Assembly: GCF_964204865.1 (NCBI RefSeq)
Contig: NC_135252.1
Location: 13,041,383-13,105,382 of the forward strand
DNA: 64,000 nucleotides
Origin: Styela clava
Lineage: Eukaryota; Chordata; Ascidiacea; Stolidobranchia; Styelidae
Direction of reading: 5' to 3'
In this document: one piece after another, positions 1-64,000 of the stretch
Layout of the letters: each line of letters begins with the position of its first letter
Position numbering within the stretch: the first letter of the stretch is position 1
Made by a program: the position numbers and the translations under genes
The notes under the pieces: generated by a model
The model's database searches: none
The model's input: only the letters and a program-made list of their open reading frames with translations
What the model was told of the DNA's origin: nothing

Positions 1-1132
1 ATTTTCATTATTTGAAGATTGTTGATGTCGTCATAAAGCACTGAAACTATATTTTTTTTTACAAATGTCCTGATTACTAACCCCAAATTTTTCGATTTCG
101 ACGAATATTGCACCATGGGGTATTACGTCTTTCACCAAACGATATTAATGTGGATTGCCAATTCAGCGAGACTTGGTTTGCAATTTTGAATAAAAAACTT
201 TTGAATGGTCATATATCGTATTTCAGCCATTGGACCTCAGTGTCCATATATTCAAGCATTGGTCTGTTATTTTTATTGATATGGATGAGTTTATACCATA
301 TTGAAAATATATTACAATTCATTATTATTGTCTAATATTGAAGTGAGATGCCTACATATATGATGTAGTTGCAACCGTTTGTCCATACTTAATTAACACT
401 TGGACAAGTGCTGTTTATTATAAAAGTCCGGATTGCAAATTTAACCTTAAAATTTAATCTTTGTTCATACTATTACTATCTTAAGAAGGCAAATATCAAT
501 TTTGTATTTAAAATCGGACGTTGACGAAGTGAGATATATATGTGGTAATCTTAGCTCTATTAAGTCGGTGTATGTGGTAATCTTAGCTCTATTAAGTCGG
601 TGTACTAAGCCAGTGGCTTAGTTTTGGGAGTTTCTGAATTTATGAAGCATAATATGAAAATGTATCATCTCTCAATGCGCATGCTGTGACGAACAAGAAT
701 TTTGTTACATCAGTAGAAAATCTTCATTATCGGGCCAGTCCATAATCATAATTTGTGCATCTCGTCAAAGACACACAAACTTAATGTTTATTTAATCTGG
801 CAGATATGTCAAGAAGCAATATAACTCGAACAGAAACAATTTTGATTGTTACTGCAATCAATACACAAATTTTCTTCACCTATTATCTTTCGACAAAATG
901 ATATTTTCCCAATCTCGTGTCAGTTGTATCATCGTTAGCGGCACATTTTAATCTTGTACCTGCATATAACAGAATCAGTTAATAAAACACGACGTCAAAT
1001 TATTCCGTTAGTATATTGTTAATCAAATATATAAATGCATAGTATTAGCCTTATTTCAAAATATAATGCCTTCTGGTAAAACGGAGTTAAATTTTCTTTG
1101 TGATTCCATTTCACGTAATAACCATAACTAAC
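1..1132. other. 3' flank of the SLC22 gene, no confident exon
   Basis: This stretch lies downstream of the last SLC22 exon I can place (the gene is on the minus strand). The transporter still needs a short C-terminal exon or a read-through stop, because the exon at 1133-1271 ends in a clean donor with two bases of a codon left over. I could not identify that exon here. The only clear structure is a 32-bp perfect tandem duplication at 539-602. Short ORFs (for example 108-335 plus) show no recognisable features. Confidence 0.5.
539..602. repeat. 32-bp perfect tandem duplication
   Basis: Two identical adjacent 32-bp units occupy 539-570 and 571-602; each begins tatgtggtaatcttag and ends attaagtcggtg. 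The identity is complete, so the duplication is probably recent or polymorphic. It lies in the 3' flank of the SLC22-like gene. Confidence 0.9.
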
Positions 1133-4100
1133 CTATCTTGCTTGATGACGTCATCCATATTTTCTGGCAATTTAACGTTGTTTGTTTCTGGTAACACTAA
1201 GCTGATGACACTTGCCAGGACTGTGAAGCATCCCATTATTATGAATGGAATATCTCGTCTAGCACTTTCTCCTGTATTTAAAAACCAATAACTTTGTTAT
1301 TCACTCATACATAAAGGAAATTTATCAATAAACAAGGCTACGGCCCAACAACCTATAGCAATCTAATATTGAACTAACCTGCAAATACCATGTAAGGAGC
1401 TGAAATTGTTCCAATTCGTCCGAAGGTAAAGCAAATCCCCATTCCCATATTTCTCATTTGAGTTGGATATAACTCAGCTGCATAAATATATACGACTGAA
1501 AATACACCCGAAATACAAAGTTTTCCAAACATTGCACAAACAGTCATCAGAATTTCGTCAACTGCAGAAAGTAAATTGATATCATGTATTTGACCGTTTT
1601 TATTTGTACAAAAAGAAAGTATTATGATTTTGCCTTAATTTTATAATTTCATAAATTTCGGTATTAAAAATATGATAACCACACAACTTTCCATCATACT
1701 ACTACTTGTCATATTACTTTAAATTCCTACTAATTGACGATTCCAATAAACATGTATTTTTAGTACACCCTGTTCATCCTAAAAACATACATTCTTTACG
1801 ATGGCCGATGGGGACAATCTGGATCAATGTAACAAACTTTCCTTTATTTTAATTTCTTTAATGTTCACTTTTATGAATGACAACGAAGTCGTCAGCACGA
1901 CTTGTAACAGGGTTATCTGAGCGATATGGAATACTCTGTAAGCCAAAAGAGTTTTAAACGATTATATAACGTATATTTATTTCCTACTATAGATTATTTC
2001 ATCATATATATTGGTTTTTATTCATGGATATTCAGACCGGAAGTGTCCAAATGAATCGTTTTGCTAAATCGTTGGGTTAACTGTTTTGTTGAGAAGAAAA
2101 TCGCCCTTTTGAGCAAGAATAGAATACATATATTTTAAAAGCTATTACTTTTATTTTCGTTTTCAAATAAAGTATAAGTCCTTCCCAGTATTTCACACAA
2201 AATTTTATTGTTTTATTTTAATTCATAGGAGCGCCTTTTTTTATTCCATCATTTTGTTTAACAAACTCGATGCATACGTGCGCAACTCATTATCGTGCTA
2301 TTCATACCGCCGCGAAGTGAATAACTTCAGATGCTCCTAACTTTCGAAGAATATTTCAAGATGGCAGTTCTTGAAAACAAATTTAGTGTAGCAAACACAA
2401 AAATATTAAGTACGTAATAAATGTCTCACTAAATACATTTGAAGTCAAATAGAGTTGATATATGTGTAACTGCAGAATTGCACACTTCTCAGATACGATA
2501 TACATGAAAGCAAATATAAATGTAATCTGTAATACATGTAAGGAAATGATTACCTTTGAGAAGCAATGATGCCGTTATACAAGATATTCCTGTGAGAACT
2601 AAATAAAATGCGAGGGTGCTTCGTCTCCCAAACTTTTCCATAGAAAAATATATCAGAACGTAAGACGGTATTTCAATTCCAGCTGCAACAAAGCAGTTGA
2701 TGAATTTGTTTCCTCCCAAATTTGAAGTTCCCAAGCTGATGCAATAATATGTTAATGCCACAGTCAGCCTGTAAAATAATAATATGATAATAAAATTAGG
2801 TACACGTGCAGATCCCCAACAAAGTAAAATAATGTGTATATCATTAATGCAGGCTTTTAACATCACAGGTCTTTTATTCTCGGCATACGTTTGTTTTATT
2901 GAAATCCATCAGATAATACCTTGTACAATCAGAAAGAAAATATTACGACGGAAAATTCTGTTCTACAACTACTAAAGACTTACCAAATAAATGATAAAGC
3001 AAAGGTCCGAGTTCTGATTGATCTGTGTCTCACGAGATCTAACAGTGTGGGCTTGAAAGTTTCGTTGGTTGCTTCGTCATCGTTTGCAGATACGTTGATC
3101 TAACATTTTACATTGTAAAATAATTTTGATAGAAACATGTTGTCGAGAAAACTGCAGGGCTAATTAATTTTATTTTTAGTGTTCCACGCGTTATAAAATG
3201 TTAAACGGTTCCGTAAATGTATAATATATGAGAGAAGATTCATTTTTTTAACCGGTTTGACGGAGACCCCCCCCCCCCCCTCCCCAAATAAATTGCCATA
3301 TTAATCAATACATTTATTATTATAAATTCATATAAATTATACATAAAAAACTTTACTTTAGTTAGATCCAACTCGTTTATTTGTTTTCCGTTGATCTGAG
3401 CGATTTTCAATATTAGCGAGTTGGCTTCTGGTTTTCCATTCACAATCAACCAACGAGGGGATTCTGGAATGAACCTGTAAGATTAGGAGGCGTAGAACAT
3501 GATGTGAATATTTTTTTAACTTGGAGTTCAGACAGAACATTAAATTTGGATAAATTCATCTTTCCTCACCAATAATACGGCACAAATAAAATCCCTAATC
3601 CTCCAACTACATAGCACAACCATCTCCAGTCTGCAATAAACCAGGCGAATATAGGCAGCATCATGTATCCAACAGCGTACGCACCAATTGCAAGGTTTCC
3701 AATTAAAGCTCGTTTAGAACGATCAACAATTTCGGCACCTATAACAAATTTAGAGAAATAGACATGAAGTAGATAGATAAATAAAACGAATCCTATTTGT
3801 GATAAAATTTCAGGCTTACAGTATACGAGTATACTAAATAAGTTACTAAATATGAGTAAGTTTTTCCAGCCTATATCGCGGGAATAGTTACTCATTTATA
3901 TCTGTTACTGATTGTTTTGTAGTTATCCTATAAATTTGTTATAGAAGATTAAAATTGTAATGTCGGCATAGGATAGTTGATATACTAATACGTTCAATCA
4001 AGCATATATATACCATGTGTATATGTTAAACGTTCTTTTACGCCGGTTATTTGTACTCAAACAGGCAGAATTTTGTAAATATTGAAAAAATGCATTTCTA

Positions 4101-6004
4101 TCCTGTTCTTTTAATAACATGTGTCCCGATCGAAAACGAATGTGCAAATTATAGTACTTTTTATGACTTACTTATGATAAATGCGCCAAAGTAATTGAGT
4201 GTTGATCCGAATCCTGCTAGGGAATATAAGATAGTCATCATGATGAAATTGTCAGAAAATCCGAGCACGGCAATAAAGAGTGATTGTAACGCAAGTCCTA
4301 CAAGAAATGTTACTTTCCGTCCGTATCTGGAATACCAAGAGATGAATAAAACACCTAAAAGAGAAAACTGTTTCTAAAGGACATGTAAACGGTTGGGAGT
4401 TGGGAATTTTTAGAATGGAATGTGATTTAGAAATGAATCAAGAACAATCTTTTGTAAATAAGGAATTGTCATAAAATTCTGATTTATTTTAGATTCTGTG
4501 TTATATTAGTGATCACACCTATCCGATAATGTTCCTCCTATTGTTCCTCCAATGAGTGATCCAATCATGTATCCAGATATGATGACAGGTTTTATCCAAG
4601 ACTTTCCGCAGACGAGATTCCACTGTGAGAAAAAACGCGCTGTGGGATAATTACTGTACGCTAGGTATTATTACCTTATTATAGGTACGTATATGTGTAT
4701 ATACGTACAATGTTCATTGTAGTATTTCGAATAGAAGTCGGGTATGTGATCTTCCATGTCAGATTATTATATAATATTTCAGTATTTCTTTTATTTTTTA
4801 TTTTTTTTATTTTAAATGTCAAACCACATACATATGCAGTGCATATTTACACAGAGCTTGGATGCCACTATATACGACGCAATATTAAAATGTTTAAAGG
4901 GATTTTATGCGTATAAATATATCCTAATAGTTTAACTATATATTGCATGGTATCATACTTCCATCACTGCCGTTGTTTCATTGAATTCAGTTAAATAATT
5001 CCATCCATGGTCACAATCAATTATTGTTCTGTTTTGACCATCTTCTGTTTCATTACTACATAAAAATAAAATAAACATTAAACTAGCTACAAAATGAGAC
5101 ATTTGTTAATGCATCGGCGTCTGTATTTAAGTCTTTAATCTTTGCAGTTTTCATTTGAATTCGAGATATATTACGTTTTGTATTTGTATTTGTATATTGT
5201 ATATTTGTATTAAGTTTCTCTCTTTCATCACTTTTATTTCTGATTTACTGACCTTGTATATCTTTTGCATTTGCTTGGAATTGTTTCACCCGCGTCATTT
5301 TCTTCCCATGGGATGCAGTTGTTGAACGTGGCGTTGGTGAGGTTTGGTGATGCTGTCTGGAATTAATTGGATTAAAATATTGTATAAAATATAAAAAGAT
5401 TGTCTGCTTATGCACGCAATTTGTGCTTGTATCCTGTTACCAGGAAAGGCCACATACTTCTTATATTTCAGTCTTGATAAATTCGATACAGTTTATTATT
5501 TTTTATAAATATCATATTATTTGTATTCAGTGCTTGAATTTTTCAAAATCTTTTTACTAAAAATTATTAAGTTAAGTTATAATTTTTAAATTATTATTTG
5601 TTCAAATACATTTCAATCTCGATTCGGACTCATGAATGAAGGAATATTGACCCAACCTACATGATTCTTTTGTGCGATTTAGATCGTGTCGTCTTTCAAG
5701 CGCTTGGTAATTTAATTATATACATATTGCAGATGGTACTGCAGGTATTGAACATGTTGATTTTATGATACAGTATATAGTTACCCATGTTTCTGAAATC
5801 ATATTTTAACAGTCTTCAATCAACACTCCATACCTTGTTAGTATCGTGAATTCCAACGTGGCAGAGATGTTCGGGAATGTCGAGTATGAACACAGATATC
5901 ATCGCATACCACCCGTTTGGAACACAACTCAGAACCAATAAAATTGCAACCCTTATTTGGTATTTTCCAAAACCTATTTCTTGTAAAACGTCGTCGTATT
6001 TCAT
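1133..6004 (-). CDS. SLC22-family organic ion transporter (MFS), C-terminal exon not found
   Basis: Polytopic plasma-membrane carrier of the major facilitator superfamily, SLC22 type; the substrate (organic cation, anion or carnitine) cannot be read from sequence. Eleven exons on the minus strand join in frame: 6004-5834, 5356-5253, 5055-4959, 4622-4519, 4326-4172, 3738-3570, 3474-3357, 3099-2984, 2768-2554, 1561-1379, 1271-1133 (1571 coding bases, 523 residues plus part of a codon). Hallmarks in order: start MKYDDVLQEIGFGKYQ; a large outer loop with Asn-glycosylation sites (PNLTNATF, SNETEDG, FNETT); EWNLVC; the MFS loop GGTLSDRYGRK after TM2; FIPESPRWLIVNGK; the second-half loop MEKFGRRS; AAELYPTQMRNMGMG; and LPETNNVKLPENMDDV. 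SLC22 proteins are usually about 550 residues, so only a short tail is missing. The start ATG at 6004 was chosen because it begins the family N-terminus. Confidence 0.88.
3266..3282. repeat. C-rich homopolymer run
   Basis: A run of about a dozen cytosines interrupted once by T lies in the SLC22 intron between the exons ending at 3357 and beginning at 3099. It is a likely site of length polymorphism and of sequencing error. Confidence 0.7.
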
Positions 6005-7855
6005 TTGGTCTCATCCAAAAATACAAGCCACGTATTTTGAGCTAAATTGTAGACTTCTGACTGATAAGTATTAACACTTATTGATGATAGATAAAAGATA
6101 AAACCGATTGTAAATTTTTTTAACGATATCTCCCTGAATATTACATCATAATTTTTTACCGCCAAAGACTAGGCTATGCTTGCAATCTAATCTAATTTCT
6201 TAATTTTTAGGTTCTGCATCATTTCTTTACATACACGGCGATTATCCGAGCACTCAACGAAGTGAACCGTGAATTCAATTTCGTGTTTTAATCTATTGAA
6301 GCAATGCAGATAAATTTATGCAATACAGCAACAGTGAGCCCATGCCTGATGGGAGCTTGAAGTAAAATGACCACCACGTCCCATTGCCCGTGTTTACAAC
6401 TTACACGCCTGGAGGAAAGTTACCCTAGCTTTATATAAACGAAATAACGTAACTGAACATTACTCCTTATTACTAGCTTATTTTTAGACCCTTCATTGCG
6501 CTCTCAAGAAAAAATTTCCCATCTGAAAGCTACTAATTATGAGTTAATCAGTCTATTTTTCTGCTTGATTTTAATTTGCAACAGAGAAATAATGACTAAC
6601 ATAGGTAGGTATCATTATGAATAAGTACGTGAAGATTTTTTTCTGTGGTTTTGTTTGGGCTAAGGCACTTACATCACAATCCATCACTGTGAAACCATTA
6701 ATGATCTAACCTTTAAACACATATTTTTATGCCTGGCCTACAGCTATGGCTACAATCAACCTACTTAGCATCGCTCATAACACAAATCCTGGAATGCAAG
6801 GGATAATACTCATCCGCCACGAAGTTACCTTTGGGAGACATTGTCAATTGACATCCAATATTCGTCACATTGAAATATTTATTATTGTATAATTTACTAT
6901 TGGTACATAGTATAACAATGCGCAACCAACTGTTTATTTTAATCGTAAAAATCTACTGTATGTTTGGAACAAACGTTAATATCAATTTGATACGCCTTGG
7001 TTGTTCTTCAATCTACAATTAATCGTTAGCTGGTGTTACATGCAAATGGCGCGCTGACTTTTGTAAAAATTGAGTAGTTTATTTTGTGTGTTTCAATATG
7101 TATTACAAGAACCCTAAATAGTTAAAAATGGGACAGTAATACTTCGCGAAAATACGAAATTTGAATTTTACTCCCCTAAAGCAATGAAATCTCTCCCTTG
7201 AAAGTAATTCCTTCACAGTAGGAAAACGTTATTCTGGAGTATTGTTTTTCTTTGAACTCGAACGTTGTACTTGCAAAAAAAATTTGCTTTGTTCTATAAT
7301 TTGTCTGGTTAGAAACTTGGTCTTCATTACCGAAGAATAAGTTTTCACGCATCAGGCTTACTGATAAAAAGAGTAATAGTAATATAATAATATAGTCGCA
7401 ATGCTGCGACTGAAACTATAGTTTTAAAACCAAGTTTATCATGTTTACATGTAATCACAATATCCAATGTGATTTTGTCGATTACGACTTCAAGCATCAA
7501 CTATTTTGTGAAAAGTTTTGTAGCAAATGCTCAAAAGTGGACTGTAAGCGGAAAGATTTATATATTTATCACTGACTTCAAGTCGAAAACTTTGACTTAG
7601 CAAGAAACTTAAAACGCCTTTTAAAATAAAACTAAAAACTAAAATGTTGTTTCATATATATAAAACGACTTTGCGAAACAAGGTCTATAATTCAAAGAAC
7701 AAACACATAATGCATAATTCTTCGTGGAGATTGATCTTTTGACCGCTCAGCTGCTTGTTTCATAGACTGGATGAGCTGATGCGTAATTTCTTTACAGATA
7801 CTAAGACACACATTGTTGAAAATACTCATAAACGTATTACAAATAATAGCAAATG
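6005..7855. other. Intergenic region between SLC22 (minus) and actin (plus)
   Basis: This is the divergent spacer between the SLC22 start and the actin promoter region. No ORF with recognisable features and no clear transposon ends were found. A CAGCTG E-box occurs at 7748-7753, about 590 bp upstream of the actin ATG; its relevance is unproven. Confidence 0.5.
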
Positions 7856-8068
7856 ATCCATTTTATGAGGAAGCATTTTTGGCATTGTAAAGTTGAAAAA
7901 AGTCTTATAAAATATTATATTACCATCATAAATACTCATATATACTTAAGATCGTATGACTACTCCGACTTGATAGCAAGAGGTCCATTTTATCCCATAC
8001 AGATATATATGAGGAAGAATTCTTGACATTGTAAAGTTAAAACAATCATTATAAATTATTATATTACC
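7856..8068. repeat. Imperfect local direct duplication upstream of actin
   Basis: Segment 7856-7925 recurs at 7982-8068. Shared blocks in the same order are tccattttat, atgaggaag, cattgtaaagtt and tattatattacc; the second copy has a short insertion between the first two. The two copies lie about 410 and 270 bp upstream of the actin ATG, so they may duplicate an enhancer-like segment; that is inference. Confidence 0.7.
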
Positions 8069-8149
8069 GACTTTGTTTCAAGTTTGCAGTTCACGCAGAT
8101 AGCCAACTTCCACACTACGACGCATGCATTTAGCACATTCCCTGCATTC

Positions 8150-8159
8150 CCTTATTTGG
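8150..8159 (+). promoter_or_regulatory. CArG box (SRF site) of the actin promoter
   Basis: CCTTATTTGG matches CC(A/T)6GG perfectly. It lies 86 bp upstream of the TATA box, the kind of position where serum response factor binds muscle actin promoters. Confidence 0.75.
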
Positions 8160-8191
8160 ATGATGTGTACGCGTTCGTTGGGTGAAGAGGT

Positions 8192-8207
8192 GATGACAGT
8201 TGTCATC
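8192..8207. promoter_or_regulatory. Inverted repeat with E-box core in the actin promoter
   Basis: GATGACA and TGTCATC form a perfect 7-bp inverted repeat separated by GT. The centre contains CAGTTG, an E-box form. It lies between the CArG box and the TATA box, so it is a plausible site for a dimeric bHLH or bZIP factor; no specific factor can be assigned. Confidence 0.45.
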
Positions 8208-8244
8208 TTGTACGCAGTTCGTGTAGATTTTCGCACCAACATTG

Positions 8245-8250
8245 TATAAA
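8245..8250 (+). promoter_or_regulatory. TATA box of actin gene
   Basis: TATAAA within attgtataaaacag lies 89 bp upstream of the actin ATG. This predicts transcription starting near 8275 with a 5' leader of about 60 bases and no need for an upstream exon. Confidence 0.75.
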
Positions 8251-8317
8251 ACAGAGACGTACTTAGGAAAGATCATCATAGTTGCTTGTATCTGTTAATA
8301 GTTCCAGTTCTTTGTGA

Positions 8318-9720
<1,403 letters not shown>

Positions 9721-9906
9721 TAGTTATGATCAATTTTGACATTTGTTCAATTTGATAACTTGATAAAATATTAAACGGGACACAACAAACTAAAGTTATA
9801 CGGTCGATGTTAAATGAACATTTTTTATACTTATTTTAATAAATATCGTAAAATTGTTAAAAAATAAAATTTTGATTATTACTCGCTTATGTAATGAATT
9901 TGTGAT

Positions 9907-10511
9907 ATGAAAATAAAACTAAAATTGATATATTTACTAATGTTTTCATTATTAATATTAATTCATGCTCACGGTTTCGCGCGTATGTTATTATCAAGCA
10001 ATAGCCTAAGCAAGGGATACCGAGATAAGACTCTGTTCAGGAAATTTAGAGGATACTGTGATGCATTCATTCATTCTATAGATCAGCGGTTCCCAACCGT
10101 TGGTTCATTGCCCCCCAACGGTCGGGGCAGGGCACAGAGCAGTTGGAGGGAGCTACAATACTAGGCATAAAACTGGTTTACTTTTTATTTAACAAGAAAA
10201 CTTTCCGTTCTCCCAAGTTTCATTCTTTGGCGAGGTTATTTCACAGGATGTTTTTACTTTGTTGAGCATGAATTGTTTGAACACGATGGGATTTGAAATC
10301 TACCAAGCAAAGTAACACTCTAAAATCTAAATACTACTGTAGTGATAAACGGGGGGCCATGGGTGCTAAAAGCCTCCGGAAAGGGGCCACGAGCCATAAT
10401 AGATTGGGAACCACTGCTATATATCTTTCCAATGTAGCCTACAATATCGGTAGAAATTTGAAAGTAAATAACTTTGAACTATCTGGAAATATCTTGATGT
10501 TAAACAGTTAA
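9907..10511 (+). pseudogene. Possible small secreted ORF split by a MITE
   Basis: An ATG at 9907 opens a frame with a strongly hydrophobic leader (KIKLKLIYLLMFSLLILI, then HAHGFA) that looks like a signal peptide. A hAT-type MITE at 10084-10416 interrupts it after about 59 codons. If the MITE and one copy of its target duplication are removed in thought, the same frame continues through YLSNVAYNIGRN to a TAA at 10509-10511, for about 88 codons in total. It starts only about 60 bp after the actin polyadenylation signal and could be chance, since AT-rich DNA gives many short ORFs. No family is recognised. If real, it is a gene broken by transposition. Confidence 0.3.
10084..10416. mobile_element. 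hAT-type MITE, 333 bp
   Basis: Terminal inverted repeats begin CAGCGGTTCCCAACC on the left and, read inward from the right, CAGTGGTTCCCAATC (13 of 15 match). The flanking 8 bp are ctatagat (10076-10083) and ctatatat (10417-10424), a 7/8 target duplication of hAT length. There is no transposase. The terminal sequence matches that of the larger element at 60349-61300, so it may be mobilised by the same family. Confidence 0.85.
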
Positions 10512-11293
10512 AACTTGGTTGAGGAACAATTAAAACAAAAGTATAAAAGTACTCGAGGTATTCATCAATGTCAAAAACTTTTTTAATTCTTTGTGGTGGA
10601 CAGACATAGTATTAAAATATTGTCACTTGCTACCTTCTAATATAAGAACATGGTGTATCCATGTTAGCAGATAAATATTAACATGATTTACACCTTCTTT
10701 TATCTTTTTTTTTGTGAATCTCGTTAAACTGATTTCCATCTTTAACCATACAGGAATTCGAAAAATAGAAAACGAGAATAAATGGCTGCATTTAATGTAC
10801 TAGAAGAGTATGCTATATCTGCTTGATACGTCATATTGTTAGGAAATATTTAAACTGGACAATTGTTTGGGAACAATCTTTATTGAAAGTCAATAACTTT
10901 CACTCTAAATATCTGCATGTCGAACAATAAGCACAAACCTGTAAATTCCCAATGTATCTATATAGCAATTCAACATATTTTGAATAAAATCCAAAGCCTT
11001 GTTCTAAGCGGTGGGGATTTTAGAAATTTTGCTAAAGTATGTGATGAGATAATTAATATACAGATCATAATACACGTCGCAATGTCAAAGCAATCTATAA
11101 ATTCGCTGTGTAATTTTGTTAAAATGTTTAAATATTATTATTCTGTCAAGTCTAATGATGTTTCAACTTTCAAATAATTGGAAATAAATCTATTTTTATT
11201 ATGTTTTTTGGGGTTTCTACCGTAACTCTAAAAACTAAATTACGTCACACTATTATTGCAGTGCTGGATTTTTATTTTAACTGGTTATAGTTT
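10512..11293. other. Intergenic, no supported gene
   Basis: This is AT-rich sequence between the MITE-split ORF and the lectin gene (minus strand, ending at 11294). An 86-codon ORF at 10917-11177 (plus) has no signal peptide, domain or splice context that I recognise, and I do not call it a gene. Confidence 0.5.
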
Positions 11294-12568
11294 TTATATT
11301 TCACAAAGAAAGTAGAAGTCACTACTACAGGATGCATCATTTAGCAACCAATTTTTCAATGAATAAGAATGAGCACATCTTTCATTTTTGCTGCTAGGTT
11401 CATTCTGTCCCCATTCCGTATTCTCTGAAGTAGAACTAACTCCATCTGACCATATGTATTTCCCAACATTTTCCAAATCATCCAATCCGATCCATGTGTT
11501 ATAATTACTTGGTTTTATCAGTCGATCCACCAAATCTCTGCAGGAATGAAATAAGTAAAAAATGAGCTGATAAAATCTTACTCTCATTAGGAGTACTTAC
11601 TTTGCTACATTATTTCAAAGTACCATTTCGATTCCTCAATAATTACCATCTTTTGAAAGTTATCTAAAGATATGAATATTTCTATATATTCTATATATAT
11701 TTATTCCGCAAGTAGTAACTTTCATTGCTCACCTTCTCACGCTACTGTCGCGATATCCAGTTGAAGCAAGTCTTGCGCCATTTGATTCGCATTTTGTTTT
11801 TGCAGCTTTGTACGGTAATTTTGTCTTGAAAAGCTTGTAGTAGTGTGCTCCAATTTTTGTCCATCCTTCCTTTATTAGCCTTTCACGTCCAAACTCTTTA
11901 GAATAAAAATTGACACAAGTGAAAACATTTCTAAATCCCGTTTTGAAGTTCAAGTTAGGGCTGATGTGTAATCTTGGTGTCATTAGACATAATATTAAAT
12001 GGAATATTTCCCGAAAATATTAATTTGAACGTTCTGCAGTAATATTATATATGTTAGCAGTATCACTTTTTCAACACTTCCATTGGATCCTAATTTATAT
12101 TCCAATCGGAACGTTATATATGTTGATGCCTAATACGTATTTACTTGCACCGGTGAAATTCGCATGATGCATTACAGATTTGATCAAACTCTTATTAAAA
12201 ATTTATTTCAAATCAATTTCCGATCGATCTAAGATCAGAACCAATATTAGCTTGTTATACTATCACTGCGAATGTTATTAAATACACTCACCTTTGTTTA
12301 CGAGAGCTTTTTCTAACGCGTCTATTCTATTTTCTAATTCTCGAAATTTTGGACAGTTGCAAGTACTTTGTGCATTTCCGGGTGGACCAGGAGGTCCAGC
12401 AGGTCCTCTCTTACCAGGAGGCCCAACCATTTGATGTACCAGCGCATCTCGCACTGTCGAGTCCTTATTTCCACAAGAAAGAGTGCATGTATCCAACGGT
12501 ATGTCACACAATCCCAAAATGAAGTGGATTAATAATACAACAATGGTGATTACACTAAATGAAGTCAT
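11294..12568 (-). CDS. Secreted collectin-like C-type lectin, complete, three exons
   Basis: Probable secreted pattern-recognition lectin. Exons 12568-12292, 11895-11733 and 11537-11294 join in frame to 227 residues. Residues 1-20 are a signal peptide; Cys28 and Cys32 may crosslink chains. A very short collagen-like stretch of six Gly-X-Y triplets (GPPGKRGPAGPPGPPGNA, about 49-66) precedes a helical neck with heptad Leu/Ile spacing (FRELENRIDALEKAL), then a C-type lectin domain from GWTKIG to the end. The lectin domain has its four canonical cysteines, WIGL, and WLLNDASC in the WND position. The calcium/sugar motif reads QNEPSS, that is EPS rather than the mannose-type EPN, so sugar specificity is uncertain. 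The collagen stretch is far shorter than in vertebrate mannose-binding lectin. Introns interrupt the lectin domain, unlike the single lectin-domain exon of vertebrate collectins. Confidence 0.9.
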
Positions 12569-14006
12569 TTTGACTCCTCAAATGAGGGAATATTGCCACA
12601 ATATTCTGGCTTTATTGTTACATATATTGTTTCAAAGAAATATCATATATACAGCGGAATAGAGTATAAAAGTGTAAATTGAACTATATTACCAAATTAG
12701 GTGGAAAAACCATCTAAAAAATTCAATTATTTACTATTTTAAATAGACAACTCAAAACTTCCTGCCAAGGCGAAAGAATTTGGATATATGTGTCACACAA
12801 ATTGCTTTCGGCCTGCGTTTTCGTTTTTTAATGCTAATTTAATTATATGAGGCGACTCTACTGTTTACAGTGTGAATCTACGCTGTTAAGTCATTGCCAA
12901 TAAGCTATCAATATGAATGATATATATATATATATATATTTGTTTTTACAGACTTCAAGCTAGCTGTTGAATAGTTATCATCTTGAAATTATTAAAGTGT
13001 GGATTTCTAGACTGCTTTATAAACAATCTAATCCCTAGCTTTATATCCCAACCACAAATTTTATTGGAAAATCTACAGTACAAAAATTTATTTATCTCAC
13101 GTGTACGAACATCTGTATTCATTTCAACAGTTATATAAGTATCGTTTTATTAAACAATGACGTTGAATGCCCTAGGCACCAAGTTTCATATTATCGAGAG
13201 AAAAACAAACACACAACTCATGAAATTTTCCTAGGTAATTTATTCATTTACGTACTTGATTTTGAATGACTGTATAACTTCGATTTTTCGTCTGTGATTT
13301 TCTTACCAAAACAAGATGTATGAATAAGTAGCGAAGAGTATAAAAAAAAATTATTATTTTTCATTCTTGCAAAACATGGTTTGCCACAGTGTTGATGATT
13401 TATATTCAGAAAAATACACGTAGAAAAGTTCCTCGACGCAAAGCAGGTTATTTTTATGCCAACGTAATAGTGTTCGACAAATAAATCAGGTAAGCACTTG
13501 ATGCGACGTCGATAATTTCCCTTTTTTACAGTGTCTCTCTTTCTTTCATTCGTATCTCTCTTTCGTAATTTACAACATTTTTTCGGTTTGTTGTTAGTGG
13601 GCACAAAGTGGGCCTTTGGATCGTTTTGTTATTATGTTGTTGTTGTTGTTGTTGTTGTTAGAATTCTTTTCCTCGTTCTCGTTGTAATGAAACAATCGCT
13701 ATTCTCCTTAACTACCCGATCATTTTCTTTGAAATGTTCGGTAGCTACAGACGACTTTGATCGTTAGAAAGCTATTACTTTTATTTATTTCGAAAATTTT
13801 GTGGGCCCTTTCAGTTTCGTTGTTTCCATGTGATGGCGTCATCTCAATAAAAAATTGCGCACCCCGTGGCATTCGTTCGCGATCTCGTGGTCTCTAGAAG
13901 TTGGGGTGAACTCGGTACGGGTACTGTGAAAGATTAGATACCCGTACTGGCCTATTTCGTTTTGACTTTTATGTCTGTATATTTGGGCAATGCTCTCCAT
14001 AATTTA
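12569..14006. other. Intergenic with microsatellites and an inverted R1 repeat copy
   Basis: This region lies between the lectin start and the stop of the CUB-receptor gene. It holds an (AT)n tract near 12921-12940, a (GTT)n tract near 13637-13660, and a minus-oriented R1 repeat copy. ORFs on either strand here fall in repeat sequence and are not called. Confidence 0.6.
13612..13792 (-). repeat. R1 dispersed repeat, inverted copy
   Basis: Read on the minus strand it contains the R1 hallmarks: aataaaagtaatagc followed by a block related to caaagaaaatgatcg, then a caac-rich (GTT on plus) tail. See the array at 31380-32490 for the better copies. Ends are approximate. Confidence 0.6.
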
Positions 14007-17000
14007 TCAATATATTACGTTTGATATATATTCTCTTGATTCGGATCTCTCGACCCGCGTTTGTGCTATTTCTTCATAGTGATTCGTTGATAGGATTTCG
14101 TCATCAGTCGGCGATGGTGTCTGATCGTTCAAGCCGATTTGTTGAATCTCGGATGGAAATACGTAACCGGTGGTAGGTGGAGGCTTCTGTGGACTTTTTG
14201 GTTTGTCCCTTCGCAATCGTTTCAGCCTAGATAGGAAAATAAATACAAAGAACGCAGTTTACAAAATTTGGTTAGCCAAACTGTTTTGTTTCTAATACTG
14301 AAAATTTCTTTTTTTAAAACTGTCTAAGATTGTGCGCTCAAGTTTATCTTATATTGAAAAAGTCTGATATATGAATAGGAAATTTAATATGGTTGAAATT
14401 TCATGCCATTTTAACAATAATTCATGCCATGTCATGACTCGTCAAATATTTATCAAGGCAACAGACTATTGACTACACTGGCTAGACTAGAAGGTGACAT
14501 CTTTACTAATTTCTATAAGAGAGCAAAGCTATAATGTATGTACACTGGTGCTGACAAAAACACGTACCCGCTTGTTGAGCACTAGCCTGTCGCCTGTCGC
14601 ACAGTAAAGTCAGTGTGTTTATTTGAAATTTTGAACCTCCTGAAGTATGCGCACCAAGATAGGCGCACAACCTGAACTCAGGTTGTGTACCAGCGTAGGG
14701 TTCAGGTTATGCGACATCTTGGTGCGCGTACCGAAATTTTATTTTCAAATTTATCGCAGCCTAAACTATTCAATTTAAATATGTATATATGTATAGTGAA
14801 TTGCTTTCAATTCTAAATTTTCTAACCTGGATCGGCTAATGGTGACAATAATGATGGAAATCAACAGAACTATAAGAATCACTATGACGATTATAAATGT
14901 TGTTGAAGATGATGACTTTGAATTGTTGTCATTGGATTTCGTAGAATTTTCATTTCCAGTTTGCGATGAACTTGTTTTGTCAGGTGCAACGTTAAACGCT
15001 AGTGTATAAAAGAGATATATGAGCATAATCATAAGTAAAATATAAGAAATAAATATTCAACTGCACAAATTTATTCAAAATTGCTGCGTACATAATTAAT
15101 TAGGAGGTTATCAAAATCGGAATTTTTCTCTTGGAAAAAGCATTTACATCTATCTAGGTATTTAGCTTTCTGCCTCAACTATTTTTCATATTTTGTACGG
15201 CTCGTCAACGTCATACAAGCAAACTCTAAGTTGGGACAACTCTAGAGAGCAATGAAGTTGGAGAATATAGTCCATTATCCAGTTAAAAATTTTAAGAGCA
15301 TAAGAATAAAGCCTTTATACATCAATTTTACAATGTTTAATCTCAACGAATTTTATGTTAATTATAACATTCAATAAATAAGGAAGTATGAAATGATCGC
15401 CTACTCAAGTCTGAGTAAGAAAATAAATTTGGATATTTTAAATTCATTTTATTGTTTCAATTACTTTCTATCCTGTTTATTGAATAATATGATATTACTT
15501 ACGTACCCTGAACTTTCTTTGGGCATTCGATTATATTGTAGCTGAGAGAGAAATTTTTAAAATCCGGGTAATTTGCCTTCGTTTGAATTTTTTCCGGGAT
15601 GGTGTTCACATCATACCACAATTTATTAGAACATTGAGAAATATTCAGATTTTTCTTAATGTATGTGTCAACCTTGATTACGTCACAATCGATATTTTCC
15701 GGAATATACAAAATACAACGACTAAGAGGCATTCTGCAAATCGGCCCAAGTTCTATAAAGAAAAAAGTATTAATGTGAATACTGATGATGTCCAATCTCA
15801 CAACAATTACTATGCCGTTATAATTGAGATGACATGTACAATGTCCGGAAGCCAGCAGGTAAAGAACCAAGAACACTGTTGGGTCACAAACTCCCCTATA
15901 GTCACACTTTACAAATATGCAAGACAGGGACTGTGGAATGAGATTTCTCGGTTACCAAAAACAACAGTACAAACAATTGTATGCTTATTGTATATTATTT
16001 AAACATCATAATTCATAAACCTACATGTTAAAACCACACGAAAAATAACATTTTATATGCGAATTTCGAAAATTTTATAAAGTTTAAAACTGCGTTTGCA
16101 TCCTAATTTTTCGATATTCAATATCTTAAAATTTGTCTCAGGCATTATATATCACCCATGGAGAGTCATATAACAGAAGCTGTTTTTGTGGTATATCTGA
16201 TGCACAGAAGCAAATCTATTTATTTTAAAAAGTATTAAATTGCAGTTTATTTGTTGGCCAGACTTATATGCACTTACATACCCGGCAGAATCAAATTCCC
16301 TGCACATTCCGTTCTTCCTGATTCGGTAAACGTTAAAAATATTTCTTGTAGGAAAATAAATAAAATATTATTTTTTTGATCAACCGTCGGCAACTTCCAA
16401 GTACATTCTTCATATCTGAGATTCGATGAATATGATATATTTCCCTGAAAATACAGAATATATCCAAAAATTACCCAAAGAAAATTCGTATCTGAATAAT
16501 AAAAAAATATTTAACTTGTGAACTTGGAGGTTTTATTTTTTATCTTTCAACGAAAATTTACCAAATTTAAAATAAATGTAACCATTTCGTTATATTTTAA
16601 CTCGCCAAAATTGGTTGTAAGTTTGGTAAATTACACAACGTTTGAAAAATATGATTCCTCAGTAAAAACGCTGTAATTTTGAATTGTTATCCTTTTATTT
16701 CGACATATGAGCAGATAATTATGATCCGCAAATGGTTTCGACGTTGTTAACAAAGCTCCCGCTTATCCAGTTACCATTCTTTATGCTCACCAAACTATAT
16801 AACTAAAGACTTCAACGAAACATTCGGGATATTGAACTATCACACGAATTTATTCACTTGGTTTCACACCGGTTTATCACGATATTATGTTGTATTATAT
16901 AAAATATCATCCAATTAAAATGAATTTGTAATCAGCAACTGCGTATATATCAATACAACAATCCACTGCTAAAATAGAACCTAATGGTTGGTTACTTCAA

Positions 17001-18694
17001 GATTCAGACCGTTCAGTAATTCTTATTATTGAGTTGTTATCGCGTTTTTGGTTACAAAATGATAGTGCATGGAAAGATTATTCATGTCGCCTCCTTTCTG
17101 AATTTCAGTATGCGCTTGAAATGGCTCAGTCATTAGCAATCATTAATTTTGAAATTTGAATGCATATTTATATAATTCTGACTGAATGGCTGCTCTAAGA
17201 AGTCTAAGTTGACCTAATGTAAATAAATGGGAACAAGACGCGTCAAAATCCCGCGTCTTCAGAGTTTGTGACTTTGAGAAAATGTAAAACCTCACCATTT
17301 ACCCTATTTGTAAATTTGAACATATATACGTATTCTCCAATCTCTTATAAAACTTGTAACAAGCAAAACAATTTTTTCTTCGGTTTCAAATGATACTCAT
17401 TACCAATCGTGACATGGTAATTTTGACAACGTGCAGACATTAATCTATTCGAGAGGAAGTAGGGAAAAAAATTGCCAGATCAAATTGATAAACAATTTTG
17501 AATCATATAATTATTAGCCTAGATTTATACTTCGCTCTAGTTTATAAGTTATTCACCATAAAATACGATCAAACTCAAGCATATTGTGATGTTATATATT
17601 TGAGAATAATTGTTTCGCAATCATTTTTTGATAAAGTGTTGTATACGGAATAATACACGCAATGAACTTATAACTATGTTATCCACATTTAAGCTAGTCC
17701 GTTCAGAGCTTATACAATAGCAGGGAAGCAATTGATATAAACACTTGGGTGCTCTTCGATGTTCATTGCGCTTACCACTATTACATATCTGTTACCGTAT
17801 CGAAACCTATTTCTTAAAAATGTACAATCATTTAGCTTTTTGATATTAGGATTCATTATTACACATCAACACAGTAATATGCGTGAGCGCCACTCAATGA
17901 CGTTTCAAAGGCGGTCGCAATAGCCATTCCTAAAAATATCGTCAATTTGCGAACAGTTGTCAATGAAATCATACTCTTGACGACACTGAAATGCTGAAGG
18001 TACGATAGTCGTCATAAACAGTGAAAGTCACACATAGCCCTAAGAAATGCATGAATACCAAAGTTTGCAATGTAAAACTGCATATTATCCACGATGCTGC
18101 TTTCTGAAACATTGATAATTACATAAATACTTAATGATTTGCTATTTACGCACCTGTAGGTCTGTTCGGACCAGGTTGGGCGCTTTGCAGTCATTGGCAG
18201 AATTCACAAATGAAAACCCTTTGTAAAAGAAGAAAATGGTCCCTTGAATACTCCAGGCCGTACCTATTTAAACGCAGTTCTGGCCTGCGCATATCACAGA
18301 TGGGAGCAATTATTCGAAAATCTGTCAGTATTTGGGTCAACCAGTATGTTCAATAAACAAATAATCTAAACAGAATTCCTATTCCTTCGTCACTTTTGCT
18401 AAGCAAATCAACAAACACCCACTATTGAAAGATATGCGAGGTATTATTTTATAGTTAATTACCTACCAAAAGAACATAATAGACCTTGCTTAGGGAAGCT
18501 GTTAGATTAAAGTCGTTCAAATATACCATTTCAAAGATTCCATATAAACTTGTTTATTACCAAGCGGTATATATAACAGTGCATACCCGTATCTGGAATT
18601 AGGTAAATGATGATATAAGAAATAAAAATATATCCCAACAAGTTAACTTTGGCTTACCTGCAAGCAGAAATGTAATTGTGATGCTTAGATTCAT
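14007..18694 (-). CDS. CUB-like single-pass receptor with YEEI-containing tail, six exons
   Basis: Predicted cell-surface type I protein of 300 residues. Exons 18694-18658, 18218-18154, 16444-16282, 15752-15507, 14998-14827 and 14226-14007 join in frame. The signal peptide (MNLSITITFLLAGFSFVNSA) is split over exons 1 and 2. The ectodomain is CUB-like: NDCKAPNLVRTDLQ, GNISYSSNLRYEECTWKLP, a C-D-x-I-x-V strand and a closing FSLSYNIIEC, with eight Cys in all and an extra Cys-containing stretch (CAGNLILPELGPICRMPLSR) inserted in mid-domain. A Ser/Asn/Thr-rich stalk leads to one membrane span (about 205-224) and a 76-residue tail. The tail has a basic stop-transfer, KPPPTTGYVFP, NHYEEI (Tyr278) and EYISNVIY (Tyr294, Tyr300). 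YEEI is the optimal phosphotyrosine motif for Src-family SH2 domains, so coupling to a tyrosine kinase is a reasonable inference. No catalytic domain is present. I know of no named orthologue. Confidence 0.75.
14633..14732. mobile_element. Palindromic micro-MITE, copy 1
   Basis: This 100-bp element folds back on itself. The left arm gtatgcgcaccaagat and its continuation gcgcacaacctgaac pair with the right arm gttcaggttatgcgac-atcttggtgcgcgtac. It is flanked by a perfect 8-bp duplication gaaatttt (14625-14632 and 14733-14740). It lies in the last intron of the CUB-receptor gene. Related copies are at 38350-38393 and 63673-63785. Confidence 0.75.
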
Positions 18695-20191
18695 TATTTA
18701 GATATCTCTGAGATCCCTGGTTTCAACGAACAGTTTTATATGACGTTTCAAAAATAATGCCTCATTATATTATACTGCCATGAGTATTTTGCTTAAATTA
18801 CTGAAACAGGAAGCATGCAGAGGCATTGTCCTGTGACGTAATATAATCTAGCTAGTCATAACTCGGGTGATGATATGATGCACTAAAAATAATTTAATTT
18901 ACTGATATTTCTGAGTTAATGTTAAATATAGTCTAGTAGACACTGAAAATGTTTTTTTATCAACAAATTTTCCCGATTGTATATATATGGTTTGTAAAAA
19001 GTGAGTTTGTTAAAATATCCTCATCATAATAATTAAAAATTGCACCAGGTACTATTTTTATGTAGCGCAAAACATCAGCTTTATGATTTTGAGCATTTAT
19101 GACTCAAATGAAATTTTCAGAACATTTCAATTGTTCATTCAATACATTCAATCCATTTTCATCATAATCATAGTCGAATTTTACAAGAAAGGCATTGAGA
19201 ACGGCACAACAATAGAACTTTTATTAATATTTACAAAATCCATGCCACGAAGCGAGTTCCTTTGTTAAAAAACGCTGATTAGTTACCACTCTAAATTTCA
19301 TTTTCTCATGACTCACTCTTCCCAAATATATACCAGCTATAAATACAGAGAATAACGCATACTGCTTGTGTATGACGGTGTTCCGGACAGTATGTTGTAA
19401 TAGTGTTCAAAACATTGAAAATAATTTTTCTGAAGGAGTTCTGAGACCAATACAGTTGTCTCAACCATACCTTTTTTTGTTATCTAGATTTACTTTCCCT
19501 AAGATGAGTTTGCAGGTGATAATATATGATATTATGTCGATAACAGGTATCATCGCTACATAAGAAAAATATAGAAGTAATATGTCTAACATTGTCTATA
19601 TGTATACCGCGTCTGTTGCGAGAAAAATTGAATTATTTCACCCGTACTCTTGGATCACAACTCCCAGAACATAACTCTTTACAATACTAAATTGAAAAAT
19701 CTTTCATAGAGCAGTGCTGCCGCAATCATGCTCATACTATTATCTGCAGATGTACAAAAACTCCCTACAGCTTCCATTAAAAGAAAACTTTGTCAGCAAA
19801 AGCCTGTTAAACATTTAATTGAAAATTCCTAATTTGGATTGAACATATAAAGATCTAATAAACAAATTTTTGTTATTTCTGAGTCGTTTACTAGAAATAA
19901 TTGTAGCATATTCTCACTAGCTTATAAAACTTCCATGCCCACTACTACCAGTAGCCGCTTAGCTGTGGTTATGAATAATATATCCCATCGCGCTGCTTTA
20001 TCGGAAACATTTGTAATGACTGTTTTGTGATATCGGATTACACGTCTGTATAATGTTCCATACCACGTATAAAAAATCCTGATATTCACTAGCATTTTAT
20101 GGTACATTTGACAAAGCGTTTAAAATATAAAAAATAAATGCAAATTAAACTACGAAGCACAGAATATCAAAAATTTACAGTATACTTTGTC
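18695..20191. other. Upstream of the CUB-receptor gene, nothing called
   Basis: This is the 5' flank of the minus-strand receptor gene and AT-rich intergenic DNA. Short ORFs (19083-19268, 19366-19563 plus; 19922-20107 minus) have no motif, signal peptide or splice context that I can support. Confidence 0.5.
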
Positions 20192-20199
20192 ATTATTTC

Positions 20200-20690
20200 T
20201 AGGATTACCATATTTTTGTGATCTTAAAGCTGGACGCCTCCAAAGACCATAGTTGTGATTTTTGCACCTTTAAAATTTACATCGAGGGCCTACATTCAAA
20301 ATCCTCCCGACCGTCTTCATTGACCCTATTGTAATCGAAAGTTCATACGCTGTCTGTCTAAATATCGGTTTCAGTTTGAAAAATAGAAATAAATTTACGT
20401 TATTGTTAAGCACCCTTTTGGCGTACGGGGCTTACACGTAACAAAATGTAGCAATTATCCGCTAACAAAACTACGAAACAAACAAAACCACGCACCCACT
20501 CCCAGTAAAAAGGCTAACGGTACGCTACGCAGCAACAACAGTATCAAAGACATTCTAATTGGTATTGTTCGTGTTTTAAGCTGACTGGTTGAACGCCAAA
20601 GCGGGACAATTGGCTGACCTGTCGGGGAACCGGGACAAGACGTTGAAAAGCGGGACTGTCCCGCCTAAAGCGGGACGTATGGTGAGCCTA
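20200..20690. mobile_element. hAT-type MITE, 491 bp
   Basis: The left end TAGGATTACCATA and the right end read inward TAGGCTCACCATA match at 11 of 13 positions. The 8-bp target duplication is perfect: attatttc at 20192-20199 and 20691-20698. The right part carries repeated GCGGGAC motifs. No transposase coding was seen. Confidence 0.85.
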
Positions 20691-20698
20691 ATTATTTC

Positions 20699-22330
20699 AC
20701 AATGCTCATGACGAAACTGTAACGGCATGCAATGTGCGTACTCCTTTCATTTAGTAGTATAGTAATAGCAATCTATGTAACCCTTGTCTATTTTTGTATT
20801 TAACACGCATCTAAATTCTTTCAGGTATTCTACATTAATCCGGTAGCTTCAATTCCTGGATTATTTCTGCTTTTTGATTGAGAAATCATTTCAAATCACT
20901 AGTAATCGAGCACTTTGTGATGATTCAGACACAACGATCGCATTGACTATATGCCATGTTACTGCCTGTAACAGCTTGATAATAATGTTTGAACTGCATA
21001 GAGGCAAACATCTAAAACATATTACATGTTGTGTCCTACGCAAATATAAACGTTCATAGAACAAGTCGAGTTTAGTCACTGGTTTCCCTGCCTCATTCAT
21101 TATCAAAGATAAAACATAGCAATTTCCAAAATTTAAGGGAATGTTGAAGTGCTATCGACATTCTCAAGTATTTATTGAAGAGCACAAATGAAACGAGTAG
21201 TCAAGTGGTTATAAGATCATGGTCGCATGTACGACGATAAACGCCCTATAATTTATTTCTTATAGCCATTCTGGTAAGAATAAAGCAAGAGAGCAATGCT
21301 CAAATATAGGGGCAGGAAAATCGTTCGGCCCGAGAGCAACAAGTTTGTGAAAAAGTTCTGTGAACGAGCAATACGGAGGGATGAATAGGTAATGGAAAAT
21401 GTTTCCTTTACGTAAAATAAAACAGCAAAATGTTTGATAAAATATTTGGCCCCGCAGGATTGACCGGTGGAAAAATTAAATGAAAAAAATTGACTTGAAC
21501 GAATGAAAGTAATAGAATTCTATTGACTTGTACTGAAGTACTAAAAATTTGAAGAAACCCAAAACTGGGTAAAAAAAAAATTGATTATTTTCTAACAACA
21601 ATAACTACCCCAACAGAAACAACAACAACAAGCAATCCATGGATTTACTTCTTGTACAAAACTAGATCGAAATCGACAACCAAAGCATAGGACACAAAAA
21701 ATATGCAATCCACTAGGTGCGATCTTGTGTAACAAGGTTTTATTTGATGTAGCGCATGTTGTCCTATATGAACGAACGACAGATCCCCGGGAATGTGAAG
21801 TGTGTCCTGTTTTTGCTTTCAAATCTGTTTGTGCCTCTATTATTCAATTAACCGCTGACTTTATACTACATCTCATTTTACCTCACCCCATTTCTAGATA
21901 GGAATGTTGCGAACAAAAATATTAGTATTTGAATGAATTTATTAATTTTCATTGTTTCTAAAGAATTAGCATTTCTCCAGATATCTGTATGTAACGTTTT
22001 GTTATTGTCTTACAAAATACAGTTGTTAAATAAAGTTTAGTTCTTTGAAATTCATATTTATTGAAGTCGGGTTTAGAGCCAACATAAGTCTTGACAGGTA
22101 GCTTTTATTGGATGACGAACGTTAGTTAACAAATCGCTTGTAAAATTGTGCAATATTGGTAGAAAATGCTTCAAAGACACACAAAAGAGTAAAATTTGAA
22201 ATAACAATTTATATTTGGAGTTATCGAATCCACTGGTGCTGACGTGATATATTTTTTCACTTATTTTTGATGGTAATTTTATTGGTTTATTGGTGACCAA
22301 AGTCAATGCATTCTTCACTGCCCATGATGT
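20699..22330. other. Intergenic with an R1 repeat copy
   Basis: This region lies between the hAT MITE and the stop of gene A. It contains an R1 copy at about 21281-21640. Polyadenylation signals for gene A (minus strand AATAAA) appear at 22286-22291 and 22278-22283, about 40 bp past the stop. ORFs at 20874-21106 and 21592-21822 are not supported. Confidence 0.5.
21281..21640 (+). repeat. R1 dispersed repeat, plus copy
   Basis: It begins with agcaagagagcaatgctc and aaatatagggg, the R1 head, and ends with a caacaacaacaagcaatcc tail, the R1 end signature. The middle is diverged. Ends are approximate. Confidence 0.6.
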
Positions 22331-23784
22331 TTATCTAAATAAAAGTTCATCGATCTTTCGATCCCATTCGCTTCGAGCAAATACTGCGTCGTTGCAATTC
22401 GAGTTTGAACAGCAAAAGTGGCAAACATGGTCCTAAAAATAAATACAAATAAAATTTAACAGATTAAATTAAGAAATAATAGTACAGTATTGAAAATGTT
22501 GCTATTTTGATTTATCTTTTTACCTGTATTTATATGCATTTTACTGACGCGCTTTTAAATGTCAGATAGAGGAGCTCCAAGGAGTAATATTACCAAATAA
22601 GATGAAAAGTTTTCCTTACCACTTCTTGTGACTGCGCTCTGGTGAGAGTTTGGGAATAGCAACCCTTTGTGTTGTCCTCACACGCTTTAGCAGTTTTGCA
22701 TTCTCCATAAACTTTGTACGAATCTGGCTTTATTTCAAGCTTGACCTGACACGAATTCTTAAAAACAATTAAAACAAAAATTATGAAAATATGTTTATAT
22801 TATTTCAACTCAAAATTTGAAACGCATCCTGTTTTAAATCGGTGAAGTTATTGGAATGATTCTATATTTACTATCAATCATTAACTGTGAGTCGCCGTGT
22901 GTATATAACTCCCAACAAAGCTCAGCAATCTATTTTTCTGATTTGTTTATATTCCTTGTCATGCTAGGTTACCAAACTATAAACAATTTACCTGCAAGTA
23001 CTTGCATTCTTTCACCTCGCTTGTAAGATCGTCCAATGTATCTCCAGAACCAACATAGCAAGTCCTCCTCGGCACTGGAGTTGGTTCTACGGCTTCACTT
23101 GTGTCGACGGGGTCAACAGGTTCAACAGTGTCATCAGGTTCAGCAAAGTCAATGGGGTCGACGGTATCAAATGGATCAACTCCGTCTACACCTTCAAAAG
23201 ACTCATCAGGGACACCGGAGTCCACGGTTTCAAAGGGGTCAACAGGTTCAACAGGTTCAACGGGATCAACGGGATCAACAATGTCTTCTAAAATTGATTA
23301 TATAACAATTGTCTGTTCATTAAACTTTATTGAAAAATAAGTAGTATCTCTTGTTGCGTCTCAGAAACTGCTTAATTCAATGTTTTATCTCAGAATATCT
23401 GTCTGAAAATATATTGTAACAGTTCAAATTGAAACTATTTCATTGTTTTACTCCAATATTAATCAATCATTTCAATATCAAGGATATTTGTATTTCGGAA
23501 ATATGCAAAGAGCAAAGTTTTTTTTATGACTTATTATTCTCAACATACAATGAATTGTGATATTAAAATGATTGTAAATAATATTGCTAATGAATAAATA
23601 ACGTGCTATGGTATTAGGGATTACTTAAAACTTTAGAATATAAATTCTTTTGCATATAGTTTGCGGTAGTTTTGGTCTACTCTATTAATTACTATGAAAG
23701 ATAAATATTTATGTCATTCTTACCTTGACCGAATGTCAGTCCAATAACCAGAGAAATGAGAAGAACATATTTGAGAGCCATCAT
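22331..23784 (-). CDS. Ten-Cys secreted protein A (LU-like), with VDP/VEP repeat linker
   Basis: Member of the local family of small secreted ten-cysteine proteins; function unknown. Exons 23784-23724, 23287-22992, 22757-22620 and 22432-22331 give 198 residues, the longest member. The signal peptide is MMALKYVLLISLVIGLTFGQ; the second Met could also start. Exon 2 opens with about 68 residues of acidic repeats of the form V-D/E-P, then the first two Cys (RRTCYVGSGD...KECKYLQ). Exon 3 has NSCQVKLEIKPDSYKVYGE and the next four Cys; exon 4 reads VCHFCCSNSNCN and ends ELLFR. Intron phases are 1, 0, 0 as in all members. The CC-x4-CN ending suggests an LU/three-finger fold, but the domain assignment is tentative. 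The nearest relative is gene B next door. Polyadenylation signals follow within about 50 bp. Confidence 0.85.
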
Positions 23785-24709
23785 GGTTGTTTTCAAAAAT
23801 CTATTTAACCTAGTGCGTTAACTAAATATATCTAACTAAACATAATAAAAATTTTAATTCTTCAGCCACAAAAACAATAATCCGAGTGACATGAAAATGG
23901 TATGGCAAGCAAGAAGTATATCAAAATATTGGATACAGTTTAGAAACGTTTATGGCAATGAGACCTGTGAGTTTTAATCAATCTGGTATGCACCATACAG
24001 TTTTCATAGTAACGTATCTTAAATAAAGTCAGTAAGTAAATGCAAAATTGTTATTGCGAACATATGCACCTTAAAAAGGTTGTATACTTGCTTTGCAATA
24101 CCCCAAATTGTTACTACTCCTATGGTGACCAAATTCAATACGAAACATTAAAACAAAATTGGAAAACTTGACATATTTTTTAATGACCGCATTTTATTAA
24201 TTTACCAAGTTTGGTTTGGATACCAATACAAAACTAATCGAAAACGACCAATGTAAAGTGAGGGAATAATGATAAACAGTCAGTATTTTTGATAAAACAT
24301 CTGATTTCAGATAGCACATTGACAGAGATCTCAAATAGGATTCCACCTAATTTACGTGAACAAACAGTGTATACAAATATATATGATATGATTAGCTCAA
24401 TAACAGTTTTACTTTAGTTCTATTGTGGTAAACCTGGAGCAAATTTATATAAGGAAACCATTTGTGTCATGCTCTTCACTACTCAAATCCAGTTTTGTAA
24501 GAGGATTCCTACGACAATCTAAAACAAACTGATCGAATTCATTTTTTCACTAGTTTCAAAAAAAACTTCAGCTCAGATTTTTGAACATATTATTGCGTAT
24601 CAAAATCTATTTTTATTCTTTTTTTTTAATGTTTTTTTCTCTACAACAAATCACCACAAAAGGAGTATTAGTTAAATAAAATCTAAAGCTTCTATTTATA
24701 TCGAGAATT

Positions 24710-26164
24710 CTATTTTAAGAGTTTATTTTGTTGTCGTCGTAACAATCTTTCAGCATATTTGGCGGTATTGCAATAACTTGGACGGCAACAAAAATGGCAG
24801 ACATGCTCCTGTAGAAAAAAAGTGCATTATTAACTTCGTTTAGAAAAAAAAAAATGCTGAAAAAAAAAATTTGATGGAAATTACCGCTTTTTCAGCCTCC
24901 TCTGATGTCATGGTAGCACTGTAACAATCGTGGAACTTGGCATTATTTTGGCAAGCCCGAAATTCTTTGCATTCTCCATAAACCCGCATTCCATTTGAAT
25001 TGATTTCTACTTTGACTTGGCATGAATTCTGAAAATTAGCATTAGGCTTTAAAATAGAAAACATTGCAGTCTGCAATCTGTTGATAAGGTAAACATTAAT
25101 CAGACTAATATTCTTGACTCGCAACAAACCACATAATTAAGTACTAAACAAAACTCGAGAAAAATATTTACTAAGTCTATAGATGATAAGACGACTTTAA
25201 CCAAAATGAAGCGTACCACCATAACACTACAAATATACAGAAGCAATGAAAGATAAATTCTTGATAACAAAACAAAAGATAAGACAGAAATGTTTTTTTA
25301 TTTCACCACTAACCTCTAGAAAGTTGCACGTTTTGTTTTTTGATTGTATGTCAGTAAAGTTACTTCCGAATCCAACGTGACATGATCTTCTATAAGCAGG
25401 AGTCGGCTCAATCGTTTCTGCAACTTCTTCACTTTCAGCGGCGTCTTCCCCAGTTCCATCGTCGATTACAGTGATCGTATCTTCTCCACCTACGTCAACT
25501 ACCTCTACCGCGTCAACATTCACTTCATCTCCGCCAGCAGTTCCTTCAAAATCATCAGTTTCTAAAATAGAATATGCATTAAAATTGATATAAGGTATAT
25601 TCAGCCCAACGCCAAAAAAGGTATTTCCTCAACCCCGCCCAAATTTCAAAATAATCAAGTACGAATTGTTCTAATGACATACGAAAATAAAAACAATTGT
25701 TTGAGGATTTTATTCATCGAAAATGAACAATGCAAACTCATTTGATATAGTATCAAAGATAGATGTAGTCACGTTAGAAAAAAAAACTATGTTTAATGAA
25801 ACATGCTGATTGGGATTCACTATATAAAACGATCGACAAAACTAAAAATATTACACATACAACTTGAATATATTGATTATATTGTATTTTTCTTCGTGAG
25901 TTCAAAATCACATCGAGTAATCGTAAAGATTTTGTAGGATAACGGGAAAAATACCCTTTGAAACCTTGAACAGATATCATCATAGTGATGTATAGTAACG
26001 AGTAGGCAGGCCTATAAGATCTTAGGCTTCAGCTTTAAAATGACCAGTGTTATCGAATGACTTATATAAAGATAAAAAATTTTGTAACGTTGAAACATGA
26101 TCTTACCTTGAGCTAGCGCCAAGCCCAGAATTAACGAAACAAGAAAGAATTTGAATGAAAGCAT
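24710..26164 (-). CDS. Ten-Cys secreted protein B (LU-like), acidic linker
   Basis: Paralogue of gene A in the same orientation, separated from it by about 0.9 kb. Exons 26164-26107, 25561-25314, 25028-24885 and 24808-24710 give 182 residues. The signal peptide is MLSFKFFLVSLILGLALAQ. The exon 2 linker is acidic but non-repetitive (TDDFEGTAGGDEVNVDAVEV and onward), then RRSCHVGFGSNFTD and TCNFLE with Cys1-2. Exon 3 (NSCQVKVEINSNGMRVYGE...) carries Cys3-6 and is two codons longer than the family norm. Exon 4 reads EHVCHFCCRPSYCN and finishes with a basic tail (AERLLRRQQNKLLK), in contrast to the acidic ends of C and D. All ten Cys and the 1-0-0 phases are kept. Role unknown; secretion is predicted. 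Confidence 0.85.
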
Positions 26165-28039
26165 AGTCGTTTCAATGTTTAATGTAACCTAAAACCTAAT
26201 CTATTCTAAACTGGATAAAGTATAAACATAATTTTGTACAACTAAACTTCAAGCTTACCATTTACAAATGGACTCAAATGTTTCAAATCAGTAGAATGTT
26301 AGTATATATTTTTTCTTAAATAATATATATATAAATTTGCCAACCTCAAAAAAAATGTAGCCAATCACAAAACGCGAACGTGTCTTATAAAAATTGGATT
26401 CTACCCCAAGGGCAGAACGGGACGTATTGTATAAAAAATACACGTACGCCCATTAGATTCTTGCTCAAAAACCAGTTTGTCAAGAACAGATTCATGGTAT
26501 TAAAATCATCCAACCAAAATATTATTGAATAATATAGAATGAAACAATATTATCTGCCAATACTCGGAAGGTTTAAGACGTTTATGTCCTACCCTTGGTT
26601 TATTGATTCGAATTTGAAATTGAAACTTGAATCGATGATCAAGTTTTTCTGCCTGACATTTTGGTAATCAAGGTAATTTGAAACCAAGTTAGGACCCGTG
26701 CAAGCACTACAGATAAATGTGAAGTAACCGTTCATTTCGTGGCAAAATACTGAGTCTGCTTATAAGTATGACCTGAGGTTATTAATGCCTTCAAATGACG
26801 CCGTTTTGTGCACGTATTGTCATTAATATAATTAATCGACTTATGCAGTAATTGTACATAGATGATTGAACGTTTCAAACGGCCGGTTTCTCGTGAGTTG
26901 ATTCAGTGATGACTCGTTTGAAAGAATGGTCCTCTATATTTAAGACTTGTTGCTGTGTTTGCTGACATAAATATTTTTGAACCAATTATATGTTACAAAA
27001 TAATAGGATGGTATAAGACATTTTCATATCATTTATAAAAAGCTAAAGCAGTATATTAGATCATGGTAAAACACAAATGAGTATTTGGTGTTATTTAATA
27101 GCTTTTGAATTTCTATAAATCATTTTTCAATGCCTAAAAAGAGAAATTGACTGACGCAAATTTATTCTGCAAATACAGAAATAATTGAAAAAATGTTCAA
27201 ATTTTTCAGTTGTCTAGATATATTTAGTCTTTCCATCAAATTTCGCAATGAAAATTAAAAGATTCTCGTGCCCATATCTTCGTTTGGCATAAGAACGACG
27301 TAGAAGCCCTTTATTCGAAAAAGCTTCATGAAGTCCAAATTCGTTTATGTTACTGTTTTGATATGTTTTGATATGTATTTATGATTCAACTTATCAAAAC
27401 GTCATCTTCATACATTTGATTGATCTTTTGATTAAAGATGCGTATGCACCGTTTTCAATAATCATTAAAGAATTAACTTGAACAAGAATGAAATTTGAGT
27501 GATATTTGTAATTTATGGGAATTTATGCTGGCGGTGTCGCAGGATTTCACATTACAGATATTTAGTAAAATAACGAAATTATTATTGTTATATATTTTTT
27601 TTCCAAATAGCGATATTTCAAAGCAATTCAACTCATATTTAAGTGAAATTATCTGAGCATATTATGTCATACCGAAAGTATCATTAAATTGCCTGGTTGA
27701 GTTTACTTGGGGCATAATGATTCAGTAGCTATTATCTATTGTTAGGCGAATTAAATAACTTTTGAAGTGGCTAGCAAATCAGAACGAGTAGTTTTAACTA
27801 ACCGTCGAATTCAAAATCAATGAAATACTGAGTTCGTTTAAACTTTAAAGTATCCTACAATTAAATGCTAACCACCAAGTTCAACAGGGCTCTTTGTTAT
27901 CAAGAGTTATCAATCAATACCATTTGACATGAAATTACCGTATCTTTACCGTGAAAACAATTACAATTTATTAAAATCTAACGTGCTAAAATCTTTGCCG
28001 CGGGTGTGTATGTTTTCACAACGGAGATAATATCAAAAA
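26165..28039. other. 5' flank of gene B, no supported gene
   Basis: AT-rich DNA at the start of the large central gap between the two arms of the ten-Cys cluster. A minus-strand stretch at about 27210-27365 reads open for about 50 codons and looks protein-like (FGLHEAFSNKGLLRRSYAKR, then YGHENLLIF), preceded by a possible acceptor. I cannot place it in a gene and do not call it. Confidence 0.4.
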
Positions 28040-28282
28040 CTAGGTCGTCCTCTGCAACCGGTAAATCAACAATACGGCAAAACTGAACGTAAGTAAAGCT
28101 AAAAATAAGTCAGCTGTTATGTTATAATTTAAAATATTACTCCGTACGCAAAAGCCTACACGGGGACAAATTATATGCGCAATTGGTATGGGAACGCTAC
28201 TGATATAAACATATGGGATTTCTGATGAACTTCTTGTGCTTCTATCATCCTGCGACGGTAGATTCATACTTTCATAATGCAA
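28040..28282 (-). CDS. Hypothetical small tail-anchored membrane protein
   Basis: An 80-codon ORF with ATGs at codons 1 and 6. The N-terminal part is polar and Ser-rich (NLPSQDDRSTRSSSEIPYVY); a single hydrophobic segment lies at the C-terminus (ADLFLALLTFSFAVLLIY), followed by RLQRTT, the layout of a tail-anchored protein. No domain is recognised and no promoter or splice context was established. It could be the last exon of a larger gene or a chance ORF. Confidence 0.25.
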   Translation of the reverse strand: MHYESMNLPSQDDRSTRSSSEIPYVYISSVPIPIAHIICPRVGFCVRSNILNYNITADLFLALLTFSFAVLLIYRLQRTT

Positions 28283-28379
28283 TGACGTTGTCGCAAAAGT
28301 GAAGATATATATCTATTCTGAACAATTCAAAAATTTTCCAGCACGATAGCACAATTTTTTATGAAAATACAGCAAACAT

Positions 28380-30160
28380 TACTTGTTGTGGCTTTGCAAA
28401 GCAGTAATTTGGAGATGTTATCAGGACGTATTTATTATCTGTGACGCTAATATTACATTCGAAAAATTGAATTAAAAGTCAGTCAGGAACTTTTATGCGC
28501 CAGACATTGCTACAACATAAAAAGTAAACTATTATTTATGAGTTTTATATTCAACTAAGAGATTTGCATTTTATAATCCATTGAAACCTATTAATACCTC
28601 GTAAGATATATACATTTGTTGATGAAAAAAAAAATTAACAACATCTACAAACTATACAGCTTTTTATCTCACGGGAGAATCACAAAAATAGAATACTGTC
28701 ATTTACAAATTCTTAATCTATGTAGCCACAATTTAAAAAATATAATTATTTATTGCGATACCGGAGATTGGCATAGTCGCATTGTAGAGTGTAGCAGACT
28801 GCATTATGCTAACAAGAAAGATAACATTCTTTTTCCATTTTGTCACTGATCAAACGCATTTAAAATGAAAACAGTTTCAATTTTAACGTGTTACACGGAA
28901 TGTTTTTTTACCTCCTGTAATACTCAGCTCCAGGTGGTGTCAGCCCAAACGCTAGATGGCTAAAACCGAGATGTTGCTTCAGATTCGACCGTGGTTTTTT
29001 TTATCTTCTAATCGATAGCAAGACGAAATCAGAATTATGCTTTTGATGCTCTACAACTTGATGTTTTGAGTATAACAAGCATGGCATCTATTAAATCATA
29101 TACTTCCATTTATATTCCTGACAGGTGCCGAAACGCTAATTATGTAAACGTATGGTATTGGTTGAGTTTATGCGAACATTTTCATTTGTGCCTTTGAAAT
29201 AGTGAATAAGTATTCGAATGATGCTGAAGCAAGAATGAAAATATATATTCAAATGATTCAAGCTTCTTGCAGAAAACTGCCAGAAATGTATTTTGGTTCG
29301 GTGTGACCGATGTCGGATTTCTTCAGACATGCAATAGGTGACTTGGTTGACCTGTCATAGTTGAAATATCCTTTGATAAAAAAAAATTGACTTCGATCAC
29401 ACAAAACGTTACAATAATACATTTTCTGCTAGAGCGCAGCAAGACTACTATTGTATATTGAAAATTCAATTTATAATACCAAAGAAAAGATTGTAAAAAT
29501 ACGTAATATATCAGATGCACGAGACAAAACTATTATACGAAAGTAGAAGAAAATAAGTACAGGGGAAGTGGTTTGTTGTGGTTTTGTAAAGCATCAATTT
29601 GGCGATGTTATCAAAACGTACTTCCTATTACATTAAAGAATTTAAAACCGGTCCGCAGTCACAAATAAGTCGGGAACTTTTCTGCATAGAGATCATAGAA
29701 AATTATGTTCATGTTTATGATATTTCAATGATTTTTTTTTATGCCAGTATGGTCTTGTGTATGCATATCGTCTTCAACGTCATTAATTGTCAGCTTATCT
29801 ATAATTCTTACGATTAACAAGACGAGTGAACATACGTGCATGCGTAGATTTTAGATCCGAGTCCGAAATTCACACTTTATAATAGGTTTAAAACAGTTAT
29901 CATTTGGACATTAATATGCTTTTTATTAAATGAGATATATACCAAGATCATTAAATAAAAATATTATGATCGGAACTATAAATACTACAAAGGTCTCTCT
30001 TTCTCTTAGTCTCTTCCAGGCGAAACCTAAAAAAAGTGACATACTTAGAGACACTATTGAATGGAGGACACAAGTAAGTGAATCACTTGTTATGGGTGTT
30101 CGTATCCATCGTAACAATTTGTCCCACATGGTGTCAGCCTTAACGTTAGATGACTCAGGC
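28380..30160 (+). repeat. Diverged tandem duplication with offset about 1.19 kb
   Basis: The block at 28384-28432 (ttgttgtggctttgcaaagc, aatttggagatgttatc) recurs at 29574-29622 with about 85 percent identity by eye. Further matches follow at the same offset: aggaacttttatgc near 28488 with gggaacttttctgc near 29672, and ggtggtgtcagcc near 28933 with atggtgtcagcc near 30129. Most of the space between is too diverged to align by eye. The boundaries given are approximate. Confidence 0.5.
30020..30073 (+). other. Candidate orphan internal exon (54 bp)
   Basis: A strong pyrimidine tract and acceptor (tctcttagtctcttccag) precede 54 in-frame bases encoding AKPKKSDILRDTIEWRTQ, followed by a consensus donor gtaagt. 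The surrounding frame stays open for 136 codons (29930-30340), unusually long for this DNA. I found no partner exons, so this may be an exon of an unrecognised gene or a cryptic site. Confidence 0.25.
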
Positions 30161-30340
30161 GAGCAACCGTGTCTTTTATTTTTTATTAAGCCACAAAATA
30201 CTTTTATTCAGCTACTTTGCTATTCAAAAAATGTGAGTTATCATCATCTCAACTATATATATCAATTGCTTGCAAATGAACCCTCAGATTCTGACTGTAA
30301 ATATTCCCTTCTTTTTGTAGCCTTTCAGTTTGTACATTAG

Positions 30341-31379
30341 CCTAGTTTTTTTATAGACTGGTGCTTTACAATTTTGCTAGTTTCGCCATTTAAGTACTTG
30401 CCATTTAGTATCTCAACAATTCTCAATATTCCCATTGTTAACAATGTCTGTTTCAAATAGGCTTCACGAGAATAATTAAAGATTATATTAAAAAACGAAA
30501 TATATAGTAATTCGATTAACGGTCTTACAAATATTATTTTCAGTTTTTTCAGATATTTAAAAAAGGTAAAAAACACGTCATCTTTAGAACAGCTTATACA
30601 AATACAAACTTGGTTGAAATTTGAGTATAGTTTTGGCTGTTCGATTGTGTGATTTTCAAAGATACCGAAACAATTTTTTATATTATTTATTTGTCAAACA
30701 GATTATCAGAAATGCACGTATTTCACTTATTCTAACACATTAACTTATTCCAATGTTAGCCCGCGGGCACTGCTTCGTCCAAAACTGACATCCAACTCAA
30801 TTTGAGCAATTAGAAGGCTTGTCCATGGGTCATATTTTTCTGTTTATCCCATCCCACGGAGAAGCCTGGCGCTGGGTATTTTTGCACATGTTTGATCAAT
30901 GTAAAGGTTCAAATTACAGTCACTATTCAAATTAAGCAAGAGCTAATTTCACAACTTTCTGTATTTTAACTTTGTAACCGTTACTTTAAAATACCAAACT
31001 TTTTTTACCTGAAGTTTGCCGATATCAATCTGCCAAAACCCACGTGATTGAGCAATTGTTAGAAAACACCAAAACATAGAAGAAAAAACGGTCCCGGAAA
31101 ATCTATGAAAAATTTTAAACAAAAAAGAAATAGAATGTGACAGCATTATGGCAAATGCATTCCTTTTTTGGTCCAGTGGTTGAAAGGGAAATAAAGTTTT
31201 CACATCCTATCAAACAAGACATTTATCACTTTGTGAAAATCGAGGGAACAACTTCATGAATTCGGATAGAGTGAAAGGTCATTGGACTCTCAAATGAAAT
31301 TTCTTTTTTTTTGGTACATATTGGTGTATGAAGTTTTTCCACAGATATAAGTTAGTGAACTACGAGTTGGTCTATACAT
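30341..31379. other. Intergenic, nothing recognised
   Basis: AT-rich sequence with no supported gene, RNA or transposon ends. ORFs at 30337-30576 and 30949-31203 (both minus) show no recognisable features. Confidence 0.5.
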
Positions 31380-32490
31380 TGAACAAGAGAGCTATGTTCA
31401 AATATGTGGACACGTAGGGCAAAACTAAATATTTTATCATCAATTCCTCAAAATTCATATGCGGTAACTTATCAGTAGCCGTATCGGAAGCCTAACAACT
31501 CGGCTACACCACACGGACAAATCTCAGAGGGTACAAATCTACACAGGGTACCGGTGACGGTACTACAGGTACTGTCGTTGCTTTTCAAATCCTGTGACGA
31601 TGATCCAGTCTTTGTGATTCAGTTTCAACATGAATTCTAATATTAACTGGTCCAAGTCACTTCCGTATTACCAGATCAGTCCAACGTTCCCCGTGAAAAA
31701 ACTTCCCAATTTATAACCACCAAATCCACCGACGTTCGCTGTGTGCCAGGTCGGCTGATATGCCTTTGCGAAACCGCTACAATGTGGCAAATTTTGGTGA
31801 CGTCATAGAACAAAAAAAAAAACGAATCCCATGAAGCTCACAGAAATATTTGAAATGAATAAAAGTAATAGCCTCCTAGAAAAAAATTCAATCTCTAACC
31901 ATTGAAAATTTCAAAGCAATGGGTCTAGTAATCAAAGAAAAAAGCGACTTTTTCATAACAATAAAATTCTATGTCAAAGAACAAGAACAACAACATAATA
32001 TTAACAAGAGAGCTATGCTCAAATATAGGGACACGTGGCGTCCCCTAATTTTGATGACAACATAGCAAAAAATAGAAGTAATAGCCTTCTGGAAAAAAAT
32101 TCCATCTTTAACCACTGAAAATTTCAAAGCAATTGGTCCAGTGATCAAAGAGAATAGCGATTTCTTCAAAACGATACAAAGAACAAGAACACTAAGAACA
32201 AGAACAACAAAACGATCGCTATGTTCACTACGTGTCCAACAAGAGAGCTTTGCTTAAATATATGAACACTTTTGAAATAAATAAAAGTGATAGCCTTCTA
32301 AAGAAAAAATGTTATCTTCAACCACTGAATTTCAGAGCAATTGGTGCATTAATCAAAGAGAAAAGCGACTTTTCTAAAAACGTATCAAAGAACAAGAACA
32401 AGAGTGCCAGCATAAAATGTAAAATGATCGTTATGTCCACTGATGTATCCAACAAGAGAGCAATGCTCAAATATATGGACACGTAGAACA
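31380..32490 (+). repeat. R1 repeats in tandem, interleaved with R2
   Basis: The R1 head aacaagagagc-atgctcaaatat occurs at about 31383, 32002, 32238 and 32450, so the last three units have periods near 236 and 212 bp. Each unit runs head, then aaataaaagtaatagcc, then accactgaaaatttcaaagc, then aatcaaagagaaaagcgact, then a caaagaacaagaacaac tail, then the next head. The head contains the near-palindrome gagcaatgctc. An R2 segment lies between the first and second heads. Confidence 0.75.
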
Positions 32491-33060
32491 ATTCCCCAAA
32501 AATCATATGCGGTACCGTAACTTACCAGTACCTGTATCGGGGTACCGTGATGGTACAAGGACCGAGCGTTTTAGGTCCTGTGACAATGATCTATTCTTTC
32601 TGATTATGTTTAAACATCAATTGAAATATTATGTGATCTGAGTCATTTATGTATTACCGGATCAGGTACCGCAGTCAAACATTTCCCGTAAAAAACATTC
32701 CAAAATTATATGCGTTAAATTAACTTAACAGCAACTGAATCGGGGTACCGGGACAAATAACTGTATAGGAACTGTCATAGCTTTTCCATGTCCTGTGGCA
32801 ATGACCTATTCTTCTCCATTATCAGGGGGAAATGAAAAAATATATCGATTCCCCAATAATCATATGCGGTACGATAACTTAACAGTACCGGTGCCTGTTG
32901 AGCCAGACAATCCTCGTTTGTGAGACAAATAGACCGGTACACGGATTTTCCAGAGTATGTGACGATTCCGTTTAAACGTGAATTGAAATACCAACTGATC
33001 CAATTTACTACGGTAATATAAAAACCAATACCACAGTCTACAAATATACTGACACCAAGC
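32478..33060 (+). repeat. R2 tandem repeats (catatgcggtaccgtaactt)
   Basis: Units carrying catatgcggtacc-taacttaccagtacc start near 32504, 32707 and 32861 (steps of about 203 and 154 bp); another is near 31457 inside the R1 array and an inverted one near 51529. The units also share atcggggtaccg and tcctgtgacaatgatctatt. No coding potential is seen. Confidence 0.7.
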
Positions 33061-33224
33061 GAAGCAGTACTGCTGTAGTTTACCTTATCTTCAAAAAGTT
33101 TTCAGTAAAAAGAATTCACTGCAAAATCAGCCGTCACGCTTGGCGGATTAAAAACCGTGTTACTAAAATTAAAAAGGTATACAGCGGAATCTTGGATGAA
33201 ATATCAGATTTCATAGAATTCATA

Positions 33225-33370
33225 CAAAATTTAAATAGAAGTAATAGCCTTTTAGAGATAAATTTCATCTTAAACCACTGAAAATTCTAATTCTGTGTCA
33301 AAGAACAACAACATAATAATAATAATAACAACAAAACAATCCATAGATCCACTACGTGTCCAATAAAATA
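33225..33370 (+). repeat. R1 repeat, partial copy
   Basis: It contains aatagaagtaatagcc, accactgaaaatt, the caaagaacaacaacataata tail and a degenerate tccactacgtgtccaat end. It lacks a following head. Confidence 0.6.
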
Positions 33371-35194
33371 AATTGAAATTATGAAATTTAGGATATCAAA
33401 TCTCGTTTCATAGTCGAATCCCCCTAATTAAGACTTGTCGTTTCAGTCTCGCGGTGCCCGGCGAGCGAACAAGTCACATGCCTCCAAACAAGTTGTCGAA
33501 GAATGTTACCTTTTGATCATTAGAATCGCCCACATAGCTACTATTGGTTGCCATTTTCATTAAATAGTGATCAAAACATGTAATATAATCAAACACTTGA
33601 GTTACGAGCTAAGTAAGACCAAAAAATGCAATTTTTTTTAATAATATCAGACTTTGGAGACTATGGTTTTAATAATTGCTACTTGCACTCCATAGTTATC
33701 GACTGTCGTAATTATGATTGGCACACATCGGCACAAACACAATGTTTTGAAAATAATTGTATTTTTGCAGAATATTTTGCACAACAACGGTGACTTACTG
33801 CTTCCTATTATTAGAAAACGTGCCAACTTCCCAACCGAATCACACTCGTCTGATATTGATAAAAACATCTCATGTAATTCTTGGAGATCTATTGAAATAA
33901 TCTCGGGTAAACTTATAAATAGCGTTGTTGCTTAGGGCATCAGGCAACAGCATTGATAACTTAACGAGAACTTTTTAAAGGTATATCACCAATGTAATGA
34001 GACACGATGCAAATTAACATAAATAATCAAAATATAGCTTTGGTAACAGTAAACTGAATTGGCAACCCAAAATTTGAATAAGCTAAATCAACGAGTTTAG
34101 AGATTGCAGGGTATTGCTCGTGATCCCAAGAGACCAAGGCAATCGTCATTTTATTCTGCATTCATGTATGAGTGATCGTGCGCGAATTCACGAATAAAGA
34201 AGGGTCATCTGCCTATAGGCACAAGTGATCACAAAAACGCAGGTTCGGGCATTTAAAATAACATTTTAAACAATCGAATTCATTATCCTTCAAAATGCAA
34301 TAACGCTTATTATGTTTTTGAACGATTTCCCTTTTGTCCTCGGGATATGTGTGTCGTAATAGATTGTAAACAACATCGGATATTGTCGCAATTCTGTTTG
34401 ATCTTGTCAAACAAGTAAGAAGAAGTGTGCAATATCTACGTAATTACTTACGTTACCTGTTTTCCGATGCCAAACTTCCGGTAATACTACTTTTAAGTGA
34501 AAGTAGGGAGGTATTATTAAGTGTAGATACAAGTGATTAAGATCTCAATAAACAAGTTTTATGAGTAAGCGAAATGGAAAACAATTATTGGGCCACGTTT
34601 ATTGGTCGCAAGTGTTGTGTTTTACGAGGTTACAATAATTACCGATCAGTTATATAAGAGAACAGGATACGGCAGCAAACAAGTCAATTCGGTCGCCAAT
34701 GCAGTATTTTAATTTCCTGTCACCGGGGCTCGATGTATTGGCTGGAAACAAATATAGGTATTATAAGAGATTGAAAAAAATAGAGAAATAATAGAACTTA
34801 TAGTAGGGAGCGCGTTATATTAAACGTTATGTTTGACCTTTTTTAATTCCATTAGGATCTCTATCTAACAATTTCACTTTTGATTTACTTTCAAGTTGTA
34901 ACTGGCAACTTTTATTTTCACAAATTACAATGAAGATAAACTTCATAACTTCCAGGTGGAATACATGATGCTTCGTATACATTAAATATTTGATTGACTT
35001 GGTTTATTTGCCATTTTTTTGCGTCCTAAAAACTGCGATACTTTCAAGTTATACAAGAAAAATATTGTTTTCGTATTTTTATGTTGATGTACATGCTCAA
35101 ATAATACCTGAATAAGTATAACTTAATACATTTGTTTAAAATTACCAAATAGAATTCCATAGTTTTAATCAGTAGAATTGACGTACTCTGAGCA
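33371..35194. other. 5' flank of gene C
   Basis: No supported gene. A TATA-like ttatataagag occurs near 34648, about 545 bp upstream of the gene C start; it could serve a gene C transcript with an upstream exon, but this is unproven. A 65-codon minus-strand ORF at 34213-34410 ends Cys-rich (CLKCYFKCPNLRFCDHLCL) without a signal peptide and is not called. Confidence 0.4.
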
Positions 35195-36389
35195 ATGAAG
35201 GTTGTTATCTTTTTCGTGGCATTATTTGTTTTTGCATATGCACAAGGTGAGTCTACTTTTTTCCTAACTTCTATTCGTGACTAGAACTAGTTGGACAAAA
35301 TATTTAATGAGAGGTGTTTGAGTATAGATTAAATCTTGTTTGCCCTTCATGAATGCAAAAAAAGTATTCTGAAGAGATTCATTTTTGACTAAAAAATTAG
35401 TTCAAACTATTTAATGTATATTGAAAAAGCATGTCATTCGCGATGTAATCATTATAACGTTTACTTTGTAACAGAGGATGCAGAAGAAGTTGATGAAGTT
35501 CAACAAACACCCAGATGTAACAGTGGTGACACCTTCTTCAATGGAACATTGACAACCAACGAAAAACCTACAAACTGCTCGGCCGCACACGTAAGTAAAA
35601 AGACACCACTGAAATGCTTACTGGTATAGACTGTTGTTGTAATTTAAATAGAACGCTATATCTTCAGAGGGGAGTAATCTTTAAAAAAAAAACAGTCTTT
35701 TTAAAATATAACATTCTTTTTGGAGTAATTGGATTATTCTAAAATCAACCATTTCTGATTAAACATTATTAATTATAAATTCTCATTTTTAGTCAACTTG
35801 TCAAACCAAATTGGAAGTAGGTCCAGATTCTTACAGAATCTATAGGCAATGCCAGAGTGCAGAAGCTTGCGAAAATAATCAGAAAAGCAACCCACAACAA
35901 TGCTATTCGGAAGAAGCAGAAGAAAAACAGGTGAGAAATTCAAACTTAGTAATTAAAAGAGCCAAATCTCTATCTTTGTTTCTATATGAGGCTTTTTCAT
36001 ATCATCAATTTAGACAGTTGAGATCTAATATTTTGGAATAATTGGAATCTCACATGACCGGAGTTTTTTACTCAATTTATTTCCCTTCCTCCGAAAAATA
36101 GTAGACATAAGAACTTCCCATGTTTTTAAACGTGCTCGTCAAATTCCGATAGTTTTTTACATTTTCTGTCTATTTTAAATTACTTTTATATGATGCGCTT
36201 TAAACACTATTTCGTTATCAAATAATAACATGTAAAAACGCTGTTTCAATCTTTCAAACAACAACGTTACAGGAAAAGGTTTGTCATTTTTGCTGCCGAG
36301 GAGATTTTTGTAACGATGGGAGTGAAATTGATGTTGTGTTGCCAGTATCAGACGATTTTGCTGACGAAGACGTAGATGAAGAAGTTTAG
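35195..36389 (+). CDS. Ten-Cys secreted protein C (LU-like)
   Basis: First plus-strand member of the family. Exons 35195-35246, 35475-35590, 35793-35930 and 36273-36389 give 140 residues. The signal peptide is MKVVIFFVALFVFAYAQ. A short acidic linker (EDAEEVDEVQQTP) precedes RCNSGDTFFNGTL...NCSAAH with Cys1-2 and possible N-glycosylation at FNGT and NCS. Exon 3, at the family-standard 46 codons, starts STCQTKLEVGPDSYRIYRQC and holds Cys3-6; exon 4 reads EKVCHFCCRGDFCNDGSEID and ends in a strongly acidic tail (DDFADEDVDEEV). CCxxDxCN here is an exact LU-domain ending. The closest relatives are gene D and the orphan exon at 39715. Function unknown. Confidence 0.87.
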
Positions 36390-36609
36390 TTAACGAAATG
36401 CCTGGCGTTCTTGATTTTTGTATTAGTTGTGGTGATTAGTGTTTAAATTTTGATTGTGTTAAAATATATTTGGACAAAAAAAAAATTTAATCATTGATGC
36501 ATATTTATGACTATTCATATACGATGATATAGGTATATCTGAGGTAACTTTGTGTGTCTACATGTGAAGGAAATTGATTGACTTAAAGTAAATACGACAT
36601 TTGTATAAT
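36390..36609. other. 3' flank of gene C
   Basis: Short spacer between the gene C stop and the next hAT-type MITE, with an A-run at about 36477-36486. No canonical AATAAA was found close to the stop; the polyadenylation site of gene C is unresolved. Confidence 0.4.
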
Positions 36610-36617
36610 ATATAGAC

Positions 36618-37160
36618 CAGGGGTGGGCGCAATTTTTTAGTATAAGAGCCGCATGCTGCAAGTCAGAACTTTGAAAGAGCCGCAGAATTTGTGAATTTAT
36701 TAATATTATCGAAATACTATGAACAGAAAAGAAATTCACACAAGAGTCTAATAAGTTAATAACAATAAATAGATAAAAAAGGCAACTCTGACAACTCGGT
36801 TTTCATCTTCGTACTTTCGTTTTTTTTAATTTTGGACACATCGCACAGTAACTTATTAGACTAACTAACCGCAATCAAGCTGCAATACCGCCGACGCATC
36901 AATAAACATTGACCATTGTGACGAACGATTTGCTGACTCGACTGACTTAAATTCAACGCTACAGCGATTTTCATACTAAAACATAATTTGTCCTAATTAT
37001 TGACGAAAACTTCTTTACGGCTTTTAATAAATTAAAAGAGTTTCCATTAAAGTTTTTCTCTTAGTTAAAATTTGGATATTAATTTATGTTAGCGAGAAGA
37101 GCCGCACAAAAAGTCTGGCGAGCCGCATGCGGCTCGCGAGCCGCGGTGTGCCCACCCCTG
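36618..37160. mobile_element. hAT-type MITE, 543 bp
   Basis: The ends are CAGGGGTGGGC on both sides when read inward, followed by subterminal GAGCCGC motifs repeated in both orientations. The 8-bp target duplication atatagac is perfect (36610-36617 and 37161-37168). No transposase. Confidence 0.9.
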
Positions 37161-37302
37161 ATATAGACCAATGATTTTCAACCGACGTTCGGTGGCACAC
37201 TAGATTTCCGCCAATACAGCCCAGTGATTTCGCAAGTATCCATTCAAATCTGAGAATCTACATTGACTTATTTATATTGTTATAATCAAATATGATATAA
37301 TG

Positions 37303-37801
37303 CAGGGGTGACCAACTTACCTGCCACCACGATCGACTAAAATTGTCAAAATATCTCGCGATCGACTGATCGATAAGGTCACGCACAAAAGTAAATGAGT
37401 ATTGAATATGCAGATACCTGCACACACGTATTCAGAAATTTGCTGCCGCTGCCAATAAGCCTGGTACTTTTGGCGCATTCCTAATGAAACTGCCATCATT
37501 TTTTTTATTTTTCATGTTCCATCTAATTTGGTAATTTGATTATATAATTGTACCCCTTGTGAATGCTTCATCATTTATTTAGAATTTATTCAAATAATAC
37601 AATTCTGATTCAAGACCTGCTCAATTTTTAGACGTAAGTGTTGGAAATTCGTCAAAAAACCTTGCATAAAACTGGTTCAGGGCAATTTTTTGAGGGATGT
37701 TATCACATTTTCTCAGCATCAGACGCGATGTATATTCGATATCGTATACTCGAGACGCGGCGATCGACTGGTCGATTGCGATCGACGTGTTGGCTACCCT
37801 G
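37303..37801. mobile_element. hAT-like MITE related to the element at 56972
   Basis: It starts CAGGGGTGACCAAC and ends, read inward, CAGGGTAGCCAAC. Subterminal cgatcgactaaaattgtc, cgatcgactgatcg and gatcgacgtgttggc match the larger copy at 56972-57802. No matching 8-bp flank was found, so one end may be rearranged. Confidence 0.7.
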
Positions 37802-38349
37802 TTGTCTCGTGTCAGTAAGTTAGCAAAACTGAGTTTATAAACTTATAATAATTTTTAATGTCACACAATTTTAAGCCATACATAGAGTAAGGTGGATAAC
37901 ACAATGTAATCCAGTATATTTCCAAAGTCTGTGTTATCACACTCGCCTCTGATTACACCCATATGAAATTTGTTTTATGGCTTGGAGGCATGTAAACAAC
38001 ATACGTTGGTTTGCGGATAATAACGTCACCAACAAACTAGTCTGACCTAGCTAACCTCTGTTAACAACTAGTTTATTCTGAGAATCATGCACTGTTTCCG
38101 ACACGCAAATTTTTCTGGGCAAGATTATTTTTTGATAAAGCATTAATATTAATATTATATTAAACTTTTTTGACAGTATGAATATTATGATAAACTTCAA
38201 ACCAATCAGCCCATCACGTGTTTGTTTTTAGGTAATCAGGATTTGAGTCATGGATGGGGCCCGTTCAAGATTGTAAGCTTCTTCAATAAGGTGTTTTTCT
38301 GTGTAAATTGGTGATACACATATTATGGTACACCTGGTACACATATGAT

Positions 38350-38393
38350 GTTCAGGTTGTGCGCCATCTTGATGCACATACTTCGGGAGGTTC
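38350..38393. mobile_element. Palindromic micro-MITE, partial copy
   Basis: The right arm only (gttcaggttgtgcgccatct, tgatgcacatacttcgggagg), preceded by a loop-like ggtacacctggtacac. The left arm is missing and no target duplication was seen. Confidence 0.6.
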
Positions 38394-39153
38394 ATTTTAT
38401 CTGAACTGAAACTTTCAGATAAATCTTGAATTATTATATTTTAAAATTGATGTTACTCCTAGATGATTGTAAAAAAATAAATAAATTGTCACTCGAAATT
38501 GAATAATCAGCTCAAAACTACTAAGATTTTTAATATATCAATACAAAAACTTAAATCTATCAACGTTTTGGTACACGGATATTTTTCAATGACTGTTTTA
38601 TTTTCTTGTTCACGAGAATAAGGAATTGGGGAACTATAAAGTAGGAATTTCTTTTTTAATGGGATTTTGGCAACATATGAGGAATGAGGAACCACAATCT
38701 TGATATGTCTCAGAGGTATACCAACCATGTCCTTCAATATGAACTTAGACTGAATATTACCATTACAAATATTTAGCGTATTTTAATCAATTTCAGCAAA
38801 ACATTACAGAGAATATTTTGGCGGCTTCTATTTTCTTTTTGCAAAGCAACGTTTTTCTGTGACATTCATCAATGGTTGCAAGCATCCTGTTGTTATATGT
38901 TCATTATAAAAGATATATAATTACAATGCATATATCAGCGCCTGCTGTCAAATTAATGATGAAATGTCAATTTACATACGACTGAACAAATGCAGGAACG
39001 TGCCAAAAATACTTTACGTTTAATAGCTATTGAATGTTTGATCAATGAGAATATGACTATAATGCTGCCATGGTAGATGATTACAGCGGAAATATACGAA
39101 TTTTGAAATGAAAGGCAGTAAGAAAAAAATTGAATATTTTATTTTATATCATT

Positions 39154-39440
39154 CAACAAGAGAGTGATGATCAAATATATATATACACGAAGGCGAAAAC
39201 GATGTAGTACGGATACGAAACCTGTCACAGTAGATTATACCGGTATCGCAGTCTTCAATACTTCGCCTGACCGCGAACGTGGAAACGCCACAAGGTGCGC
39301 AATTTTTTCATTTTGATGACGCTATCGCACACAAAATAACGCGGTGAAACATTTTTAACACCAGCAAAATTCTGGTAAAACGAAGGACGCCACATTAATA
39401 GTAACAACATTTTATCAAAAAAATTCATAAGTTTGCTTCG
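39154..39440 (+). repeat. R1 repeat, diverged copy
   Basis: The head caacaagagagtgatgatc and aaatatat are recognisable, and a degenerate tail with aacaacattttatc lies near 39405. Ends are approximate. Confidence 0.5.
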
Positions 39441-39714
39441 TGTTTAAAAACACGATTCGGGATGGCTGGATAATTTTATTATGCTAGCATGGTAGATTCA
39501 ATCTGGTCATTCTATTACCGGGATCCAGCACACATGTTTCTCAATAATTTATTTAGTGAATCTGAATACTGGCTCTACCATACTATATATATTTTAGACG
39601 CTTAATTTTGTACAAACAAACTGCCGGAGTTAAATATATTGTTTGAAGTTTATAGTTGATTGCGTTTTCTACATTAATAATTTTACACTACATTTTCTCT
39701 ATTCAAATTGGAAG

Positions 39715-39786
39715 GAAAAAGTTTGTCATTTCTGCCGTCAAAATGATTTATGTAACAACGAAAGTGAAATTGATATTTTATATTGA
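39715..39786 (+). pseudogene. Orphan exon 4 of the ten-Cys family (broken)
   Basis: After an AG at 39713-39714, 24 codons read EKVCHFCRQNDLCNNESEID, then ILY and a stop. This is plainly a copy of the family's last exon, closest to genes C and D. One of the paired CC cysteines is replaced by Arg, the tail is truncated, and no exons 1-3 were found in the 2.5 kb upstream. It is best read as the remnant of a deleted family member between C and D. Confidence 0.8.
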
Positions 39787-41711
39787 TAGATTTAGCGACC
39801 AAATATATAAGGGGGGTAGAACAAATATTGAAAACAAGGTATTTATTATTTGAATCGCATAAGACTTGTAGAAATGAAATTTTATAATTCACTGCTGAAT
39901 AATTTTTGAATTTTTCTAACAATCCGGTATTTATGTGACATATTTTATTAGAATATATGATTAGAGCAATCCCATAACAATGCATGAATCATACTTTTAT
40001 TACTCTAACTAGCAATGAAGTTGTTTTTTCTTGTAAATAGAGGTTACAATTTTATCAAAAAGTAAAGTAAATGAAGAGTAAAAGCGTGGTGGATTCAAAT
40101 CCACCAAAAAAAGGAATTGTATAGATTTTTTCTGTGAACATCTAAGTCAATCTTAGTTGAACGCTTACATGTCATAAAAAATTACCTGTTATGAATAACT
40201 CTAACTAAAACCAATCAATTAGAGATAAAAATAACTCGATCATAGGTAGAATGAGATCAACAGCTATAGGGAAATCAAATATATAACAAACCTCCATCAT
40301 ATATTGGACAGAATATTGTTGTTCAATGCCATATTTTTATCTCCATTTTGTCATGAAAAAAGGCCTTATAAACAAAAAAATTGGCGATTTTATTAAAATA
40401 GTTCGTGAATATGTGGAGATCGGAACGGAATATATTCGTTTTATCTCTGCTAGATATGATTTTGGGTAGATTTTTTCAATTGTACAATTTTCCTAGCAAT
40501 AAATTTTGCTGTGCCCATATAAAACCATTAAAACGGGTAGTTTTAAAGTAAAAATATAAAAAATCATAATTTATATTCTTTCGAAATGATTGATTTGGTT
40601 GTTTCTAAAACATTGAAAGCTTCTATGTTAGTGGAAATGCATACAATGCGTTTCTAGAACAAATAACGCCTTTTTTTAAATTTTAACTTCAAAATTAATT
40701 AATTTAATCTTGTAGTAAACAGGTAAAGAAAAAATTGTTGTATCCAAAGTATTTCTTATCCTAACACAGCAACGTGAGATATCATATGAAAATTATCTTT
40801 AAAAATAGGTAACGGTAACCTATGTCGAAATGTATGACCTATCACAAACAATTGCATATTGATAACACAGTATGAATTCAATACTGGTTAACAGCAAATG
40901 TTTTCCCTGACATTTCTTCATTAGACATTTACTTCACACCATTTACTTATTAAAGTCGAAGATGTTTTTCTATTATATTGAAATATATTTTATATGAGAC
41001 ACCGAATGACCAAACTATCGAATATATCATTTGCTTTTTATTTAAAATTTGATACTTGGTTTACCGCATTTTATGAGAAATAGCGACACACGTTATTACA
41101 TAACACATTTTAATCAGCATGAGCAATATATTCTTCTCATAAATTGACAAACTGAAATTAATAGAAGAAATTATCAAACAAACATATACCACAATGTAAC
41201 ACTTTCGTAAATGTCGACTTGCACGTCATCTCAATGCGTAATTAATCTATCATTATTGTAAAGATTAGAAAAACCAAAGTTTATTAAACAGACATGTATT
41301 AGTACGTCTGAGCATGACTCACTGGTTTCAATTTAGCCTGAATACTAACACGAAAACTGTGAGAAATATTGATCAAAATATGACGCGATTTCAAAGTAAT
41401 CTAAGAATAATTTACTTTAAATATATAAAAACTAGTAAGCTTAGTTTTATAAATACTACTCAATATGAATATTATCTTGAAATTTTGTGCGTTTGCACGC
41501 TTAACGAAACATACTCATCACGGATATGTATTGTATATTTTTCCTCGTCTTGTTACGCTATTTACTTTCGTTTTCTCTAATTACCCGTTCGCAGGTTTGA
41601 CGCTATTTTTTTGTGTATTCAGCATAATATCTGTTTTGAAATTTCTTTTCAAGTTATATATAGGAAACAATATTGTCAGATATAACTTGTTCAGCCAGAA
41701 GAAGAAACACA
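39787..41711. other. Spacer between the orphan exon and gene D
   Basis: AT-rich, with no supported gene. A perfect 7-bp hairpin (ggtggat-tcaa-atccacc) at 40089-40106 resembles a tRNA T-arm but the rest of a tRNA is absent. ORFs at 41314-41758 are unsupported. Confidence 0.5.
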
Positions 41712-43268
41712 ATGTACGTCAAACTACTTTTTACTGCGTGTTTAGCGATTTGCATTGAGAAAGTTGTTCTTCAAGGTAAGTTGTTTATTTGTATACTCAT
41801 TATAACTGATGATTCTTTCAAGCTGTTAATTAATAGGGTACATGTGACATAGGTGATCACCATCACTAAACGACATCTTAATAAAGCATGTAACAAACAT
41901 GTTTACGTATCTGAATACCTTCATGTGTGGTAGTCAAAGGATGTTAACTATGATTGTTTTAAATAGAATTGCTTAAAGCGTGATCGCGCGTACCCAGTCA
42001 GAAATGAAAAAGCCTCATCTCCAAGCAAAGTTACGAATACTATAATAAATATTATAGCATAAAAATACGAATTATTAAATACCAAATACCGGAAAGCTTA
42101 GGTTAATACGATCCGAAAAGCTATGACGTGTATTCCACATAACTGAGGTTCTTGGTGAAACGCTTTGGGCATAAATTTTTGAGTGAAATAGGTACACTGC
42201 AGCAAACGGATGGAAGTTTACTGACAATTGGCTGGAAACTTTACTTGGAGAGACAAGCTCCGAAATTTATTTTATCCAAAGTATTTCTCAGTTCAGAATA
42301 TTACAGTTCATTATAATATATGTAGAATTTTGTACTCATTTTGTCACGAATCGGCACTAATTTTACACTGGTGATTGACTCTTTTTACAAGCATGACGTC
42401 CATACGTAACTCCATGTTATTTTGGATTCTGAGTAAAGGCTGCTTTTATTAAAATCATATTTCAAATATCCAGGTTTTAACGATGGCTTCGATGATTTCA
42501 GTGATTTATTTGACGATATACCAGCAACAGTTCTTCCAACACCCACTAAAGATCCAGAATGTTATATCGGTAGAACATTTTTTAATGGAACTCATATTAC
42601 ATTGAACAATCAAACGAGTGAAGTCTGTTTGCCGCACGAGGTAAAACTTTTTCATTAGAATTTATTACAGATCCTAATTTCTAGTGTTCCGAAATTTGTT
42701 GAAAAAGATTTAAAATAATAAAGAAACAACAAAATCATTATTAATACAATGATCAGGAATGTATTTGTCGAGTTTGTAGTGATTTTAAATTGAATTATGA
42801 ATTTGATGACTTTTTTATTCGTTCTTTTTGAAATTTGCAATAAGATTTTTAACAAATTGCTACATTTTAGAAAACATGCCAAACAAAAGTAGAAATTGGA
42901 CCAGAAAGTTACAAAATTTTTCGTCAATGTAAAGAGCCAGAAGTTTGTAAGAACAATCAGGCAAATAACAATCAAGTGTGCTACTCAGAAGAAGCAAAAG
43001 AGAAAGAAGTAAGCACGTCCTTTATCCACACTTTTAAACGTTCTCTCATCCTCTCATTTGTTATTTCCAATTTCTATGCCGTTCCCCTTGTATTTGTATA
43101 ACAGTTATGTATCATACACAATGGAATTTCTGAAATATTATTTATTTTCATAAACAGGAGCAACTCTGCTATTTTTGCTGTCAAGGAGATTTTTGCAATG
43201 ATGGAGAGGAAATCGACGTATTGTTACCAGGAGCATTACCTCAAATGGACGAAACCGATGGTCTTTAA
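41712..43268 (+). CDS. Ten-Cys secreted protein D (LU-like)
   Basis: Family member of 159 residues from exons 41712-41775, 42474-42640, 42871-43008 and 43158-43268. The leader MYVKLLFTACLAICIEKVVLQ is a less typical signal peptide (Glu-Lys near its end) but occupies the same exon and phase. Linker: Asp/Phe-rich then Pro/Thr (FNDGFDDFSDLFDDIPATV). Then ECYIGRTFFNGTH...VCLPHE (Cys1-2, with NGT and NQT glycosylation sites), KTCQTKVEIGPESYKIFRQC (exon 3, 46 codons, Cys3-6) and EQLCYFCCQGDFCNDGEEID (exon 4). Ends acidic (PQMDETDGL). A good acceptor (ttgttcagccag) sits 14 bases before the ATG, which would fit an upstream leader exon or spliced-leader addition. Polyadenylation signal AATAAA at 43439-43444. 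The closest paralogue is C. Function unknown. Confidence 0.86.
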
Positions 43269-44704
43269 ATCTGAATTATATGTATTCTATCCACCCGATA
43301 CCGATTTTTGAATTTTCTTTTATTGACTTTTGTTGAAGACCTTACATCATAAATCCTTTGTTTAAATCTTAAAATTAGTTTCCTTGTTTAGTAAAACATT
43401 CAGGATGTATATGATGCTATTAATTTCAATCAATTTTCAATAAACTGTTTAATGAATGCTCAATGTCCTGAATATTTCGATTTATACTATTTGTCAAGTT
43501 TTATATTTTGATGTCCGAAATAACATAAATCGATTCAAAGATTCAATAGTTTTTGTCATATTTTGCCATATCATTTATCAACCTTTGTGGCAACAATTAA
43601 ACTGTCAAGCTGTTCACTCACGACACAAACAGCCACAATATATTAAAATTAACTGTATTTCCGTTCTTCGGGTAATGATGCTTTATATTAAACATAATAG
43701 AAGTGGAAATATTTGTTGGTATATATTAATAGAACTTTCAGAGCATGTCGCTCTTAGAATCGAGCCTGCTTACAAATTTGTTCTTTCACAGTTTAAGAAT
43801 ATGAGAAAATAAATTTGGGAAATTTGAAATAAAAATTACTGTTGTTACCCGCCAAATCATTTAACTATTTTTATGTAATTTCATATCAATGGAATCTTTT
43901 TGAATAGTACTTTACAATAGATTAATCAACTTAATGATCTCGGGTGTCCCTGGGTCATTTTGACACCCCTCTATAATTTTTTTAATATTTCACCAACCAA
44001 AAATGCCAAAGACATCATTAATGTGTCCCTAAAAAGCTTATTTTTGTCGCTTTCCACTAAAACGCGCCCAAATTACGTAGCGTAAATGCGTCCGCCCATA
44101 TGCCGGTAAGAAGAGAGAAATTTCAAAAATATTCGAGAAAAAGTTTCTCACTTTTAACGCTGTGGTCAACACGTGATTGATATGCGAGAAAAAGAGTTTT
44201 CCTTTGGACGAGTTTTACGTCACCTTCAAAATAAAACAAAAGTGGGATTAGTAAGTGAAGTGATATTCGTTTTATCGAAGAGCATTTGATCGAGTGCTGT
44301 CTGGTATCTTTGTTTGTTTATTATGAGCCGGAGAACGTTGCTCGTGCGTTCAAAATACTTCGTTTTCAACTAACAACAGATTCTTTGTTCATTTTTAAGC
44401 TTTGAAATACTTATACAGATAAAATTGACCTTGTTGCTAAATAAAAATTATACATAAAAAAATATGATGACGTCAACGTAATTAAGAACACTCGGATCAA
44501 GCATGGATAATTTAAACTCAAACATTTTGAGTTTTGAAATTGGTTTTGTTCACATGCAGACCACTATGAAATACTATTGACCCCCCAAAATACATTTAAT
44601 TCAGCCATAATTCCAAATTATGACACAGATTAGCCATTTATAACCGGTCCGATCCTACCCGTACACTACGAGCAATAAAAGCACTAGTGGTAACTAATTT
44701 TTCA
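43269..44704. other. Spacer D to E, first part
   Basis: It contains a 118-codon plus-strand ORF at 43456-43812, beginning just after gene D's polyadenylation signal, which has no signal peptide or recognised domain. Elsewhere nothing is recognised. Confidence 0.4.
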
Positions 44705-44910
44705 TGGTGACCGTACATTTGAACCCACGTACATTTGAACTCATGTGTATATCCGCGGGTTTAATTTATCTGCGGGTGCTAAAACCCATGGGTTAAGGTT
44801 AGTATGAGTTCAAATATCCGCAAAACAAAACAAAATTCCATAGGTGCAAAAGTATGCAGGTGCAATTGTCGTGGTTTTAAATGTACCTGGATTCAAATGT
44901 ACGGCAACCA
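44705..44910. mobile_element. Terminal-inverted-repeat element, 206 bp
   Basis: The left end TGGTGACCGTACATTTGAAC and the right end read inward TGGTTGCCGTACATTTGAAT match closely, and the match continues through cc-acgtacattt-aac for about 36 bp. Internal text is repetitive (gtacatttgaac, cgcgggttt). No clear target duplication was found, so the superfamily is uncertain. Confidence 0.65.
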
Positions 44911-46330
44911 AAATTCATTTCTCATATATTTCATTTGTTTTCATTCTGATTTAACTTCCTTTAATATAGGCAATACTGAATGAAGCCCTTGAATTTCTTA
45001 TTTTTTACGTGACTTCTAAAACACCGATAATTTTGAGATCAATTGAAGGTAAAGTTGAACATGGAGTCCCACATTTCAACCTGTCTTTTATTACTATTTT
45101 AGCAAAAGTTCGGGTTCGCTTGTTATATGTTAGCGCCGCAGAATGATCTTCAATCCCAATTCCCGCCACTTAGCCTAGTGAGTAGGAATGAGTCTAGTTA
45201 ACGCAAAATAAAAAGATAAACGGGCAACTTCCAATGGAAAAAGTACAATTTTAGTATAAGTACTCATTTTTTGTTCAACAAATGATCGTCCAAATTGATA
45301 CCTCAATAGAAAGTTACAACAAAACGCTAAAACAGGTTTTTGATAGATTTCAATATTCTCATAGTTATTCCTACAAAGTAAAATTTTTTTAGAAAAAAAT
45401 ACAAATATTCAATTCAGTCTATTTTAGAATTTCCATGCAAATTGATTGCGTAGTATAAGAGAACCAATTTTCTTTATCAAATGCTCATACTTTACTGAAA
45501 ACGAAATAACCAATAAATAGACATGTTTTTGAAATTGAGATACCATGAAACACAGCCATAATTGTACAATTTTTTTCAATATTAAGCATAAGCCGTGGTA
45601 ATATGCACTCGAATAACTTCTTATCTTGATCAAGTTTATGTTGCCAGAGGCAAATTGAAATGTAGTTGTTCATATTATCAGTAATAAAGTGAATGTTTCA
45701 ATTTTAAAAATGAGATATATTTTACTCGTTCATAATAGTAAATCGATATCATTGTTTGGTATTGTATATAACATTTTAAATCAATACCACAAAATCAGCA
45801 TGTTTAGATAAATAATAATCCAATATACATTTTCGACATTGCATCTAATAGCTTTACTGAAATATTCAAGTTGGAATGCCGAATTTTCGTCCCAACCCAA
45901 AGACGTTTGATCTCGTATATATAAACAAAAATTTTGTAACATTTCGTTTTGATGGTATCAAAAAAATAACATCTACATTTTTTTACTCATATTGGTGAGT
46001 CAGATTTTCAGTTGCGGAAAGTCAAAGAGTTGTTCACGGAATTTGATACCTAATTATTTGTGGTGCGTAAATTCTTTAGTAAGGAAAGAAAGAAAAGCTA
46101 AAATGTTGCAAATAGAACAGCTATTTTCAATGCAGCCCTATGTTGTAGAATAATTTCCTATAGTATTACTGTAAAATCAAGATGATTATGGGATGATTAC
46201 ATGAATATGATGGAACATTTACAGAAATAGCTTTCAAATTTTGAAAAACAAATATAGAATTTATACCATTTTATGAGGTTTTATTTCTTTTTATTTAGTA
46301 TAGATTCTGTAAATCAGATACGGATACGCC
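44911..46330. other. Spacer D to E, second part
   Basis: AT-rich 5' flank of gene E. ORFs at 45424-45673 (minus) are unsupported. No promoter element could be fixed with confidence. Confidence 0.45.
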
Positions 46331-47443
46331 ATGAAAGGTGTGCAAATCCTTCTCACAATAGTTCTTAATTATTGTGCAGTCTATGGACAAGGTAAGGTTT
46401 TAATAAAACAAGTTATGCTACCTTCTAATAAAACTCAAAATTAAGAGGAAAAGATTCTGTTATGATTTTTCATATTGTTCTATTAATTCATAGGTTGAAT
46501 GTCACGATAAATACAATCAAATTTATTTCCTCTTAGACACAACAAAATGTTCAGCATTTTACATTAAACTTTTGTTGCAGATGGGACGGAAGTAGGGGGC
46601 GGAATTGGTGGAATCGGTGGTGCAACGGGAGCAGGATTCAAAGTTTCATCGCCAATCACTTCAGAATCTAATCGATGTTACTGGGGGATAAATGAATATG
46701 ACGGAATCAATGACATAGATCACAAATTTGAAAAAGAAGTTGCATGTTCTTGGGGGAAGGTAATGCTTTTACTAAGTCAATAAAATTAAATTTCCTTACA
46801 AAACCTGGGTTGGTATACATAGCTTTCTCATTTCACATAAATTAATTTCCAATTAATTAGTAATTTCCAAGTGCAAGTCATTGGGTAAGCTATTCCGTGG
46901 AAAGGTCCTTCCTTCCACATATAAACGGTGTAAGTGGCAATTCTATATAATTACATTTCTATTTTATTTTTAATTTTATTTAGTCAAGATGCCAAGTCAA
47001 ACTTGAAATCCGACCAACCGGTTACAGTATTTTCAAAACTTGCAAGGAACCTGAAGCTTGTGAACGAAATATTGCAAACAATCCACAACAATGCAAAGAA
47101 CCGTACGCAGCTAATATGGAAGTAAGAAAATTTTCGCATTATAATAAGTGTATTTGTGAGATGCATTTATATTCATCTTTTCAACCTTTTTTTTATCGCA
47201 TTATTACTAGTGTTTCTACTAGTATTCCAGCTACACTTCTTCATTGTTATGTCTCCAGACTTCTCGTTCTCACATAAACTGAAGCAATTAAACAAATTTT
47301 GAGAAATAAAATATTTAAACACTGAATATATTTTTATTTTTTAGCATCGAGTTTGTCATTGGTGCTGCGATGGAAACTTATGCAATGTCAACGATCTTAT
47401 CCCTATTGATTTCAATGCAAAAACCAAGATACCGAAGCAATAG
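46331..47443 (+). CDS. Ten-Cys secreted protein E (LU-like), Gly-rich linker
   Basis: Family member of 158 residues from exons 46331-46391, 46581-46759, 46984-47121 and 47345-47443. The signal peptide is MKGVQILLTIVLNYCAVYGQ. The linker is Gly-rich (DGTEVGGGIGGIGGATGAG) instead of acidic. Cys1-2 lie in RCYWGINEYDGINDIDHKF...ACSWGK; exon 3, 46 codons, begins SRCQVKLEIRPTGYSIFKTC (Cys3-6); exon 4 reads HRVCHWCCDGNLCNVNDLIP and ends with a basic tail (AKTKIPKQ). The cysteine frame is intact while the linker and tail differ in charge from C and D. Polyadenylation signals lie at 47533-47538 and near 47583. Function unknown. Confidence 0.86.
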
Positions 47444-49221
47444 TTCAAGTAGTGCATACTCATATACACATGTTAAGAATCTGATTATAAAACTTTTACA
47501 AGGACATCAGAAAAAAATCGTATTAATTGTAAAATAAATGCTGAGCGATATTTTTATTATTGTGATATCACATTTTGAATGGAAATAAATTAGGTTGATT
47601 CCTGGAATTCTATTTTTGTATTTTTTCTTTCGGGATTCGGAGACAACAATTTGTTTGGAAAGAGATTTAAAAAGAAGGTTATGTGAGAGGGAAAGTAATA
47701 GGAACGCATATAGTCAATTGGAATATTTCATCCAAAGATAAATCAACTTCGTAAGTGACAAAATAATAAAATATCAAAAACATATATTTGTTTGTAAACG
47801 CGAAATACGCTGGGAGAACGCTTGTACAAACCAAACTTCTGGGAGCGGTTCAAGATTGAGGAATTTAGCCATAGAAAGTTGAGGAAAGAACAAATGCGAG
47901 TCGACAAAAAGATGGTAGAGATGTCGCTATTGTAGAGGAGGTAACCTAATTTGTATTAGACAAATACTCAAGGTGAAAAATCTAGTTGCCCGGAACAAAA
48001 TTATCTGCAATGAGAACGAGGATATACTTTTCAAAACGGTGTGAGTATCAGATTTGAAAAGCTTCGTTACACGCCAGTGAATAATCGTAACTACGTGCGT
48101 CAAAAGTCCAGTATAATGTTCGATTCATTTGCTTTTCGTTGTATTGTTGTAATTGTCATTAGATTTTTCATGACTCACATATTTGTTAATATTGTAATCA
48201 CATATTAGTTTAATCGTTCTGATGAAAAAAGATTAAGAACCCACGAAAGATTTCATCAAACATGACCGGACTTTAAAGTGGTATTTTATCATAACCGTTT
48301 CTTTGTCTATAAATAAATATAGCAGCTAACGTCCATCCCTCGTAAATAATGAATCAAAAACAATACTAGGAATTATATGGTATAAACTGTATAAGATATA
48401 ATTCATTTTTTGAAGTACAATGTACGCCTAGTGTCCGTGACGTAAAACTAGTAATATAGATTTTAATCTAACGTACGAAAACAAAACACGTATTCGCCAT
48501 GCGATGGTTGAGATGTAAAACGTTCAGAACGACCCACCCTGAAGGGATATTTAAGAAGTTTTCAAGTTGAATTTGTTATTGCCGTGCCAGTAATGATTTT
48601 GGTATAAAACGGGAGTCTAAATACCAAACCATATTTGATACAAACGGAGTCTGAACAAAATATAGCATTTTACCGGATTACCTCGCAAAAACAGCAAAAC
48701 CGGTTTCACTAGTAAAACGATTGTGCTACGTACTTATACTGACACTCAATAAGATATCAGTTTTGAAAGAATAGTTGTAGGAGGTGTCAATCTTATACCA
48801 AATTACAATTGTTGATATGTTCAATTTTACTTTTATCTGTTGAGATAGATTTGCCGGAAAGAATAGGTCTCCATTTTTATTTACCGCATTAGGCTTATAT
48901 GGAAGAAAATTGGTATGAATTCAATTCACTGCCTCGTCGGTTAGCGATCCAGTTAGGATATGAGAAAACCTATGAAATAACGCACCGCTTGCTGTTATTG
49001 GATTGGATGTATTTATATTTAAATTACTAGTAATATTTGGCATTTGTGATTTGTTCGACTATGTTCAGAAGTCTCCTTTGTTTGCAAATACAATGCCTCT
49101 TAGTAGTATGCTATTCAGTGTGATGTCTAAATGTACATTTATAATGCGAATTTATTTCTTTTTGTATTAAGTTTTTGTTACAACTGTAAAGCTGTGGCAA
49201 TCAACGCAAACAACTACAACC
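47444..49221. other. Spacer between genes E and F
   Basis: No supported gene, RNA or transposon ends. This is the 5' flank of gene F; no clear TATA box was located near the start. Confidence 0.5.
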
Positions 49222-50531
49222 ATGAAATACTACATTTTTGTTCTACTGTTAGCTCTTGCAAGTAACAGAGCTTTTGCTCAAGGTGAGGAAATAGTTGCTT
49301 CTAAAGCAACTAGAGTATATGGCATATCTAATTTCATAAGTCCAATTGCCTTTTGCCATACATGTGACAAAAAAGATACTTTTCAGACTATTAAATTTTA
49401 AATCGATATTCATGGAAGAAATTTTTGAATTTAAATTTATTTATTGTGAAATATACAACCTTGTACCCGATTGCCAGGTCAAGTTTGGTACGATTAAAGA
49501 TTTGAACATTCCAAATCAATGCTTGTAATTGGTGAGCGCCTTAACATAACAGTTGTTACGTTAACCCATCCTGCGATGGTTTTAGTAAAAGCTTGGTTGT
49601 AAAGCTAAGTCATTACTTCATGGTATGTAATTGAGTTAAGAAGAAGAAGGAGACGAAGAAGAAGTTCCAGATTCCGATCCCCAAAATGTAACATTTCCCG
49701 CAATACCAGAAGTACTTGAGGAAAATCAGATTGTCTGCTATACTGATTGGAGAAACTATAAAAACGTGCGACAGGCCTGCCCAGTCGGTGAGGTAAGCCC
49801 AACGGAACATAAAAAATTCTGAAACTTTGACATCGATATTGCTCACTTTCAAATTTTTCAGCATATTTTTTTTATCATATGAAAATTATTATGAAATTTA
49901 ATAATTTTAATTTATAAAAATCTGACCTAATTAAATTTTTAACGTACTAATTAAGTCGAATGGCACAAGGGAAATTGCAATAACAGTACTAATAAATACG
50001 TTAATTTTCCGAAAAATATGCTAACAAAACATGTTCTGTGCAATAGATATGTCAGACAAAAGTTGAATTCCACCCTAGAAGCGATCCTGTGGTCTATAAA
50101 GAATGCAAGACACGCTTTGCGTGTAACATGAACCGGATCATCAATCAGAAACAATGTGAAGAAGGAGTTACAGTGAGTTTTTACGTCCTTGAAATTTTTT
50201 GACAAAGCACGTTTACGAATGAGTTATTAAGCAAAATGTAGTTCTAAAATGCTACAACTAGATATTGAGGGCATTATAGTGCGCAGCTCTCATGCTCAAA
50301 AATTCCAAAAGTTTAAATAAAGCAAATTCTTTCCCTGACAGCGCTATTTTAATTTTCAAGCTATATTCAAATGCTATCTACTGAAAAGGATAAAATGAAA
50401 TACGTAATTTTTTCTTCATTTTTACTCATTAACATGAACATTATATTTTTCAGAATCGCGTCTGTCATCACTGCTGCTACGGAAATGACTGTAACAGTGA
50501 CACACTACTTGAAGAAGATGGTATTTTTTGA
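49222..50531 (+). CDS. Ten-Cys secreted protein F (LU-like), shortest member
   Basis: Family member of 138 residues from exons 49222-49282, 49641-49792, 50047-50172 and 50454-50531. The signal peptide is MKYYIFVLLLALASNRAFAQ. Exon 2 follows an acceptor in ttgagttaag; the next AGs in the aag repeats would shorten the Glu run by one or two residues. Linker EEEGDEEEVPDSDPQNVTFP is acidic with one NVT site; Cys1-2 in VCYTDW...ACPVGE. Exon 3 is only 42 codons (ICQTKVEFHPRSDPVVYKEC, Cys3-6), four fewer than usual, from its ends. Exon 4 reads NRVCHHCCYGNDCNSDTLLE and stops early (EDGIF). All ten Cys are kept. Polyadenylation signal AATAAA at 50793-50798. The most diverged member by eye. Function unknown. 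Confidence 0.85.
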
Positions 50532-51504
50532 ATAATGAATTCTCGATGCGCAACTGCAAAATAATAGTTAAAGAATGTGAACTAAAATTGAATGCTTATT
50601 TCCATATCCATGTATTTTGTGAGAAGAAAAATTGTAGCCTATCAAGTTTAGTGAAAATAAAAGTTAAGAAAGATGCATCTATTTATGGAATGTTTGTTTT
50701 GTGTCAGCAGCTGTCAATTATGAATTAGTGAAGTATAGTCGCATAATATAATTTTAGAATCGGAATGTGGATCTTTTCATGTGAAAAACGACAATAAAGA
50801 AATACAAATATAGTTACAGTTATGGTTTGCGATGGATTCTATGTAATTGTTAGTTTCTGCGGATATACAGTGTTTCTATCGTTATGTTAAATATAGGAAA
50901 ACCTCTCCATTGCATAAAATATTTTTAACAAATATATACAAATATTAATAGACAATGAAATCGCTATTATAAACACTAAAAGAGTAGAGACACGTGTCAA
51001 ATCACAATTGCCCAAGAGTAGAATGCACATACTACCTTAATTTGGTGTCAGATCCTGGATTAGATGATTCTTGATCGACGGCCTAGGACCGCCCTGCTTT
51101 AGACCTGGATTACGCGATCTGGAATCTGCTGTTGGCAACAATTGTGATAAAACATTAATCAAATTAACAACGTGATGTCCGCTCACAAGCAAGAAGTGAA
51201 GTTGCTCATATTTTTCATTGGTCATTTACAATATCTGTTGACAAATTATAAAAATCAAACTTAGTACGGTCAAAGTTCAACTGCTTCCAAGGTTAAATCA
51301 TGTCATACAAACCGTTTAGCAAGATAAACAAGAAGATGATTAGCGAAAGTAGGAAGTTTTTTTGGGGTGCAAAAGACTACAGTACCGGTTCTGTAAAATA
51401 TCTGATAATACAGTTGGGACTCGGATCATTTGGTATTTCATTCAAGTTGAAGCCTGAGAGCATGAACCATCATCGTCACACGACTTGGAAAAGCTAGGGC
51501 AGTC
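50532..51504. other. Spacer F to G, first part
   Basis: 3' flank of gene F, then unrecognised sequence. ORFs at 51037-51225 (minus) and 51300-51497 (plus) are unsupported. Confidence 0.45.
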
Positions 51505-52050
51505 CGGGTATCGGTATTCCGATACACGCACTGGTAAGTTACCGTACCTGTTCCACAGTTCCAACTTTCACATTTTCAACGTTCAGGATATATTTTTTGC
51601 GGAATTGTGAAGATAAAAATTCGATTTAGCTTTCGTGTCCATATATTCGAGCATTGCTCTCGTGTTCTATCTTGTTCTTGTTGTTCTTTGTGACATTTTC
51701 TTGTTATTGTCATGAAACAAGCTTTTTACTGAACCTATTGCTTTGGAATGTTCATTGTTCAGTAGTTAAAAATTGTTGTTGTCGCTAGTAGGCTATTGCT
51801 TTTAATATTTTTTTGTTGGCTTTATGTGATTTTCTTGTTTGTATGCCATGACGATATCAAAATGAAAAATTGCGCTTATTGTAAAAGTATCGTGCTTGCG
51901 TTCGTTGATATCTGGTGGTCATGCGTAGTCGGGGAGGCTATGCATGCAGCTACGGTACTGGTAGTTTACTGTACACGATTAGATATCACCCATGCCACTT
52001 AGTTTATAGTCTTCGTAGTTATATATTTGAGCATTGCTCTCTTGTTATTT
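51505..52050 (-). repeat. Inverted R2 fragment followed by R1 fragments
   Basis: Near 51529 actggtaagttaccgtacc is the reverse complement of the R2 core. At about 51630-51810 the reverse complement of R1 follows (tattcgagcattgctctcgt, ttgttcttgttgttctttg, ggctattgctttt), and at 52020-52045 a second R1 head (atttgagcattgctctcttg). The same R1-R2 pairing as at 31.4-33.4 kb suggests they travel together. Confidence 0.65.
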
Positions 52051-52581
52051 TGATAGAGAAATCTCCATTCATAATTACTGGTAGGCTATATTACCGTCTG
52101 TATTACGAGTTCGTTCATGTAAACCCGATCGACCGGATTATGTAGGCTGTTTATTTTCTGCGTGCTAGATTAAGCGCAAGTTATCATGGATCTATAAATA
52201 AACATTGGTATCAACTCGAAGAGTAACAATACCCCTAATCGAAAATATAATCACTAGCTTTATAGATATCATGTTCAGTAATGGCCAATCTAATAAAAAG
52301 ACGTTTATTCTTACATCCAATGTTGATAAAAAAAAAACTAATAAAAACCACTCTTACATATAATTCCCGATATGTACACCATAAGCAGATCATGTTATGA
52401 CCGAAATATACCTTTAGGCATTACAAGCCTGTTAGTTAAGTGTTTAAAAATACTCTATCAAACTGAACTGCCACGTTTTTATTTTGTAAACTGTTATGAT
52501 TAAATCTGCTAAAACTATCAGGATTGGGGCTCGTTGAAATAAAACGTTTTGAGGTGCTAGGTACAGTTTGACTGCTCAATA

Positions 52582-55505
52582 ATGAAGATATTTCTTGCAA
52601 TATCATTGCTTGCTTTGTCTGGTTCACTTGGTTTGTCTGATGCACAAGGTAAGCAATTTACAATTATATGAACACGGCAACAAAATTGAATATATGTATA
52701 AATGCTGTAATGTGAGCACTATCGTTGCTGTGGGAAAGATATTGAATACCTAACTTGAGCACCATGGTGGTAATATAGCGCTACGTTCGGTATTATAAAG
52801 TAATCTTTTTGTTCCATTTTATTGTATAACCAGTGGAAAATCGAATTGATTATCTCTGCACACAGATGATACTTTTTTGTTTTGTTGCCATTAAAATTGC
52901 TACTGAAGCTGAAAGTGAGCCGTGATCGCATCAATACCATGCTTACCGGTCACAAGATGACGCTGTCTAATATAATCAACAAATAAATTTCACTCTCGAT
53001 AAGTTAGTCCAGAGTGGTCCAAGGTTGCGAGATTTTAGGAAGCCTTGCGGGACGCAGTCTAAAATATGTAATCAAAATACTGCAAGTTTAGGTACTTTAA
53101 ATATATCAAAGAACGAGAGTACCGTTCTAATCAGCTTATTATCGGTCGGGTCCTGCAATGGACAATTTATTCTCTTTGTCCCCATCCCCACTTCCTTTCC
53201 ATTTACCAGGGTCGCAGCCAATGGGCGGTTACGGGTGTCGTAACTCTCCCGTATAAATTTTTTTTAATGCAAAATTTCCACCTTCTACTAAAAAGCGGTT
53301 TACGGTCAGTGCATTACGGATTTTTATTCATAACGATATCAACTGTGCGTTGTCACACTAAGAAGATGAACATCGCCAGGATTTCGTCTTTACGATATAT
53401 AATCCTTTTTTATTGTTGGCGTTGATGATGAGGTATATCTCCTTATTAATTGAAATATGTACGCATACCCATCGTTCATGCTGATTATTGACAAGCGATG
53501 GTACAAGGTTTAAAACTAAATTCAAATTTAGGTGACAAATAAAGTAATTAAAACGCATTAATGGCAGCATCGAAAAAATGTATTTTGAAAATATACCACA
53601 GAAAGATATTTTTCCTTGACTGATGATAACCCCTCATATTAATTAATAATTGGTTGATCAAAAAGTAGAGAGTGTCACATGCTTCTTTTCAAACTCTCGG
53701 CACGATCCCTTTAATTATAACAAATCACGGCGCATCGGAAGAAAAATAGACTTTTTAAGATTAATTAGTAAGAGTATTACATTTAATACACATTTATTCG
53801 ATGCTACACGTGATCTTGTTTTTGTGCATGTAAAAGCTTATAAACGCCACTGCATATACAATATTCACGAGTCGTAAATCATATTCTCAAAATTAATTTT
53901 TACTATTTGTATCGTTTTATTTCTAAATCTGGCGACATAAGAATCAATTTCTTAGGAAGTACTGTTTCATTCGCAACTCTGAAATTTTTTCAACAGCTTT
54001 TCGCTGTTAACGACACCCAATATTTAGTTCATTATTTGCCTTACGGCGTCGCGCATTGCACCTTTGGCACACTGTTTTAATTTCATCGTTAACCCCCTGA
54101 TAAATAAATCATAGCTGCGCCCCTGCGGTAACGACCTCTAGACACGTTATCGTACCGACCACAGGACGTCATTCACATCGCCTTGACGTTTATAGATACA
54201 ACCTTGAAATTACGTTATTTTACCAAATATCATTCCTGACATCGGGATTAAGTAAACGGTTTAAATCTTAAGATTTCAACCAGAGTTGAAATAGTTAATA
54301 AAACCTTCTACCAATAAATACAAATATCTGCCAATGGTTTAGCGTACGCTAAAATTGTTCTGCGGGCCGCTCAGAATGTGTCCTTGGGACGCATGAGGCC
54401 CGCATGCAGGGTTTGGACCACCCTAAGTTAGTCAAAAGAGCAGGAACAGTCTGATAAAAATGTCAATGGTTCAAAACATTAACGAGTTTTCCATTACAAT
54501 TTTTTGAATCTTAACGAAGATGCCTCTGAAACTACAACCCAATCTCAAATAACTCCTTATGAAGTTACACCGCCTCCGGGATTTAAAGGATTAACATGTT
54601 GGAAGGGAAGTCGTGATTCTGAAGATACAAATAATCAACCTGATGAATGGGAGTTTTGCATGTATAACAAGGTATTAACAAAAATATTATGACGGAATCA
54701 ATATTTGTCCACACGATCATCAAAAAGCTGGGTTTGTATCCAATGCGTAAAGTGATTTGTCCAACAATAAAATATCACTGCGATTTTACCTCGTGGATAG
54801 CATTCATTAGATTATTAGTGGATGGTCGTCCAGGTTTGAAATGATTTAGTAATACCTGATTATATTCATATTATTCATTTATCGCATAAAAGAAATATGA
54901 TATAATAAAAGTGGTAAAGTGCCGATTTTCTTAAATTTTTTGGCGATGAAATAAAAGGGGATGACGAATAATTCAAGGCGAGACATAACCTTCAATCCAG
55001 CATACTGATGGAAATAATTATACAGCCTTATATTCAGTTGAAACAACAACACCCAGTCGAAAGCGTTTTTTTGCTTGGTAGCTCTCATTCATCATTAATA
55101 TCTGCTGATGTTGAAAATGTCATTTTATTTAGAGCGCCTGCATGACTAAAGTTGAAATTTCAGGAGATACATACAGAATATATAAGCAATGTATGCAGAA
55201 AAGCGCTTGTCAAAATCTGAGACAACCTAACATGCAACAATGTTACTCTGGTTTGGCCGCTGAAAATAGAGTAAGTAATATTAAACGAAGTCATATTTAT
55301 TTATATTCGGATAGGATTTGTTTATGTGATAACTCACGTATAAACCAATTAATACCACGTAACTGAAGACAGCAAGTGCTGTAAATTTTCAACATGTAAT
55401 TGTTTTCAGCAAAGAGTTTGCCACTTCTGCTGCTATACAGACACATGCAACACTGATCAGAACATCAAGATACCTGGAATGCCAGAGTTTTTTGTCGTTC
55501 CGTAA
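52582..55505 (+). CDS. Ten-Cys secreted protein G (LU-like), intron 1 carries a hAT element
   Basis: Last family member: 150 residues from exons 52582-52648, 54520-54671, 55133-55270 and 55410-55505. The signal peptide is MKIFLAISLLALSGSLGLSD then AQ. Exon 2 is placed after the acceptor in ttaacgaag, giving a Ser/Thr/Gln then Pro linker (ASETTTQSQITPYEVTPPPG), with Cys1-2 in TCWKGSRDSED...FCMYNK. Exon 3, 46 codons, begins SACMTKVEISGDTYRIYKQC (Cys3-6); exon 4 reads QRVCHFCCYTDTCNTDQNIK and ends EFFVVP. Intron 1 is 1871 bp, against 189-698 bp in the other members, because of a hAT insertion (53010-54425); without it intron 1 would be about 450 bp. Phases and cysteines are conserved. Function unknown. 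Confidence 0.84.
53010..54425. mobile_element. hAT-type element, 1416 bp, in intron 1 of gene G
   Basis: The left end CAGAGTGGTCCAA and the right end read inward TAGGGTGGTCCAA match at 11 of 13 positions. The target duplication agttagtc is perfect (53002-53009 and 54426-54433). Short ORFs inside show no transposase motif that I recognise, so it is probably non-autonomous. Confidence 0.88.
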
Positions 55506-56971
55506 TTGTGTAATTCCCTCTGCCAGCATCAACGTTTCTGAATATAAATTATATCAACACCGTTACAATTACACCGAACCAATGGATGCATTCTAAAAAA
55601 TACCAATCAGCAATGAACCCAATATAATATGTCTTTTATATAACATATATAACATTTATTGGCTCACGATAATTTGGAGATATTAATATGAAGGCTCGTT
55701 GTGCCATTTAGCAAACAATATTTTTTATTTGTTTTATCCTAATGATATAACTACTTCGTTGGCTTACGCGGTTAGGTATCTTATGTGAAACGTTTAATTT
55801 TGGTCATTAACAGACAGAAACTGCTGAGCACCGTTTAAGATTGTTTTAACTAGTTTTATTTCCATTGGAATATTAAAAAGTCATTAAAATATGATATATG
55901 AGTCTGGTCGTATAATTGTCGTATTTACAATTTTTGTAAACGGTATTTTATGAGTACCGTCAAATCGAATAAATAACTTCTGATTTACGACATTTGAAAA
56001 TGTGGAAGATTGACTATTATAGCCCATTTGGCGCTTTCCTGAGAAGTGAAATAACACTGATTTTCTGGTGTACTTTGACACTTTTAGAAATGAGCACAGT
56101 TACACAAATAAGAGCATGTAATAAGAACACCACGTTTCTCTTGAGATTCGTCACGGTAAAGGCAAAGTCGTAAAAGTCACCTTCCTACAAATTACAATAT
56201 TCGGTAAATAGTTGTGAAATCGGTCGCATAGCAATTGTAGCAAGGTGATATAACTCATGTCGGCTATATTTCAGTCATTACACCGTTCTGCAGGATGGTG
56301 AAGAGCAGAGATTTATTTGTTATATAATTATAAACAGAGTTGTGAATGTATATACCTAACGATATTGATCTTTGGATTCTGGCATAACTATATGTTGTTC
56401 GATGTTTGAAATTGAGTGAAATCAGAGTTATTATACTGGGATTGCACTCTTCCTTTGTTGTGTTCAATTTTGAGTTCGAATTAGCGGACAAACTTTTGAA
56501 TTTCAGTATTTGTATGAGTGTCGCTCGATTTGTATCACAGAATAATTGATTGGGTTATTTTAATAATTTAATCAAATTCCATGTATGAGGTGTAGTTTTG
56601 ATTCAATTGTAGACTTGATTCAAGGTTTGAAACAGATGCCTACAACACATAGTATGGCCAATGGATCCCATTTACGCAGCGCGTAAGAAACTCCATTTCC
56701 GAATATTTTGGAATACTTTCTTAATTGTAAGAACACAGTCGGTAATCTTGTTCGTGTATTAATCAGGTCACAAAGTGATGAAATGTCGTTTGCCGAGTGT
56801 CCATTAAGTTGATTATTACTCTATTGGCGCCTTATTCAGAATAAAAAAGGGATCGTAAAGTTAAAACGTCTATCAACAAGAAAAGCAAGGTTGAATATAT
56901 TATGGAGTTCATCACTGAGTGTAATCAACGTAATCAAAATGCAGTTTGTCTGTTTTGTAAAGGTACTGTAG
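55506..56971. other. 3' flank of gene G
   Basis: No supported gene. ORFs at 55884-56081 and 56264-56491 (minus) show no recognisable features. No canonical AATAAA was found close after the gene G stop. Confidence 0.5.
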
Positions 56972-57802
56972 CAGGGGTGGCCAGCCTGCTTTCGACCGCG
57001 ATCGACTAAAATCGTCAAAATAGTTCGCGATCGACTGATCGGTAATAAGGTCGTACACAAAAACAAATGAATACTGAATATGCAGATAACTGCACACAAG
57101 CCACACATGCATACAAATAAGTCTTGCTGCCAACGAAACTTTGGGCGCATTTTACTGAAATCGCCACAAAAATTTGTATTTTGTATGTTTTATTGAATTT
57201 GTTAATTTGAATATGTATTTGTACCCGGAATAAATGTCGCATCATTTATTTGAGATTTATTCAAATCATACAATTCAGATTTATCACCTGCCTAATTTTT
57301 AGTCGCAAGTGTTGAAAATTCCTCAGAAAACATTGCCAAGTATCTATGTATTATCTAAACAGCGGAAAATAAATTTTGCAAAAACCGTAAATGCTATATG
57401 TGACTGCTCAAACTTTCCAATTTACAATTTCTTCCAAGTCCGAGTTTTCACTCGCTTGAAATTGAAAAAATCAGGCATTCTGATGCCACTGCCACCATTG
57501 AGAAAAAAAAATTTATTACGCTGCTGTAGGCGCGAGACAAGTTATTGTTGGATCGTTTGCCAGTCAAGACACACAATATTCGGCAAGTTTATTCTAACCT
57601 TGGCAGAGTCTAAACTTGCATTTGTTACGTAATAATAGGCTATTATAGGCTCAGATACAATATGCATATATCGTATTTTGCGCATGAACAGTACTGTAAT
57701 ATTCGTGTTTGAAAACACACAACATGCGTTGCATGGAACTGGTGTATTTTTGAGCTATGGTTCACTCAACACCAGACGCGATCGACGTGTTGGCCACCCC
57801 TG
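56972..57802. mobile_element. hAT-like element, 831 bp
   Basis: Both ends read CAGGGGTGGCCA inward. Flanks tactgtag (56964-56971) and cactatag (57803-57810) match at 6 of 8 positions, a degenerate target duplication. Subterminal gatcgacta and cgatcgactgatcgg motifs are shared with 37303-37801, and internal agtgttgaaaattc is shared as well. ORFs within (57309-57632) show no catalytic motif that I recognise. Confidence 0.78.
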
Positions 57803-57810
57803 CACTATAG

Positions 57811-60340
57811 CAGTAGTAAATGAGTTCCACATCAAGCGACGCTATTTTGCGACACAATTTGCTAGTAACGATAGCTAAGTTGTTCGAGGATTTGACCTTC
57901 AGTGCTAACTTAATTTTAAGTTTTAGCCCATTGCGATAAAAAGTCGTACTTCTCTAGTTTAAAGTCTTGACCCCTGAAGAAGCGAACCGTATTGAAATCT
58001 TCGTCGAATAAAATAATTATATAGTGTGAGCTTGAAAATTTGTTTCGGGTCAAGTCATTGTCCAGGACGTGTTCGCCTGCTATACTGAACAGATAACATT
58101 AGCTAAAAGAATTGTTGGGAATGTTTGATGGGCATAAACATATTTGCGTACTATTAAAGTCATTTTGTTCCCATCAATGTTACAGTTTTAAGTGTTCGTA
58201 ACACCGATGTACAAGAGAAATTCAATATTTACACAAGTCTGCAGTAGAACTTTGTTATATTTAACCTAAAATTTGAAATTGATCATATCTATTAATTTCA
58301 GTAATATACCAATCAGAAAGGCGTAAATTGTCTATAGCCGATGACAAATATTTTGATAGATAAATTAATCTATTTGGTTTTAGGTAGCTCTGGACTTTCC
58401 GCATTACTGTGAATTTCGTAATGAAGAAGAAATTGATGTTCATATATTTTTCAATGTTTGAAATAAAATTTCAACATTGTATTCATTTACATTATAGAAT
58501 TTTTACACCAATGCGAATGGGTGTAGATTGAGCTCTGGAGACAAAGTTAAAGAGTGCCTTTTGCGCTTTGTATGTACAAAAGTTTTTATGTAAATGCAAA
58601 TTATTTTTACATAGTTTTAGTTACTCAGAGAGATATTTATGTACCTATTCATTATTCCATTACTCTCACTTGTGACAGCAATTTTGTATTTAAATAACCT
58701 TGTGATAAAAGAATACAATTTTCATTCCTATAGCCATGACATGTTGCTCTAAGTCTACATAGTACTTTGTTTCATGTAAGTTACATGAACAATGCAGGCA
58801 ATTGGCGTTCATCGATACTGTCATTTTCATGGCTATCTCATTTAAGATTTCGTTTATGTGCTATATAATCATCATTCGGGCATTTTATACCCAGCACTTT
58901 ATGTATTGGTTTTGCTCAAGCACTTTTCAAGAAAATTGATGACGATTTATAAATGCGAAATTGAGGTAAATATTTAAGGCCGATAATTTTTTAAGATAAT
59001 CCAAATTTACATCAAATTTGTTTCGGAAAAGTAGAAACGATGAGATCTAAAATGTCGTTTATATATGTCGTTCGAAAATATAGTTTGACATACATTTTAA
59101 TATTCACCCAACGCGCTAATACTGCGGAATGAACTTAAGAATATTGTACCTCATTTGGGGTATGAATAGGTAATATGCCTTCCGAACAAATTATGATTCT
59201 ACTCTTTTTAACTCATTCACATTTACCAAGTAATATTTATTTCAGATAGCAATTCTGTATGCCATCACAACCAGAATACAAATATATATCATAAAACCCT
59301 ACATATTGGTAAAACAAGTCGATGAAAACATATTTGATGAACGGGCGTTGTTTCGACGTGTTCGCCAGATTGTTCCGTGTAATATTATCACTAAGATAGT
59401 AGTCACGTTTACATAGTAAGATTGTATTTACTAGCTAGTAGTTACAATATGAAACGTTTGTACTTATAGGCAATTACACGTTTTGTTTCATTTCCCATAG
59501 TATGTTAAATTATATACACAGTAAGGTGCATATGTAGTAGAATTTTTTGTTAGTTTGTCATGTCACGTAAATCGGCAATTTCAAATATCTAATGCATAAT
59601 AAATGATATGAATACATGATATTTAAAATTCGAAAAAGCTTTTTCAACTGAGGCTAGTGTTTCCTCAATTTTCAAAAATAAAAGGAACAGGTCCCGGGAA
59701 CTAGATTTTCAAACGAGGTGAACGTACAATATTCTTGGCATGAGGCCAAACATTGAATTGTAAAATCCCTTCCATCACAAAGGGAAGATTATGCCTCCAA
59801 ATTACGAGCTAATAGTAATAATCCCCTGCTTGTTAACAATTTTCTTTGTAAAATCGCTAAGGAAAGTTTTAAATGGAACAGCCATGGCGCCGAGTGTGGG
59901 ATTGTCTGCTTCAATCTACGTTTCACTGTTATATATTTCTTCATTTAATGTCAGTAAACTCATGCTGATCCATTTATCGTGTATGGTTCTAATTTTCAAC
60001 GAATTTTCCATATATAACGTAAAAGAGATATCGCGTTACAGTTGAAAATTTCTGTCATAAATACAGAACAAACAAAAAAGAGGGCAGTAATCTTAAGTGA
60101 TATAGACTCAGTGAGGTAGAATACACATACCCTTAATTTTATTAAGGTTTGTCGAGGCTCAGACTGCTGTAAAATACAATGTAAAATGGTATTGTTTTCG
60201 GGTCTTCTAACTTTTCTCAATGCAGTACAATACTCTACTAAGCCGGTTGTAATTTCAGCTATATGCTTATTAAGGTATTTGTGTGTCACTTCAAATAGTC
60301 TTAAAATTTAATTACTTTATATAGGTAATAAAATACGATA
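57811..60340. other. Intergenic, nothing recognised
   Basis: AT-rich DNA between two hAT elements. ORFs at 58261-58443 (minus), 59791-60045 (plus) and 59996-60289 (minus) have no supported features. No RNA gene was recognised. Confidence 0.5.
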
Positions 60341-60348
60341 AATAAAAC

Positions 60349-61300
60349 CAGTGGTTCCCAACCGCCGGTCCGCGAGAAATTTCATTGTTTTATTGTTTTT
60401 ATGTCGTTTCAATCGCTTTACCGAAGATGAGGTTGCGTCGGTATATTACCCAATTTCTCTTCCGACGTCATATTGCGACGTCTTTCGCAACATCTTGGCG
60501 CCGTGTAATTGAACTTTGAGGCTTTTCGTCCCCGATTCATCACAAATGCGCTCCATCAAATGGTCCCGAAACGCGCAAAACGCATGGGCCGCTGAGATCT
60601 TTTTTCAGCATTTCGAGCAGACACAGTAGGATTTTGAGCCTGGTGCAAAGTTACCGACGACTTTGTCATTGTAATGAAAATTAATTTCGTTTGAGGCGTC
60701 GATCAACTGCTGATGGATTAATATGATGAACCCGATGAAAAAGAAAAAGATTGATTAAAATTGTGATTCAACTTTACAGTACAGATTTAAAAAAGAACCA
60801 TCGTGACAATTTGGGATATCTATATCTTGATAACGAATACACATCACTAAGCAATCGAGCAATCAAAATGTTGTCCGCATTTTTAACCAGTTACTTATGC
60901 GTTATGCAAAAAATATTCTCATCATTGGCTTTAAAGTAAAACAAAGAAGAGAAATCGGCTGCACACCGCTGCAGAGCTACGTGTTGCAGAAACTTCTTTG
61001 AGGCCTCGTTTGCAATCATATATTGGAAACGAAACAGCAGCAAAATTCTCACTAGGGTTAATTGTCTTTATACATGATTTGGCATGTACATGTGCACATT
61101 ATTTGATAGTTTTTCATCGTGTGAAATGTTTTTAAGTGTGCCTTTTTTGTCTAGAAGCATATTAAGTGCCCGACATTGCATTATATCACGCAAATATATG
61201 TTATCCTTTTCTGTTCCGGTCATTTCAATTTTTGCCGGTCCGCGAGTACATTTAATTTAGTTTTACCGGTCCGCCAGGGTAGAAATGTTGGGAACCACTG
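60349..61300 (+). mobile_element. hAT element with decayed transposase C-terminus, 952 bp
   Basis: Both ends read CAGTGGTTCCCAAC inward (14 of 14) and the target duplication aataaaac is perfect (60341-60348 and 61301-61308). Internally, about 60800-61015 on the plus strand encodes pieces of a hAT/ZBED-type transposase C-terminal dimerisation region: NEYTSLSNRAIKMLSAFLTS, YLC, then after a stop and frame change ELRVAETSLRPRL. The ORF is broken by stops and frameshifts and the N-terminal zinc finger and catalytic core are missing, so this is an internally deleted, inactive copy. Its termini match the MITE at 10084. Confidence 0.88.
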
Positions 61301-61308
61301 AATAAAAC

Positions 61309-62202
61309 TATTCGGCAACTCACCGAGGTTGTAAAGCTATTTTTTACAACAACATTAAAATAGGAAATACTAAAAACAACAACAACACGATAACTAAACG
61401 ATGTATAGGTCCACTTCATGTCCAATGAAAATGTTCGAAGATCAATCAAGCTTGGGTAGTACCCAGTCGTCACAACATTCGCCGTGATATGCTAGGAAAA
61501 TATAGACATTTCCATAATGTTTATGGAGGTCTCATCTTCATCTCCAATTTGAAGTGCGAGATAATTAGCATCATGACATGCGTCATGCATCCACCCGTTT
61601 TCAAATTGAGAAGGGATAACCAGCAATTGCAATAACTTAATAACTATTGAAATATCATGTTCGCACGTTTCTAAGCTTCTAAAAATCTAAACAAATATAC
61701 ATTACTCAATATTGTAATAATGGCAGTTGCAAATAGGCTGAAATGTGGAATATTGAATGCGAGAGCTTAACCTTAGAAATTAGAATTCAGTCGTTTTGAG
61801 CACGTTCTGCTGTGATGATTAACTTTTTGAATTGTATTTATATGCTTCAAAAGCAATAAAGATCGTAATTTGCATAATGTCTAAAGAAAATGACTTCCCA
61901 CCTGGATTAATCTATAACAGAAGAAACAGGAGTTTGGTAGCGAAGACTAGTTTTGAACCTCCAAGTAGGTAGATGTTTACATACATAATACATACGTTTA
62001 CAAACTTGCTTATTGCAAACAGAGAAATCTATATGAAATTCAATAAATTCGTGGTGAATAGCATATGTTGATAATTCATCCAATAAAGTCAAGTCTGCAT
62101 GACATTGAATGAGTTTTATGGGATTGTAAGTCGCGTCGAGGATGATCATCCTCTCCGACAGTATATTTTATTTCATATTTATTACTTCGTTCTTTTTTAC
62201 AG
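61309..62202. other. Upstream of the DYNLT-like gene, with an R1 fragment
   Basis: R1 tail-like sequence (aaacaacaacaacacgataac, then ggtccacttcatgtccaat) spans about 61355-61425. The rest is unrecognised. No promoter was fixed for the downstream gene. Confidence 0.45.
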
Positions 62203-62204
62203 TA

Positions 62205-63628
62205 ATGGAAGTTAGTATCGAAACAACAAACACATCAAGGAGTGAAGAAGCACCACAACTAGTATACAACAAGAGAAGACACAGTGCTGCAGGCAAAAAT
62301 GGAGATACGCTAGGTAATGATTTGGCCGAACAGCATAACTGATAAGGGGTTAGACAAATGACAAAAATCGTGTAGTTCAAAGCAAAAGAGGTATACAAGT
62401 ACCATATCATTCCATAATTCTTTTATCATTTGATATCTATGCATAAGCATCATTTGTATTGAGGAATATTTGCAAAAAAATAGATATAGCTAAATAAATG
62501 CGCTGATCGAAGTATGTTTTATGCTGTTATTGTTGCACATCAAAATAACTACAAAAATATTGTAAAATATGAGAAAAATATTAAAATGAATTATATATAA
62601 ATATGTGCCTGTGAGCATTTTGTAAAATTTTTTCATTTTTGCCAGGTTTGCTTCCAAGTTTTGGCAGCGACAAGAGCAAGGTGAGATTTGATTCAGAATT
62701 AAAGGTTGACAAAAATAAACTCGCTAATGATATTATATGCAAGATCAATACTAAAACTATGAAATTTAGGAATAAAGAAGGAATAATTCATTAAGCACCA
62801 TTTAAGATAAAACATACATTTGAATGAGTGTATCTAGATCATGCATTCTTGCTTCGTTAGTCATTTATAAAAAGCGTTTTAAAGACCTGGTCATCCTTAA
62901 AATTACCATTTAGATGTAAATTCATCAATTACATTGAATTTTCACATGGGGATCAGATGGTCCATTATACCTATCCTTGTGAGTATCTCGTAGACAATAT
63001 TATTTCTAAACAATATTATAGACTCGCAATCGTAGGCATTCGCTTATGGCTGGACCAGATGCACTACGAAGAGTTTCAATTGACATAACAGACGACCAAA
63101 GGAAGATGCTACAGTTGCCGAGATTTTCACAGGTACCGATAGAGTATATAAAATCCGGATCCAAATATTCTCTCGTAATATGTGTTTTTGATGGTAGAGG
63201 TCAAATCAAAATCCAACTGGACACTGAAACAGGGAAACTTCTTTCAGAGATTATAAATGATATCTACGGCAACTCTGTAGAAGAGTTAATCCGATATTTA
63301 TCTGCAAAACATCTTACATCTGTATTCATCTCACTCGTTGATCTCTGGGAATTACAAACTTCTATAAAATTGAAACTTTTAAAGTTACTAACTGATCGGT
63401 ATTTGCGAAAATCATCGGATAACATTTGATGTTTTTTGCGTTTTGTGTACTAATTATAAACAGAGATATTGTAACCAAGAAAAATTTCTGCAGGTTTTTG
63501 GATTTTCTACATTCAGTGGATTGCCGATGACAAGTTACAGAGATCCCGTAATCGGTTATGAAAATACATATAAAATGCAGCCTGATAAAAAGTTTCAACC
63601 ACATGTCGCTCGAAAAGTTGTAGAGAAG
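62205..63628 (+). CDS. Tctex1-domain dynein light chain, DYNLT4-like, 5' part
   Basis: N-terminal half of a Tctex1/DYNLT-family protein, a cytoplasmic or ciliary dynein light chain homologue. Four exons are visible: 62205-62313, 62646-62680, 63022-63132 and 63494-63628 (130 codons), all in phase; the gene runs off the window. The N-terminus is long and basic (EVSIETTNTSRSEEAPQLVY, then NKRRHSAAG), followed by LLPSFGSDKSK, TRNRRHSLMAGPDALRRVSI and FSTFSGLPMTSYRDP. The Tctex1 domain then starts at ENTYKMQPDKKFQPHVARKV. The RR-x-S-L-x-GP and FSGLP blocks resemble vertebrate TCTEX1D4 (DYNLT4). The rest of the domain must lie beyond 64000. An acceptor-like tttttttacag ends only two bases before the ATG, which suggests an upstream leader exon or trans-spliced leader. 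The frame through the intron after exon 3 is unusually open (see findings). Confidence 0.8.
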
Positions 63629-63672
63629 GTACGCGCCTGACTATAGGGGTTGAATAATTGAATTGAATAATT

Positions 63673-63785
63673 GGTGCTCCCAAAGTATCCATACCAAGAT
63701 GGCGCACAACATGAACATAATTTGTGTACCAGGTTAAGGTTGTTCAGGTTGTGCGTCATCTTGGTACGAATACTTCCGGAGCGCC
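63673..63785. mobile_element. Palindromic micro-MITE, copy 2
   Basis: A 113-bp fold-back element. The left arm ggtgctcccaaagtatcc and ataccaagatggcgcacaac pairs with the right arm gttgtgcgtcatcttggtac and gaatacttccggagcgcc. The 8-bp duplication gaataatt is perfect (63665-63672 and 63786-63793), though the host sequence here is itself repetitive (ttgaataatt occurs again just upstream). It sits in the DYNLT-like gene, 44 bp after its last visible exon. Confidence 0.78.
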
Positions 63786-63793
63786 GAATAATT

Positions 63794-64000
63794 GAGACCC
63801 ATATTTCGTTTGTCCAAACTTTTTTGTTTGGAACTAACTTCCTAGAAAGAGAGACAAAACCAAAAGGTTCTATAAATAAATAAAGCGCCACTTTCAAGGC
63901 GACAATTTACACGCCCATAGGACTTTGATATTGTGTGTACTCTGTCAATAACATACCTAAAACAAGGTGCAAATATATTTGAAAGTCGGTCTTTTGTTGT
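63794..64000. other. Window end within an intron of the DYNLT-like gene
   Basis: Presumed intron sequence; the next exon of the Tctex1 domain was not found before the window ends. Confidence 0.4.

Follow-up and report, generated by a model that had tools for sequence, protein, structure and literature searches.

A tandemly duplicated family of ten-cysteine proteins, probably secreted and of LU (Ly6/uPAR three-finger) stock

Introduction

Genes of the LU (Ly6/uPAR three-finger) superfamily are often found in clusters, as is the case at the locus reported here. Like the predicted proteins of the family at this locus, SLURP-1 and the other canonical single-domain LU proteins are small, secreted and built of a single LU domain. 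The canonical LU gene is described as having three exons and phase-1 introns, with an intron at the tip of loop 2 (PMC6600238). The nearest named cysteine frame is that of LYPD6, for which the reported disulfide bonds (PMC7582953) were used to establish cysteine correspondence, and whose described targets are nAChRs and LRP6, a coreceptor for Wnt (PMC7582953, PMC8473786). In GPIHBP1, the partner of lipoprotein lipase, an acidic segment is encoded by an extra exon (PMC6600238), and this tail is assigned a sheathing role (PMC8884915). Among invertebrate deuterostomes, the starfish Lystar and LyAr proteins are LU proteins present in many copies, as here, and one of them, LyAr4, is said to resemble LYPD6 (PMC11595613, PMC9410279); compared with our family by description rather than by sequence, these accounts, as far as accessible, make no mention of an acidic tail. 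Among the matches listed for ascidian or tunicate Ly6/three-finger proteins, in a literature search with few subscription journals covered, the present family is undescribed.

Results

Seven gene models in the window

Seven gene models were built from the window, that is, the whole 64-kb stretch of DNA analysed: A and B on the minus strand, C to G on the plus strand. They run from the stop of A at 22331 to that of G at 55505, the same limits as in the initial annotation. The latter had proposed seven intact four-exon genes with phases 1-0-0 and a signal-like start, and predicted models of this form could be assembled for 7/7, each with GT-AG introns and a single open frame. Its picture of two divergent arms fits the strands of A and B versus C to G, but does not describe the whole cluster, as an eighth main-group gene, H, lies further left (plus strand, 41 kb left of the window).

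On the minus strand, gene A (22331..23784, 198 aa; exons 23724-23784, 22992-23287, 22620-22757, 22331-22432) encodes ten cysteines and the longest acidic N-terminal tail (23061..23287, minus strand; 76 residues with 25 D/E and 2 K/R), which is coded by an imperfect repeat whose spacings are multiples of 9 nt. Gene B (24710..26164, 182 aa; exons 26107-26164, 25314-25561, 24885-25028, 24710-24808) has an acidic tail of 60 residues, 20 of them D/E. The plus strand carries gene C (35195..36389, 140 aa; exons 35195-35246, 35475-35590, 35793-35930, 36273-36389), gene D (41712..43268, 159 aa; exons 41712-41775, 42474-42640, 42871-43008, 43158-43268), gene E (46331..47443, 158 aa; exons 46331-46391, 46581-46759, 46984-47121, 47345-47443), with a glycine-rich tail, gene F (49222..50531, 138 aa; exons 49222-49282, 49641-49792, 50047-50172, 50454-50531), whose acidic tail reads EEEGDEEE.., and gene G (52582..55505, 150 aa; exons 52582-52648, 54520-54671, 55133-55270, 55410-55505). 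Between C and D, an open frame on the plus strand (39634..39783) holds a lone relic exon 4 (EKVCHFCRQNDLCNNESEID), with CR where CC is expected; the exon 2 and exon 3 profiles gave no match beside it.

Two phase-0 introns, before C3 and before C7, split the domain over three exons. The four-exon layout had been called unusual, and it does depart from the three-exon, phase-1 standard with its loop-2-tip intron (PMC6600238).

Support for the exons was obtained from leave-one-out searches, in which a profile of six genes was run against 2103 peptides from the window. The other six recovered exon 3 of every gene with E-values from 7.3e-10 to 3.5e-22 (0.083-0.32 for the best peptide outside the family), and exon 4 likewise (3.1e-5 to 5.9e-12). 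Exon 2 was not recovered in this way (D 0.014, A 0.095, B 0.41, G 5, E 9.2, C 38, F none), and its placement is based on splice sites, frame and cysteine spacing. A DNA pattern for CQxKxE was unspecific (212 matches, versus 97 with the reversed control). Exon 1 of G, chosen as the strongest among three candidates, is less certain than the other exons. Because AAG closes the acceptor at exon 3 of A and at exon 2 of both F and G, an exon boundary may be wrong by about one codon. One further gene in the window includes a C-type lectin exon, and an Rfam search of the window returned no match.

The cysteine frame

All seven window models begin with a hydrophobic N-terminus of 17-22 residues ending in Q, after which we placed the signal-peptide cut ourselves and not from a predictor; the proteins are thus probably secreted, as had been claimed. 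The predicted mature proteins have ten cysteines in 11/11 full models (seven from the window and four outside stand-alone genes). Two further cysteines in D and one in E fall within the signal peptide, and the earlier count of exactly ten per protein holds for the predicted mature form (7/7). The spacing in the seven window genes is C1-(13..22)-C2-(5,6)-C3-(16,17)-C4-5-C5-(6..10)-C6-(8..16)-C7-2-C8C9-4-C10, and the gaps C4-C5 (5), C7-C8 (2) and C9-C10 (4) are constant in 11/11 full models. The motifs CQxK, AC and VCHxCC, earlier ascribed to all seven genes, each occur in 6/7: G reads CMTK in place of the first, and D reads VC and LCYFCC in place of the other two.

The family's ten cysteines correspond to LYPD6 Cys 3, 24, 31, 50, 56, 61, 72, 75, 76 and 81, so that ten of the twelve LYPD6 cysteines are in register. 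From Cys 24 onward the gaps are 6-18-5-4-10-2-0-4 in LYPD6 versus, most commonly, 6-16-5-10-12-2-0-4 in the family. The claim that the frame was unlike that of any named Ly6 protein finds no support: from the second cysteine onward it is the LYPD6 frame, including the finger-III pair. The comparison to a Ly6/uPAR-like ending was sound, with a CC-x4-CN end and matching cysteine spacing.

In 11/11 models, the cysteines stand at spacings that would allow the core bonds 1-5, 4-6, 7-8 and 9-10, which in the family's own numbering are predicted as C1-C3, C2-C4, C5-C8 and C9-C10. Two extra cysteines in finger III, next to the C-x2-CC-x4-CN end shared with LYPD6, are likewise present in 11/11, and C6-C7 is predicted to be the LYPD6-type bond. 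A single mature cysteine precedes the C2 position in 11/11 full models, and the plesiotypic finger-I bond 2-3 of canonical LU proteins, equivalent to bond 6-15 in LYPD6, is absent. As judged from spacing, the family's ten cysteines thus match the textbook LU ten in number only, not in kind.

Relation to LU proteins

The curated Pfam LU cut-off was reached by 0/7 window and 0/4 outside stand-alone proteins. Below that cut-off, the LYPD6 family gave the strongest LU matches (7.8e-5 for G and 0.0015 for E); the best score for UPAR_LY6_2, the Pfam family of LYPD6 and LYPD6B, was 23.3 bits (G) versus a cut-off of 31.5 bits. A and B had no LU match whatever in Pfam, and for C non-LU families (0.018, 0.026) ranked above the LU ones. 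Four NCBIfam families each matched 1/7 proteins, the best being a radical SAM model (E 0.00065); they were taken as spurious because that library is prokaryotic.

A profile of the 11 stand-alone genes was then compared with individual targets, each set against 500 of its own shuffles with the cysteines fixed in place. Four modules of the same genome, described below, scored 38.0 (L017), 34.9 (L022), 29.6 (L015) and 18.1 bits (L014), each above 500/500 shuffles. Among known proteins the scores were weak, 15.7 bits for CD59 (part) and 14.9 for LYPD6, again above 500/500 in each case, as was an LU exon of the same genome (L001, within 14.7-15.7 bits). By this measure the likeness to the LU superfamily extends beyond cysteine spacing, though with low bit scores.

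A PDB profile search gave CD59 as sole match (E 0.7-0.9), and a PDB search by sequence with G alone gave none up to E 10. A search of the genome with PF16975 yielded no match; the 14 control genomes likewise yielded none, which makes this search uninformative. A search of the assembly for COX1, meant to reveal a tunicate mitochondrial code, was also without a match. Modelled alone, exon 3 of C was predicted to form two strands followed by a helix, at a mean pLDDT of 69.7.

Relatives outside the window

In addition to gene H, a second cluster, to which S1 and S2 belong, lies on this contig at a distance of 6.5 Mb. The window genes, H and this cluster bear out the proposal that stand-alone copies were multiplied. 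Grouping of the eight main-group genes in one clade is neither supported nor refuted by the tree (AU p 0.366).

That the module recurs inside larger proteins is supported within the genome itself. In L014 a single frame encodes an LU-like module along with Sushi, EGF and VWA domains, and L015, L017 and L022 have Sushi exons downstream on the same strand. In all four the C-terminal half from C3 to C10 (..KxCKQ..AC....QC..VCRCCC..DLC) is like that of the family, and L015, L017 and L022 also share with the family the phase-0 intron two codons before C3. They differ from it in one extra cysteine (CRCCC), in having C3 to C10 within a single exon, in the Sushi repeats downstream (4/4) and, for L014, L017 and L022, in retaining the finger-I CxxC. 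In L017 and L022 the latter is on an upstream exon, with cysteine gaps of 2,8,8 and 2,8,7 versus 2,8,8 in LYPD6; the first half of L015 was not found. Because these mosaic relatives retain the extra pair of finger I, its bond was most likely lost in the stand-alone family. A PDB search with the L014 domain gave a mannose-6-phosphate receptor at 0.06, which was taken as chance.

Conservation, tails and C-terminal ends

Identity without cysteines was 0.39 for C3-C5 and 0.37 for the exon 4 core, versus 0.26 for C5-C7 and 0.14 for finger I. For S1/S2, the only pair recent enough to measure, dN/dS was 0.28-0.44, indicating purifying selection; other pairs are saturated or nearly so.

An acidic tail precedes the domain in 6/8 main-group genes: A and B (above), C (6/14 D/E), D (8/29), F (12/32) and H (15/42). 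The tails of E (3/32) and G (3/26) are not acidic, and S1, S2 and S5 are without an acidic tail. The acidic tail is coded on exon 2 together with finger I, with no exon of its own. In A (PRRTC) and B (YRRSC), C1 is directly preceded by a dibasic RR. Judged by hydropathy, no C-terminal end is strongly hydrophobic, the highest 12-residue hydropathy mean being 1.16 (G).

Discussion

The LYPD6-like frame, the mosaic relatives, the shared intron and the failure to reach any Pfam LU cut-off together point to a lineage-specific form of an already known type of protein. Very probably, then, we are dealing with a lineage-specific, tandemly duplicated family of what appear to be secreted single-domain proteins of LU stock. 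It offers a case of LU evolution in a probable marine invertebrate, perhaps a sea squirt, in which the finger-I bond is gone and the finger-III pair of LYPD6 kept, with an intron common to modules of mosaic genes and with GPIHBP1-like acidic tails.

The best explanation as a whole, in which we place roughly even confidence, is an LU family with acidic tails that would grip a partner. As to mechanism, we tentatively propose, by analogy, soluble secreted modulators of basic protein partners. Each protein would be released soluble, because it lacks a strongly hydrophobic C-terminal end. The conserved half (finger II and base) may hold a common scaffold or partner class, and the diversified half (variable finger I and N-terminal tail) may set partner choice. 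The acidic, presumably disordered tail of A, B, C, D, F and H would capture the basic face of the partner while the LU domain docks, as modelled on GPIHBP1 with lipoprotein lipase. The absence of an acidic tail from E, G, S1, S2 and S5 argues against this mechanism, as does the dibasic RR of A and B, which could let the tail be cut off.

GPIHBP1 shares with the family a variable-length acidic extension ahead of a single LU domain. It differs in its cysteine frame, in a far denser tail (21 of 26 in human, versus 0.28-0.43 D/E in the six acidic tails here, among which only that of B contains Tyr), in the separate exon of the extension and in its GPI anchor; LYPD6, too, has an anchor signal, and it differs further from the family in the variable N-terminal tails of the latter. 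The acidic-tail-plus-LU architecture likely arose independently in the two. A stronger version, that this genome built a soluble GPIHBP1 architecture and multiplied it into electrostatic chaperones or carriers, each tail and finger I matched to a different basic extracellular protein, is an analogy that we consider unlikely. Should the proposed role of the tails hold, electrostatic sheathing would be a device of three-finger proteins in general, rather than peculiar to one mammalian lipase carrier.

Among other functions, a somewhat doubtful one is that of soluble receptor modulators of the Lynx/SLURP/LYPD6 kind, whose fingers would tune a nicotinic or other membrane receptor and whose tails would be mere spacers. 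The LYPD6 frame and the targets of LYPD6 speak for it, but beyond the cysteines the likeness to LYPD6 is weak, and finger I and C5-C7 are the parts that change fastest. LYPD6 contacts LRP6 through an NxI motif, which is absent from finger II of 8/8 main-group proteins. Starfish Lystar5 is reported to be active on human nAChRs (PMC9410279), and its proposed target in starfish is an integrin (PMC11595613).

It is improbable that the family consists of proteins acting in recognition, whether by gametes or in body-fluid or tunic immunity, and diversified through duplication. The cluster of diverged duplicates and the variable finger I speak for it, and LU members are described in fertilisation (Bouncer and its human homolog SPACA4; PMC6600238) and, in one case, on starfish coelomocytes (PMC11595613), but the S1/S2 pair is under purifying selection. 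The C-type lectin exon gene in the window would suit such a role, though closeness to it is no proof.

The acidic stretch could instead be a propeptide, cut at a dibasic site, that aids folding or holds the domain inactive. The position of RR in A and B suggests it, but C, D, E, F, G and H have no dibasic site there, and A and B are without an R-x-K/R-R motif at that place, which makes this decidedly unlikely.

Finally, an unrelated small cysteine-rich fold that converged on the CC-x4-CN ending, a view for which the unreached Pfam cut-off and the missing finger-I pair could be cited, is barely credible given that the family profile ranks LYPD6, CD59 and the four modules each above 500/500 cysteine-fixed shuffles, that the modular relatives L014, L017 and L022 carry a CxxC finger I, and that UPAR_LY6_2 is matched, below cut-off, by the joined domains of L017 (0.00061) and L022 (0.0044). 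Cationic antimicrobial peptides were also considered and rejected, since across the 8 main-group genes the domain charge ranges from -4 to +3.

Gene models and exon recovery in the window

Seven genes for secreted ten-cysteine proteins, A and B on the minus strand and C to G on the plus strand, had been claimed in the initial annotation and were borne out as gene models, every exon being placed by splice sites and frame. Read from the DNA, all seven have four exons in phases 1-0-0, GT-AG introns and a single unbroken frame, and ten cysteines are found in each predicted mature protein. The proposed limits of the cluster fall at two stop codons, that of A (22331) and that of G (55505). Exon 1 of gene G (52582-52648), the best among three signal-like starts with a donor, is a less certain candidate; given this choice, intron 1 of G is 1871 bases long. 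Three motifs described as common to the whole cluster hold for six of the seven genes each: CQxK is missing from G, and both AC and VCHxCC from D.

Exon recovery was compared with chance by leave-one-out trials, in which a profile from six genes was searched against 2103 window peptides for the exon of the seventh. Exon 3 was recovered in 7/7 trials (E 7.3e-10 to 3.5e-22, best non-family peptide 0.083-0.32), as was exon 4 (E 3.1e-5 to 5.9e-12). Exon 2 was recovered by likeness below E 0.01 in none of the seven trials on these peptides. The top non-gene match in all seven exon 4 trials was a relic, a lone exon 4 on the plus strand between C and D (39634-39783), in which CR stands in place of CC and whose wording is closest, by eye, to that of C. 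It outscored the omitted gene in three of the seven trials (A, E or F omitted).

Family members across the assembly

Five protein queries were run against the assembly (376.6 Mb, 379 contigs), in which the window is C3:13041383-13105382. The search scores the best candidates only, and family counts are lower bounds. An intact eighth member, H, lies 41 kb left of the window (C3:12998886-13000785; 7504-9403 in locus L026); it shares the four exons, phases and ten mature cysteines of the window genes and has an acidic tail. The family has a second group at C3:6.478-6.495 Mb (loci L035, L036 and L037). There, S1 and S2 have three exons, exons 1 and 2 being fused, and are without acidic tail; S5 has four exons in phases 1-0-0; S4 was seen as exons 2-4, exon 1 not being placed, and S3 as exon 4 alone. 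In total, at least 11 stand-alone models are complete, with one partial model, one lone exon and the window relic in addition.

Relation to Ly6/uPAR (LU) domains

A profile was built from 11 stand-alone domains, and each target was compared with 500 of its own shuffles, cysteines fixed. Scores were 38.0 bits for L017, 34.9 for L022, 29.6 for L015 and 18.1 for L014, four loci with an LU-like module in mosaic genes, 15.7 for CD59 (part), 14.9 for LYPD6 and 14.7 for L001, an LU exon of the same genome; all seven beat all 500 shuffles. The top Pfam LU match, always below cut-off, was UPAR_LY6_2 in G, E, S1, S2 and S5, and CD59 or TOLIP in C, D, F and H; A and B had no Pfam LU match, and two non-LU families outranked the LU matches in C. 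Because the targets beat their shuffles yet no Pfam LU cut-off is reached, the family is taken as LU-derived and is not assigned to LYPD6.

Lypd6 has head bonds 3-31, 24-50, 56-75 and 76-81, a loop I bond 6-15 and a loop III bond 61-72 (PMC7582953). In its solved sequence (6ib6) the finger-I gaps are 2, 8, 8, and those from Cys 24 on are 6, 18, 5, 4, 10, 2, 0, 4. The commonest gaps in the stand-alone genes are 6, 16, 5, 10, 12, 2, 0, 4, and their C1-C2 gap is 12-22 (13-22 in the window), Cys3-Cys24 being 20 in Lypd6. Because the gaps match this spacing, the family's ten cysteines are predicted to form the four head pairs and the loop-III pair of Lypd6; the loop-I pair is absent. In contrast, the textbook LU ten include the loop-I bond and have no loop-III bond (PMC6600238). 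Finger-I gaps are 2, 8, 8 in L017 and 2, 8, 7 in L022. Since these are Lypd6-like, the most likely direction of change, by inference, is a loss of the loop-I pair from the stand-alone family.

LU-like modules in mosaic genes

Similar modules inside larger proteins of other marine invertebrates had been mentioned in the initial annotation, and within this genome such modules were indeed found, at L014, L015, L017 and L022. A modular query, run over the whole genome with an E limit of 10, hit 38 places, many of them weak. L014 contains an open frame of 731 aa (1030-3222 of the locus, contig C19) with Sushi, EGF and VWA over cut-off and a weak fn3 match. Its LU-like domain, a true module beside Sushi, EGF and VWA, reads CYGC..NEC..VEC..GC..KCKQVTAC..QC..VCRCCCEGDLC; according to the review PMC6600238, being a module is not the usual state of an LU domain.

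A single exon codes for the C3-C10 half in L015, L017 and L022, and in all three it starts in phase 0, two codons before C3. Exon 3 likewise starts two codons before C3 in A-E, G and H, and one codon before in F. Just upstream, L017 and L022 have exons RCFTCVNAPSNEACNENGKIEVCAPNE and RCHVCHGESSNQRCNARGTVLCPPNA, respectively, with a phase-0 donor; no finger-I exon of this kind was found upstream for L015. The joined domains of L017 and L022 match UPAR_LY6_2 at 0.00061 and 0.0044, both below cut-off. Exons downstream on the same strand code for Sushi repeats over cut-off at all three loci (one of two frames tested in L015, 3/3 in L017, and 2/3 in L022, where the unmatched frame lies upstream), and probably share a transcript with the module. 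The L017 and L022 modules thus described have a LYPD6-like finger I, one extra cysteine (CRCCC) and Sushi exons after.

Tree and divergence

The tree was built on 62 columns from 17 rows: LYPD6, four modules and 12 stand-alone sequences, S4 among them. Firm pairs were A+B (99/93), F+H (97/92) and S1+S2 (99/100), and the modules clustered at 85/92. For the eight main-group genes (A-H), a single clade was not demonstrated and could not be rejected either (AU p 0.366); LYPD6, L014 and S4 form long branches. H pairs with F, not with its neighbour A.

S1 and S2 are 79% identical, with a dN/dS of 0.28 (NG86) or 0.44 (YN00), and the aligned parts of their introns show 62-64% identity. For the other five pairs, silent distances were 3.9 (C-E) and 1.7 (D-E), and none was obtained for C-D, A-B and C-H, which fits old copies under constraint and is not a measured ratio.

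Protein parts and a possible mode of action

Among the eight main-group proteins, mean pairwise identity without cysteines was 0.39 in finger II (C3-C5), 0.37 in the exon 4 core, 0.26 in C5-C7 and 0.14 in finger I. Exon 3 of C, a fragment modelled alone, gave strands at 3-9 and 14-20 and a helix at 23-32 (mean pLDDT 69.7, pTM 0.35). In Lypd6 and Lynx2, loop II and the helix after it have a strand-strand-helix order (PMC7582953), and the fragment model weakly suggests the same order.

Between the predicted signal peptide and C1, six of the eight main-group proteins carry an acidic stretch with 0-2 basic residues. In A, an imperfect repeat with spacings in multiples of 9 nt (23086-23285) codes for the D/E-P-V tail; its opposite-strand frames are open too. 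Among human LU proteins, an additional exon coding for a disordered N-terminal segment is found in GPIHBP1 and SP-10 alone (PMC6600238). The acidic segment of GPIHBP1 sheathes a basic patch of lipoprotein lipase and its LU domain binds (PMC8884915). The six main-group proteins resemble GPIHBP1 in having an acidic segment before the LU domain. By analogy, they might keep this division of labour in soluble form, the tail sheathing a basic partner and the LU domain binding; we infer here a tail that would be disordered, stay attached and meet a basic partner.

Other elements

The window also holds actin gene exons (8318-9717, plus strand; first exon versus Pfam Actin 2.1e-55), a collectin-like gene (11297-12577, minus strand) with its C-type lectin exon over cut-off and its collagen stretch below, and transporter-looking membrane frames (1377-3895, minus strand), one of three weakly matching MFS_1, below cut-off. 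A repeat pair of 84% identity (37302-37376 and 56971-57045) contains GATCGACT motifs. Elsewhere in the assembly (G000), the minus strand of C4:10675460-10823016 carries dozens of near-identical 18-mers fitting the CQxKxE pattern, often at intervals of about 590 or 1800 bases; they may belong to some other gene or repeat in a tandem array.
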